This document shows positions 1 to 64,000 of a DNA stretch of 64,000 bases, piece after piece. Origin of the DNA: Gongronella butleri (lineage: Eukaryota; Mucoromycota; Mucoromycetes; Mucorales; Cunninghamellaceae); contig JAIWZP010000019.1 in NCBI GenBank assembly GCA_025201375.1, forward strand, positions 124,001 to 188,000, written 5' to 3'. The position numbers and the translations under genes are program-made. The notes beneath the pieces are model-generated. The model was not told the DNA's origin. It ran no database searches and saw only the letters and a program-made list of their open reading frames with translations. Within the stretch, counting starts at the first letter, position 1; each line of letters starts with the position of its first letter.

Positions 1-1737
1 ATTCGAGCGACTTGAATCGCTGGGACCAAAAAAGGTTTTGGACGATCTGCTCATCTTTTTTTTTTTTTCTGTTTCAAGGCACCCAAAAGGAGGGGTGGAA
101 GCCGTGCCCAAAAGTTAAGACGTATGACAGCGTGTTCCTTGTCAGAGCAATGGTACACGGGCAGACATATGATAGCTGATGAGGGATGGCTTTTTTTTTT
201 TTTTGCCTTTCAGCCGCAGTCTAGACTGCATTGGGGTGAGGCAGGATCCCTGAGAGCCGTTCTTTCAATAATTTTCGCTCTCACACAAGGGTGCCATCGG
301 GAAAAATAATTTTTGGACTGTCAATCTGCGTCCAGGGAAGCGTTTTCATAGGCTGGGAAGAATGTGGGTGGTCGGGGCCTTACTTTATATGGTGATTAAG
401 TGCGGCGCTCCATTTGAGGCCACTTGGGTACGAATGAGCGGACAACGACGAACACTCGGGGCTGCCCGTCTGGGGATGCTGACTGGGTGTGGGGCAAGAA
501 AGGGGCCCTGTCCAGCCTGAAACCTTGCTCTTTTTTACCACCAGCACCTCGGAACGCATTGGATCCCCGTCTTTTTTATGGCCATGACCCATTGCTTTTG
601 TCATCTTTGTCAGCGTCCCTGACCCAAGTGTTCATGGGTCCTGGTCTCCGTCATGGCACCTGCAAGAAAAAAAAAAAAAAAAGCAAAACAAGGGCAAAAT
701 GCCAATCTTGTGCCTGTTCAAAGCTGATCCGCGCCGCTTCTCGCTGAAATCATCGCGTTACACTGCCAGGAAGCATCAATCCCACCTTTTATTTTGTGGA
801 TTGGGTGACCGATTCAACAATTTTATTTGCACAAGAACCTTGAAACCCGTGATAAAACCAAGCGCCCACAAATGGTCGATCAAGGCACGACTGGTGGGCG
901 TACCGCGTTTCTATTGGAGCATCCTCCTTGCCGTCTTTATGGCACGCGTGCAATGCACATCCGCTACTGTATTGTCAGACTCCAGCGCGGTGAAGAAAAA
1001 AACAACGGAAAAGCGAGAAACTTTGTCTTTACAAATGGCTGAAGTTGAAATTGTGCGGCATCGTCGTGCCTTGCGAGCCAGACCCCTTGAGCAGGAAGCA
1101 AGGCACGGGCGTTGGCGCACCTTAAAGGGCTCGCCAACAAAAAAAAAAAAAAAAAAAAAAAAAAAACGCGAAAAAGTAAAAAATGTGCCTTTGTTACGTG
1201 GATCTCCTTTGCATCAGCGTCTTTGAACACGATTTAAATGGTATATCCAGCAACATCAAGTGTGAATACAGCTTGATGACGGATCCATTTGATGCAATTC
1301 TGCAACATCTGCCTCGATGCCTGCGCAACAGGGAACGGGGATGCACCGATCAGGTGCCATAGTCTCCATTATAGAGTGTTTTTTGACGTTCCACATTGTG
1401 TTACAGCTAAATTCCCATTCCACAATGCATGGGGGACGGAGGAATTGGGCAGGCGTGTGTGCGTCCAGTGCCTGAAAAAGAACAAAAAGATGCTTCTAAA
1501 AACAAGTAGAGAATGAGAAACACAAACAACAGCAGATTTTTTTATTTGTTTTACTTAAAGTGGGACAGCTTCCAATGCAAGGTTCACAAAGTGTAAAAAA
1601 AAAAAGAGAGAGCGTGATGCGAGGGAATTCAACAAGGAAAAAAAAAGGGAAAAAAAAGGGAAAAAAGGGGGATAATGGGATTTTTTTTTTCTGACAAACA
1701 GGGGACCAAGCAAGGAAGAAGAGATGAACAGAATGGG
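1..1737. other. Gene-poor stretch
   Basis: I see no convincing gene here. Open frames on both strands are short, overlap each other and run through homopolymer A or T tracts (near 61, 189, 667 and 1140). A frame at 1289-1516 starts with a CxxC-like spacing (CNICLDAC), but nothing else supports a RING finger. The last 200 bases before the kinase gene are A/G-rich on the + strand and are probably its 3' UTR, read as T/C on the minus strand. Confidence 0.5.
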
Positions 1738-1904
1738 TCATTTGGCCGACGTGGGTGTGTCGGTGGATTTTGAGAAAGTGTAAGGAGAAGGCAGCGGCTG
1801 ATGCTTTGAGGCCGCTTTGGACATGGAGGCTGGTTTTGAGAATTTCTTGGAAGGACGACGCTTTCGCTCGTGCTTGTTCTGGCTATTGTTGTAATAGTGG
1901 GCAC

Positions 1905-1941
<37 letters not shown>

Positions 1942-3646
1942 GCTGTTGTTGTTATTGCTAGGAGGGAAATGGCCAGAGTAGGCGGGCGACGGCAGCGACG
2001 ATGCGAAAGGTTGATTCTTTTTCGCATACGAGGCGGAAGGTGCGCGTCGCAGGGCATTTGTTTGCAATTGGGGCTGGTGCTGATGGTGTTGCTGTTGCTT
2101 TTGCTGCTGAGGGCGATAGGGGGGTGGGGAATGCTGGTGAGGATGGGAGGGAGAGCGGTGATGGAACAAATTGTTGGTGTTGTTGGAGGCATTGTTGGCA
2201 TTGGAGGTATTGTTGGGGCTTGTGGGCGAAGGGATCAAGGAGGGTAATTCATTGGCGAGGTCATCCATGATAAAGACATCGAGATCTGCATCTGTGGCGA
2301 TGGTGGCCGGGTGGGACAAACAGGAGCGAAGAAGATGGCGCATGTAGGCGTAATGGGGGCGATCAAGAAAATGCAAGCGGCGCGTATAATCGACCAATGC
2401 GGCAAATGCAGCGGGCAGGCCGGCACACAAGGTGGTGAGCGACGTTTCTTCCTTGATGAGCCTCATGCGCTCCCAGCCGGCCTTTGTGGAACGTGCCTGG
2501 ATGCCAGCCCAGGGCAGCGACCCTGCCGCTAGCTCGATCAACAGATACACCATGCTTTCCATGTCATCGCGGCGCGCGGGTATCTTGCCGTGGTGCACAT
2601 GAAGAGACGCGTACCGCGCAGTGCCAATCCGCGACCGCATCGGCTTCTTCATCTCGGGAAACGGCTGACGCGTCTCCATGTTGCGCCAATGCGAAGCAAG
2701 TCCAAAGTCCACAATATAGAGCTTGGGACGCACGTCGCCCCACCGGTCAAACACTTCTTGACACGTCGCGTCAGGCGGATCATCCATGTGCGTGTTGTCA
2801 AGCGTGCAATGGCTGCCAAACATGAAGTTGTTCGGCTTGATGTCCCGATACACGAGCCCACGATCGTGGATGTGCTCCAAAATGTCAATCTAAATCATTA
2901 AAAAAAAGAAAAAAATGAGCATTTCGCCTTTTTTTTATTTCCTTCTCATTTTCTTTTTTTTTACCATTTGGCAGCCAAGGTCGACGACAATGGGCATAGG
3001 CACCGTCTGCACACGGTCTTGCAGCTGCTTAAGGTCGGCACCAAGCAAGTCCATGACCATGCAATCGTAATTTTCATGCACGCCGTACCAATGACATTGC
3101 GGGATGCCGGCTGCCATGAATTAAAAGAAAAAAATTAGGCGATGAGCACGTGTGGCCAGGGGCTAAACAAAGGCAAACATGGAAAAGGAAGGGGGGAGGG
3201 GGGAGAAAACGAAAAAAAGGGAGAAAAAGGATGGTTTCCATTTCTCATGACGTTACCTCCGCCGGCCAGGATGTCATAGACGATGCTTTCGTGCCGGATC
3301 TGGCTAAAGGGGGAACGCACTTCTCGTTTGACTGCGTACAGCCGGCCGGTGCTCTTGTCCTTGACTACATTTTTTTTTTTCAAAAAAAGAAACGAAAAAT
3401 AAAGGAAAAAAGGGAATTGAGCGCGTGGCGTGCGACGTGACGGGCCCCAATTCGATTCTCATGGTTACCTTCAAACACCTCACCAAAGCAGCCTTCGCCA
3501 ATCTTGGCGGAAACTACCCATTGCTCGCCAATGATGACATCTTGGCGGCTAATGTCCGAATGCTCGCTTTCCAAAGAAGAGTCTGTGAGGCTGTAGGCCG
3601 TAGGCAATGGCTGGATCGCGACAGGGAGCTTGCGAACAGTGGTCAT
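1738..3646 (-). CDS. CK1/TTBK-like protein kinase
   Basis: Casein-kinase-1 superfamily serine/threonine kinase, closest in motif style to tau-tubulin kinases. Four exons: 3646-3469, 3364-3257, 3110-2965, 2889-1738, giving about 527 residues. Visible motifs are the glycine loop IGEGCFGEV (about 48-56), AVKRE with the ATP lysine, catalytic loop RDIKPNNFMF, DFGLA, and a TARYAS segment in the place of the usual APE region, a CK1/TTBK trait. The domain is complete. After about residue 380 the protein becomes low-complexity, with proline, glutamine, histidine and a poly-asparagine run encoded by a CAA/AAC-type microsatellite. The start is the first methionine upstream of the kinase fold that gives a clean first exon. 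It is divergent from the coiled-coil gene at 4504. Substrate is unknown; subfamily (CK1 versus TTBK) is an inference. Confidence 0.88.
1904..1953. repeat. TTG trinucleotide microsatellite
   Basis: About 16 near-perfect TTG units with one GCT interruption. It lies inside the kinase exon and encodes its poly-asparagine run on the minus strand, so copy-number changes would alter protein length without shifting frame. Confidence 0.9.
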
Positions 3647-4503
3647 GGTGATGCGAGAGAAAAATCAAGACAAAAAAGGGCGTAAAATAATAAATAGAGG
3701 GAAAATCAACAAGGGGATGGTACGAGGAGGGGCGCAACGACGCGGAAAAAGGGAATAAAAGAACAGTATGGTACGAACAAAAGGAAAAAAAAAACTACAC
3801 AAAAGGGACGACGCGACGGAACAGAGAGAGAGTAAAAGAGAAACAGGGGATATACACACAAAAAGAGAAAAAAGAAATAAACAAAGCGACTATATACTAT
3901 GAAAGAAAAAGAGGTATGGAGCGAGAGAGACAAGAGAGACAGAGAGCGAGAGGAGAGGAAAAAAAAAGGGATATACAAAAGGGTGTTTTCAGCAGCAAAG
4001 AGGGCAACACACAATCTAGCTTATTCTTTTGCCTTTGAAGAAGCTCAAGGGTTGCCCTTTTAACAACAGGTGAGGTTCGCCAAAAGACAAGAGAAACAAG
4101 GTGGACGTTCCGAGGTCACAAGCAAAGCGAGTCGAAGCCTTCACAGAATAAAATACGGAAAAGAGAGAGAGAAAAAAAGAGAAAAAAAACGAGGAAACGG
4201 GTGTGTTTGTGTGTGTGTGTTGGACGACGGGTGTGGGTGTGGGTGGAGAGCAACGGCAGGGGAGCACGACGAGGGTATGGGAAAAATTGAAAAGAAAAGA
4301 GAGACAAGGGAAATAGCGTGATGTTCGCTTTTTCAATCTCCATTTTTTGCACTGTAATGCAACCTCGTGACCTCCGACCAATGAAATGGCTTTTTTGGAG
4401 AGACAGAGAGGCCAATTTCTTGGTGCGGGCTGCTTTGCCATTTTGGCACTCTCTCTTTTCTCTTTTCCAAACCCGTTTTTTTATGATTGTGCCACAGCAG
4501 ACC
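3647..4503. promoter_or_regulatory. Divergent purine/pyrimidine-skewed intergenic region
   Basis: It lies between the kinase start at 3646 and the coiled-coil start at 4504. From 3660 to 4320 the + strand is strongly A/G-rich (GAGAGA, AAAAAG runs), so the kinase leader is a long CT-rich tract. A TG-rich (TGTGTGTGTG) patch lies near 4200-4240. A second CT-rich tract at 4448-4480 runs up to the coiled-coil gene on the + strand. Pyrimidine-rich leaders recur before other genes in this window. No TATA element stands out. Confidence 0.5.
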
Positions 4504-5341
4504 ATGTCTTCTCGTTCAAGTAGAGTATTAGAGCAACTGCAAGAGACGTGGCAAGTGCTGCAAAAGGACCTTGAGACCACACAAGCACAGGTAGCCCCCC
4601 TCTTAGAGTGGTTTACAAGCGAACTTGGTGCTCATCCCCCTTTTTTTCCAGCTTGCAGTTGCGCGCGAGGCCAAGAATAAGAGCGAGACACAAAGCGCCG
4701 AACATGTGGCGAGCAACAAAGAGTGCCGTGCTCAAATCCAGGAGTTGATGAAGGTGTTGGAAGGCAAAGAGCGCGCTTTGGATGACACTCGGCAACAATC
4801 GACGATCATGGAAGGCAAAGTGAAGCAGCTCAAGGAAGAGGCCGCCGCGGCACGCAAGCAGATGGAAGCGCTCAAGGCACGCGAGAAGGAATTGGAGCGT
4901 GAGCGCGATCGGGCCGTGTCGGCCAAGGATTTGGTCGATCAGCAGCAAAAAGCGCTTTGTCGCGCCGTCGATCACATCCAGGACCGCGCCGCCATTGAGC
5001 ACCGTGCCATGATCGACGAATTGCATCGCCTGCGCCACATTGTCCAACAAAAACAGCAGCAATACACCTGGTTTGCCGAATTGTTGCCTGAAAATGGCCA
5101 ATTGGAGCAAAAAGACGACATTGTCATCGATGCCGATCTCGCAGCGCACGTCAAGGGCATCCAGGACGAGCAGCGCCAGGTCACACAAACGCTCGTCAAT
5201 GATATTGAGGCCCAGGTGCGTGCCCTCTCATCGGAAATCGCCGCCATGGATCCAACCGTCAATGAACAGGTGCAAGAATGCCACGAACAGGTCACCCAAC
5301 TGATCCAGCGCATCCAATCCTTTGCCAAGCTCCAGCAGTAG
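4504..5341 (+). CDS. Coiled-coil protein of unknown function
   Basis: Two exons, 4504-4590 and 4652-5341, phase 0, about 258 residues. The intron has GTAGCC at the donor and a T-tract ending CCAG. Residues about 25-150 are a near-continuous coiled coil rich in Glu, Lys, Gln and Ala heptads; a second helical region follows after a short segment reading YTWFAELLPENGQ. There is no signal peptide, membrane segment or catalytic motif. I chose 4504 because ACCATG has an A at -3, while the in-frame ATG at 4483 sits directly behind a T run; 4483 would add seven residues. The length and shape would suit a kinetochore, spindle-pole or tethering subunit, but I recognise no family and assign no function. 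Confidence 0.75.
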
Positions 5342-5584
5342 CAGCAGATACCCCTTTCTTTTCCGTGTACCAGTATTTTTTAGATGCGTAGAAAATAAAA
5401 AAAGGCATCCCAATAGAATTCGTGCCCCAATTCGTCCAATCAGCGTGTTGGGTGGCGGCACTGCTCAATGGAAAAAAAAGATTTTTTTTTTCTTACTCGC
5501 CCTTTCTTTTTCTTTTTCACGTTTTTTTTTAAGCCAGTCGATACCCCCTTTCTCCCCCTCTTTTTTGACTATTTTCAATTTATC

Positions 5585-6310
5585 ATGGGTTTAGCAGGAA
5601 ATAAGGACCGTCAGCGCATTTCTGCGGATCCCAACAACCTTACGTGGAGCAACGACACTTCCAAGTTTGGTTTTCGTATGATGGCCAAAATGGGCTGGGC
5701 GCCCGGCAAGGGCCTCGGTGCAAACGAGGACGGCTCGCAGCAACATGTCAAAATCCGCCTCAAAGACGACAATCTCGGCCTCGGTGCCAAGAAGAATCAG
5801 AGCGACAATTGGCTAGGCAACACCGATGCCTTTAGCCGCCTGCTCGCCGACCTCAACAGCACCAACAATAGCGACAACGACAGTGCAAATGACCAAGAAC
5901 CCATCGCCATTGCCTTTACCCCGTCCTCCAGCGCCAAGCGCAAGGCCGACGACGACGACGACGACGACGATGCAGATGATAAAAAGAAGAAGAAGAAGGC
6001 TAAAAAGGAGAAGAAGGAAAAGAAAGACAAAAAGGACAAGAAAGACAAGAAAGAGAAGAAAAAGGACAAAAAGGACAAAAAGGCAAAGAAGGACAAGGAC
6101 GCCGCAGCACCACCAACACCCGTCGCCCCTGTTGTCCATCGCAATGCGTAAGAAACGAAGCAAAGCCATGAAATCCATGCGCCAATAATGGGGTCGCTCA
6201 TCTCTTTATTTTTTTTTTCTAGTGCCCGTGCTAAATTCCTCAAGGCCAAGCGCATGGCCACGCAGCATGATCCAGCTCGACTTAATGAAATTCTCGGCAT
6301 CAAAGCATAG
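5585..6310 (+). CDS. PXR1: G-patch protein, PXR1/PINX1-like
   Basis: Small nucleolar G-patch protein. PXR1/Gno1 in yeast and PINX1 in animals act in rRNA and snoRNA processing with the Prp43 helicase, and in telomerase regulation. Two exons, 5585-6147 and 6223-6310, about 216 residues. The N-terminus MGLAGNK..R is typical of the family. The G-patch follows at about 25-72, with FGFRMMAKMGWAPGKGLG and later DNLGLGAK. A poly-Asp run and a long Lys-rich KKEKKDKKDKK tail follow, the usual nucleolar localisation and Prp43-region composition. Exon 2 encodes a short conserved-looking end, FLKAKRMA. The start is the first ATG after a T/C-rich leader and matches the family N-terminus. Confidence 0.88.
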
Positions 6311-6499
6311 AAAGAAATCCATCTATTTGCTTTATTTTTTACCTGCATTCATCATCCGCATCCATTAAATTCCTCCTTTTTTTAACATTTTATGCCCGTC
6401 GCGCCATTTCTGACAGACGCCGCAGCCCATTCATGCTGTGCTCCGTTCTGATTTATAAATTTTATTGATCCGGCTCGTGTTTATTTTCAATCACAATGT

Positions 6500-7490
6500 C
6501 GATTTCCTAATGTCATCGGCTTGTTTTGATGCTCCAATGGGGTTTTGGAACGATCCCGCTCCTTTTCGCAACCAGTTTTCCGTGGTTGCTCGATGCAGAA
6601 TGCCGCCCTCTTTCATTTGAGCCTACAGCCACGTCATGGCGAGGCCTAGAGGGCTCGCAATGTCGATTTTCGAAATGAGGATTTTTCCAAGGGGTGCAGT
6701 CGACGATTTGAAATGGGTGATTTTTAGGTCCACAGCTCGCCACGGCATTCAACCAACATGGTAAATGGATCTCATTCACCGACGAAAATCCACTAAAAAC
6801 AAGGGGCCCATTGACTTAGTTTGGCGAAAAACGCGTTTACGTCCAATTTTCAGCTCAAGGTCATCTCAACGAAAAATGCATGTTTCTCGGTGAAACACGT
6901 ACCATCAGAGTGAGGATGGCTCGCTGCGTACGCCGACATTGGTGAGCAATAAAAAAGAGATTTTTTCGGCATTTTGACACGGGTTCAAAATCATATACAA
7001 TTTTCGACGCGTGATAAACCGCGTCAGACGTCGAGCTGCACGCGCCAGCTCCCTATCATGTATGCACGTGGACCGTCTCTTGCTGATGGATGCGTTGGCT
7101 TGACTCTATGAGCGCGTTTTCCCTGTGCAATTCGTGGTTGAATTTTAAGCTAAAGTCGGCCATTGCTCGCGACCCATTCGATGGATCTCTCTCTTTTTTT
7201 GGGCTCTTTCATGGTTTCTCCATGCGATTCATCTTGTGTGTAAGTCTGGTGTCCTTCTGAAGACTCTATTTTTCCATTTTTGTTTTGGGTGCTCTCCACC
7301 ACAAAATTTTGATTTGCACATGGCGAGCTTTTAAAGATGTTTGATCGCTGCCATTCGCGTTCCTCTCACATAGTCAGCGGCCCTTTTCATGTTCAGATGC
7401 GTGTCGGAGCTTTAAATGTCTTTGCGAGTGCCACGCTGCTTGCCCCCTCAAAATACACGCTCATCTAGAGTGCTGATGCTGAGAAACGTG
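6500..7490 (+). repeat. Dispersed repeat R1, copy 1
   Basis: Non-coding block between two convergent genes. It shares ordered blocks with 16700-17610, 33555-34280 and 55050-56080, all in this orientation: a GGGGTGCAGTCGA block (6690-6705), GCTCAAGGTCATCTCA (about 6852), a hairpin GACGCG-8 nt-CGCGTC at 7006-7025, CTTGCTGATGGATGCGT (about 7079) and a GCGCGTTTTCCC block. No frame is conserved among copies. Ends are approximate. Confidence 0.85.
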
Positions 7491-7520
7491 GATTTAGACC
7501 TGCAAATGTGTTTAATAAAT

Positions 7521-10267
7521 TTAAATCAATGAATTTAACTGAAGAAACAAGACAAAACGTTGGCGAAGCTTCTCAACAATCTGGTTGCTTGCGAGGGTCT
7601 TGCCATGGTGAAGCTTAAAATACGCAGGTAGCGCCGCAGACGCGCCAGCATCCTTGGCGAGCGCATCCACGCGATCCAGCAGCTTCAAGGTATCTGGCCT
7701 GGTGTACACCTTGCAGTCTGTGCGTTGAAAAAATAAAATAAAATCAGTACAAACTCGCTTTCTGTTGGGTTTGATGGCATTTACCGGCATAAACATCAAA
7801 CGCGTCCACGAGAACCACACCCGAAAAATCAGCCATGGCATGCTCCATCGTCGCGAGGGGGCCAATTAGCGCATATGCTTGATCAAATTGCTTGGACTAA
7901 TGCAAAAACAAGAAAAAAAAGTCAGATACTCAGCGTGTTGCGCGACCCACTGCAGGAATTGCAAGATAAATTTACCTGGACGAGGTCTCGGAATTGTTTG
8001 TACACTCGTAGAAATCGGTACGTGGGTGCGGCCTCCAATGCATCGGCTTGTTTATCGGCCATGACGACGTGATCGAGCTGTCCATCCATCAAATACTGAG
8101 TCAGCAGGATTTCGGCCACATTTTCGAGCCCCTCAATGTTCTTTGCAGTCGCGTAGTGCTTGGCGGCAACATCATGCTTGTCTTGGTCAAGGGCGCGGTT
8201 GCCCAATTGCGTGTAAATGTAGGATTCGACGAGATCTTGTTTGTTCTCGCGGCAAAATTGAGCAATGCTCTTCATTGCGTGGTCGCTCCATGACACGCGG
8301 CTGTGGTCCTCCAAGAGCTGATGATGCAAAAAAAAAAAAAGTTGAGGCATGCCACGGACTTTGTCTTTTTTCGTGCTTTTTTTTTTTTTTTTTTTTTACC
8401 TCGATATTCCAACAATTGCTGTTGACAGTGCACACCATGTTATATTGCATTGCTTCCTTTAGCATTCCGTACTCGGTGGCCAGCTGGCGTGCATAGTCGT
8501 TCAATGTATGGAAGATGGGATCGACGGGCCGCTCTGTGAGGGAGGGTTCTGTGTCTTTGTGCGTGTCGTATTCCAGGTGGCCGGCGAGCAGCAGCAAATG
8601 CCCGAGATGTGTGGCGAGCCATGCGTCGCGGTCGATGAGGCCCATGAAATTGTCGAGTCGCGAGGAAAAGAGTGCAGCATAGACGGCATCGTCGTCGTCA
8701 TTATCGTTGCCGCCGGTTTTGCAGCATTCCTGGAGGGCTTCCACGCAACGACGTCGCGTATCGAGATCAAGCACGGTCGGATGGCTGTAAATGAGACTTG
8801 GAAGGTAGCTATCGACGAGATTAAAGTCTCCAGCGTAGTGAGGCTCACTCAAAACTTCAAAAGACTCGCGCAAGCCAATGTCGTCCAAATCATGTGCATC
8901 CCGCAGACTGCCCTGGTCGCCATAAAAATAGTCAAACGTTACCAGCGCCTTGTCGTGCCATTCAGGCCATTGCTCATTCCACTGGGCGGTTTCCTCCATC
9001 GTCATGGGCAATGCCGGAATCATCTCAAGCACTTCAATGAGACTTGAATACGCGTCCGGCGTCTTGCATTGGTCCGTCGTCATGAACCATTTTAGCCTTT
9101 CCGCCACATCCAATGTGTTCCCGCGACGCAATTGCCTAAAAAAAAATGAAAAAAATAATAAACGCGTCAAAATGTTAGCGTGTCGCGTCCCAATTCATGT
9201 CCCGCCTCAGTCCTCGTACTGATGCAATCGTGGCCAAGTCAGCTGCTCGTCGCCAGGGTCGTCAATGTGATCGTCATCTATAAAAATGAGCCATGGTCAG
9301 CGTATCTTTTCGAGGACCGTGACTACAATAAAACAAAAACGCACTAAAGCCCAATTGAATATCCATCCATTCCGCCAGCCGACCAAGCGGCACATTGCCA
9401 TCGGGGTATTCGATGTACAGCAGCACGCAGAGCGCGAGCACAGGCAGTCGTTTGATCAATGCTTCGGCTTTTTCTTCATCCGACGCCTAAAAAATCAATA
9501 AAGATGAATTTTTGGTTCATGCACGTCCATGAACCGATCGTCTAACCTTTTTTTCGGGGCTCTGCCTTTGTTCCTTGAACAAACCAACAAGCTGGATGTA
9601 GTCCTGGGCGAAATTGGTCAGTTCATCGCGCCTATTTGTAGAGAAAAAAAGGAATAAATGAGCCTTTTGTTGCCATTGGGCGAGCCAATTGCACATACTG
9701 TTCGAGTGTCAGGCCACCAACGTGATCGTTCGTGATGTCGTTGTCAATCTGCCATGTTTGGATCTGCTGGAACAGATGGTGAGACGCGCGTGTAAACTAA
9801 AAAAAAAAAAGCGATTAAATGAGATTTCACCCCACATCCGGCTCAATTTGCCATTCATTCGCGTTTTACGTCTTCCCAGGTCTTTGGCGCACTCTCCTCC
9901 AGCATCCTTGAGGTGCTGCCGACATAGTCAAACTGAAAAAAATAAAAAAGGAAAGACGGACGTGAGTGAGAGTGCTTTTTTCACGCCGGATCGCGGTTGA
10001 TCGCGATGAAGCGCGCTTACCTGGCTTTCTTCAAGCTCGTGGCTATTGGCATGAGTGGTCGAGGCGTCGTCATTCGCGTGCTCATGCTAGATAATGGACA
10101 AAAACAAATGTAAAAAGGCAGCTTGTCGCCATAACAACAGAAGCAAAGCGGGTCTTTCTTGCTCGTACCCCTTTTTTCCATGAATTTCCTACCTGATCAA
10201 TACTAGCTCCACTACTGTGACTCATGCCAGACGACTTGCGCCTATGATTTCTTCGCTGTTTCGTCAT
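7521..10267 (-). CDS. NUP85: Nup85-like nucleoporin (Y complex)
   Basis: Structural subunit of the Y (Nup84/Nup107) complex, the outer scaffold ring of the nuclear pore. Eleven exons: 10267-10193, 10086-10021, 9932-9870, 9796-9699, 9631-9547, 9486-9345, 9277-9220, 9135-8400, 8317-7976, 7896-7785, 7717-7521. All phases fit and give about 657 residues, close to the roughly 650-residue length I know for animal NUP85. The fold is all-helical, with a polar N-terminus and then helices such as LPVLALCVLLYIEYP and a long exon 8. The C-terminal half is the most Nup85-like: a CRENKQDLVESYIYTQLG helix pair, an AAKHYATAKN segment, and RFLRVYKQFRDLVQ. No catalytic motif is expected. Nup107/Nup84 was considered and fits less well. 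The family call rests on remembered pattern, not alignment. Confidence 0.72.
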
Positions 10268-10568
10268 TTCACAATAGAAAAGAGTAAAACAACGAAAAAA
10301 AAATAAGCAAGAAACGCAAAAAAGGGGCGAACTCTTGCCAATCCACCTTTTATTTCAAACTCGGCAGACCGCATTGGGCTGTCACACAAGAGACGCGTCC
10401 CAACTTCCCTTTTTTCAATTTTATCCAATATTTCCTTGCTTTCCCTTGTTTTTCTCGGGACAATGCATCCTATGAGCACTACAATGGCTGCTTTTATTCA
10501 TTGGATATTGTCTACACGCGTGTTTTAAAAACGCAAAAAATTCAAAAATCAAAAAAGTCTAGGATAAT
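10268..10568. other. Intergenic spacer between two minus-strand genes
   Basis: Holds the leader of the nucleoporin gene and the 3' UTR of the transporter. It is T/C-rich on the minus strand next to the nucleoporin start. No other feature seen. Confidence 0.5.
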
Positions 10569-12847
10569 TTACATTTTTTCGTTGACGACCACGCTGGTCT
10601 CGATGTGGATGTCATCGCCTTGCTTTTGCAGCAGCTTAAGACGGTTTTCCTCATCAATGACGTCGTAGTGGCGGAACATGATGTAGTAAATGGTGCCAAA
10701 CACAAAGGCGGCAATGGCTACGCCCGAGTATGTCCACACCATCTTGGGATCGGCGCTGACAGGCGCGAGTGCCATACCCAGAAGCGCGGCAACACAGTTG
10801 GGGAATAACGAGCACGCGGAAACGAGCGACTTCATGCTCTTGGGCGCGTGCGTGTACGCGTACTCAATGCTAGTAATACTGGCGAAAATCTGATTTTTTA
10901 AAGAAATGGATGAGAACCACGGTCGTGTGACGTGACACGACGCGCCGCGGCGCGTCATTCTCGTGTTTTTTTTTTACCTCGCTGAATGCAAGCAAAACAT
11001 ATGCAGGGATCTGGATCCAGACAGAGATGCTGGCAACACCAGTTTCGGCCCAAGCGGCATCTTGGTAGATGAAATGCTGGAGGACGGCCGCATAGACCAT
11101 GGACATGCTGCCAATGAAGAAGCCGGCGGTGATACGCTGCTGAGGGAAGAAATTGATCTTGAACTTGCGCAGCGTGGGGTACACAAACAAGTCAACGATG
11201 GGAATAAAGATACAAAGCGCAATGGGGTCAAAGATGACGAGCACATTGTTGGGCAAGCCCTCGGGACGGTTCAATTGCGCGGCCTGCGACACCAAGTTGT
11301 TGTTCAATTGGTTGTAGCAAAGCCAATAGATCGACAGGGGCACAAAGATGCGGCACGCCATCACCGCCTGCTTGAGCTCATCCACAAACACATCCGTCCA
11401 AGCCGAAGCCACAGCTTCTTGCTCAGCAGTCCAAGGAATCACCGGCTCGCCAATCTCAGTGTCACGCTTGGCAAAGTCCATGAAATCACGGCATTTCTTG
11501 CGTGCTTTTTCGTTGCCGTGCGCACGGCTTTGCTTCCAAGCAAAACTAAACACCTTCCACGCCACAACAATGATCGAGCCAGTCGCCTTGGGCTTGACGT
11601 AGAACTTTTAAAAGGTGGATGAGCACAAATGACATCAAAAACTTAAAAAAAACAAGAAAAAGAGAGAAAAAAAGCATGTGCTTACAGGACTGCCCGCCAA
11701 AAAGGCAATGATGGACACGACAAAGAAACACGTGGGCAACAAAAAGGCGGCCCAATAACCAAAGTACAATTGAAGGAACTATAATTTTAAACGAAAAAAC
11801 GCGTCAGCAGGCGGTAAAATGGGAAAAGCACGCGTCGTGTTCGACTTACAGGGCACGCCGCACCACCAACAACACTACCGACTGAACGTGTCGTGAAAAA
11901 AAAGACGAATTAGCATATCATTTATTGCTTTTTTTTTCATGTAACTTACTATTGATGGCAAAATAGAACCAATTATACAGGCGCTGGATGGACAATGTGT
12001 AATCGACCAAGACTTTTTCGCCAGTGGGCAGCTCCTTGACATAATCGCGGTCGTGCTTGTACTGATCGGCGCACAAGGGGGATACAATGCCTTTGATGCC
12101 ACCAGTGCCAACTTTAAAGTACCGAAAATGAGAACCTTACCGTACAAATGCGCGATTTACAATCATAGTTCACTTACGGCCAAGGACGACCAAGGACACA
12201 ATATACGATGGGAAGGCCGTGGACACGGGCGTGGCATCAGTGGACGTGGTTGTGAGCAAAATCCAGCCAGCCAGATAAACAAATGAGAAAACAATGATGG
12301 TCCAGTATCGGCCAATGTATTGATCAGCAACAATTGCGCCCAACATGGGTGTCACGTAGGCGAAGAACGTGAAGAAATTCTGCAATGCTGTCGCAAGAGC
12401 TTGGCCTTGACCAAGTTTGCCTTGCGGGTCATCGGTCATCGAAAACTGAAAATCAAAGAAATTGAGCGCCTGGACAGACATGCTATCCAGCCCCATGCTC
12501 TGGCTACCTGGACGTAATTCTGGAAAAGACCAGAGCCACCATAGTATGACAATCTAGAAAAAAGGACAAACACGACAATGAGGATTAATCCCGAAAAAAT
12601 GGCATAAAATAGGGCATTAGCCGCTGATCTTTTTTTTTTTTTTTTCCTCTTTTTTTTTGGCTGCCAAAAGATGATGTTCTTACCGCTCGCAAAGCTCGTT
12701 CAAAAGGATGAAGAAGGCAGGGAGAGGAATGGACTCGGTGACTCGGCGCAGAGCCGTGACATCTGGCACGTCAATGTTGTCGATGTCTTCATTCAATGTG
12801 GTCGTGACCTCGACATTGGTGGGCTCTTTGACGTCCTTTTCGCTCAT
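10569..12847 (-). CDS. PTR2: Proton-coupled oligopeptide transporter (POT/PTR2)
   Basis: Plasma-membrane importer of di- and tripeptides coupled to protons (major facilitator superfamily, SLC15/POT). Eight exons: 12847-12684, 12553-12508, 12445-12178, 12111-11950, 11881-11850, 11778-11686, 11604-10978, 10889-10569; about 570 residues with about 12 hydrophobic helices. Family signatures are ELCERLSYYGGSGLFQNYV (helix 1, the ExxER-type proton motif with R replaced by C-E-R spacing), LGTGGIKGIVSPLCADQY (the PTR2 signature 1 region) and a FxIY-type helix near LSIYWLCYNQLNNN. The exon 2/3 junction is easy to miss: the 62-nt intron 12446-12507 is open in another frame, but the acceptor TTTGATTTTCAG restores FSMTDDPQGKLGQG in frame. 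Exon 5 is only 32 nt. The C-terminus is cytoplasmic. Confidence 0.9.
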
Positions 12848-13763
12848 GCTAAATGCACCGTGAGAAAAAACAAGGAAAAAGAAATTGAAAAAGAGGAAAA
12901 GTGTGCGGAGAACGAGTCCATGCTATTTTTTAAGCATCCATCTCATTACCAAGTCGCTTGATTGACTCGCCGCCCAGATGGTTGCTGGTTCCTTTTGAGC
13001 AATTGGTTTCCTTTTCAAGGATTTTTTTTGCCGAAAACGAAAATCGGGATCGAGCATCCCTGAACTTTATCTGTTTGCAGAAAATGGGATGAACCCTGTT
13101 CCAAATAGAAGGTTAGAAAAAAATAATTAGCGCGTCTTTCCGTCATTGTGAAGCACAATTGCATTTTACCAAGGCAATTTGATGAGAAGTGTGCCTTTTT
13201 TTTCCATTGTACGTCCATGTGTCGCCGGGTCATTGAAACGTAGCATGACGCAACATGACAGGTGACACAAGCCACTCCCTAATGGCAATATTTTTATCCC
13301 CGGAAAAGCCGCCGGCGTGACAAATGGAAAAGAGCAATGCTCGCTGCTAAGGGTTCGCCGCTCCAAAAATAAGGGTCGGCCACAAAAAAAGGGGTGCGCC
13401 GCCAATTTCAATGCGTGCGAACACCAATGACAGCATAAGCTCCATATTTGTGCGTCCCATTGTCCGGGGTCCGTCTGCGAGGCAACTCAACCCTTGGCGT
13501 GCCGCGTTTTTGTCGCGTTTGTCTCGTGAGGCCATGCCAAAAATACATTTATTTTTAAGGACATGCGTGTCACGCGCTTGTTTTATCGCACCCTTTCCCC
13601 TTTTCTTGAGTACAATTCGATAAAAAAATGAAGGGTAAATTAGGTGGCTACTGGTCAATGGCCTTTTTTTTTTCTCTCTTTTTCTCGGCTTTCAAGTTTT
13701 ACTCGGGTACGGCAATGCAAAAGCCGCGGAAAATGGCCAATTGCTTTTATTTATTTTTTTCCT
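12848..13763. other. Intergenic, no gene seen
   Basis: The stretch lies upstream of the transporter and downstream of kelch gene A. Frames are short and none shows a domain. AT-rich patches surround 13640-13770. Confidence 0.5.
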
Positions 13764-15841
13764 TCAATGATGACTGGGAGGTGCTGGGGGACCATAGTTT
13801 GCATATTGGTCGTAGGGCTTGCTGACGTCGTGCTCGTCCATCGATGGCTTTGAATAAATAATGGGGTATGTGGCCGACTCGTCTTGCGACGTGGTCACGG
13901 TGTGAGTGTGTGTCATTTCTGGCGGGAAGAACAAGGGTTGGCTGTGACGCGGGTCCGTGGTTTCCAGCTGGAATTGCTGCTTTTGCTTGCGTCGGCGCCA
14001 AAACAGATAAATAAGTGCCGCCGTGATGCCAATCTATACAAAATCGCATGCGAAAAAATATAAAATTAAACGTGCGCGTCAATGGCCATGTCTTGTGTGA
14101 GGGGGGTATATGCAGCAATGACTTACACCGGCAACAGCCGCGCCAACGGCAATGCCTGCAATGGCGCCTGTGCTCAAATGCGAGCCACTGCTGCCATTAT
14201 CGTTCGACGCAAACGAGCTGAACCAAGCCAATTGACTGAGATCCGTCACGTCAATGATGTTTGTGGAGTATTTCGACAGCGATGTGCCACTATCGCGGCC
14301 AAACAACAATAAAATCAACCTTTTGCCCTGGGTTTCGTAATACACGGCCTCGTGGCCGGCCAATGAGCCCGGGCGATTGTCCGAGTTGCCAAGCGTCACA
14401 TAGCTGAACGAATTGTTGGATAAATCAAACGTGTAGGCGGCATCGTTCACCACTTGCGCTGCATTTTGCAAGAAAATAAGATTAAAAATCGACTTTTTTG
14501 TCATTTGGCAACTTATTACGTGTATACTGGTACGCTTGAATACCACCATAAATGAACACCGTGGTTGTCCCAGGGACTAAGCGATAAAACGAGTGGAGAG
14601 TCAATTTTCCCCGAATTTTGCGCTTTTTCATTCGTTATTTTGCTCTTTTTTTTTTTTTTTTTTTTTGTTCGTACTCAACGTGACTGTATGATGAACACGC
14701 GCTGTAGGCACTCTGGTGCTCGTCATGGATGCGTTGATATATGACCACCGCGTCGACATGACGTCGTAAATTGGGACAAGCTCACATCGGCTGTCCTCGT
14801 ACCGAGTCATATTATTGGTATTGGCTGCGGGCGATTCCATGGCGCCACAAAACACGTAAATCTTTTGGCCATCATTGGACAAGATCGGCGTGAAGCTGTG
14901 CATCGTGATATTGCTTGGTGTCGGTGAGTTGACAAGCGAAAATTGATTCTAACATAGAAAAGCACCATAGTGAACGCGTCAATACAATGCCTGGCAACGC
15001 TGCACGTACACCTTTTCTCTCTTTCTACCTGGATGTAATCATAGAGGTACACATAGGGCATGGATGACCAGGTTTCATTCCCAAATGCGCTGGAAAACAT
15101 GAAAAAAAGACGATTTTGATTAGATTAAAGGGCATGCGAGGAGCTGTAGATCGTGCTTGGACGTACTTGATACCACCCCAAAACCACAAAGAGTGAAGAG
15201 AAGGGATGTCGACCACACCACCAAAAAATCTAGGAAAGGAGTCATCAAAAAGTGCCCATTTTTCCAAAAATAAAAAAAAAGATGCAATTGGGTGCCGCTT
15301 TACGGGATTTGGTACGACGGATCGCTTGGAAAGTTGATTGACTGCCAATTGTTGGTGATCGGGCTGCCAATGACCGGGTTGAAAACTTGGTATGTGAGGC
15401 TGTTTGTCACAGTCCACCAGCCATGGACAACCATTTGGGTTCGATTGTTGACTGCAACGACATTGAGGTTTTCGCCGCCATAAGTGAGCGCCCCGGGCGT
15501 CGGGTTGATTTGCTGCCAATTGAACGTCAAATTAGAAAAGTCAAGCGTGCTCAAATCCAGCTTCAAAAGGTCATTTGTGTCGCCCCCTGTGGTGCTATCG
15601 GTCGCATTGATGGTAGTATAACCACCATAGTAGTAAATAACGTTGTTCAATAATGCAGCGCCTGGCCATGACCCATGAGAAATAAAAAGGGGTGATCAAT
15701 TGATGTCTGTACCCCTGAAAATTGTAAAACAAACAAAAAAAAACGCCTTTTCTTACCTCCACCACCACGTGGCGCAATTGCAGCACGCGTCACATAGAAA
15801 TGCGTGCACAGACAGATCAGCAGTAAGCCATGCAGCACCAT
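13764..15841 (-). CDS. Kelch-type single-pass membrane protein A
   Basis: Predicted secreted-domain receptor-like protein of about 499 residues. Eight exons: 15841-15757, 15661-15304, 15229-15167, 15089-15029, 14948-14675, 14576-14520, 14458-14127, 14033-13764. A signal peptide (MVLHGLLLICLCTHFYVTRA) is followed by a kelch-like beta-propeller region with repeated NNVIYYYGGYT, DGQKIYVFCGA and TVFIYGG blades, then a glycine/alanine transmembrane helix (GAIAGIAVGAAVAG...ALIYLFW) and a basic stop-transfer RRRKQKQ. The cytoplasmic tail of about 70 residues keeps QFQLETTDPRH in common with paralog B. The frame from ATG at 15841 is preferred; the frame runs further upstream only through a TTG codon. 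Ligand and role are unknown; kelch proteins of this design are common in Mucoromycota by my recollection. Nearest relative is gene B at 18030-20041. Confidence 0.82.
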
Positions 15842-15915
15842 TGGAAGCAAAAATAAAAAAAAAGGAAAGAAAGATTGAGGATATCAGAAAGAAATTTCAA
15901 AAAAAAAAAAAATGT

Positions 15916-16680
15916 TTAAAAAAAGAGCCTCGTTGTCTTTTTTTGCTTTTGTCCATCTTGCTGCGTAAGCCAGGCATACCAAGTTTGCATCAGCCCTCGT
16001 GTCACACACAGCACGGAGGCAGCCCGAAATGGATCGTTTGTGCAATTGAGAATATTGAAAAAGGGCCTTTCAAGATGGGCTTCGCATGCAATTGCCATCA
16101 AAATCTGATATCTTTTGTCTGCCAGTGCGCGCCTGGCATAATCCTGCAGAAATGATTTAATAAAAGTCTTAGTTGAACAGCGCCAAGCTCACCGAGCAAT
16201 GGGATGAAACACTGAAAACGAGTAAAAAAGAGCAAAACGAGTATAATTGTGGCGCTGTCAGGAACCAGTGATGTACCTTTGTGTGACAGTGAATTGGAAT
16301 CCATCTGCAGATGAACACAATAAGCAAGAAGTTGGCTGAGAAAGTTCAATCAAGGGCCATGCACAACACAAAAAAATAAAAATGATCACAATGGACACAC
16401 GATCGACGCGATCGACGTTCCAATTACCTTCTCTCTCTTTTCCCGTATAACAAAGAATCATCTTTTGCTGCTTTTGACATGCAAGCATGTCTTGGTTCAT
16501 CCAGTAGGTTGCGGGGCAAGTTGAGTTTGAAACGACCCAATGCTTGATTAGAGTTTTAGGAGTACAAGGTGCATGCATGAGGTCAAGTCTGACAGTAATA
16601 ACATTGGTGTACCGCAGTGCGTCGCTTTCTAACGGTACGCTTGTCACTGAGCAAAAGACATTACGATACTGAGAAATTCG
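15916..16680 (-). pseudogene. Possible gene remnant truncated near repeat R1
   Basis: Four exon-like blocks read in phase on the minus strand: about 16680-16428, 16304-16277, 16211-16193 and 16143-15916, ending at a stop. The three implied introns have GTAATT, GTACAT and GTGAGC donors and polypyrimidine-AG acceptors (the last with a CTAAG-like branch site). The last exon reads like coding sequence, with DYARRALADKRYQ and MAIACEAHLERPFF. No ATG starts the first block: its frame opens only through TTG, and repeat R1 copy 2 begins just upstream. I infer either a gene cut by the repeat or a gene whose 5' exon I cannot see. I do not recognise the protein. Tiny exons of 28 and 19 nt keep confidence low. 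Confidence 0.35.
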
Positions 16681-16699
16681 CAATTGGGTTTTTTTTGCT

Positions 16700-17610
16700 G
16701 CATTTTTTGTTGATTGTCAGTGAATAGGCAACCTACAAATGGATCGGCTTGTTTAAACAATGCGCTCAAAGCTTCTCGTTCAAATGAGCCCACCCTTGCG
16801 GCACGGCGGCCGATGGATGGCGCGCAATTGTCGATTTTCGAAAATGAGGGATTTTCCCAGGGGTGCAGTCGAGGATTTGAAACTGATGACTTTTCGGTCC
16901 TCAGATCGCCATGCCATTCAACCCCATGATGAACATACTCCATTCATTGACGAACAGCAAGTAAAAACCAGGGATCCATTGACTGGCTTTGGCGAAAAAT
17001 GCATTTTATGTCTAATTTTCAGCTCAAGGACATCTCAGCGAAAAATGCCTGTATCTCGGTGAAACACATCTCGACTGAAAGAGCGTGGGTCGCTGCGTAC
17101 GTGAGCATTGGTGATCGATTAAAAAAGTGACTCCTTGGGCGTTTTTGACGCGGTATTGACATCTTAGATAACTTTCGACGCGTGCTACACCGCGTCAGAC
17201 GTCGATCTACGCGCGCCTGCTTCCTATCACGTATGCACATGGACCGTTTCTTGCTGATGGACGTGTCGGCGCGGTACTATGGGCGCGTTTTTCCCGCGCA
17301 ATTGGCGATTGAAGTTTAAGCTAAAATCAGCCATTGCTCGTCAACCATCAGATGGACCTTCGTCGTTTTTGGGCTTTTCCGTGGTGTCTCCAGGCAATGC
17401 ATCTTGTGTGTAAGTTTGGCGTCTTTCTGGGGACCTGTTTTTTCCATTTTGGTTTTGGAACTCGCCACCGCTGAAACTTGATTTTGCATGCCGCAGGTCC
17501 CATCGACGTGTAGCAGCTGCAAATCAAGTTCCAGCCGGTTTTCTGGCATGTCATCTCACTTTTGGGCGTGTTTCGGGATTGTACTGCTGAATCGGATGGC
17601 AAAAAAGTCG
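16700..17610 (+). repeat. Dispersed repeat R1, copy 2
   Basis: Same ordered blocks and orientation as copy 1, including GGGGTGCAGTCGAGGATTTG, CAGCTCAAGGACATCTCAGC, the hairpin at 17177-17196 (GACGCG, loop TGCTACAC, CGCGTC) and CTTGCTGATGGACGTGTCGG. The loop differs from copy 1 while both stem arms are unchanged. It lies between the two kelch paralogs. Confidence 0.85.
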
Positions 17611-18029
17611 CGACTTGGTGGTTTTTTAAACATTAATACGCAAGTACATCAGTTTAAGCTGAATCATATCATACTAAAACGATTCCAAAGTTGATTTTTT
17701 TGTGTATTTTTTCACATCAGTGTCAACTGGGTTGCATTGAAAGAATCGTTGATGTGAAAAGGGGCAGTTTAATATTTAAACTGCTTAAAATGAATTTTGT
17801 AGCCGCACACCCACAGCACACGTGCGTAAAATCTTCTTTAATTTGGCCGCAAAGGATTTTTGCGCACTTTGACATTATGCATTGTATTGGCTTTGCCACG
17901 CCAAAATACAATACAAAACGCGACTAAAGAAAATTTGGATGCCTTTTTGGCGTGATTCTCCTCATTGCTGACGTATTATTATCTTTTTATTTATGATTTG
18001 CGACTATGGTACAATGAAAAATAGGCAAA
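17611..18029. other. AT-rich intergenic spacer
   Basis: Follows repeat R1 copy 2 and precedes the stop of kelch gene B. No gene or structured feature seen; probably includes the 3' UTR of gene B. Confidence 0.45.
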
Positions 18030-20041
18030 CTAACTTGCAAAGTGATCGTAGGGTTTGCCAGTCTCGTGCTCGTCGACGGACGGCTTGGCATACATGATGG
18101 GCGTCTTCAAATGGTGACTGGCAGCTGTGTCTTCCTGGGACGTACCCAATGTGTCGGCTTGCTCCATGTCTGTCGAGAAGAACAAAGGCTCGGTGTGCCG
18201 CGGATCTGTGGTTTCCAGCTGAAATTGCTGCCTTTGTCTTCGTCGGCGCCAAAACAGGAATATAAGAGCCGCCGTGGCACCGATCTATACAAAAAAAAAG
18301 GGGGGTCGTGTCAGCAGCAATTTTATGTCTGTCTCGAGTGGAATGGTACAGTGGCTTACACCGGCAATGGCTGCACCGACAGCAATGCCTGCAATGGCAC
18401 CCGTGCTCAGATGGGAGCCAGCGCCATTTCCTGACGATGCATTGGTGTTCACCCAAGCCAATTGATTGAGGTCCGTCACGTCAATTGCGCTGGCGGTGAA
18501 TTGCGAGAGTGACGTGCCGGTGTCGCGGCCAAAGAGGATAAAAATGAGCTTTTTGCCTTGTGCTTCATTGTAAACAGCTTGGTGGCCAGCCAATGTGCTA
18601 GGGCGATTGTTCGAGTTGCCGAGGGTCACATAGTTGAACGAGTTATTTTTCATGTTAAAGGTATAGGCCGCGTCGTTGACCACTTGAGCTGCAGACAAGC
18701 AAGAAAAAAAGGCGTAAAACAGGTCAATTCGCGTCCAATGCCATTTAAATTGGACAAACATGAACTTACGAGAGTATTGAAACGCCTGCTGGCCGCCGTA
18801 GATAAAGACCGTGGACGTACCAGGGACTTTAGACGTGTCAAAAATAGAGTTAGCCTGTCAATTTTTCGGTAAATCGTTTTTCGTTCGCTTTTTTTTGTTT
18901 TTTTTTTTTTATCGTACTCAATGTGGCGGTGTGGAACACACGCGCAGTCGGCACTCTGGCGCTTGTCGTGGATGCATTGATATATGTCCAACTTGTTGTA
19001 AAAACGTCGTAAATCCACACAAGCTCGCACAAATTCGTCACGTATGGCACGCGCGCGTTTGTATTGGCAGCGGGCTGCTCCATGCCACCGCAAAAGAGAT
19101 AAATCTTTTGACCATCATCAGACAAGACGGGTGCAAAGCCGTCGATGGTCAAATTATTCGGCGTCCTCGAATTGACAAACGAGAATTGATTCTAAAAAGC
19201 AAATCCGGGGATAGACGCGTCAGTCCAAAACCGGACCTAGAGCCGTGATGCGGGTTTACCTGAATATAGTCGTATAAATAAACGTAGGGCATGCTGGTAA
19301 AGGTTTCCGATCCTTGAGCACTGCGGGAAAAAAAAAGGGGTAAATCAAAGTGTGCGTCCAGGAAGATGGATCATTGGGCATTACTTGAAGCCTCCAAAGA
19401 ACCATAATGAGTGAAGAGAAGGGATGTCAACAATGCCACCAGAGGTACTAAAGCATGGAGTTCGTCAATAACGCGCCATTTTCGATTTTTTTTTGTTTCG
19501 GATGCGTTCAAAGTGCCCAGCTTACGCCAATTGGTAGGATGCGTTGTTTGGGAAGCTCAATGGCTGCCAATTGTTGACAGCAGGGGTGCCAATGGTCGGG
19601 TTAAAGATCTCGACGAGGTTGTTTGTGATTGTCCACCAGCCATTGACAATGACTTGGGAATTGCTGTTGAACGAGACGACATTGAGCGTCTCGCCGCCAT
19701 AGGTGAGTGCGCTGGGTGTCGGGGTGACCTGCTGCCAATTGTACGTCAAATTCGAATAATCAAGCCGACTCAAATCGAGAGTCAGCAGGTCATTGACGTC
19801 GCCACCTGTCTGGCCGCTCGTGACATTGATTTTTGTGTAGCCGCCGTAATAGTAGATGACATTGTTCACAATGGCAGCACCTGCACGTCAAAAAATGAAA
19901 CCATGATTCACGTCCGTATCCCCGGGTTCAACCAAAAAAAAAAAAATTACCTCCGCCTCCGCGCAGCTGAACAGCGGCGCGCACCATGTACAAATGCGTG
20001 CTTATTATACAGAGCAGCAACAAGCTGTTCAAAGTGATCAT
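18030..20041 (-). CDS. Kelch-type single-pass membrane protein B
   Basis: Paralog of gene A, about 494 residues. Eight exons: 20041-19951, 19880-19526, 19447-19385, 19320-19260, 19191-18918, 18826-18770, 18688-18360, 18284-18030. Exons 3-6 have exactly the same lengths as in gene A (63, 61, 274, 57 nt) and every intron has the same phase. A signal peptide (MITLNSLLLLCIISTHLYMV) leads to kelch blades (NNVIYYYGGYT, DGQKIYLFCGG, TVFIYGGQQ), a transmembrane helix built from GAIAGIAVGAAIAG plus ALIFLFW, then RRRRQRQ and a cytoplasmic tail with QFQLETTDPRH. The tail ends KPYDHFAS, where gene A ends with a longer proline-rich end. The pair is a local tandem duplication. Function unknown; cell-surface carbohydrate or protein binding is a guess from the propeller fold. 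Confidence 0.82.
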
Positions 20042-20697
20042 GGCCAAGAACAATTGAAAAAATTAGGTACAGGGGCAACTTGCGAAAAAAAGAGAAACAA
20101 AAGAAATGCAATCGTCTTTATGCGATTGCTGCTTAGACGGCTCATCAGCCCCTGTGTTGCACAATGGATGTAGTTCACGGTCGTGCCTGGTCGGACTCGT
20201 AAAACGATATTGTTGGCATTGAAATCCAACAAGCATCTTTGTTTTCACAAAAAGTGTCATCTCGGTGCGACTCATCGTCCCAATCACAGGCCAAGTACGG
20301 CATTTTCTGGGGCTTTGTACGCGTCGCACCACCATGCAGACTGAAATGGGCTTCTTCCGCGCACCGTTTTTGTGCCTAACCAGCCACTTTCTCACAATGG
20401 AGATGAGAAAAACAACAAATTGTGGCTCTGCCAGGAACAATGGCTTTTGGTGGCAAGCCGCTGCTGACTAGAGATTGACGTGTTGTCGATGCACAAGATG
20501 GCAAACGCTAAATCGGTAACGGAAGCGGCGTGCGATCACACCAATTGCCTTCAATCTATTTTCGCTTTTTCTCTGTCGCCTTTTTCGTTTCCTTTCGTTT
20601 TATTTTTCTCTCCCTCTTTATTTTTATATCGCCACTTGTCGCACGAGCAAATAGTGCACTTGATACACCTGTCGGGCTTTGCTCGCGAGCCATTTCC

Positions 20698-20730
<33 letters not shown>

Positions 20731-21569
20731 TATGAAGCCTGGCTTGTCACACGAACCCGACAAACCTCGGGTTTCCAACAGCTTCCCAAAATAACCATTC
20801 GCCCATCCATGGCCCAAGCGACGGATATAATTATCTTTTGGACAAAGAATTACAAAACACCGGTTAACCCCGGCACACATGCAAGCGCGACCATCAAATT
20901 CACCCTTCTCGCTTTCTCCCTTTTATTCTTCATATCCCCACGTTGTCGTGCTGGACTGTCATATCATGCTGCAACCAGATTGACCGAACAGGAGCACGCT
21001 TTGCACGTCATCAATGCAAAATCGGGCTCACACGCGTCTACGAGAGTCAATTCCTGCCATTTTCGCCTCTTTTTCTTCCCCTTGTTTCACGAACCTCGTC
21101 GAACGAGATCACGACACTCGCCACGCCAAATGAGCGACGGAAAACGCGCTTTTGCCCGTCATTGGTGCGCAAGAAACACGGCAAAATCGGCGCGCACGCA
21201 ACCACGACGGTCAATTTCGCTCTCTGTCGTCATCTGTTTTTTCTATTCATCGTTTTTATCGCTCTCTCCACCTTTGTGAATGAGGTAAAGACACTCAACG
21301 CGCCAAATGACGGGCAAAAGAGCGCGCTTTGCACTGCCCAATTCCTTTTTTTTTCTTTCTTTTTGCCGATTTGTCACACGAGTAAAAGTTAATAAGGAAC
21401 GCGCTTTTCGTCGCCATGAAATAATCAGGTGACCGGTCTTTCGTCCATAGAAAGTGGACGACGCGTCATTGTTCATCTTTTAGGCTGACATTGACAAAAG
21501 CGAGCGCACGACTCGATTTTTTAATTTCAAAAGCAAATTGCATCGGGTGTAAAAGGGAAGCATCGACAT
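20042..21569. repeat. Gene-free region with degenerate tandem repeats
   Basis: From about 20540 to 21350 the + strand repeats a loose module: GGTCAATTTCGC-like sequence, a T/C-rich block, CACGAAC or CACACGA, a run around CGCCAAATGA, then GCGCGCTTT. Anchors at 20894, 21047 and 21211 are spaced 153 and 164 bases. A 29-base T tract at about 20701-20729 interrupts the array. A 249-codon open frame covers it but is composed of repeats and homopolymers and I do not call it a gene. Confidence 0.45.
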
Positions 21570-22218
21570 CTAGACGTCCTCATTGGCGTCGTGGTTCACC
21601 GCAGGGTTGAAGAACAACGAATTGTTGCCCCAGAAAAAGGGCTAAAAGACCGAGAAATAAAAAAAAAAACGTGAGATTTCTGCGTCCAACGGGCCAGCAT
21701 CACGCCACTTTTTTTTCGTATGCTTACGCGTGCGCGCCATGCCATGTACTCATAATTGACGTATTGAGGAGGATGGTGTTTCAAGTGCTCGACGTGCTTT
21801 GAATACAAATTGTAGGAATTGACGCCTGCAGCAATCAGACTGGTCACCCGCACGATTATAAAAAAAAAAAAGAGCAATGAGCACTTGGTTGAGACCATGT
21901 TGCGCGTGCAATTCCGCTTTAGACTTACGCAGGGACGGCAACGAAGTAGCAAATCTTCTTCCACGTCTCGGCGGCCTCTGCAAAAACACGAAAAAACAGC
22001 GTCAGCAAGGTGAATTGAAGTGACTTTGGTGGGTGTGGGCCGTGCTTGAGCACGTAAAAAGGACGTGGGAAGCGTGTGAGCCCCGGAAAAAATTACTTAC
22101 GCCCAGCGTGGTGGCGCTCGGCCTCATATCTGGCGCGCAAGTCGCCGCCGGTCGACTGGTAGCGCAGACCGACGCGTCGCGTGGCAAGAGAACGCACAGG
22201 TTGGACAGCACGGTTCAT
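21570..22218 (-). CDS. COX13: Cytochrome c oxidase subunit 6A (Cox13)
   Basis: Nuclear-encoded small subunit of respiratory complex IV in the inner mitochondrial membrane; regulates oxidase activity and dimer contacts. Four exons: 22218-22101, 21977-21929, 21839-21728, 21641-21570; about 116 residues. An N-terminal arginine/serine-rich presequence (VRSLATRRVGLRYQS) precedes AETWKKICYFVAVPALIAAG, the single membrane helix, then YSKHVEHLKHHPPQYVNYEYM and a C-terminal PFFWGNNSLFFNP, all COX6A hallmarks. The exon 3 acceptor is GACCAG at 21840 rather than the tempting CTGCAG 14 bases later, because only the former keeps frame. It shares a short promoter with the complex I gene at 22497. Confidence 0.9.
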
Positions 22219-22496
22219 GTTTTTTGGAGAAACGGATGGAGAGAAGAGGGGGGTGTAAACAAAAGAGAAAAAAAAAAAGAGACGAGGAGGGAAACTCCCA
22301 CCCATGGGATCTTATTGCAGGATTTTTTTTCCTGCAGCAGGGCACACATAGTGTCGGAGTTGCCTTTTTGGGCCATTGCTCCCCTGATTGGCTGTTTGCC
22401 TGAAGACCAGTCAAAGTTGGGCCCATGGTCCGGTGTTTTGTTTTGGTTTCTCTGCACTTTTTCTTTCCTCCCTTCTCTTTCTTGCTCCATTCCACC
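22219..22496. promoter_or_regulatory. Bidirectional promoter of two respiratory genes
   Basis: 278 bases separate the COX6A start (-) and NDUFB7 start (+). It contains GATTGGCT at about 22387, an inverted CCAAT box (AGCCAATC). CCAAT boxes are bound by the HAP2/3/5 (NF-Y) complex that activates respiratory genes in fungi; binding here is inferred. Pyrimidine-rich tracts lie before the + start (22445-22495) and, on the minus strand, before the other start (22230-22290). Confidence 0.6.
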
Positions 22497-23014
22497 ATGT
22501 CTGTTCCTGGTAAGACTTGACACCGGCTGTGCACACACGAACACCTTTAAAACAACCCATTGACCCTCCGTTCACGCATCCTGACCCGCATTTTCCGTTT
22601 TTTTGTGTATTTCTTTAGCGACCCAAGCCTCTGAGAGCGAAATGGCCAAGGCCCGTCTTGTAAGTTGTCGCTATTGTCGTTTGACAGGTGTGTGCTCACG
22701 TTGACTTGTTTTTTTTTCCCCCGCGCTTTAGCCTATTGAATACAGAGACGTGTGCTCAAAGATGCTGATCTCGCTCAACAAGTGCCGTGGCGAGACGTAC
22801 TACCTTCCCTGGAAGTGCGAACACGAGCGCCACGCCTACGAAAAGTGTCAATATGACGAGTAAGCCGCCCTCCATTGGCCGTCAATCGGTCTCCATGGCC
22901 ATCCATGGCTTTTCATTTGCGTGTCGACCGCGTCACTCACCCCATTTTTGTAATTTTTTTGAATTTCTTAGCTTCAAGCGACGTGCCGCTGAAAAGAAGG
23001 AACAGGATCAATAG
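22497..23014 (+). CDS. NDUFB7: NADH dehydrogenase (complex I) subunit NDUFB7/B18
   Basis: Accessory subunit of mitochondrial complex I facing the intermembrane space. Four exons: 22497-22509 (only 13 nt), 22619-22659, 22732-22859, 22972-23014; about 74 residues, shorter than the animal protein. It has the twin CX9C signature CSKMLISLNKC and CEHERHAYEKC, which forms two disulfides during Mia40-dependent import; no cleavable presequence is expected or seen. The YLPWKC segment between the two pairs is typical of the family. Start at 22497 has the CACCATG context. Divergent from COX6A over 278 bases. Confidence 0.9.
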
Positions 23015-23253
23015 ACGAACATATACACCCCATTTTTTTTTCTGCAATTGCACCGCACCCGCTCACCAACCCTCGATTCCTCTGCGCCTCACGCGTTTTG
23101 TATTTTCTCTCTCCTTTTGCACCGCTCACCACCATTTTAAAAACACGATATATGATGCAAAAAAACGTTGGATGATTCATTCAAACAAATGGGCAAAATC
23201 AAGGACGAAGAGGGGGAATCAGCTGGGCAAAAAAAGAAAAAAAAAGGGAACAA

Positions 23254-26200
23254 TCATGGCGATGTGGTATCCACGAGCTGTTGTTGGTCTTGTGGGGAGA
23301 GATGGGGTAGGAGGCGTGTCATGTACACCTCTGCAAAGGAGGAAAAGTAGAATTCGTGCTCTGCGTTGTGCAATGCGACGAAATTGTGGGCCAATTCGTG
23401 GCAAATGGTCATGTACCAGTAGACAAGGGCGTCGACGCGCTTTTTGGGGTCATTGTGGTGTAGGGCGAGGAAGTAGCGCAAGTTGAGGAACAGACTGCCG
23501 CTGCGATTAAAGGCAATGGTGGCGCCCTCGAGGTCGTAATAGAGGTGGATGGTATTGAGCTTGAGTTCAAACACTTGCGCAAGCGTGGTGACGAGTGTGG
23601 CAAAGGCGAGCAGGCCCTGGCGGTGCTGGACAACCATTGTTTCCGGGTCAACGTCCTTTTGCGCATAGCACTCAATCTGCTTGATCTGGCCAACATGACG
23701 CAAATTGTTGCCTGGCGTCGTGTCGCAATAGGTGGATGCCTCTGTCACCGTGTTGATGGTGGGCCGTGTGAACATGTGCTGGCCCGTGAATGGCTTGCAC
23801 GAGTGGATGGCTCGTTTGAGGTTTTGTTGGATGTTGGACTCGTAATTGGGCGTGATGGTCGTGGGTTTGGGCAATGATGGCTGCTTTGGCGGCGTGTTTG
23901 GCGCGTCGTTCAGCGCCTCCGGTGGTGGTGGCGTGCCACTGGGCGTGTTTGTGGACGAATTGGGCGTCTTTGGGCGTCCCCATTGCAAAAAGCGATCAAA
24001 GAGGCCGCCGGGCGGCATTGGCATGGTGTCATCGACCTTTTTGTCCATTGTCTCGGGCTGTTGTTGCTGGATCTTTGGGTAATCTTCGTGCAAAAGGCGT
24101 TCAATGACGCGTTCGGCATGATTGTCGGGCTGTTGGGCCAAGAGCTGGCGAATGTAGCCGCGATCGCAGTCGCCAAAGACGCCCTGGACCTTTTTTGCCA
24201 ATTGGTCCATCTGTGCGGGCGGCAATGGTTGCTGTGTGGGCAAAGGCGGCGGCGTGGCGGGCGAATGGGTGCCTGAAGACGCCGATGATTGTGTCGTCAT
24301 GGTCGGTGGCGCGGGTGCAGGCGATGGCGCGGGTTGGTCGACGTGCTTTTTGATGTTTAGAATGCGGTCGACGGGCACGCCTTTGCGTCGGAGATTGTTG
24401 AGGCTGACGGTCAAGTACCGCTCGGCAACGACAGTGTCATTGAACTTGATGCGCGCAAACAACAAATAGCACAATGCCATGGCAATATCGTAAAAGTCAA
24501 TTTCGCCCGCACTTGTCACGTAAATAGCGAATTTCGCACGGTCGACGCACGCGGTCGTGGGCTGGATGTCCTTTTCGCCCGTGGGCTTGAAAACACGATT
24601 GATGCACAGATTTTGTACTTGGATCACCTTGAGATGCCGCTCCACGTACTTTGCGCTGCACAATGGCTCCTTTTGACGCTGCGAGAAATCCTGTCTCATC
24701 TGATACAAGATAATCGGCGTCCTTTCCAAAATCAACCCCATAATGGCTCGCGAGCGCGCCGTCGCGTCTTGCTCGCCCTTGTACGTGTATGTCTCCTTGA
24801 TTTGACTATTATTTTTTTGAAAGAAAAACGAGAATTGAGCCATCACGGATTGACGGAAAGAAAAAAAAGATGAAAATTTGTTAAAAACGTTACCTGGAGA
24901 GCTTGTCGCTGCCAAGACTGGTGTAAAATTCTTCGAGGAGAGGCTCCATGGGCGCGGACAAGGGCGCAAAGATCTGCTGGCTCACCGAGTCGTCATTGAT
25001 GTAAATGTCTGCGGCTCGTGCAAGTCGATATTGAATGAAATCGTCGGGATCGTCTGATTTAGCGTGATTGGCGGCATCGTCGTGCTTGTTGTTGGCATTG
25101 GTGTTGTCCTCTGTTTGCTTGTCATTGTCCGATGTGGTGCGCTTGATGGCGACAAGACACGGGGTCGAGCTCAATTGCCTGAAAAGCGCGCGATCCTTTT
25201 TGAGCTGGTCTGCCTGGCTGGCCATTTGTCTGAGGATGGTCAGGTATCGCTCGCCGCCACCACACAGCTCCCAGAACCGCTGCGGGTCCTTGACGAGCAT
25301 GGCCGCGAGCTCAGGGGTCGTCGGCTCGTTTTTCACGCCGCAATTGCGCAAAAAGCCATTGGCCTGCGCACCAAAGTCGACATACAGGAACAATTCCTTG
25401 TGCAGATTGGAGTCGCCGCTCGAGGATGATTCAAAATAGCACTCTGTCGGGCACACGAGGTCGACATTGGCATTGGACGCGCGTTTCACGGGAACAAACG
25501 CGAGATTGTTCAATTGCGCCCAGTGTGTGCTCTGCAGGCGGCCCATTTGCGACGCCATGTACTCGAGGACGGGCTTCATGGCTTTTTGGTCGTTTCTGAT
25601 GTGGCTCCTAAAGGCGGCAAGCAAGCGATCGGGGCTTGGATGGTCTTTGACGCCCAATCGGTCCTTGACGGGAACGAGATCGTCGTGGAGCACTTGGAAA
25701 CCGAGGATTTCGGCGTCGCGGTGCGAGAAACAATCCTTTGGTGCCGCATACGTCTTTCCATCGCGACATGGCAGGAATGCCGTAGCAATGGCGTCAATTT
25801 GCGCCATGTATGATGCTCTGTAATGGTCTGCATTGTCGATCAGGTACGTCAAAGCGCGTCGCCGCATGGCGGCATCGGCCGTGGTGTCTGGCGCGGCAAT
25901 CTGTAGCAATTGCGCGAGCGGCGGATGCGATTGCAACCCGAGTTTGGCCATGAATTTGGCTTCTTCGCTTGTCGTGCGCCAACGACCGGTGGTGGACGCC
26001 GTGCTGGCCGCGTTGTGATGCCAGTCGAGCAGCGGCAGGCCCAATTGCCGCAGGGTATCCGAGGGTATATACAAATCGCCGGCCTTGTACCGCACGTACA
26101 CTTGTTTTGTCACCGTCTCCATGATCGCATGGCCCTGCTCATCCAATTGGCCCGTCGGCCGCTTGCCCTTCTTCGTCTTGGCGGCCTCACCCTCCTTGGT

Positions 26201-29200
26201 GAAGATCGCCGTCTGCTGCAATCGCCGAATCTCAAGATCCGCAAGCGTATTTTGAATCCCCGTCAGGTACTTGATCAGATCCACGTGCGACCAGCTGCCA
26301 TCCGACAACAGACGATCAAAGATGAGCTGCAAATCCACGTGCTACTCCATTCAGAAAAAAAGAATGAGAAACAAAAGTGAGAAAAGAAGAAAAATTGCAC
26401 AAAAAAGGGACGCGATCCGAGCCCACTAGTGCCATCTTTTGGATTTTTTTTTTTAGCAATTACCTTGCGCACGCCGAGGGCAGTCAAAAAGGCATCGCTG
26501 ACATGGCGTGGTTGCTGGAATTGGGCGGTGGGCAGGTCGTCAAACAAATTGACTGAGCTAAAATATGTATCTGTAGGCAATTTCATGCCAAAGCGCGTGG
26601 GGATGCATGTCTTTGGCTTGAGCTGCGCGACCACTTGCTGTTGTGCCTGGCTAGACAGGTGATTAAATCCGCGCGACACCGTGGAAAGCACTTTTTCCGA
26701 GAATTCGGGCGATAGCTGCAAACGATCCTCATGCGCGGCAATGTGCTCCGTCCACGTGACAATGGACAGCTCTGACATGCTGCGCGTAAAAAAAAAAAAT
26801 GAACAGAAAGGAATGAGCTTTTTCCGCCTTTTTCCACCCCCTTTTTTCCTTTTTTTTTTTTTTTTTTTTTTGTTTCTTACCCAAAGTACATGGCCAGATC
26901 CGGTGCGAGGAATGCCTTGCTGACGACAAAGGGCAATGTAGAATTAGGGACGGGCATGTCGAGGGCAATAAGCTTTGGGTTTTGCCAAGTGCGGGCGTTG
27001 GAGAGCTGTAACAGGCGGTCATCCGAGCAGGTGACGACGGCAGCGGCCATGAATTTGTTGCGCGACGCGTCGAGGCCCTGCAGTGTTGACTTTGGGATGA
27101 GCGGGTTGCCCTTTGCGCACTCGATGAACCATTTCATGGCGGCAATCATTTCTTGTGTATTGAGTGAGCGAGTGTCGAGTTCCTTTAGGACATCGTCCAT
27201 GCCGAGCGGCACGAGAATGCCTGCCTGCGTCAATTTGCGAACCGTGTCCTTGCATTGCTTTTCAATGGCGGTGCTGAGCGTCGGGATCGACTTTACAAAG
27301 GTATTTAGCATCTCGGAGAGTGACGGGCTTGTCAATGTATACGATTCGTCGGGCATGGTGCGTGTGATGGTGGCGGGTTGGACGCCATGCGACGTCATGA
27401 TGCGCAGCGGCAATTTGCTTGCGTGGACAAAGCGTTCTTCTTGAACAGAGCTGACAATGGGGCTCGGTGTCGATGGTTGGAACGAAAAAGACAAGAGCGT
27501 GTGTGCGGCGCGTTGATCGAGCATCTGTTTCGCCTCACTGAGTGGCTGCGTCTTGTCCACAAGCGCTTCGTCACCGAGCAATTCCTGATAAAGGATGTGC
27601 ACTTGATCCATATCGTCATTGTACACGATGCGCGCCAAAAGGCCGCCCACTGCGAGCAATTCGCGGTTCCATACGCTCAAATACCTGTCAGCAAAGTCGA
27701 TGCTCTCGCGTTCGACCGTGGGAATGAACCGTGCGGCCATGTGGCAGCAACAGCCCGTGGTCTGATGCGTTGGAAACCCGATAAACACGCGCCCTTGCTG
27801 TGGAAACGGCACCAAGTCCTTGAAAAGATCCAACGAGTGCTCCGACGCATCCAATTCGTCCTTGTTCGTGTACACGAGCTGGAATCGCGTCTGCCGAGGC
27901 GGCTTTTTCTTCGTCGACCGTTCCATTTCGCGCACAAGGTCAAAAGGCACTTGCACACCCAGATCCGCGCTCACAACACGCAAAAACATGCTGCCGCTCT
28001 CCATTGGCAACCCATCGGCATTCGTCTTGACGCTGCGGCTCGACAGCAGGTTCGTCCATGGCGCAAAAAGTGACGGTGGTGTGTATTTCTCGGCCGTCAG
28101 CTGGATCTTGCGCATGTCCGCGCCGCCAATCGTGAACATCTTTTTCGGAGACGTCGTCTGCACCTTGCGCGCGTCCACCACCATGGGCCGTGGCTCCTCG
28201 GTGCGCTTGTTGATCGAAAACACCTTGGTTTGGTTGAAAAACACGCTAATCTCACGCAAATTAGCCGTGAATCCCTAAAAAGAAAACGAATGAAGAGATG
28301 AATGAGCCCTTTTGTGCCATCTTCGTTTGGTGCCATGGCTTTACCATGCTGGTCGTGAGGAATTTCGCAAAATGGTCGAGATTCGGCATTTCCATGGGCT
28401 CGCGCATATCCATGAGGAACACAGTCCAATCGCCGCGCTCGTTTTCAGGCACCGGTGCGCGTCGGGCAAACAGCTGGTCGCCCTTGAAGTAAAACGCCAT
28501 ACACTCGGCCCCAGAGAACACACTGGAAATGAAAAAAGCACAATGAGCCCTCATTTTTGTCCATCCGCGTTCCCCGCCTCCGCACAATGGCGCCTTACAA
28601 TGGATTCTCGCACACTGAGAAGAGTGAGTAAAAGCCAACACCAAACGCGCCGATTTTCTGCTCGTCTATCATTCATAAAAGAAAACACAAAAGTAAAATA
28701 TGCATCAGCGACAAGAGAGCAAATGGAGTCGAGAAAAAAGACAGAAGCCTTACCTGGGTTGCCCTCGGCAATGCGCTTCAGTCGCTGCCAATCCTCGGGG
28801 CGAAAAGCAATGCCATTGTTTTTAAAAGTGATTTTGTCGCAGGGTGCAGAGAGATTTGGCAGCTTGGTGCCTGTTTCCTGCGGCTGCGCGGTGTGGAAAT
28901 GGATTTCCACCTTGGAGGACGAGGCGTCGTCTAACAAATAAAAAAAAGGAAAACATGAGGCGCTGAAAAGAGCGATTTTTTCGACTTGTTTTAGGAGCGT
29001 CTTACCTGCATTCTGCATCAATTCACGGTACAACACATACTCGGCCGAGTATCGAGCCAGGATCTTGTCGATAAGATGACGCTGGTTCACTGTGACAATG
29101 AAAAAGGGTGAGCATGCCACTGACTTTTCTTGCTTTTCTTCCTGTGGACCCAATTTGCCCTTTACCTTCGACCTTTTCTTCGCGTCCGCCGCTGTCGAGG

Positions 29201-29241
29201 ATGGCAGACCGTAGCTTTTCGAGATTGTTCTTGCTTCCCAT
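23254..29241 (-). CDS. Giant GHKL-ATPase protein with C-terminal HExxH (DUF3684-like)
   Basis: About 1,763 residues. Nine exons: 29241-29166, 29089-29006, 28930-28754, 28665-28599, 28522-28345, 28274-26881, 26779-26464, 26341-24894, 24805-23254; all phases fit. The N-terminus carries an Hsp90/histidine-kinase-type ATPase fold: YRELMQNADDA (N box with Asn and Asp), FKNNGIAFRPEDW, and GAFGVGFYSLFSV (glycine-rich lid). This is followed by MAFYFKGDQLFARR and, further on, GFPTHQTTGCCCHMAARF, which I recall from the fungal DUF3684/sacsin-like family. A proline/glutamine-rich linker lies around residues 1450-1570. Near the end (about 1716-1720) is HELAHN followed by HEFYFSSFAE, a metalloprotease-like HExxH with a downstream Glu. 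Molecular role is unknown; chaperone-like ATPase is the best inference. Confidence 0.85.
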
Positions 29242-29801
29242 ACAACAAAAAAAAAAAAAAGGACTGGACACTGAGCAGAAACTGAGAAAAAGTAAAAAAA
29301 AAAAAAAAAAAGGGGAGTGAAAGAAAGAAAATGGAGCGGAAAAAGGGCGACGACCCTTTTTTTTTTCGAAACGTTGCCCTGAGCATTCAAACCCCGCTCT
29401 CACGCTGTCAGGCTTGCTTGGCGCTGTGCCACCCCCCCCCACCCCCCACCCCCACACAAATAGACACAAAATGCATTGACCTGCCACGTAACGGTGTCAC
29501 CTGGCCATCATCGAACCTCCCAGAGCCTGTGAGCGAACGCGCCAAGCCATTCTTGCTAGCTGCGCGGAATAAAAGTGCCGTGCGCGGATCATCTTTAGCA
29601 TGACGACATTTTCTGCCAAATATGGCCGCGCACGGTGCAAAAAAAAACGCGTGCGATCTCGTGTGTCTAGAGCGATGCTCCAATTCCAAATTAAACCACC
29701 CAGTCGTTCCTGCTATTGCATTGTTCGCAAATCCTGTAAAGGCAAAAATAAAAAAAGAGAAAAACGACCACCCTTTTCTCCTTTTTCCCGATTTGCGGAC
29801 C
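29242..29801. promoter_or_regulatory. Divergent spacer between ATPase and chitinase genes
   Basis: Contains A-rich tracts at 29251-29312, a C-rich patch (CCCCCCCCCACCCCCCACCCCC) near 29432-29454 and a pyrimidine-rich stretch before 29800. No ORF with support. Likely holds promoters for both flanking genes. Confidence 0.45.
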
Positions 29802-31227
29802 ATGTACATTTCATCTCTTCTTTTTGTCTTTTATCTATGCCTCGTCCACGCACAATCGTTACAGGCGCGCGGTTATAGTGTATGGAAAAAATCAGAGACG
29901 GGGCGTGAAGCACTGCAAAATGAATTCATTTTGACGCATGATTGGGGAAATTGCTAACTTTTTTTTTTTCAGGCCGCCGGCACGGATAATCTTGTGTTTT
30001 ATTGGGGCCAGGGCGGGCGCGGGGAGCGTGATTTGGGATATTATTGCCAGCAGCCTGGGGTGTCCATCATGGTGCTGGCATTTGTCAATGATTTTGTGGG
30101 TGGGCCCAATGGCCAGCCGAAATTGAACCTGGCCGGCAAATGTTCCAATGCAAATCGCTGCGAACGTGTTGCACGCGACATCCAAAAGTGCCAAAAGATG
30201 GGAATCAAGGTGCTCATGTCCATTGGCGGCGCCGCAGGGCCCTACCGCTCGCAAAAGTGGAATCCGGACATTTTAGCCGCCCATCTGTGGACCATGTTCC
30301 TGGGCGGAGCAAACAAGAAAGTCCAGCGCCCCTTTGGCAACATTAAACTCGACGGCATCGACTTTGATCCAGAAGGTACAGGCAACCAGGCACACAAAAA
30401 AAAAAAAAATAGAAAAAAAAGGAACAACGGCCATATCGTTGACGTGCACTGACTATGCATGTTTGCTATTAATCATGAGAGGACGCACTGATCGCATCTT
30501 TGTGTATCCGTTTTTTTAATTTTTTTAATTTGTTTTTTTAATTTTCATGACAGCAACAAGCGCTGTTGGCTACGACCGTCTGATTCACCGCCTGCGGTCG
30601 TATTTCCTTCTTGATACGCACCACGAGTATGTGATCACGGCAGCACCACAATGCCCAGACTTGGACGCGTACTCGAACAATGCCATGTTTAGCATTTTGC
30701 ATCCAAATCCGAAATACGACGCATATCCTGACATGGTCTTTGTGCAATTCTATAACAACGTGTGCTCAGCGTCGGAATTCGGCAATTGGAACCGCTGGCG
30801 CTCGAATGCGTTCAATTTCGACAGATGGAATGAGTGGGCCGAGAAGAATACGAACCACACCACCGTGTATTTGGGCCTGCTCGGCAAGCAAACGCACCAC
30901 GACTCGGGCTACGTGCCCTTTTCGCAGCTGACCAGCGTCATCAACTCGGTGTTCAAGCAGTCGCGCTATGCAGGCGTCATGATGTGGGACGCCGCAGGTG
31001 CTTATAGCAATCCCACGCCAACAGGCCGCCAGTACGGGCATGCCGTCGCGGCACACATGCAACTCCTTGCCTCCAATGCAGCAGGATCGTCCGCGCGTGC
31101 CCAAGGCAACGAGTTCTCTGTCCACTTTTCATCGCCACTCTACGGATGGCAGGCAGCCGTCCATTCGTGGCTGCAACGCGTCTTGCGCCTGAAAAAGCTC
31201 AGCGACGACACACCCACCGCATCGTGA
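29802..31227 (+). CDS. Secreted GH18 chitinase, class III type
   Basis: Endo-acting enzyme that hydrolyses beta-1,4-N-acetylglucosamine polymers in the cell wall. Three exons: 29802-29879, 29973-30375, 30554-31227; about 384 residues. A signal peptide (MYISSLLFVFYLCLVHAQS) leads to the TIM barrel: DNLVFYWGQGG (strand 1), KVLMSIGG (strand 3 SxGG motif), and LDGIDFDPE, the DGxDxDxE catalytic motif with the acid/base Glu intact. Exon 2 ends one base after that Glu codon, so the acceptor at 30553 and phase 1 are well constrained. VMMWDAAGA is the late strand-8 tryptophan motif. The C-terminal 60 residues are polar, with no obvious chitin-binding module or GPI signal. A possible poly(A) signal (AATAAA) follows at about 31278. 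Confidence 0.92.
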
Positions 31228-32095
31228 AGCACTTTTTCCATGACCCAGTGCCTCGTAAATCACACATCCCATTTCAAATAAAAACGTATAAAAAAAATCA
31301 GTGGAATTGCACCTTTTGCTTGGCATGCTTGTGCATTTGCAAGGTTGGCCTCGCTTTCAGAGCCTTGCTTTCAATGCGTGCGACTCTCAAATAGACAGAC
31401 CATCAATGCAAAAAAACATAGCCAACAGATGTTGGGGCAATTTTATTTTGGAAATCGCCAATTCATCCAAAAAAGTCAAGTAGGAGTGCTCCGAAAACGT
31501 TTTCTTTCAACCTCCCACATCTGTCAGAATAAAAAACGGACTAGGCCCTGCTCGTGTGCAAACAATTAACTCCGCCCAATGTCCACGAAAATGCGTCAAT
31601 CGACGCGTCTTGTCGCCAAAACAAACATTTTACGAATGACATGTGTCCTATTCGCCTCTTTTGTGAGCAACTGACAGTACAGCTTCTTTTTTGCATTGCT
31701 CGGATGTTTGTCACGTGCAACATGTTTGCGTGCTTGCCATTGGTTGTCGCTCCACAGCCAAAACAAGAAGAATGTCAAGCTTAAATGTGGAATATATAAT
31801 TCGGCCAAATCTTCACCCATTGCATGGATTAGAATTAGGTATTGCTATTCTTCAAGCATATTTTGAACATTGTGACCCTCTTATGCGCTGATTTACTGTC
31901 TATGAGATGGCATCTGGTCTAAACTTTAACGGAAATTGCATCGCTGTACATAACTCTATAAATCTCCAAATTCGTGAAAACCGTGCACATCTCGACCAGG
32001 AGGCTAATCGCCCTTGCCCTTTTCTACAGTATTATATTTTTTTTAGGAAAGAGAAGTCATAAAGTATCAAAGTCGTGGCCCTTGCCAGTGATCCA
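31228..32095. other. AT-rich intergenic, no gene seen
   Basis: Begins with the chitinase 3' UTR. Frames at 31541-31820 on both strands are short and mirror each other. I see no domain or repeat structure until about 32096. Confidence 0.5.
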
Positions 32096-32099
32096 AGCA

Positions 32100-33145
32100 T
32101 GATTTTAACGCGAAAATCGAATAAATATTACTTTGGCTCTGGGGTTTCACTAGTAAATACGAGTATCGAGTTTTCTCAAGACTGAGTGATCCGATTTGCG
32201 AAAAATTTTAGAATCATCATGTTTTTGAGTCAATTAGTCGCTGATCTAAATTTAGAGCCATAGGGGTCATGCACATCGGAAGAAACGCGTAAAATTATTT
32301 GGCGCTGGGGTTTTCACTAGCAAACACGAATCGTGAGATTTTTCAAGACTGAGTGATCCGATTCACGAAAAAAATTAACACAATGGAAGAGCTGGGTCTA
32401 CCTTCAACTGATCCAAATTTGGGACCAAATGAGCAAGTATCTGAGAAAGCGCCAGTTTCACGCGCGTGAACAGGGTAAATTCCTAGAATTTGGCCTCGTT
32501 CCGCGGCAACGGCTGTGCGCCCCGACACGAGAATCACCTCAAATGAATCGGTGGCCAAAAGCGGTAAAAGCGCTTGTGGTTTGGGGCCATCGCTTCGAAT
32601 TTTCGTCGAGTTAGCCTTTAGGGATGATTTTGATTTGGCCCTGAATATATGCAAAATGCATTATCTCAGAACTGAGCGATCCGTTCTCTGAAAAATCTTG
32701 GAATCACCGAAGTTTTGAGTCGATTATCCACTGGTCTAAATTTGGAGCCAAATGGTCAGACTCATCGGAAGAACACGTAAAATATTGTTTGGCGCTGGGC
32801 TTTCATTAGCAAACACGAATCTCGAGATTTCTCAAGACTGAGTGATTCGATTCGTGAAAAAAAAAACTAACACCGCTGGAGAATTGGACGTGTCGTCAAC
32901 TGATCCAAATTTGGGACCAGATGAGCAAGTTTATGAGGAAGTGTCTGTTACATTGGCATAAAGGTGGTACGATCAGCAGCATTTGGTCTCGTACCGCTGC
33001 AACGGCTGAGCGCCCCGACGCGTGACACACAGCAAATACATCAGCAGCCAAACGCAGTAAAAGCGCTTGTAATTTTGGGACATCGCGTCAAGATTTCGGT
33101 GAGTTAGCCTTTAGGGGTCGTTTGATCCAGGTTTGGCCCTGTGTG
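32100..33145 (+). repeat. Nested tandem duplication, unit about 490-500 bp
   Basis: Two diverged copies of one unit follow each other. Anchors pair as 32227 with 32717 (TTTTGAGTC then ATTA..C.CTG.TCTAAATTT) and 32608 with 33111 (GAGTTAGCCTTTAGGG), offsets 490 and 503. A shorter block, roughly CAAGACTGAGTGATCCGATT followed by GAAAAA, recurs inside the units near 32175, 32345, 32665 and 32840. No conserved ORF. Confidence 0.75.
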
Positions 33146-33554
33146 GCCAGGTCTTTACGTTTTAATCGCGATTTTACCATTCATGAAAGGATAGCGCATC
33201 CTTTTCCTCATTTGCTCTCTTGTACGCACCCTTGCTAAGATGCCTCATTTGCTATGTATGATCAGAGATTGCATTGACCAGGATCTGGGTACGTGCAAGC
33301 CAGAGAAAAAATAAAATGAGAAAAATCTCATTTGCTTGCGATCACACAATGCCCCACTTGGCCGTACGCGTCTTTACGCGTCCACGTGCTATCATTCCAC
33401 GGAATCAACATCTCTGGATTATTTGCATATCCGAGGAACAGTCAATCGCTGATTGAGCGCGGCTCACATTCAATTAATGTCTCTTTCTTAAAAAACTGTA
33501 TCAGATTCTCAATCAGTTTCCTGTTTCTTTTTTTTTTATCTTCTTTTTTCCCCA

Positions 33555-34280
33555 ATATCTCATTTTATGTCTTATTTTCGGCTCAAGGTGCCTTATCTCG
33601 ACAAAAAGTGCCCGTATGTTTGCGAAACGCGCACCATCAGAAAGAGCATGGCTTGCTGCGTGTCATACATGCACAACATCAGTGAACAGTGATCGATAGA
33701 TTTTTTTGGCATTTTTGGCACGGTTTGAAAGTCATTGGCAATTTTCGACGCGTGAAAAACCGCGTCAGCCGTCGAGTTACATGCGCCGGGTCCTAGTCAA
33801 ATCCATGCCCCTGGGGTGTATCTTATCAGTGGATGCGTCGGCGCTGCTCTATAGGCGCGTTTTTCCCGTGCAAGATGCGGTTGAAAAAATTTCTAAAATT
33901 GCCGCCCATTGCTCGTGACTCAACAGATGGGGCTCTCTGTTTTCGCATTTTTCGTGGTTTCTCCATGCTCTCTTCATGTAGTGTTCAAGTTTGGCGCAAT
34001 TCTGAAGACCAGAGTTTGCTTTTTTTTTTGGGGGGGGAATTGACCGGCGCCAATATAGAACTTTGCAAGTGGCGCGCTCAAATGACTTTTTGGTAACTGC
34101 AAATCGGGCTGTACTCAGTTTTCGAGCTTGTTATTCAGGATTAAATGCATGTAAAGAAAACTTTCAAGACTTGGTTTGCAAGCAATGCTTGATTTGCCGC
34201 TAAAATCTCTTTTTTTACGCCCCCTCTTGACAGACTTGCCCAAATGGTCCTAGTTTGAACCACATGCTAGTGCTAGAGGT
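33555..34280 (+). repeat. Dispersed repeat R1, copy 3 (5'-shortened)
   Basis: Starts at the TTTTATGTCTTATTTTCGGCTCAAGG block and lacks the upstream third seen in copies 1, 2 and 4. The hairpin is at 33747-33766 (GACGCG, loop TGAAAAAC, CGCGTC), followed by ATCAGTGGATGCGTCGGCG and a GGCGCGTTTTTCCCG block. The 3' part, CTTGCCCAAATGG..CTAGTTTGA, matches the end of copy 4. Confidence 0.8.
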
Positions 34281-35455
34281 AAGCCTCCTTCTCACTCTTG
34301 ATGTTTTCTTGGCGATCGATTAGACCATTTTTTGAGTTGTTACAAAAAAAATAAAATTTTGATTTTCGAGCTCATCTTTTTTCGCAGTTCGTTATGAAAA
34401 ACCAAATTTGTGTAATGCTTATGACGCGATTCAGGGACAATCGGACCAATATCTGTTCGCGGTCAGATCGCTGTCCTACCAGCAAACACCAATTTAATCT
34501 TTTTTTGGTATTTTGACGTTGTTGCGCCATCCTATTGGCGTTGATTGTGCCTCAAACGCGGATGCACAAGTCTTCGGGTCTTCGGCTGGAGCTGACAGCT
34601 TGCGCGCTGTGCAATAAAATGGAGAATCGCGCAGGAGCTGTGGAGAAATAGAGAAAAATGTTAAAAAAGGCAGATAACAGGTCATTGCATGTGCTTTGGG
34701 CCTTTTCAGGATGACGTCGATGGGCGGAAAATCAGGGCCATTGTTGGCATGCCAAGGAGAGACAGAGAGAGAAAGCAAAAAAAACAAGCAAGACACGTGC
34801 CATGACGACACCTAGTGCCTGTCATGCAGCAAAATGTGCTACGTAGCATTGGCTCTGAACCAATTAAAACGTGCAAGGGGACGAAAGACTCCTTGAAGGT
34901 TTGCGCCTCATGGCAAAAAGTGGGGATGGATGGTATGTCACACACACGCGCGGCTTGTTTGCTTCGCGTCCCAATTCACACACACGTTTCATGAGTTGCC
35001 AGCATCTGTGCACCGGGGCCCATGCGCAGCAAATGAGCCGGCTCACACACGTCAGGGCGGAAAAAAAAAAGGGAGAGAAAAAAAAATAAAGAGAAACAAT
35101 GACCATGACGCAACACACAATCCACGCCTAGATGGTTTCAAGAGTTTCCAACGACTTGCAGCCCCCCACTGTTTCCAATTTGTTTTGTTTACCACAGGTT
35201 AGCTGCAGGCAAGATGCTCATTCTCGTCCATGGGCGGCAAAAGGGAGTGAGAGAATTGTTTAAAAAAAAAAGTGCCTTATTTTGATGCAATGCATGAGAC
35301 ATCCAAGACTGCTGTGTCCTGACAATCGTCCCCAGGTTCTCTCCTGAATCGAGACCATTAAAACCCAAGGGGGGGACGAGGGGCCCCTTCCGCCCTTTTT
35401 TTTTTTTCTGTGTCTTTCTTTTCTCTTTTTTGTTATTTTTATTCGCCTTTGCGTC
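34281..35455. other. Intergenic, no gene seen
   Basis: Short frames on both strands, none with a domain; one at 34494-34811 on the minus strand opens only through GTG. The last 60 bases before 35456 are T/C-rich and are probably the leader of the next gene. Confidence 0.5.
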
Positions 35456-36711
35456 ATGTTTATCTTTAAAAAGTTGAAGAAAGAGCAAAGCAAGGAGCCT
35501 GTTTGTGTTGTTAGCGCCGCATTGGCGAGTGATGCGTGCTGTGCGCCTGTGCAAGAGCCAGCGCAAGCGGATCTGATGGCACTTGAATTGCCGGTGGACA
35601 TCAGTTCGATCCATTTGCCGCAATTGATGGAATTGGACAAGGATGACAGTGGGTCTGCGAGCTCGTCGGCGTCGTCGTCGACGCCGCAGCAGCAGCGCGA
35701 GGGCTGGGTGCCGGCCATTAGCGACACGCGGCGCCACGGCACGCTACTTGTCGATACCATCAACATCACGGCTGCTTTGGTGTCCGGATCAGCTGATCAG
35801 TCGTAAGTCAAGGCAACGACGAGCCAATAGAGAAAGAGAGATTAGAGACAGAGAGAGAGAGAAAGAGAGAGGAAGGGGTGCCCCTGAAACGCTATTTGGG
35901 AAAATAGGGGCGGCAGGATGCATGGATTTGAGAAATGGTGAGAAATGATGAAAAACGACAAAAAACAGCTCATTTTTTTTTTTTCATCATTTTAAGGCTG
36001 ACGCGGTCGTTGTCGTCTGCTTACACACTGAATTCAAGCATGGATGCGAGCAACGAGATTGTTTCTGACGCGTCGGTGGAGACGATCACGCCCACGTCCG
36101 TGTCCACACCGTCGCCGCCATCCCCACTTGTTTCCAATGTGGCCACGGCTGCACCCATGATGGCCATTGACACGTCCGACGTGCCGGAGCGCGTACTGGT
36201 CCCGAATTTGCACTGGCACCGCCCACGATTCCCGCGGCGTCACGTTGCGTCGCGAGAAAATATGCTGGTCATTCCTCTTTCTTCGCCTCCAATCCATCAC
36301 GAAAAGGCCCATGCGCATTCACCACCGTCGCCGCCTGCGTCGCCTGAGCCGACGTTAGCAGCAGACGCGGCAAATGCAACGGTCAAACCGCCCACGGAAA
36401 GAAAAGTCATCAAGAAACCGAGCAAAATTGCACGTTTGCGCTCGCCGTCGCGTGAATTCCCACTGTCGCCGTCGCCAACGTCGCCTGTTGTCCCTGTTGT
36501 CCCTGTGGCCCCTGTCGCGCACCGCACAGCGACCGTCAGCGTCACTGGAACCAGCAGCAACAGCAAATCGCGCATTCCACGCCGCCATTCGACGTCCACG
36601 AGCCAACTTTCCGCCCCAACTTCGCCCGCACCCTCTACAAAGCAAGTCAAGCGACGAAAAAAGGGCACATCCATCCCGTACGCGCGTCAACCCAAGGTTG
36701 TGCACGCATGA
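35456..36711 (+). CDS. Disordered Ser/Pro/Thr-rich protein, function unknown
   Basis: Two exons, 35456-35802 and 35997-36711, phase 2, about 353 residues. The N-terminus MFIFKKLKKEQ is basic and hydrophobic; a middle segment GWVPAISDTRRHGTLLVDT is the most ordered-looking part. The rest is low-complexity: Ser/Pro/Thr/Val with SPSPTSPVVPVVP and many SP or TP sites that suit proline-directed kinases, and a strongly basic end (KQVKRRKKG). No signal peptide, membrane helix or catalytic motif. It could be a regulatory or scaffold protein, but I recognise no family. The intron is well supported: GTAAGT donor and a T-tract ending TTTTAAG. Confidence 0.68.
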
Positions 36712-36892
36712 ACACACACAAAAAAAAAATGTAGCCAATAAACCTCCATTGTTACCCATTCCTCTTTTTGTGACACGCCTCGGGCGGGGCGAGTCCATTG
36801 CCGAGCCGATTTGCGGGGGGGAGCGGCGATCGAATTTCATTTGGATGACAAAAAGATGACGGATCGAGCCTTTTTGTTGAGCGCCGTTTTTT

Positions 36893-36933
36893 TTTCTTTT
36901 TCTTTTTCTTTTTCTTTTTTGTTTCTACTCGCT
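36893..36933 (+). promoter_or_regulatory. TTTTTC repeat in lumazine synthase leader
   Basis: About five TTTTTC units sit 25-60 bases upstream of the lumazine synthase ATG at 36955. Pure pyrimidine tracts at this position are common in fungal leaders; a role in transcription start choice is inferred. Confidence 0.45.
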
Positions 36934-36954
36934 TTTATTACTTTTTTTGTGACT

Positions 36955-37641
36955 ATGGCTGAACAGACGTTTGAAAAGGGCGTGTCTGCCCCCCAGGCTG
37001 CATTGGACGGCTCCGGCCTGCGTATTGCCATTGTGCGCACGCGTTGGAACTATGCACTCGTTGAAAAGTTGTACGACTGCGTCTACTCGACGCTCACCAA
37101 AAAGTACGGCGTGCTTCCCGAGAACATCGTGTCTGTAAGCATTCTCTTTGCGTCGGTGGGGGGAGGGGAGGGCGCGGGCCCAGGACGCGAACGAAAAAAA
37201 AATACGCGAAAATGCTCAATTTTCAACGTTTTTGTGTGTTTTTAGGATACCGTGTCTGGCTCGTACGAGCTTCCTATGGCTGCCAAGCAATTGATTGACC
37301 TGTCCAAGGCGCAAGCGCCGGGCAGCGACCTTTTGGGCTCGCCGTCGTTGGCGAAAAAGGCGCTTGCGACGCAAAAGACGGGTGCGTTTGACGCGGTGAT
37401 TTGCATTGGCATTGTGATCAAGGGCGGCACGGCGCATTTCGAGTACATTTGTGACGCGGTGACGCACGGCATCATGCGCGTGCAGCTGGACACGGGCGTC
37501 CCCGTCATGTTTGGCGTGCTCACCTGCTACAATGACGAGCAAGCCATTGCGCGCTCCAGCACCGACGAGGGCTTCCACCATGCCGAGGAATGGGCCGCCG
37601 GCGCCGTCGAGCAGGCCCTGCGCAAGCACCGCGTCTTGTAG
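36955..37641 (+). CDS. RIB4: 6,7-dimethyl-8-ribityllumazine synthase
   Basis: Penultimate enzyme of riboflavin synthesis: condenses 5-amino-6-ribitylamino-uracil with 3,4-dihydroxy-2-butanone 4-phosphate. Two exons, 36955-37134 and 37246-37641, phase 0, about 191 residues. Family blocks are visible in order: [11 protein letters not shown] (substrate-binding Trp region), [11 protein letters not shown] (usual VPGSYELP), [16 protein letters not shown] with the catalytic His, [10 protein letters not shown], and AIARSS then [15 protein letters not shown]. The second position of the usual VPG is Ser here. Compared with many fungal enzymes there is an insertion around [19 protein letters not shown]. 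Pentameric or icosahedral assembly is expected from the family. Confidence 0.93.
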
Positions 37642-37805
37642 TTTTTTGTGTATTTAAAATAGAAAATGATTTGAAAAAGACATGTGAAGCCATCAAACAC
37701 GATCGTGTCGGGGGGGCATCTGCTCTGTCACGTGCTTTGGGGGCGAGGGGACGCGAGTGGAAACGTGTATGAAAGGATCTCTTTTATTTGTACAATTCAG
37801 CGCGT

Positions 37806-38357
37806 CTAACCAATGGAATGTTTGCGCACTGATTGGTAAAAGCTGGTTGCCGTGACTTTTGGAGCGGTGGTTGTGTGCTGATGCTGCAGCCGTTTGGCCT
37901 TGTTGAAGCTGTCGAGCTTTTGATAGTTGTCCCTGTGGAAAACAAACAAGATGAATGCCACCGCGCTCTCGTTTTTTTCTTTTTTTTTTTGTCTTTTTTT
38001 TCAATATTGGCCTTACATGATGGAATTTTGTGGTGGTGGATGCGGATGAAGATGATGCGTATGATGTGAGGAGCTTGCATGTGACACTGCTGCCGATTGG
38101 GACGAGCGATGCTGCTGGATCCACTCGTGTTCGATGGCGTCCAAGGGTGTTATGCGATTGGCCGGGTCCCATTGCAAGCATGCCTGGACGAAATCGAGGA
38201 ACGGCTCGTCGGTCGTCTGGAGCACCTGCTCGAGCGACTTGGCGCCCGGACGCCGCCGCTTGCCCTTGGAATTGATCACAGTGCGCGGCCGACCGTTGGA
38301 ATCTGATTTTTTTTTAAAAAAAAAAAAAAAAAAATCAATGTACGTTCGCCAGTTGGA

Positions 38358-38406
<49 letters not shown>

Positions 38407-41400
38407 AAAGAACAACTTTTTGCGCGAGCTCTGGTCGATGAGGTAGCGATCTGGGACGCCCATGACTTCCATGATGCAGGCCAATTGCTCTTGCTCGCTC
38501 TCGCCAGGGAAAATGGGGATGCCCGTGTGCAATTCGGCGAGAATGCACCCGAGACTCCACATGTCAATGGGCATGCCATACGAGATGCCCAGAATCACCT
38601 CGGGCGCACGGTAAAAGCGGCTTTGGATGTACGTGTAGACTAAAATATTCAAAAAAAAAAAAACGCGTAAGCACACGCAAATGGCCATTTTTTTTGGGTG
38701 GGGGATCGACTTACCGCGCTCAGACTCGAGACAGCTGCTGCCAAAGTCGATGACCTTGATGCTGCTGCGGCCAGGGGTCTTTAGCAAGATATTCTAATCA
38801 ACAAAACAGCGTGTCAGACGCGAATTCTCGCAGATTTTGCTTATTTCTTACCTCGGGCTTCAAGTCGCAATGGATCACCTTGTGTCGCTGCAGCAGGATC
38901 AGCGATTGCAGGATCTGCTTGGCAAATCTGAAGGGGAAAAATTCCATCAAACCTCGTTTTCTTTGGTTTTTTTTTCTTGCTTTCTTGTTTTTCTTACCTG
39001 CGGATAAGGCTGATGCTGAATCCTTGGAAGTTGTTCTTTTTGATAAACTCGTAGAGGTTGATGCTCATGCATTCGCAAGCAATGCACAGGTGGTTGCGAA
39101 AGTAAAAGTAATCTGTCATGCGGATCGCGTGATACTTGTCCTCGGGGTCCCAATCGACGAGATTTTTCAAGATTTTGACCTCTGTGAGAGCCTGGGCGTG
39201 GAAGCGTTTCTTGTTGCGGATGAGCTTGATGGCGACGGTGGCGCCTGTCTTGTGGTCGAGGCACTTTAGAACTTGGCCAAAGGAGCCCTGGCCGAGGGTG
39301 GCCAGCACCTCATAGCGATACATGAGATGATCCTGCATGACAATCTTATAATCGCCTTGGTCGTCGTCGTAGCCGTAATTGTGGTCTGGCTGGTCAGGGT
39401 GCGCGGCGGTCTTTTTCGCGTGCGGGCCAATAAAATACACGTGGCTGTAATCGAGGATCTCCTTGCGCTCAAAGTAGGTCAAATATGGTGCGTAATACTT
39501 TAGCGCTGTCTGCGGGCTCTTTGCCGATCGCACGGTGTGCGCCGGCGTGGGCGACGATGACGGTGGCGTCGACGACGATGGCATTGGCCGCGGTGGAAGC
39601 TGTTGATGTTGCTGTGGCGGCGGCAATGGCTGTTGTTGCTGGTGTTGATGTTGTTGCTGCTGCTGCGCATGATGCGGCACGGTCAAGGACGACAAGGACG
39701 GCGCAGCGGGAGCAGCAGTGGCAGCAGCAGCCGATGTGGATGCTGTGATGGACGATGGAGGCAATGGTGGCGGCAAATCCAAGGCCAAGGTTGGCGGATG
39801 ATGGGGAACAAGGTGGTACGAGTGCGACGGCGCAGCAGGCGGCTGGAATCCAGACGGCTGGATCTTGTCATGCATACTGACCGTCCGAAGACGTTCTAAT
39901 TGGCGTTTAAAAAAAAACGAAAAGAAAAAGAAGCAATTGAGTTTCTGTGCGACCATTTCTCTTTTTTTTTTGGTGCGTGTGGACAATTCTATCTTTTTTT
40001 TTTGTTGTACCCTTTTCCGATTGTGCGGGCTTTGCTTGCACATTTGTGGTGGTATGAAGTGTTGCTGCGCGTGCGAGGCTTGGTTTGCGTTGCTTGTTGG
40101 CATTGTTGGAGGGTGGGGACAGGCCACCAGGCTCAAAGTGTGAGGGCAGCTTTGGCATTGGCTCCAGGGGCGTCTTTACGAGGCGTCTTTGCAATTGGGC
40201 GAGCGGTGTATTGGAGCTACTGCTACGACTGCTGCTGCGGCCACCATTGCTGCTATTGTTGCTATTGCTGCTGCTGCGGTTGCTGGTGGGTGGCGGTGCC
40301 TGGTGCTGCTGCGGCTGCTGTGTGGGGTTGGGCGACGGCCGTGGCGACGTGTTTGCATTGGCCAATTTCGTGGGCGGCGTGTGTGGCGATAATTTGATGG
40401 ACGATCGCCGACGCTCGGATCGTCTTTTGTGTTTTTTCGACGATTCGTCCTCGCTGCTCGTGTATCCAAAGTATGGCGTGCTGATTGTGCTGTGGGCGTC
40501 CTCGGCAGCACCAGATGGCGTCAAGCCCGTACGTGCTTTAGGCACGGGGATCCGCGTCGGCGTCACCGATTTGTCTGATGCATTGGACCGCCGCTTTGCA
40601 CGCCCGCCAGGCAATGGCAGGCGGATGGGTTCCAGCTTGATTGGCGGCATTGGATTGCTCGGCATCGGCGGAGGCGTCGCAAGACTACCCGGGAGCGTCT
40701 AAAAATGAAAAAAATGAAAAAAAAGAGTGAAATGAGATGAATGAATTCGATTTTTTTTCTCGATTTTACCTTGCCGCGTCGGCGCGTGGTGGGTTTCTGG
40801 GTGGGCATTGTGGCGGGTGGTGGTGCCTGGTGCTTTTGCTTGGAATTGCGGCGCTGGAGCGGGGGATCCACCGATAAATTCTTGTAATAGGCGTCAATGG
40901 CATCCATGGTGAGCGCCGGTGTGGACAGATCGCTTTGTTTTGTCAGATTATCATTGGAGCCAAAGGTGCCGCGACTCGAGTAGTCCTTGGTGTCGAGCGA
41001 CGGTTCCATGGGGGCGAGTGCCGACGACGACGATGATGATGGCATGGACGATTTTGACGCGCGCCGCGTTTTTGTGGGCACGGTGTCCGACGGCAACGTG
41101 GACGGCATGGGCGGCACAGGCGGGATCATCCTCGTTTGCGTTGTTGCAGGTGGCATGGTCGTGGACGGAGGATAATAGGGATGATTGTATGGATGAGGCG
41201 GCGGCGGGTACGTGGGATCGTCCTTTTGGCGTGCAAACGAGGTGGATCGTGGGGGTGGGGGTGGCGAATGGATCGATCGGCGCCGAGACGATGACGATAC
41301 ACTCGAGGATGGCTTCAACGAGACAATGGTGGCGGTTGCCGGGGTGACATTGATCAAGGTTGGTTTGGAATGACGTCGTGGCTGCATTTGAGGATGCAAT

Positions 41401-42110
41401 TGATGCGAATGGTGCGATTGCGGGTGGATGTGATGGTGTTGCCGGGACGAGGACGACGTGGACGGAGTGGGCATTGGCGGCATGGGCGGTGGCATGGATG
41501 GCACGGACGCCATGGGTGGCATGGGTGGCAATGGAGGCGGCGGCTGCGGATAATCCATTTGATCCAAGAGCTTGGATGCACGCTGTTCCTCGAGTTTGTT
41601 CATCATGTTGTTGAGCACAGAAATGGTTTCGTCGTCGGGCGGTTGCAATTGAGATCGCCGTTTGTTGAGCGATGACGACCGTGGCAGCGTGTGCGACGAC
41701 AATTCCTCCTTGATCAGCTGCACGTCGACATTGGGCAGCTGCGGCGGCGGCGGCGAGTCGTGCATGGCCGACGGCGGCGGAGGCGACTTTAACACACGCG
41801 ATCGAGACCGCGACGGATGCTTCTTTTCGCTCGAGGACGTCGTATGGTGCTCGCGCAAAGACCGCGCTTTGCGAAGCGACGCCAACGCCGGATCGCCAGA
41901 CGCCGCGGGCTTGATAGCACTCGTCGTCGCGCGTTTGTGCTTGTATGAAGACGAAGAAGACGGCGACGCCGTGGGGAGCACGCCGTTATACGTGTCCAAC
42001 CACCCTTCCTCGAGCAGATCCACATACGACGCGGCGGTTGGCTCGCCAGGTGGCGGCTGGGTAGATGACGATGCCTTGCGGCGACCGGATAAGCGACGCT
42101 TGGGCAGCAT
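37806..42110 (-). CDS. DYRK-family protein kinase, Pom1-like
   Basis: Dual-specificity kinase, about 1,237 residues. Eight exons: 42110-40770, 40683-40011, 39895-38998, 38927-38852, 38793-38715, 38639-38406, 38302-38017, 37932-37806. The first 800 residues are disordered: proline-rich ([11 protein letters not shown]), serine runs, histidine and glutamine tracts, many SP sites. The kinase domain starts with [17 protein letters not shown], then [25 protein letters not shown], and the DYRK activation loop [14 protein letters not shown] whose YxY tyrosine is self-phosphorylated in this family. The conserved KTAA..DYK region just before is the DYRK-homology box. The exon 2 acceptor is the TAG at 40684; the upstream TAG shifts frame. 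The last exon ends [13 protein letters not shown]. In fission yeast Pom1 sets cell polarity and size; orthology here is inferred. Confidence 0.88.
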
Positions 42111-42827
42111 AGAGGCGAACGAACGGGCTGGGGGTTAAAAAAGGAGAGAAACGAGGCACAAAATGGCAGAAAATGGGGGTATCTGTATCTCTATCGAACG
42201 AAAAAAACAACTATGCACAAAGCACAAACGAAAAAAAAAAGACAAGAGAAAGAAATAAAAAAAAGGAGGCACCTGGGCCTTAATTATGATATTCAATTTT
42301 GGGCCCGCCCCCTGATGTAATGAAAAAAAGCCTATTTGGCATCATTCGGTCTCACTCTCTGTCTTTTTTTTTTTTTTTTTTTTTTCCCTCGCACGGCCAT
42401 GCCTTTGCTGGACTCATCCCCGGGCGGGTCTTGTGTGTCCATGACGTGTTTGATAGCGTGTTTTGCGTGGGCTTTTGTCATCCCACGCTATGTCCTCGGC
42501 TCCCCTGGATCGCGGTCAGGCTGCCCCATCACAACCTGCTTGTGATGGTATCCAAATTGGGCATTGCGCCGCTTGATTCGCCGACTTTTTGTCTCCCCCA
42601 GATCACCCCGCTTTCGCTTGTATGCCGCGATGGCGAAGTAAGAGCATGAGCGCCCTCTTGAGGCACAGCAGCCGTGTGCCATGGCAAAGCAAAATGCGCC
42701 ACTATCATTCCATTCTATACCAGCACTGAGCCACAAAAAAGGGCAATTGTATAAAAAGATGCGGTGGATGAGGTTTTTTTTTTTTTTTTTTTTATTCAAA
42801 AACCCAGCCGAGAGAAAAAAAAAAAAA
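42111..42827. promoter_or_regulatory. Divergent spacer
   Basis: Separates the DYRK gene (-) from a small + strand gene. Contains T tracts at 42363-42386 and 42773-42793 and an A tract just before 42828. No supported ORF; presumably both promoters. Confidence 0.45.
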
Positions 42828-43367
42828 ATGACCTCCTTTTCTTCTTCGTCCTCGTTTCAGCCGTCTTCCTTCTTCATGGCCCAAGAGCAAGACGAACTTG
42901 CCGCTTTGTTGCAGACGACCCACCTGCAGCAGCCACCCAGTGGTCCCCAACAGGCGGCTTCAGCCGCGACACCTGTCTTTGGCGCGTCGTCGTCCGATCA
43001 CCTCACACAGTCGCTTGCTAATATCCAGCTGCACCAGCAACACAAGGCTTGGCCAGCGCCGCCCGTGCCGTCGTCGCGCCTGCCTTGGGACCAAGACGCC
43101 CAATTGCACTCTGAGCAGCCGGTGCCATGGGCCACCGGCACCAGCAACAGCAGTAGCACCGCACAAGACACGGACGGCTGGGGTCATGCTCCCAGCTACA
43201 CGTCCATTTTGCCATACACCGAGTTTGGCTTCACCTCCACCATGATACCATCCACCATTGCCTCCTCGATACCCGCAGCACAGCAAAACTCGGTCACCCT
43301 GAACCCGAATCAACCATTCAGCCGCTATGCCAATCAGAAACCTGCTCGCTTCGCGCTTGCCGAGTAA
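42828..43367 (+). CDS. Small disordered Ser/Gln/Pro-rich protein
   Basis: Single exon, 179 residues, with an A-rich leader directly before ATG. The sequence is low in hydrophobic clusters: a serine run at the start (MTSFSSSSSFQPSSFF), then Gln/Pro stretches, WDQDAQLHSEQPVPWATG, and a C-terminal aromatic-containing end PFSRYANQKPARFALAE. No domain, signal peptide or membrane helix. An alternative start at the internal Met (FFMAQEQDELAALLQ) would give 163 residues and an amphipathic N-terminal helix. I recognise no family; coding status rests on a clean frame with codon use like neighbouring genes. Confidence 0.55.
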   Translation: MTSFSSSSSFQPSSFFMAQEQDELAALLQTTHLQQPPSGPQQAASAATPVFGASSSDHLTQSLANIQLHQQHKAWPAPPVPSSRLPWDQDAQLHSEQPVPWATGTSNSSSTAQDTDGWGHAPSYTSILPYTEFGFTSTMIPSTIASSIPAAQQNSVTLNPNQPFSRYANQKPARFALAE

Positions 43368-43749
43368 AAAAAAAAAACATCTCCTATCCGGATTTTCCAT
43401 ACCGATTATCGTTCGTTTACTGTACCATGCCATTCTCTTTGCACTGCCTACGCTGATTAAAATAAAGCATAGCTAAGCTACTTTTAGCATTTGAAATACA
43501 TTGCAAAAGATTTCTTTTCATTGATAACTCTCTTTTTTTCGGACGCACAACGCGTAAGCATTGATTGTCCGCGGCTTTTGTAGCCTGGGAACCCTGGACC
43601 TGAATCCACCGCGAAGCGCGCCTTCGCAATACAACATTTTTTGACTTTCAGTCAAGCACTACGAGCCGCCAATGCCCTGATCAAGAACGAATTACACGTA
43701 AATGGCCTTTTTCTGATGTGTCTGACGCACATGAGACATTGAAGGGGCC

Positions 43750-44110
43750 GCTTTGAAGTGCGTGGACCGGTAACATTTTACTATAATGTTGAATTTCAGT
43801 GTACCTTTGCACTGCACAATGGTGTCCAAGTCGCGCCTTATAAATTTGTGAGATTGATGCTTGATGAGGGTCGTATGGAACTCATTCATCTTATCGGGCA
43901 AGCAAACAATCAGAAAATGACATCCGAGTGCGTCTCTTTCAATTATTGGTGCCATTTTCATTGCAATCCACAAAATATTTTGAGAGACCATGCTGGATTT
44001 GTGGAAATGTTATATATTCTAGCTACAGTAGGTACAGTATGATAACAATTTTCGGATTCATCTGCACAACGACTCATCCAGTTGACTCCTGCGCTGGTTT
44101 GAACGTCTTA
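43750..44110 (+). repeat. Diverged repeat pair, first copy
   Basis: Matches 45170-45530 in the same orientation: ATCGGGCAAGCAAACAATC versus ATCGGGCAAACAAACATTC, GAAAATGACATCCGAG versus GGAAATGACGCCCGAG, and TTCATCTGCACAACGACTCA versus GTCATCTGCACGACGACTCA. Non-coding and AT-rich. Confidence 0.65.
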
Positions 44111-45169
44111 CGGTAATTAAATAGAGACGCATCGACAGATACTGTATGATGATATGTAATAAACTGTGATTGATCATCGCTGAACAGAAAAGAACACACC
44201 ACTCGTCTTTACAGTAGTAGAAAATGATAAAAAATACAGTATCATCATAGCGTGTTCTTGGGATTTTGATTGCCTGTTGTGACTCCAGAAATTTTTTTAC
44301 AGCCTACCACCTGCCCGCAGATGAACGTTGTGTCAAGACTTGAACTACAGTACAGTACTGTACAATACAGTATCGCCTCTGCGCTCCAGGATGGGTCCGC
44401 CCGATTTTTTTTGGACTCGAAAATGCCAAAAACGCCTGATTTGTCCTATTTTGCATTCATCTCGCCATCTGCATGGTCAAGCCCGGTCAAAAACAGCCGC
44501 ATCGTGTTCAGCGCAAAATTTGCAACAAAAAAGCTTAAACCTCTAAAGCGCTACGATCACTTTTGAGAAATTCAGGGGTCACTCAGGGGTCACACTTTTC
44601 AATCTCAGAAAATGCCAAATTTGGAAAATTTCGAACTCCGAGTGATCAATGCATCTCAAAGAGGCAATTCCGACAATTTGTTGCTATTGGCAGACAAAAT
44701 GGCACGTCGCCGCAACTTGAGAAAAATACCCAAATAGTGACGCATGAACGGCGATCGACTGAGAAAATTGCCTACATCGAGCAAGATTTTTTTGCAAAAA
44801 TTTAAGGTTTGACACTTCCAAATTAAGGTGCGTAAATTGCATGGAATTTTTTTTTGTGCGTATTTTTTTTATTTTTTTACAGTATTTTGCACATTTTTGT
44901 GCGCTGACCAGTGACCACGCGCTGATGATGCATGAGTGGGCTGCAGGCTGGTGAAATGACCGATGCAAAAAGTCAAAACCCAAGCTACAGTAGCGCGCTG
45001 CAAGTCACCCTATTAGGTACTTTGCCTCCCTGTTTGTTAGTAATAAAACTACTACTGCAATAAAATCGGTGATCGATTAGACCGGTGTCTAGCAAATCGC
45101 GATCAAAAATTTTGATGAAAAAGTGAATTTTCTCTGCAAGTTTTAGCAATCCATCGATGAAAAAACTGC

Positions 45170-45530
45170 TCTCATTACAGTATTCGGCAGAGATGAAAGA
45201 GGTGCCTTCGACACGTTACAGTACTGTAAAAGCGCCCTGTGCTGTCCAATCCGTTGCCCAGAACAACATCGAATAATTTGAAAATTTTTGTAATGTTTGA
45301 ATGAACGGCTTTCACAGGCCGTACAAAAGTACAATGGCCACGCATCGGGCAAACAAACATTCCGGAAATGACGCCCGAGCCTGTTTGATTCGAACAATGC
45401 AAATTTCATGGCGATCAAGCAAAGAAGAATTTGACCAAGCCATTGTGCAAATTGTGAGAATGTCGATGTTTTGGAGTCATCTGCACGACGACTCAACGGA
45501 CCTCTGGTGTTCAACGCCATGTTGAAAAAA
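45170..45530 (+). repeat. Diverged repeat pair, second copy
   Basis: Second member of the pair described at 43750-44110, about 1.4 kb downstream in the same orientation. Confidence 0.65.
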
Positions 45531-45751
45531 GACGCAAAGAAATGGCCAAATGAAAACATTTTGGAGGCGATCCAACCATGATGGTTTGTACGTAGTGTTT
45601 AAGATCAATAAAGGTATTTGATAGGTACATATGGTGGCAATCGAATCATGATTTTGCCTCGCAAGGATGCTTTTTTTTTACGTATGTACCGTACATACAT
45701 ACAGTAGCACGCTCCAGCCTACTGTAATTTTGAGCAATGTTGGATTGTTCG

Positions 45752-46217
45752 TAGGGTTGTTAATTCGAGCGAGCGAGACGAGATTCACCTTGTCTCGTCT
45801 CGTCTCGACAAAATGTTGGGTCATCTCGATCTCGATCGAGATTCTCCTGGTCGAGATCGAGCGAGATTCGAGCGAGATTCGAGAATGTCACATGACAACT
45901 CGAGCATTTTTCTTCAAAACTTTGTCTGGTGGGGTGAAAAAATCCACCAAAAAAAGTCGACACAAAGACAAGAGTTGAACCTTTCACATCCTGAGTGCCA
46001 AGACAAAGCTTTTTCCCATTGCACCACAGCACTAATCTAAAATACATGATGAAACATTACACCTAACCTAATTTTTTTTGTTCGAGATTCGAGCGAGACG
46101 AGCGAGATTTTACTTTCTTGTCGATCGAGACGAGCGAGATTCAGGTCGTCTCGATCGTCTCGATCTCGTCTCGAACCCTCGAGATTTTCGAGCGAGATTC
46201 TCGATTTAACATCCCTA
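45752..46217. mobile_element. Non-autonomous hAT-type element (MITE)
   Basis: 466 bp flanked by a perfect 8-bp duplication ATTGTTCG (45744-45751 and 46218-46225), the target length of hAT transposons. Ends are imperfect inverted repeats: left TAGGGTTGTTAATTCGAG, right (reverse complement) TAGGGATGTTAAATCGAG. Both subterminal regions are packed with GAGACGAG, TCGAGCGAG and their complements, the kind of array hAT transposases use. There is no transposase frame, so it would need a partner in trans. The inner 170 bases are unrelated to the ends. Confidence 0.88.
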
Positions 46218-46851
46218 ATTGTTCGCAAAATCAATTGATTATTGCTTTACAGTATTTTATTCTGAGAAAAGAGGGTAGAGGGGTCAAAACTACCAAGCGA
46301 AAAAGCTTTTGTGGTGTAGCAAAAGGTCCTTGGTGGTAAAATGTCATATTTCTTCAATTCTAGAAAAAAAAGAACAAGGCAGCAGGCCAAAATGCATCTG
46401 GTGAAGGATCCACTGCTTTGAGAGGTCGACTCCCTGACAAAAAGTCAAATGTGCTCGGCGAGACACGCTCAGGCTCTCTGAGAGTGTTGCCATTCAATGC
46501 ATTTGCCCCCGTTTCTGTGATTCTTTTTTTAATCGTCGCCAATTCGATCAATTTATGATACGTCGAACCGCGTGCGTCGATCTTTGCATGTATTCTATGC
46601 GGACACGAATCGTGTACTACTGTATTTATCATGCAACAGCTACAGTATACTGTATGCATCGTGTTGTTCGGCACCAAACAAATCAAGATTGAAATACTTG
46701 ACCATTTTATGTTCTGAAATTTGGAGCAATAATGGGCAAGTGCCTGAAAAAGCGGCCGCCCCAAACGTTGGCGCTGCACAAATTTATGCGTAAATGGGAC
46801 GGAGCTTTTGGCCCACTGTCCACTTTTTTTTCTCTTTTTTCACGTCAACCA

Positions 46852-47223
46852 ATGGTTTTTAGCCCCACCAAGTGCTTTTTCCGTAGCAACCAGCACCTTG
46901 TGTCGTCCGATCAGGCGCGTGCTATCTTCCGGACGCTGCGGCAGCAGTATGGCGATCTCATTGACTACAAGGTGGTCAGGGTAAACAAGCAAGATCAAGA
47001 TTCCATGGCCCCATGCTCAATTTTTTATTCTTTTGATCACTAGTGCCCCGAGTCGCAGGCGCTGCTTCGATATGGTTACGTCGTATTCAAACACCAACAG
47101 GACGCGAAACGCGCTATCAATGACCAATTCATCAAAGTGGACTCGCCACATTTTGATCGGCCTTGTGAAGTCAAAATTGAGGCGTCGCAGTCAAAGGGCA
47201 ACAACAACAACAGCAAACAGTGA
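46852..47223 (+). CDS. Small single-RRM protein
   Basis: Two exons, 46852-46980 and 47044-47223, phase 0, 102 residues. It reads as one RNA-recognition-motif-like fold: KCFFRSNQHLVSS (strand 1, RNP2-like position), ARAIFRTLRQQYG helix, DYKVVR strand, RYGYVVFKHQQDAKRAIND (RNP1-like strand 3 and helix 2), then a final strand and a basic Asn-rich tail. Only one aromatic of the usual RNP1 pair is obvious, so RNA binding is likely but not certain. Mitochondrial roles are possible; no presequence is clear. A longer in-frame start exists at 46732, but 46852 follows a pyrimidine tract and has AACCAATGG context. Convergent with calcineurin A, 115 bases apart. Confidence 0.65.
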
Positions 47224-47338
47224 TGTTCCTTTTTGTTCTGCCAAGCCCTCTTTTCACTCGCCTCTCCATTATGGCGCGCGCAATTCACGACAATGGATGC
47301 AAAAACTGGGCTTTTTTATTATTTGGATGGTGGGGATT

Positions 47339-49221
47339 TTACATGGCATGACCATGGGGTGGGCTCGTTTCGCGGCCATTGGGCGACGAGGCGATGATCA
47401 CGTCGGCGATCTTGTCCAGGGCAGGATCATCTTGCTCGAGCGCGTCCTTCATCTTGGCCTTCTCGACGTCAATGTGCATGGGCTCGCTGCTGCGCCGACC
47501 TGTTGGCGGCAATCGCTCGTTCTCAATGTCCGAGCGCCGCGCCTCTTCGAAGGATGTGATGGCTGAACGAAAAAAAAAGAATAAAATCGGGATTGAGACG
47601 GACATGGTTCGTTTTCTCTCTTTCTTTTTAATTTTTTTTTTTTACCTTGTCGGATGCCCTCTGCTCCCAATCCGAGAGTGCCGACGGGCAACTTGTCTGT
47701 GCCGCTCTTGCTCTTTAGTTCGACGACGAGTTCTGCGTTTTCGCGCAGAACGGAGAAGGCGCGGCTGACTTTTCCAATGGCCAGAATCTTTTTGCGTATG
47801 ATCTCGCGGCGGTGGTCGGCCTCTGCGCCGGCTTGCGTGCCGGCGACAAGGGGGTAGGGCTCTTCCGTCTCATTTTCGGCCGCGGCAAGCTCCTCTTGAG
47901 TACAAATGTTGAGAATGGCCAACAGCATGGACGTGATTTTCTCGCCGACAAACGGCAGACTCCATGAAAACACGTTCATGAAATTGGGCAGCCAGTATGG
48001 ATGCGGGCTCGCGTTGAATTGGCGGATGTTCAGTACGCTCTTGTCATAGCACAGCACAGCAGCCTTGTTGCCGTATACGTCGACGTAATTTGGCGCGGAA
48101 AAGATGGTCATGAGCGCGGGGAACCCTGTCTCGGTGCTCTTGCGATACATCCGATAGCCATTGGCCTGCGCCTCGTGCGCACGGATCACGGACAGCAAAT
48201 GATTCTTCTCAAGGAATTGGCACGTCGCGCGGTAGCTGAAGAAATACGAGCATCCGCGGACGTGATTGCGATCAAACTTGGGATTTTCCTCATTGTCATA
48301 ATCCTCGAATGGATCCGCCCACAGCAAATCGCACATGGTGCCGCTCGTCGGGATCTCGCGGAACCTGTCAATCTACAAAAAAAAAAAAAACACGCGTCAG
48401 CCCATGACCATTGAATTGCCTTTTTTTTTTTTTTTTTTTTACTTTTTCAATGTCTTTTAGCGTCTTGATGTTGGGTGACAGGCCGCCATGGACGCACAAG
48501 AATTGATCATTGACGACGGCGGCGAGTGGAAGGCAGTCAAACGAGTCATTGCACAAGTCATAAACGTCCAAGTTGTATTTTTTCTCGCATTCGAGTTTAA
48601 AGGTGAAATAGTTGGTGAGGTGCCTGCATTCGTGGTTGCCGCGCAGCAAGTAGAATGACGTCGGGTACCACATCTTGATGGCCCACAGGTAAAGCACGCA
48701 TTCGATGGAAAAGTAGCCGCGGTCCACGTAATCGCCTAAAAACAGGTAGCGCGTCGTTGCTGGGTCGCCACCGACCTCAAACAGCTTGAGCAAATCAAAG
48801 TATTGGCCGTGGATGTCGCCACAGATGGTGATGGGCGCTTCGAGCCGCAGCAGCGTCGGCTCGGCACGCAGAATGGGTTGCACTGCCTCGAGAATCTGCA
48901 TTGTCTGTTTGTCCGTCAGCCGGCCCTCGCGGCGAAAGTGCTCGCGCAAGAACGCCAGATCCGGATACCCGGGGCGCTCCTTGCTCCATAGCTGTTCGTC
49001 TTCGGCAACTTGAAAAGCGGGCGCTTCGACATCTTTTTTTTTTTTTTAAAAAAAAAAAAGCCGATGAGTCACGAATTTTTTCTTTTCTTTTCTTTTTGCA
49101 TGCAATTGGCACGGCTAGGGATACCTATGTTGATACGTTCGGTCGTGTAGACTGTACGGTCGCCCTCAATGGTATATTTTGTGGCATCGTCCTTGTCTTT
49201 GACAAGGATCATGGGTGGCAT
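47339..49221 (-). CDS. CNA1: Calcineurin A, catalytic subunit (PP2B)
   Basis: Calcium/calmodulin-activated serine/threonine phosphatase; with its B subunit it dephosphorylates Crz1-type factors and controls stress response and morphology in fungi. Four exons: 49221-49125, 49032-48443, 48372-47646, 47562-47339; about 545 residues. Metal-site motifs are intact: GDIHGQ, GDYVDRG, RGNHECR, and [17 protein letters not shown] and the B-subunit-binding helix around [20 protein letters not shown] follow. The calmodulin-binding segment [20 protein letters not shown] and an autoinhibitory-like ERLPP region complete the order. Intron 1 is unusual: a T-run then an A-run of about 14 directly before AG. Start at 49221 gives [10 protein letters not shown]; divergent from the acyltransferase gene. 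Confidence 0.95.
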
Positions 49222-49587
49222 GATGGGACGGATTAGAAAAAAAAAGCACAATTGTGCCCTGCTCGCTCCGTTTTTACATTAAAATAGGCATGAACATGGG
49301 TTTGAAAAGGGTGGAATTCATTGCGCTGACACCATCCAACCCTTGACCGCACGATCAGAAATTCAGAAACCAAGATTTTTGTGCGACCGACACCTGGGTT
49401 GGGCCAAAGCACTTTTTTTTTCACATGTTCTTGACTGATCATGCCTGTGCGCGGGGTAAAAGCCAATCACATGACGGCTGCGCCCGGAGATTTAAGATCC
49501 GCCATTTGGCATTTTGGGATGCCCCCTCATCCGCCCTTTGTCCCCCCGCACTCTCTTTTTCCCCCTTTTTTTTTCTCTTTCCCAACA
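49222..49587. promoter_or_regulatory. Divergent promoter, calcineurin A / acyltransferase
   Basis: 366 bases between the two starts. Contains GCCAATCACATGAC near 49461, a CCAAT box overlapping a CACATG E-box-like site, and a pyrimidine-rich leader (49543-49580) before the + strand gene. Protein binding is inferred from motif only. Confidence 0.5.
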
Positions 49588-51827
49588 ATGAAGAAACGGA
49601 CGCCTCCCCCCACGTCGCTCACTTATACCGTCTTTCAAAACACCTTTAAAGCCATCTCACACATCTTTTTTCGCGAGGTAAAGGTGACAGGGTTGCATAA
49701 TGTGCCAACAGACGGTCCTTGTAAGTGTTGTCTCCCCATTTTTTTTTAATTCTCCCCCCCCCCTTCGTCCCCTTTTTACAAAACTCACCTTTTTTTTTGT
49801 TTTCCAGGTATCTTTATCGTTGGCCCGCACGCCAACCAGTTTGTCGACGGTGTCGTCTTTTTTGGTGTGAACCCGCGGCCGTCGTACGCTATTATGGCGG
49901 CCGTATCATATCACCGTCCCCTGATCGGTCACGTCGGCAAGATCTTGAATGCGAGTATGATAAGCTACCCAGAAGAAAAAAAAAATTCAAGAAAAGCAAG
50001 CTCAGCTTGCACGAAAAAGCCCACTTTGCTGATCATTTCGTCTCATTTTGCCTCCTTTTTTGTTTTTTAGTCCCAGTGGTGCGTCCGCAGGACGTGGTCA
50101 TTCGTGGCACGGGGCACGTGATTTATGATCCTGATACGGCGCCGCACACGATTCGCGGTGTGGGCACGCAATTCACAAAAGACATCCATTCGCGCGACTT
50201 TTTGATCTTTGGTCGCAATTACAAGTTCCATGTGCATGAGGTGTTGTCCGACACCGAGTGCACGGTCACGCACGCGATCGCCATCCCCGTCGACGAACGC
50301 CAAGACCAATACTCGTACAAGATTGCCCCGCATATTGACCAAACGACCGTTTACAATGAAGTCAACAGCTACTTGAACAACAATGAGTGCATCACCATCT
50401 TTCCCGAGGGCGGCAGCCACGACCGCACCGACATGTTGCCATTAAAAGGTAATCAAGTGGAAACCAATTGGGTCACCCACGCGTCTTTTTCCTCATTTTT
50501 TTTTTTTTTTTTTGCTTTCCGTCCCCCTAAAAGCCGGCTTTGCCGTGATGGCGCTGGGCGCCATGGCCGAGTACCCTGATCTGACGATCCCCATTGTGCC
50601 TGTTGGGATGAATTATTTCCACCCGGACCGGTTCCGATCGCGTGCGGTGGTGTCTTTTGGGCAACCATTCACGATTGAGCGTGCAGACGTGGAGCAATTC
50701 CAGCTTGGCGGGCAGCACAAGCGCGACGTTGTGACGCGGTTGCTAGACAAGGGTGATGAGGCGTTCAAGACGGTGACGACGTCGGCACCGGACATGGAGA
50801 CGATGATGGTGATCCAGGCAGTGCGCCGCCTTTACATGCCGTTCCGGCACTCGCGCCCGACGATTGACCAGGTTGTGCAGATGAACCAGAACTTTGGCAA
50901 TGGCTGGCAAAAGCTCAAAGACGATCCGGAGCTGCACACACTCAGCCGCAAGGTCAAAATGTACAATGACATGCTCATGTACTTTGGCATCCGCGATCGT
51001 CAAGTGGGCCATCTTGATATGACGCCCTTTCGCGCGTTCCGCATTCTCGTGCGCCGCCTCGTCACCCTCGGCTTCCTTGCTGGCCTTGGTGCCCCAGCGT
51101 AAGCAACACAAAAACAGAAAAAAAATGAGGGAAAAAAAGAAAAAAAAACACGACGGGACGCGTGAACTCACTCTTTTTTTTATTTATTTAAAAAAGGTAT
51201 ATCATGAATTTGCCCATCACGCTGCTGGTTCGCTACATTAGCAAGAAGAAGCAGCGCGAGGCGCTTGCAGGGTCCATGGTCAAGATCAAGGCCAAGGATG
51301 TGATTGCCAGCTGGAAAGTGATCGTCGCGTCCATTGCGACGCCGGCGCTTTATGGCTTTTACAGCGTGCTGTACCTCGTGTTCCTCGTGCTGCGCCGCCC
51401 CAAGCTGAGCCTGTCGTCCAAGATGACGCGTGTCACACTTTCCTGGATTATCCAGCCCATTCTTCATTATGTTATGATGCGAATGGGTGACACAGGCTTT
51501 GACATTTACAAGTAAAGCATCCGCAAGCACACACAGAAAAAGAAAAAAAAAGAAAAAACAGAGTTTGAAACGTAGACTCACCCTCTTTTTTTCTTTTTTT
51601 TCGTAAAAAAAAGATCCATCAAGCCTCTTTTCTTGGCGCTCCGCAATCCCGAGGTGGGTCGCCTGCTGCGCGATATGCGTGCAGACTTGTCGCAGGACAT
51701 CACGGCGTTTGTTAATGCTCATGCGGACGTGCTGCTGCCCGACACGGCGAACGAAGCTGCCGCGGCAGCCACGCATCTGAAACACGACCGCGTGTCGTCG
51801 TCGCCTGCCATTCCCGTCTCTGGATGA
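49588..51827 (+). CDS. Glycerol-3-phosphate acyltransferase, SCT1/GPT2 type
   Basis: ER enzyme making lysophosphatidic acid (also acting on dihydroxyacetone phosphate in yeast), first step of glycerolipid synthesis. Six exons: 49588-49720, 49808-49954, 50071-50448, 50534-51098, 51197-51511, 51614-51827; about 583 residues, shorter than yeast Sct1/Gpt2 (about 740-760). Acyltransferase blocks: GPHANQFVD (motif I with catalytic His and Asp), ECITIFPEGGSHDRTDMLPLK (motif III region; Arg and Thr-Asp conserved), AGFAVMALGAM, and IPIVPVGMNYFHPDRFRSRA (motif IV). Two hydrophobic hairpins appear later, RLVTLGFLAGLGAPAYIMNLP and LYGFYSVLYLVFLVL. The disordered C-terminal phospho-region of yeast homologs is much reduced. 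Introns 4 and 5 end in A-runs before AG. Confidence 0.92.
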
Positions 51828-52096
51828 CCCAGTGGCTAATACCCCCTTTGCTCTCCTCCCACACTCGTTTCTTTTTCTCTCGCAAGCCTGCGTTTTTACT
51901 GCTATTTTTATTCTTTTAAAATTAATTATTTCAAAACATGTGGGTGTGGACTAGGGTGCTGAGCCAACTTGGAGATATGGCAACAATAAATGGGATGAAT
52001 TGGAGGGGAAAATGTGGACGAAATCTGCTTAGTCCATGTCTGTGGCGCGTCAAAATAAGAAAAGAAAAAAAGAAGTAAAAAAAACAATATCAAAAC

Positions 52097-53275
52097 TCAT
52101 TTTCTTGCGCTGAACCGGGGAATGCGTTTCATTTCGTTTTTACCAGGATAGGCATCGCTCGGATGGGTGGTTTGGGTGATGGCGGGCTGCTCGTGGGAAA
52201 GAAGAGATTGCGATGTAGCGGCGGAATTAGCATTGACGCGCTGCTGCTGTGTGCGCTGGTGTTGAGGAGCATTGGATGTGACTGCGGGGTCGACGGTGTG
52301 GTGGTAGTATTGGCGGTGGACGGCATCATGCATGGCAGACGAGTGGATGAGCATGTGTGGCGAGTACATGTGACCGAGAAGAGGCATGATGGAATTGTGT
52401 TGATAATAGCCATATGAGGGCAAGCTTGGGGGCCAGGATGACGTGTGCAGGTGGTGCGTATGGTGATCCGAGCCGTCAAACACGTATGCCGGGTACAATT
52501 CGGTGTGTTGCTGCTGTTGCTGCTGTTGCTGCTGTTGGGTCGCGTGCGTTGACGTGGTGATCGCAAGGTGGTGACGGTGCTGATGATGATGGTGGCTCTG
52601 TTGCTGCGGCACCTGCGGCTGCTGATAAATTGTGGTGCTCGGGCGGAGAACCATGGTAGCCAATGGCGCCGAATCAGAGTCCGAATCGTATGTAAACGCA
52701 TAAATGCTGTCGTCAGCCATGGTTGTCAGCATTTTCTCGCTTTTGGAAGACGAGTCCGCGGCGTGCTGTTTCGGATGCTTCTCGTGCTGTTCTTGCGGTT
52801 CTTGATGGTCTTGCTGTTCTTGCTGGTCTTGTTCAGGCGGCGTGGCGGCCTTTTGCGTGTCCGAGGGGCTGCTGGCATGGCGAGACGATGGCGATGGAGG
52901 CGACGCGTCGGCATTGGGCGAGTCTTCCGACGAGGCGTTGGTTGCAGAAGGCTCGTCGAGCTCCTGCACGGCCTCAGGGGAGCGTAGAGTCGCCGTTCCC
53001 GACAACGATTCGGACTTTGGCGACGTCATTGACGAATTCTCGTCGTCCAGTGTCAATTGCGGTGACGCAGATCGACCGCGCACCTTGTCCTTGGATCGCC
53101 GGTTCTGGAACCACACCTGGATGCGTCGGCGCGTGGTCCCGAGCTTCACCGACAGCTCATGTTTCTTCATTTGGCTTGGATTTGCCGATTCTGCATACGC
53201 CTTTTGCAAAATCGCAATGTGCTTTGCAGGGAACCTTTGCCGGTGTTGACTGAGGTTCTGGGGACGCGATGACAT
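52097..53275 (-). CDS. Homeobox transcription factor
   Basis: Single exon, 392 residues. A typical 60-residue homeodomain at about 9-66 has RQRFPAKHIAILQKAY in helix 1 and TRRRIQVWFQNRRSKDK in the recognition helix (Trp55, Phe56, Asn58, Arg60). It is not a TALE type, because no three-residue insertion is seen. The rest is disordered: acidic/serine patch DDENSSMTSPKSES, Gln/Glu tract, poly-His, a ten-residue poly-Gln, and Tyr/His-rich C-terminus. Such regions often act in transcriptional activation; that is inferred. Sequence-specific nuclear DNA binding is the expected role; targets unknown. Divergent from the carrier gene over 310 bases that include a long T tract. Confidence 0.92.
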   Translation of the reverse strand: MSSRPQNLSQHRQRFPAKHIAILQKAYAESANPSQMKKHELSVKLGTTRRRIQVWFQNRRSKDKVRGRSASPQLTLDDENSSMTSPKSESLSGTATLRSPEAVQELDEPSATNASSEDSPNADASPPSPSSRHASSPSDTQKAATPPEQDQQEQQDHQEPQEQHEKHPKQHAADSSSKSEKMLTTMADDSIYAFTYDSDSDSAPLATMVLRPSTTIYQQPQVPQQQSHHHHQHRHHLAITTSTHATQQQQQQQQQQHTELYPAYVFDGSDHHTHHLHTSSWPPSLPSYGYYQHNSIMPLLGHMYSPHMLIHSSAMHDAVHRQYYHHTVDPAVTSNAPQHQRTQQQRVNANSAATSQSLLSHEQPAITQTTHPSDAYPGKNEMKRIPRFSARK

Positions 53276-53529
53276 GGCAAAAAAATCAGATCGGACACGA
53301 CAGTGGAAATCGAAAAAAAAAACGAAAAAAAGAGAGAGAGAAAAAAAAAAAGTGAAAAAAAGAAATCGAAAAAAAAACGAAACAATGGATTATCCTTGCG
53401 CGTGATGTAGCCAAGAGAGAGTGAGAAAAAAAAAGAAGCTCTGTTTGACATGGAGAGCGTTGGCCATAAATTACGCTTGATTTGCTTGATTTGCTTGATT
53501 CATCGGCCGCTTTCCCTTTTTTTCCCCTC

Positions 53530-53570
<41 letters not shown>

Positions 53571-53585
53571 ACACCGCCCCGCTCC
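53276..53585. promoter_or_regulatory. Divergent promoter with 34-base T tract
   Basis: Lies between the homeobox start (-) and carrier start (+). A/G-rich from 53310 to 53440, then a T tract at 53536-53569 about 16 bases before the carrier ATG. A direct repeat TTGATTTGC occurs at about 53478-53495. Long dA:dT tracts disfavour nucleosomes, so open chromatin is a plausible inference. Confidence 0.5.
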
Positions 53586-54548
53586 ATGGTCACCTGGCAC
53601 TATTTGCTGGCGTCAAGCTTGTCTGCGCTTGTTGCTCGGTTTGTGACGCACCCCAGTAAAAGCATTTTCAGGGCCCTTTTTTGCTCCTTTTTGCTAAATG
53701 TTCGCTTTTTTTCTTCTTTCTTTTACTCGCAGTCGATACCATCAAGACCCGTATGCAAGTGGCGCACCGGCCGCTGACGATCGTCGAGGTTGTGCGTGCG
53801 CACTCGCTTTTGTCATTATACGAGGGTGTGACCGTGACACTGTGGCTATGTGCACCTGCGCTGTCTGTGTACCTGAGTGTTTACGAGAGCAGCAAGCAGT
53901 ATGGCGCTGACCAGTGGCAATTGCCCCTGACATCCATGGCCCTGCATCTCTTTTCGGGCTGTGTGGCGGAGATTGTTGCCGGTCTGCTTTTTACGCCCAT
54001 GGAGGTGATCAAGACGCGCCTCCAAGTGCAATCGCTGGGTAGCCATGACGACAACAACGGCACGTCGTCAACATTGACGCACAAACACACATGGCACGTC
54101 ATTGTCGACTTGTACGAGCACGAGGGCTGGCGTGCCTTTTACAAGGGCTATTGGCTGTCGCTGCTCGTCTTTGCCCCGCAGAGCGCCATCTACTTTGTCG
54201 TCTACGAGCAGGCAAAGATCCATTGGCCACCCACCCTTGCCACTTTTCTCTTTGGCTCTATGCTAGCAAGCTGCATTAGCGTCGCCATTGCCAATCCGCT
54301 CGATGTAAGGATCGAAAAAGAGAAGAATAAACGCATCCCGGTCGTCGGCTCATTTCCTTTTATAGGTCATCAAGACGCGATGGCAAAGCACGCGCAATTT
54401 CACCCAATACACGGTGACACAGCTTGTCATGGAAACACTAAAGACCGAGGGCATCGCAGGTTTTCTCAAGGGCACGACTGCGCGCATTTGCTGGGGTGTG
54501 CCTATGACAACCATCAGCTTCTCGCTGTTTGAGGTGTTCAAGGTCTGA
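53586..54548 (+). CDS. Mitochondrial carrier family protein (SLC25)
   Basis: Inner-membrane metabolite carrier, about 274 residues. Three exons: 53586-53655, 53733-54304, 54366-54548. The threefold signature is complete: HPIDTIKTRMQ, TPMEVIKTRLQ (Glu in place of Asp) and NPLDVIKTRWQ, with the third split by intron 2 after NPLD. Matching matrix-helix glycines appear as SLYEGVT, AFYKGYW and GFLKGTT. Six helices fit. The substrate cannot be told: contact-site residues would need alignment; an SLC25A44- or A38-like carrier are options. N-terminus is short, with no presequence, as usual for this family. Exon 1 is small and its start is the only ATG in frame after the T tract. Confidence 0.92.
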
Positions 54549-55049
54549 CTTGATGTTTAAATCGCATTTTAGATGGGCTATGGGCAATAAAAAGTCATAT
54601 GCGCAGATGTTTTGAGCTTTTTGATTGCGCGTCTGGACGCGGGACCCTGGATGCGTGCGAGCTGGTGGCGCCGCTGTCTTCGGGTGTATTCGGAGCCAAT
54701 CCTATTCTGCGCGTCAAAAAATAAAAAAAGCAAAAAATCAAAGAGTACAAAGCGCGTTTTCTCGCTATTCTTTATTCTTCCTTTTTTTTTTTCTCAGTAA
54801 CCTGAAAAGGCGAATGGCCCATCCTATCTACAGTAGCCTTGCAATATCATAGTTTGTCCATTTTATAAGCAGTATGGCCAGAAAGAAAGAACCAAAATCG
54901 ACATTTTTGGATTTTTTGGTGTTTGTCGAGCCATTGCGCGCTTTCAAATGGCTTGCAGATTTCTTGTTGTTTGTTCGTCGCGTCTGTACCATGCATTAAA
55001 ATTGTGTGCTAAAGAGATACTTGTCAAGAAAAATCGCAAATGGCCAATT
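54549..55049. other. Intergenic after the carrier gene
   Basis: Contains the carrier 3' UTR (AATAAA at about 54586) and AT-rich sequence. No gene seen before repeat R1 copy 4. Confidence 0.5.
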
Positions 55050-56080
55050 TATGGCATTTTGATCGTTTGTCAGCACGTGGACAAGATTTCAAGGAACGCC
55101 GACTCTTTGGGATTGCAAATATCAGGCTTTCTCGTTCAAATGAACCCACTCTGGCACCTTTGCGACCACTAGATGGCTCACAATCACCATTTTCAAAAAT
55201 GACGGATTTTCCAAGGGGTACAATCAACGACCTGAAAATCCAGAAACTTAGGTCCGCGGATCGCCACACCATTCACATACATGGTAACGTCGCCTCCAAA
55301 ACCGACAAAAATGAAATAAAAACCAAGGGTCGATGGACAAGGTCTGGAGAAAAACGCGTTTTGGGCCGCATTTTCCTCACAAGGCCAAGTCAACGAAAAC
55401 GGCACGTAGCGCCTCAAAATAAAAACCATCAGAAAGAGCACGAATTGAAGAATGCGTAGACGTCGGTGATTTCTGAAAAAGATGATTTTTTTTGGCATTT
55501 TTGACGCGGTTTTAAAATCATAGACAATATTTGACGCGTGATAAACCGCGTCAGACGTCGTGTTACACGCGCCTGTTCTTTTAAGTTTCATGCATTTGAC
55601 ACATCTCTTGCTGATGGACGCGTCGGCGCGGCTCGATGGAAGCATTTTGACCGCGTCATTCGTGTTTGAAATAAAATTTAAAATCGCTGATTGCTCGAGA
55701 TTCAACAGACAATATTGCCGTCTTTTTTGGCATTTTTGTTGATTTCGCCATGCGATTGTTCTTGTGTGCAGCTTGGTACGTTTCTGGAAACCTCGATTTC
55801 CAATTTTCATTTTAAGACCTCGCTACTGTAACACAAAATTTTGATTTGCGTTTTGCGAGCCCAAATGTACTTTTTTTACAGCTGCACGCCTTTTAGAAAC
55901 GGCTTTCCTCGCTGGCGTCGCCACGATGAGACGTGTTTTGCGGCTTCGCCATCCCTGAAGGGTAGTCAAATGGGCGATTCGTTGCTAAAATGACCAATTG
56001 AGAAAAGCGCTAATCAAAATCTTGTCCAAATGGCTCGTAGTTTGATACCAACTGATGCTTGACACAGAGATTCGTCTTTT
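55050..56080 (+). repeat. Dispersed repeat R1, copy 4
   Basis: Most complete copy together with copy 1: TCGTTCAAATGAACCCACTC, a CCAAGGGGTACAATC block, GGTCCGCGGATCGCCA, hairpin at 55533-55552 (GACGCG, loop TGATAAAC, CGCGTC), CTTGCTGATGGACGCGTCGG, and an end near CTTGTCCAAATGGCTCGTAG that matches copy 3. It lies between two convergent genes and carries no conserved frame. Confidence 0.85.
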
Positions 56081-56313
56081 AATGTTGTCCTTGTCGCAGA
56101 ATCCGCCAGTTATTCCAAGGTACATGCCGATTAAACAGCCCACGTTCGTTTTTTTCGCTTATTCATCTCCTCAATGGTTGGAATCATCATGCCATTTGAC
56201 ATTTTTTTATTGGATGAAGAGTCGCTGGACAATATAATACAAGGTGGGAAAGGTGGGGGGGGAAGAGTGTAAAATAGAAGAAAAAATAAAAAAAAAAAGG
56301 TGGAAGGCGTGTG

Positions 56314-59300
56314 TTATCGCTGATCTAGTTCGACGGCCTCTTCTGAGATCCGTGTGTTGACGCGTCTATAAGGGTGGCTGTCATTGGAGCCTGTCTGTTG
56401 GGTCACCCAAGCCATGATGCGACCGAGCGCAGGGCTCTCAAACTCGTGCGGGTTGTCGGCATTTTCCAAATGCACAATGTACTTTAGCACATCCTTGACG
56501 GTCACAAGGCCGACGAGCTTGCCATGCTCTTCTAGTAGAATGACGCGCGGACTGGCACAAATAAAAAGGTCAGAATCGCGTCACATGCGTGACAAAAAAG
56601 TCGCGTAAAACTTCATTTTGGATCTCTTTCTTCTCTTCCACGCAAATAAGAGCGCCAGTGCCTCCATTTTTTTTTCTTCGTCACGACGCGTCGAGCATGG
56701 CAAAAAAAAAAAAAAGAAAACACGCGTCGAGCACGCGGCCAAGTCGCATTGGATCCTTTTTATCACCCTTTTTTTCTGTCTTTTTTTCTTTTTTTCTCAT
56801 GACGCGCTTACCCTAATTGCTTAAACATGTCCATGACCGTTTCCAGGTAGAGCTTGGGATGCACAGTGATGGGTGTCTGGAAAGCGATGAAAGAAGCATT
56901 AGTCATTTTACACAAAATTGACTTTTTTTGGGGGGGCATTGGAGCCCGTACCTGGTCGACGTAGGGTCCTAGGTTGATGACCTCGGAGGAGCCATAGATG
57001 ACATGGCCACCGTCGTTTGGCATTTCGGTCAGGACCTCAATGTCCTCGGTGTCGGGCCGGAAAAGGCATCGAGTATTGGCATTGGCATTGTTCATCTTGC
57101 GAGCGCGATTGATCAGATACCGCAGCTCCGTACGTCCAATGTAGCCTAGCAGTAGCATCGATGATTGATCATGCACCACAGGGAAGCCACGATAGTTGGT
57201 GTTGCGCAACATCTCCTCTAAAAAACAAAAAAAGGGAGGTATCATGCGTAAGCATGCCTCATCGTTCACTTTTTCGTCCTTTTTTTCGCGTCGTACCAAT
57301 GGCGCCGACCGTCAATGCATTCGAGGGAAGGACGCAAAGATCGGTTTGCATCACGTGGGACACTGTAAAAAAAGAAAAAAGAAAAAAAGAGGAAAAATTC
57401 AAGGTGAGCCTCTTGATTTCTTCCTTTTGGGACTCGTTTCAAGCTCACCTGGCACACCAAAGACATGATCATCATTGTCCAAGAAGGGATAGCCATTGAG
57501 GCGAATGTAGCGCTCAGCAATGCCACCCGAGCCAAACCAGTCGCCCACGGCGCGCGTCACCATCAGCGTGATCTGCAAAAAAAAAAAGGGACGTCAATGA
57601 TGAATTCACCATCCACATATGCATCCTTCGCGGGGGTCTAGGCACACATACCATGGTGGGCAGGATATATGTGATTTGACCCGTCAGCTCAAACATGATC
57701 ACCACCACGGAAACTACAGAAAATACACAAAAACACGCAAGTGAGTCGTTGCTTTTCAGCCTGCAGCAGCGATTTCTGCTTACCTGTGATCCGCATGACA
57801 CCACTGTGGTGTAAAAAACGTAAAAAGAAAGGGGTGAGCGCGAGATTTTTTATGTATTTTGGTGAGCTTTCTTACCAAAGAGCGGCTGCCGCGCCAAGGA
57901 ACGCGTACGTGCCTGGTGTAATGCACTACAAAAAAAAAAAAAAGGGTTACATCGTGAAATCATACACCACTGATTCTCTAGGCGTGCTCCAAGTCGAGTG
58001 CGCGTGTCAATGCAAAGCAAGACGGCGCAATTCACGGACGTGGCCGCCTGTCCAATGCCTGATCCATCACATACCGGCATATCGGGGCGACACGAAGAGA
58101 ACAAGAAGAAATCAGGGCTGGCCCTACGGTAAAAAAAAAAAAAGTTGTGAGTCTTGACCAAGAAACGTATTTTTTTCCGCTCGTTTCGACGTACATGTGC
58201 CATGATTTCACCATCAGGCCGATCATGCGCCCAAATGTCGCACCGATGGCCATGGATGGCACAAAGATGCCACAGGGAACCTGCCATAAAGAACAAAAAA
58301 GCGTATTTTTAGCGCCATTTTTTACAGAAAAACAAATATCTTACACGAGCGCCATAAGTGACAATGGTGCCGAGCGTGCGCATGATGGTTGCCATGAGCA
58401 AGAGAAACACCAAGCGCGCCATTTGACTTGGCCTAGAGGTAAAAATGAAATAAAAAAAGGTGAATTCATGCATCAAACACGACTTTTTTTGCGCGACGTA
58501 CTGGCACAATCCCGAGTAATCCTCGCCTTCGACGCCCTCACACTCGCGAAAGAGGATGCCCATGATCTCGGTCATGTCGATGCGAAGAAACACATTGGGG
58601 TAAGCAATGACCGCCGTGATGAACGCCAAAAATGCAGCCTCCATCACAGGGTAGTCACGAATGTACTTTTTGCGTAGCTGCGCGACAATCACATTGTACT
58701 TGATGACCAACGCGCCGTACAGGCCCTAGAAAAAAAATCCAAGCAGGGTCAATGCATCATTTCATTAAAAATGACTTTTTTTCCCGCACGCATCCACTCT
58801 TTTCCGTCGCTTACACCAAAGATGCCGATGATGATGACAAACGTGTACTCAAAGAAATGCCATTCGCGATCGTAGCTCACTTGGAAAAGGACAAGCTTGC
58901 CTGTACGGAAGGGATTCATGGCCTATGCGCGTAAAAAAAGCAAAAAGAATAAAAATCAGGGCCATTGTGCCGCGTGATTTTTCTCGGAAACCCTACTTGG
59001 AGCACCATGGTTGCAATCATGGCGCAAAAGAAGCTCTTCCACATGGTTCGATTGGGGAACGTGGTGCTCATCTCCTCAAGGGCAAAGAGCACACCGCCAA
59101 TGGGCGAGCCAAAAGCGACGGCCACGCCTGCCGCGCTGGATGCCGTGAGGATTTCACGCATCTCCGCTAAAAAGAAAACGTCCATTGAGCCCATTGGACC
59201 GCGTCGCCTCTTTTTTTTTTTTTACCTTTGCTCGATCGAAATTTTTGAAAGCATCTGGAGATGACATTGCCGACGCAGCAGGCCATGTGGACCGAGGGTC

Positions 59301-60153
59301 CTTCCTTGCCGATGGACAGGTTGGACGCGACAGCCATGGTCAACCCAATGCTCTTCATCACCAAGGTCCATCCGCCCAAAAAGCCGCGCATGACGAAACC
59401 AGCTAAAAAGTAAAAGACGCGCCCGACAAGCCATTAGCAAAGCGAACGCACCACCTCAAGAATTGGATCCTTACCAATGATGCATTTGATCTCCGAGATG
59501 CCGGATCCTGCTGCATAGGGAGCGAATGTTTTGACCATGTGTGCGCATGTCGCTGCAAAAAGCGTGGCCATGACAATGTACATGAACCAATTGACCACAT
59601 AGGTGTCGTGACCGAGTCCCAATGCGTCGCTCCACGGGGTCCAGAGCTCGCAAATGTCGTCTAAAAATGTAAAAACGCATGAATGAGCTCGATTTTTCGC
59701 CAAATTGGCGCCAAAAACGAAAAAAACACGTACGCTCCTCCTCGATTTCCCAGCAGCAGAACTTTTTGTTGAGCCACCACGCATTTGAGCAATAACCAAT
59801 CTTGATGTCCGAGAGCCAATTGGTGACAATGGCAATGAGGGCCGAATTGAAGCCAATAGCGGCGCCCACGAGGCAAACGACAATCCACGACTGGAATGTT
59901 TCAAACATGGTGCGTGTCCACTCGGCCCATGTCTGGTCGGTTGTCTGTCTCATGGACGTGGAAGACGACGACTGGCGATACCGCTCCAAAGTCGCGTCTT
60001 TTACCCAATCTAAGCGACGAAAAAAAGTGAGTTCATCCGCGCCATGGTGATTGAAATCTACGAACCAATGGTGCTAAAGTCTTCATAGCGTCGAATCTCG
60101 GCCAGCTCATCTTGCACTCGGAAAGACGTCGAGCGATTCTCGGTGCCAGGCAT
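56314..60153 (-). CDS. CLC-type chloride channel/exchanger
   Basis: Membrane chloride channel or chloride/proton exchanger, about 780 residues, related to yeast Gef1. Eighteen exons: 60153-60066, 60009-59734, 59660-59475, 59402-59226, 59166-58997, 58922-58815, 58725-58502, 58432-58345, 58280-58195, 58123-58075, 57925-57876, 57803-57784, 57713-57652, 57572-57449, 57362-57297, 57217-56952, 56876-56812, 56551-56314. Selectivity motifs: GSGISEIK (usual GSGIPE), GKEGPSVH with the gating Glu, GIFVP, and a pore-lining Tyr in [26 protein letters not shown] holds the proton-glutamate region. Two C-terminal CBS domains span exons 15-18 ([33 protein letters not shown]). Exon 12 is only 20 nt. Likely endomembrane or vacuolar, by family. 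Exon 1 donor GTTCGT is weak. Confidence 0.93.
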
Positions 60154-60462
60154 AGAGAACAGCAAGAAAGAATGAAAAAGAAAAAAACGGGGGAGAAAAG
60201 AAAGAAAGACAAGGGAAAAAGAATGAAAGGGCGGGTGCCTGGATTTTTTTTTTCTTTTCACCCCCTCCTCGTTGAAACCCCGCTCACGCGGCCTTTCTCT
60301 GCCCCCCTTGCACAACGCGGCCAATTCTTTTTTTTTCGCAAAACACGCATGAAAAAGCAGACAATGGATAAAAAAAAGGGGGGGAGGAAGGGGGTGCAAT
60401 GATTTATTTTGAGTTGCAAAAGATAAATTAAAAAAAGCGGAATATGTACATAAAAAAGGGGT
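60154..60462. other. Spacer upstream of the CLC gene
   Basis: A/G-rich on the + strand at 60170-60240, i.e. a CT-rich leader for the CLC gene, then T/C-rich patches and an A/G run before 60463. No ORF supported. Confidence 0.45.
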
Positions 60463-61303
60463 CTACGGCTGGTACGGGGGTGGTGGTGGCGTGGAGGGTG
60501 GGACATGGTCTGTGTCGTGATGATGAGCGGCCGTGCGCGTGTGTGTGGGTGTTGTGGGTTGCGAGTTATGTTGTTGCTGCCTCAATTGCTGCAGATGCGA
60601 TTGGAGTTGATATTGTTGCATGGAGGGGGATGGTATCGATGCCATGGTGGCACTTTGGGTGGCGTTTTGAGGGGCCTGGCCGCCCTCGTAGGCAAAATCG
60701 TGGGCAAATTGGTCGTAGGACGGCGATGCCTTGTGTTGCTGGTGCTGATGCGTGGCGGTGGGTGGGGATGACGTGCATGCCGACGCCGCCGTCGATGTGG
60801 AGCTGCCGGACGATCGATTGGCCCGTTTTTCCAGTTGCCGCTGGCGCTGCCGGCGTCGAAACAGGACAAACGACACAATCGCCACGAGCAAGAGGCAAAC
60901 GGCGCCTGCAACGGCCGCAATGACGTGCACAATGTTGAATGCAGGACTATGCGGCTGACTCGTCTCTTCAAACGACGACGAGCCCACGGCAGGTTGCCTT
61001 TTTTCATGCTGCCGCCTGGATGATCGCTCAGAGATCATGGCGTTGCCCTGAATGGCTAAATTGGCATCGTGTCTTTTTAAAAAAAAAAATGAAAAAGAAA
61101 AAGGAAAAAAGCGCGTGTGTGAGTCACCTGAGGGTAAAAAAAAACGAGCAATTGGCCCATGGAAAATCGCGAGAAAAAGTGATTTTGTGCTACCTTGTAT
61201 TTATCCTGGTATTTGAAATGGCGAGAGCGTTGGTATATGAGCCGGGGAGGATGAGACACACCCACGTCAATAATGTCACAAAGTAGACGGTGCAAAGGCG
61301 CAT
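60463..61303 (-). CDS. Small type I membrane protein with PPxY tail
   Basis: Two exons, 61303-61194 and 61072-60463, phase 2, about 239 residues. Exon 1 encodes a signal peptide (MRLCTVYFVTLLTWVCLILPG). The extracytoplasmic part is about 60 residues with serine/arginine-rich sequence. A single helix AVAGAVCLLLVAIVSFVLF is followed by stop-transfer RRRQRQRQ. The cytoplasmic tail is Ser/Thr/Gln/His-rich and ends PPPPPYQP, containing a PPxY motif of the kind bound by WW domains of Nedd4/Rsp5 ubiquitin ligases; that partner is an inference. The upstream exon is easily missed because exon 2 alone opens with an internal ATG; the phase match and the signal peptide support joining. Topology resembles fungal surface sensors, but no Wsc or Mid2 signature is present. 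Confidence 0.68.
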
Positions 61304-61880
61304 ACGAAGCAATCAATGGGAGGCGGGGAAAAGAGCGAAAAATGAGAAAAAGACGGACGAGTGAATAGGAGATTCAGCACCGACGATGCATGCGTATGGA
61401 CGAGGAGAGGGCCAACAGGCAGAAAAAAAAGTGAAAAAAAAAGAAAAACGGTAACAAAGGGGAAAAGAAGAAGAACAGGAAGAAGAAAAAGAAAAAAGGG
61501 CAAAGATGCGCATCCTTATTATGGGCGGATGTTTAATGACTTTTTTTTTTCGAAAGTGAGGAAAATCAGGAACTCCCTAGGAAAAATTTGTCACACCCGA
61601 CGGCTCTCCCAGCCCTTTTTCTCTCTTTTTTTTTATTACATTGAGAGCGTCAAGCATCGCGTCATTGTCGTCATTTTTGTCATTTTACGTCGTTTTTTAT
61701 TCTTTTACGGCATGAATGACATGGCAACAAAGGCGAGTGGCAAAAGGACAACAAAAGAGTCGTGGTTGCGCCCATTGAAGCCGTGGATGCAGGGCAACAA
61801 GCACCGCAGATAAACAAAAGGGCGAAAATAGCCTGTGTAACGGCAGACCGAGGACGGGCTTGTCCGAGGGAAGGGGAACT
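61304..61880. other. Intergenic, no gene seen
   Basis: A/G-rich at 61330-61500 (CT-rich leader of the membrane-protein gene), then a T/C-rich stretch and the 3' flank of the dioxygenase gene. Frames present are low-complexity. Confidence 0.5.
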
Positions 61881-63547
61881 CTATTCTTGCTGGACACCAT
61901 ACTTGGCGCCGAGCACGCGCAGCTTGTCCTTGAGCGAATCTAGCGAGAGGTATGTGCCCTTGAGGTGTCGATCGCCGCTTGTTGCGTCAAATTCGGTCCG
62001 GCCATGCAACACGCGACGATTCGCAAAGAGAACTAGTTTTTTTAAAAAAGAAGGAGCGAATCAGGGTTGCCCGTCCGAGCGCACAATGACGTGAGACGAA
62101 GATGAAAACCATGAGGAATTTAAAAAAAAAAAAAAAAAGAGGGGCGGGGAGGACAGGCTAATTTTATCCTTTGTTTTTTTTTTTACGCTTACCAAGTTGA
62201 CCGGGCTGCAATGTGATCTGATAGCGTAACGAGGGATCCTCAATGACCTGGGCAAGGCGCTGGAAGGCCTTGTAAAAGCGCTTCATGTCGGTGGGGGACA
62301 AATGATCCATGGGACCTTGGAATTGCGGCGCATAATTGACGTGCATTCCCCAGGTGGATGCCGCCGCCTCGCCCTCGTCGGTCACAATGGTCGGGCGCCG
62401 GTAGTACATGTGGTGGCCATTGTTGATATAGTGGAAAGTGACGGGTGTATCGACCAACACGGCATAATCCTCGGGAAACTCCCTTTTCAGCTGCTCAACA
62501 GCACGGAATGAGTCAACAAAGATGCTTGATCCACCCTTTACACTGTTCTTCATGCTGTGAAGCAATTGCACGCCAGGCGGGCAATCCAGGTACCTATTAA
62601 AAAAAAAACGGGAAAAAAGGAAAAAAAGACAAAATCCAAAAAAAAAAAAACGCGAAAAAAATTGCGCGTCAATTTGGGTTTGCTCAATGGGCAATTCACG
62701 AGCCAACTTGCATGAGGTCCATGTGGTAGCCGAGGTACAGGCTTGTATAGGCGATGTTGACTGATTTTGCCACGTTCTTGACATCAAAGTCTCTGCCGTA
62801 GAATGTTTCCTGGACAGGACCAATTCGTTCTGCGACACGCGTGACGCTTTCATCATGCACGGGGACGCCTTCCAGGAACACGAGGCCGTCGCTGTAGAGC
62901 TGCTGCACCACTTTATGTAAGCCCTTGTCGGTAGTCATGTAATCGTCGTAATGGACCCAATTGAGCTTGTATTCATCCTTTGCCCACGTGCGCGCACTCA
63001 AGTCCTCGAAGCGGAACGCGCGACTGGCGTCGGACGACGCGTACCGGCGCAAATAAGGAAGTGGATAGCGGCTGAGGTGATTTGCATCGCCTTTTCCATG
63101 TTGCAGCGGCCTGTCCCATTCAATGACCAGGGAATCGTGCTCAAGACGCACAGAGCGTGGCTGGATGTCTAATGGCACGTCGGCACACGAGTGCAGCTTC
63201 TGTCGGCTGTCTGGATGCACGCACACGGGACACGGGCAATTGTCCCGCAGCCAAACATGGCTGTACGCACTTTGACCCTGTGCAATTCCTTCATTTGCAG
63301 CCGCAGATGGATCCCAGTCCACATACACGCATTCGGAATCAAAGCTCGTCGTCCGGATAGCTGCTGGCGTGCTTTGACGTGCCAATTCGGCCGACTGCTG
63401 GCGAATTTCGCGGGTTTGAGAGAATTGGCGCTGCGCAACCGCCGTGCTCATACATAAACGCGACGACAGCGTGCCAGACGGCATCAAAGAGCGTGTCACC
63501 ATAGAACGGCGCACCGTCGCGGCTACGGCAAGGCGAAGAAAGGTCAT
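61881..63547 (-). CDS. Gamma-butyrobetaine/trimethyllysine dioxygenase-like enzyme
   Basis: Fe(II)/2-oxoglutarate dioxygenase of the carnitine synthesis pathway. Three exons: 63547-62700, 62593-62193, 62032-61881; about 466 residues. A mitochondrial-type presequence rich in Arg and Ser (MTFLRLAVAATVRRSMVTRS) comes first. The GBBH-like N-domain follows, with HVWLRDNCPCPVCVHPDSRQ (zinc Cys/His set), then the TauD fold: NIAYTSLYLGYHMDL with the HxD iron ligands, CPPGVQLLHSM, and the late His of RRVLHGRTEF plus the 2-oxoglutarate Arg. The exon 1 donor is TC|GTGAAT. Butyrobetaine and trimethyllysine hydroxylases share these motifs, so substrate is not decided here. The start at 63547 gives the best presequence; an upstream in-frame start at 63598 is possible. 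Confidence 0.85.
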
Positions 63548-63858
63548 GGCGTTGGCAAAAAAAATAAAAAATAAAAAAAACAAGTAAAAAAGAGACAAAA
63601 CGAGGTCAATGGACGTCGGGATCCCTTTCCCCCCCCCCCGCTTTTTTCGGGCGTCCCTTAAATTTTGATCGCTGACAACTGATGATGATTGGTCAGCTTA
63701 ATTTTTGATAGGTTGGTGTTTTGCGTTTTTCATCAGCCCATTTGCTTCTCGTTTTGTTCTCTTTTCACCCCTTTTTTCATCCACACATTAAAGTGTTGAA
63801 TTGGGTTTGGTGTGTTTTTATTTATTCTTATTTGTCAAACAGACGCCAGGTCTTGCTA
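63548..63858. promoter_or_regulatory. Divergent upstream region
   Basis: Lies between the dioxygenase start and a possible + strand gene. Contains GATTGGTC near 63688 (inverted CCAAT), a C-rich run at about 63630 and a T/C-rich tract at 63740-63785. Confidence 0.4.
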
Positions 63859-64000
63859 TGGTACAAGCTCATGAAAAATATGGCCAGCATGAGTCAATTT
63901 GGTCATGGGAAATGCCAAAAGAAAAAGAAGAAAAAGAGCGGGGATGGAATGAGGAGTGGCAAGGCCAATGGAAAGGGGAATGGGGTACAATAAAAAAAGG
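63859..64000 (+). CDS. Possible 5' end of a further gene (cut by window end)
   Basis: An open frame from ATG at 63859 reads MVQAHEKYGQHESIWSW and continues through a Glu/Lys/Trp-rich segment to the window edge without a stop. A possible acceptor (TTTGTCAAACAG) precedes it at 63841, so the true start may be further upstream. The frame has protein-like composition but is only 47 codons and A/G-rich; I recognise no family. Confidence 0.25.

Follow-up and report, generated by a model that had tools for sequence, protein, structure and literature searches.

R1 of Gongronella butleri: a probable old, mosaic family of non-coding, non-autonomous transposable elements

Our combined findings suggest that R1, a repeat found in four copies in the window (the whole 64-kb stretch of DNA analysed here), probably represents an old, mosaic, high-copy family of non-coding, non-autonomous transposable elements whose core has been kept for mobility. 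Scanning the window at E 1e-3 with an nhmmer profile built from 46 copies, the window's own included, matched these four copies and no others (E 1.9e-259 to 5.8e-159). The copies and three associated features are as follows.

6569-7564, + strand: R1 copy 1, dyad at 7006-7025 (nhmmer, 46-copy profile, E 3.6e-233)
16631-17716, + strand: R1 copy 2, dyad at 17177-17196 (nhmmer, 46-copy profile, E 1.9e-259)
33547-34280, + strand: R1 copy 3, dyad at 33747-33766 (nhmmer, E 5.8e-159, model positions 373-1089)
34355-34649, + strand: possible direct repeat right of copy 3, a weak match to the segment left of the core in other copies (nhmmer, E 1.1e-11, 36.6 bits)
43891-44116, - strand: second of two degenerate pieces of the carrier A left module lacking R1 (clade A profile 95-284, E 2.8e-20)
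44989-45513, - strand: carrier A left module, degenerate and lacking R1 (clade A profile 116-590, E 1.5e-41)
54976-56080, + strand: R1 copy 4, dyad at 55533-55552 (nhmmer, 46-copy profile, E 1.4e-242)

In pairwise blastn the four copies were 68-78% identical over 271-704 aligned columns. They align in one order and on one strand, and each contains GACGCG-N8-CGCGTC, hereafter the dyad; copy 3 is left-truncated, starting ~176 to 200 bases before it. The order, the common strand and the positions and loops of the stems that a sequence-only reading had reported are confirmed. The common strand is a local feature, with a chance expectation of 1 in 8. Open reading frames around the copies overlap on both strands. 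To the left of copy 4 lies a mitochondrial-carrier gene on the + strand, and copy 2 is enclosed by two direct 1.9-kb segments that are 67% identical to each other. A match to Pfam DUF3684 is in keeping with a fungal genome.

Many copies, on both strands, have in common a core of ~670 bp (-350 to +310 around the dyad). We rejected a protein-coding core, in agreement with the same reading's remark that no frame is conserved, since the majority sequence showed no 3-base periodicity of conservation and had stops in all six frames. Single copies can hold chance open reading frames, such as one of 205 amino acids on the - strand of copy 4.

Further copies are abundant in the 33.0-Mb genome. The exact dyad pattern occurs at 615 sites, compared with 5 for a reversed-pattern control, and an extended motif (up to 3 mismatches) at 355 sites on the + strand and 337 on the - strand, 692 altogether, compared with 0 and 1 in the reversed control. 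Our rough estimate is 1,250-1,750 copies of ~1.05 kb each, or ~4-5.5% of this compact genome. The exact-stem sites listed on one contig (C1) were irregularly spaced by eye. An exact motif pattern was absent from the viral contig and genome contig collections searched, plasmids yielded no distant match, and a literature search found no such family among the matches listed, which does not establish its absence from print. The family contains subfamilies with diagnostic blocks and some close pairs. The mean pairwise distance of the core, 0.34, indicates that R1 is not the product of recent copying only. The earlier suggestion of copying by a non-autonomous element is upheld by the high copy number on both strands and by two recent clades, A and B, of which the first is sharply delimited and the second carries long inverted repeats.

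Clade A, whose elements we call carrier A, occurs at 19 places besides L094, with 85-95% identity to a 441-bp left-end query. Homology began at one place in all 18 left ends fetched, 13 with an exact ACAAGG and five with variants. At the 3' end, seven of nine read TCTAGA exactly on the + strand and the others TATAGA and TCTACA; six of 15 scored matches stopped short of this right end. By eye, no target duplication of at least 3 bp was found in the six elements for which both ends were available (L097, L098, L100/L118, L104/L122, L107/L129 and L112/L132), and flanks were judged unrelated, three of the eight run through nhmmer being themselves R1. Clade A thus combines the dispersed copies, sharp ends and unrelated flanks expected of a transposable element. 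Ordinary R1 is dispersed too; its match to the clade A profile mostly sets in at around -350 (about -354). The terminal segment of clade A also occurs without R1, as in the 3 kb of sequence at L134, where there is no core. This presence of the carrier A terminal module both with and without the core shows that the core is exchanged between mobile elements.

Carrier A resembles Helitrons, above all the fungal Helitron2/Helentron type: reversed, it starts with TC, like the Helitron 5' TC, it has a short hairpin-like stretch near its 3' end (CTTGCCAGGCCAGGCAAG, by eye), it shows no target duplication in those six elements and it captures foreign sequence. It differs in ending with CTTG and in having this stretch 16 nt from the end, whereas the canonical Helitron 3' end, as given in PMC5148889, is CTRR with a hairpin 10-12 nt before it. 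Ordinary R1 itself shows none of these ends. The single Helitron_like_N match in the genome, at C23:689603-690181, has two internal stops and was not tied to R1 or carrier A, and no enzyme was linked to either.

Clade B is built differently: in L096 and L128, R1 is enclosed by a pair of ~175-bp inverted repeats. In this it is similar to terminal-inverted-repeat elements, a group that includes MITE- or Pack-like elements, from which it differs in that neither outer ends nor a target duplication could be made out and some members are incomplete (L010 keeps the interior but neither repeat, and L095 retains the left repeat alone). We rejected these repeats as R1's own ends because of the bare interior of L010. 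Nor are terminal inverted repeats general to R1: self-blastn of R1 loci over 2.5 kb found flanking inverted repeats in L096 only, and they were later also seen in L128. The core could itself be a cis-acting module of selfish DNA, portable between transposons of unrelated structure, that controls replication or transposition, with the dyad read by a dimeric protein. We regard this as unlikely; if true, the module would move between Helitron-like and long-inverted-repeat carriers and would therefore be conserved across carriers with unconserved ends.

Ordinary R1 copies showed neither defined ends nor terminal repeats, and no target duplications; conservation declines gradually. A sharp end at about -505, suggested by 7 of 46 loci, was rejected: two of the seven, L024 and L039, have by eye a different sequence farther left in common with window copy 2, which we read as a module switch. 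In some copies the left-hand segment reappears on the right of the core, as would be expected of a TRIM- or LTR-like miniature element bounded by direct repeats or of a ~1.38-kb tandem unit. A profile trained on the left flanks of 11 loci other than window copy 3 matched again right of the core, in direct orientation, in L044 (+569 to +928), L047 (+576 to +747) and L005 (+585 to +900), the last of which had contributed its own left flank to the training, and in window copy 3 (+608 to +902). A two-fold cross-validated search recovered the repeat in L005, L044, L029, L025 and L040 (48, 43, 86, 18 and 15 bits, respectively). However, the repeat was seen in fewer than half of the 46 loci, its spacing is inconsistent (~1,080 in L029, ~1,385 in others), ends and target duplications are not defined, and plain self-blastn as a rule revealed no flanking repeat. 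We regard this explanation as very unlikely.

The arms of the dyad had been said never to change. This is so in the four window copies. It does not extend to the family, in which 17 of 40 copies selected without using the hairpin have a perfect stem. At that frequency four of four in the window had a probability of ~0.03-0.06, so the apparent invariance was partly luck. The stem did not diverge like its surroundings: it is 94% conserved, above both the loop and the core (76%). This, and the folding of the lone 20-base dyad as single-stranded DNA (-5.7 kcal/mol compared with a shuffle mean of -1.8, z -3.3), would be consistent with a selected hairpin, in RNA or as cruciform DNA. Yet other blocks of the core are near or equal to the stem in conservation, compensatory double changes were seen in 0 of 238 stem-pair cells, and of 27 single changes 16 disrupt the base pairing. 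RNAalifold on 32 copies gave a covariation term of 0.01, with a double change in none of the four pairs. Of the 100-base stretches around the window dyads, three of four folded no more stably than their shuffled versions, and in that of copy 4 an alternative pairing beats the hairpin; no Rfam family was matched in the window at the gathering threshold. The proposal of a selected structure is therefore not sustained, and we consider it highly improbable; the "hairpin" is a short conserved sequence within the R1 family rather than an established structure of RNA or DNA.

Of all 6-mers in the window that occur 30 times or more and contain more than two different bases, GACGCG is the most over-represented (127 occurrences compared with 36.6 expected and a shuffle mean of 36), at 3.4 per kb inside R1 and 1.9 outside. 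Its abundance throughout the window weakens its reading as a repeated binding word, whether as iterons or as the MluI cell-cycle box.

Conservation differs strongly among core columns (sd 0.165 compared with 0.065 expected from sampling). Within clades, columns conserved elsewhere differed at rates of 3.1% and 4.3%, compared with 26.5% and 21.0% for variable columns, and changes private to one clade member were roughly half to a third as frequent where conservation is highest as at other columns (per branch, 0.026 compared with 0.056 in clade B and 0.014 compared with 0.048 in clade A). Together with the 94% conservation of the dyad, such sparing, somewhat evident in the private changes, could point to a dispersed element with a host function, its resident copies selected as binding platforms (for example a replication origin, insulator or promoter) and the dyad as binding site. 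Against this, perfect stems are found in just 17 of the 40 copies, the core is mobile inside carriers, and the four closest pairs did not significantly spare conserved columns (p 0.83, 0.41, 0.19 and 0.12, with limited power). Host function is thus unlikely, and selection, within that limited power, is likelier to act on lineages that move than on the individual resident copies. The deficit of private changes, and the same lean in all four close pairs (conserved compared with variable columns: 5.3/5.8%, 2.9/4.5%, 6.6/10.3% and 5.7/10.3%), allow some selection on resident copies. We set aside a large palindrome around the dyad; weak inverted matches linking the two sides of the core at six loci (L006, L017, L023, L024, L026 and L032; E 3.7e-6 to 2.9e-4) may point to an inverted duplication of great age.

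For the transposable-element family that we favour, lineages retaining the core would be those that are copied, because a trans-acting enzyme or host factor would read it, and the dyad may be one recognition site, read as duplex sequence. Copying would occur in trans, with a rolling-circle (Helitron-like) enzyme as a possible agent in clade A, and resident copies would later decay under little or no selection. Points that speak against this reading are the undefined ends and gradual loss of conservation in ordinary R1, the matches that stop short of the clade A right end, the interrupted Helitron_like_N match, and the deficit of private changes with the common lean of the close pairs.

SINE superfamilies have a conserved central domain with differing ends, and R1 is similar in its one conserved core and varied ends. 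It differs in the length of that core and in that no Pol III promoter or tail was found; clade A showed no target duplications, and an ARAGORN scan of the window gave no tRNA. A non-coding family of this type would escape protein-based repeat annotation. R1 is unusual in that its middle is conserved, its ends are not, and the middle occurs in carriers with differing ends, making testable the reason for which a gene-free mobile core is conserved.

R1, a dispersed non-coding repeat in which no reading frame is conserved, occurs four times in the window. Each copy carries a GACGCG-N8-CGCGTC dyad, and all four dyads lie where the sequence-only reading had put them; a profile built from 46 copies, the window's four included, found these four copies and nothing more in the window at E 1e-3. 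Copies 1 and 2 share 78% identity (672 aligned columns), and the remaining pairs are 68-72% identical over 271-704 columns. The copies and the domain-matching ORFs of the window are:

6569-7564 (+): R1 copy 1
16631-17716 (+): R1 copy 2
24890-26338 and 26877-28259, within 23254-28259 (-): ORFs with a domain match to DUF3684, a fungal domain
33547-34280 (+): R1 copy 3
52097-53275 (-): homeodomain ORF, by domain match
54976-56080 (+): R1 copy 4

Copy 2 lies between two direct 1.9-kb segments (13799-15664 and 18035-19883) that are 67% identical and are probably tandem duplicated genes. Immediately left of copy 3 is a tandem-like repeat (32123-33116; unit spacing ~490 bp, 76-84% identical), and similar sequence is found close to R1 at three other genomic loci (L004, L032 and L046). 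Of the 6-mers tested across the whole window, GACGCG/CGCGTC was enriched most strongly (127 versus 36.6 expected), followed by GACGAC and CGACGA.

We estimated the abundance of R1 in the whole genome (33.0 Mb, 110 contigs; the window is C22:124001-188000), which is probably fungal, judging from the DUF3684 and homeodomain matches. A blastn search with 455 bp of copy 1 gave 827 candidates, the best 40 of which were 73-79% identical, self apart. A 28-base motif, at up to 3 mismatches, was found at 355 sites on the forward and 337 on the reverse strand (control, 0 and 1), and the exact stem pattern, which is its own reverse complement and gives identical sites on both strands, at 615 sites versus 5 for the reversed control. 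Two further core blocks, at up to 3 mismatches, gave 435 and 313 sites (controls, 0). R1 was present at 30/30 of the motif loci examined and at 13 of 15 exact-stem loci, all on contig C1, the exceptions being L012 and L014. Dividing the pattern counts by the share of examined copies that matched (22/40, 17/40, 5/20 and 4/20) yielded 1,258, 1,447, 1,740 and 1,565 copies, respectively, estimates that are rough because the shares were drawn from high-scoring copies in small samples.

Is the dyad conserved as a structure or as a sequence? Circularity was avoided by picking copies with right-half and left-half queries that both lacked the hairpin, taking 20 of 40 places per query in rank order and skipping loci already obtained (n = 40). 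Per-base conservation was 94% in the stem, 81% in the loop and 76% in the core (-380..+400, counted from the dyad); thus the stem does not diverge like its flanks. Among 20-base blocks the dyad scored 0.892, equalled by the block at -324, and blocks near -271, +73, +109, +134 and +227 scored 0.85-0.88. The arms, read earlier as never changing, are indeed invariant in the window's four copies, whereas in the family the stem is perfect in 17/40. With 2 gapped cells set aside, 238 stem cells could be scored: 211 were unchanged and 27 had one-sided changes, with the pair lost in 16 and G-T formed in 11; none of the 238 had a compensatory, both-sided change. RNAalifold on 32 of these copies predicted 4 pairs, 0 with a double change, and a covariation term of 0.01. 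The isolated 20-base dyad folds better than shuffles, whereas three of four 100-base window stretches fold no better and the fourth favours another pairing. The proposal of a selected DNA or RNA structure thus finds no support in the stem cells or the covariation term, and conservation without double changes, together with the mixed folding, indicates that the dyad is constrained as sequence.

Identity across 46 aligned loci peaks in a core of ~670 bp (-350..+310) and tapers off gradually on either side. In the core, 86 copies differ by a mean pairwise distance of 0.34, subfamilies are marked by diagnostic blocks at -131..-120 and -55..-5, and in some copies sequence partly matching the left flank appears again, in direct orientation, right of the core. 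One group with inverted repeats, clade B (L010, L095, L096 and L128), is 80-83% identical over about 1.85-2.46 kb; repeats of ~175 bp flank R1 on both sides in L096 and L128, on the left only in L095 and not in L010. A genome-wide search with this repeat scored 15 candidates, which yielded 16 matches. When 18 copies spanning -500..+400 were compared with clade B in 50-base bins, identity was 0.62-0.76 within -400..+300, with 0.83 for the bin holding the dyad, against 0.53-0.68 to the left and 0.63-0.67 to the right, a drop that is real but moderate.

Clade A, which includes L094, L097, L098 and L052, comprises recent R1-carrying elements with sharp ends. With a 441-bp left-end query, the best 40 of 395 candidates included 19 places besides L094 at 85-95% identity. 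In 18 left ends homology begins at a single place (exact ACAAGG in 13, variants in 5). By eye the flanks seem unrelated, and 3 of 8 searched with nhmmer are R1 themselves (L107, L108 and L109). At the right end, 6/15 scored matches end short; TCTAGA is exact in 7 of the 9 ends read and one base off in 2. No target duplication of at least 3 bp was seen in six elements with both ends (position-paired, by eye). In reverse reading clade A resembles a Helitron, with TC at the start and CTTGCCAGGCCAGGCAAG 16 nt before the end, but it ends in CTTG, unlike the CTRR among the Helitron terminus rules given in PMC5148889. The genome has a single scored match to Helitron_like_N (PF14214), at C23:689603-690181 (+), with two internal stops, one TGA and one TAG.

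In most ordinary R1 copies the match to the clade A profile begins only at about -350, and in a few it begins at -389 to -497. The A end occurs without the R1 core at L134 (3 kb read), and the A left module, minus its outermost 95-115 bases, occurs without R1 at 43891-45513 in the window:

within 43891-46502 (-): degenerate carrier A remains, a stretch without R1
45453-45581 and 46253-46502 (-): weak matches to the L134 interior, in a stretch without R1

Clade A is therefore a separate element that carries R1. The A end pattern, at up to 3 mismatches, has 35 genomic sites; 11 share a single identical variant, suggestive of a young family. One of these eleven places is L134 (C16:566700-569700), where the sequence to the left is itself similar to carrier A.

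Columns conserved at ≥0.95 outside both clades differ among members by 3.1% (A) and 4.3% (B), versus 26.5% and 21.0% for columns below 0.55. Between closest pairs, conserved (≥0.85) versus variable (<0.65) columns differed by 5.3% versus 5.8% in L128a/L128b (p 0.83), 2.9% versus 4.5% in L064/L097 (p 0.41), 6.6% versus 10.3% in L064/L052 (p 0.19) and 5.7% versus 10.3% in L097/L052 (p 0.12). We read this, with limited power, as constraint that would act on copying lineages and little or not at all on resident copies. However, the shared direction of all four pairs leans against unconstrained resident copies, as do private changes per branch (best versus worst columns, 0.014 versus 0.048 in A and 0.026 versus 0.056 in B).

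The interest of R1 lies in one non-coding core common to carriers with different ends. In kind, this is like the central domains of SINEs; in size and mechanism, it is unlike them.
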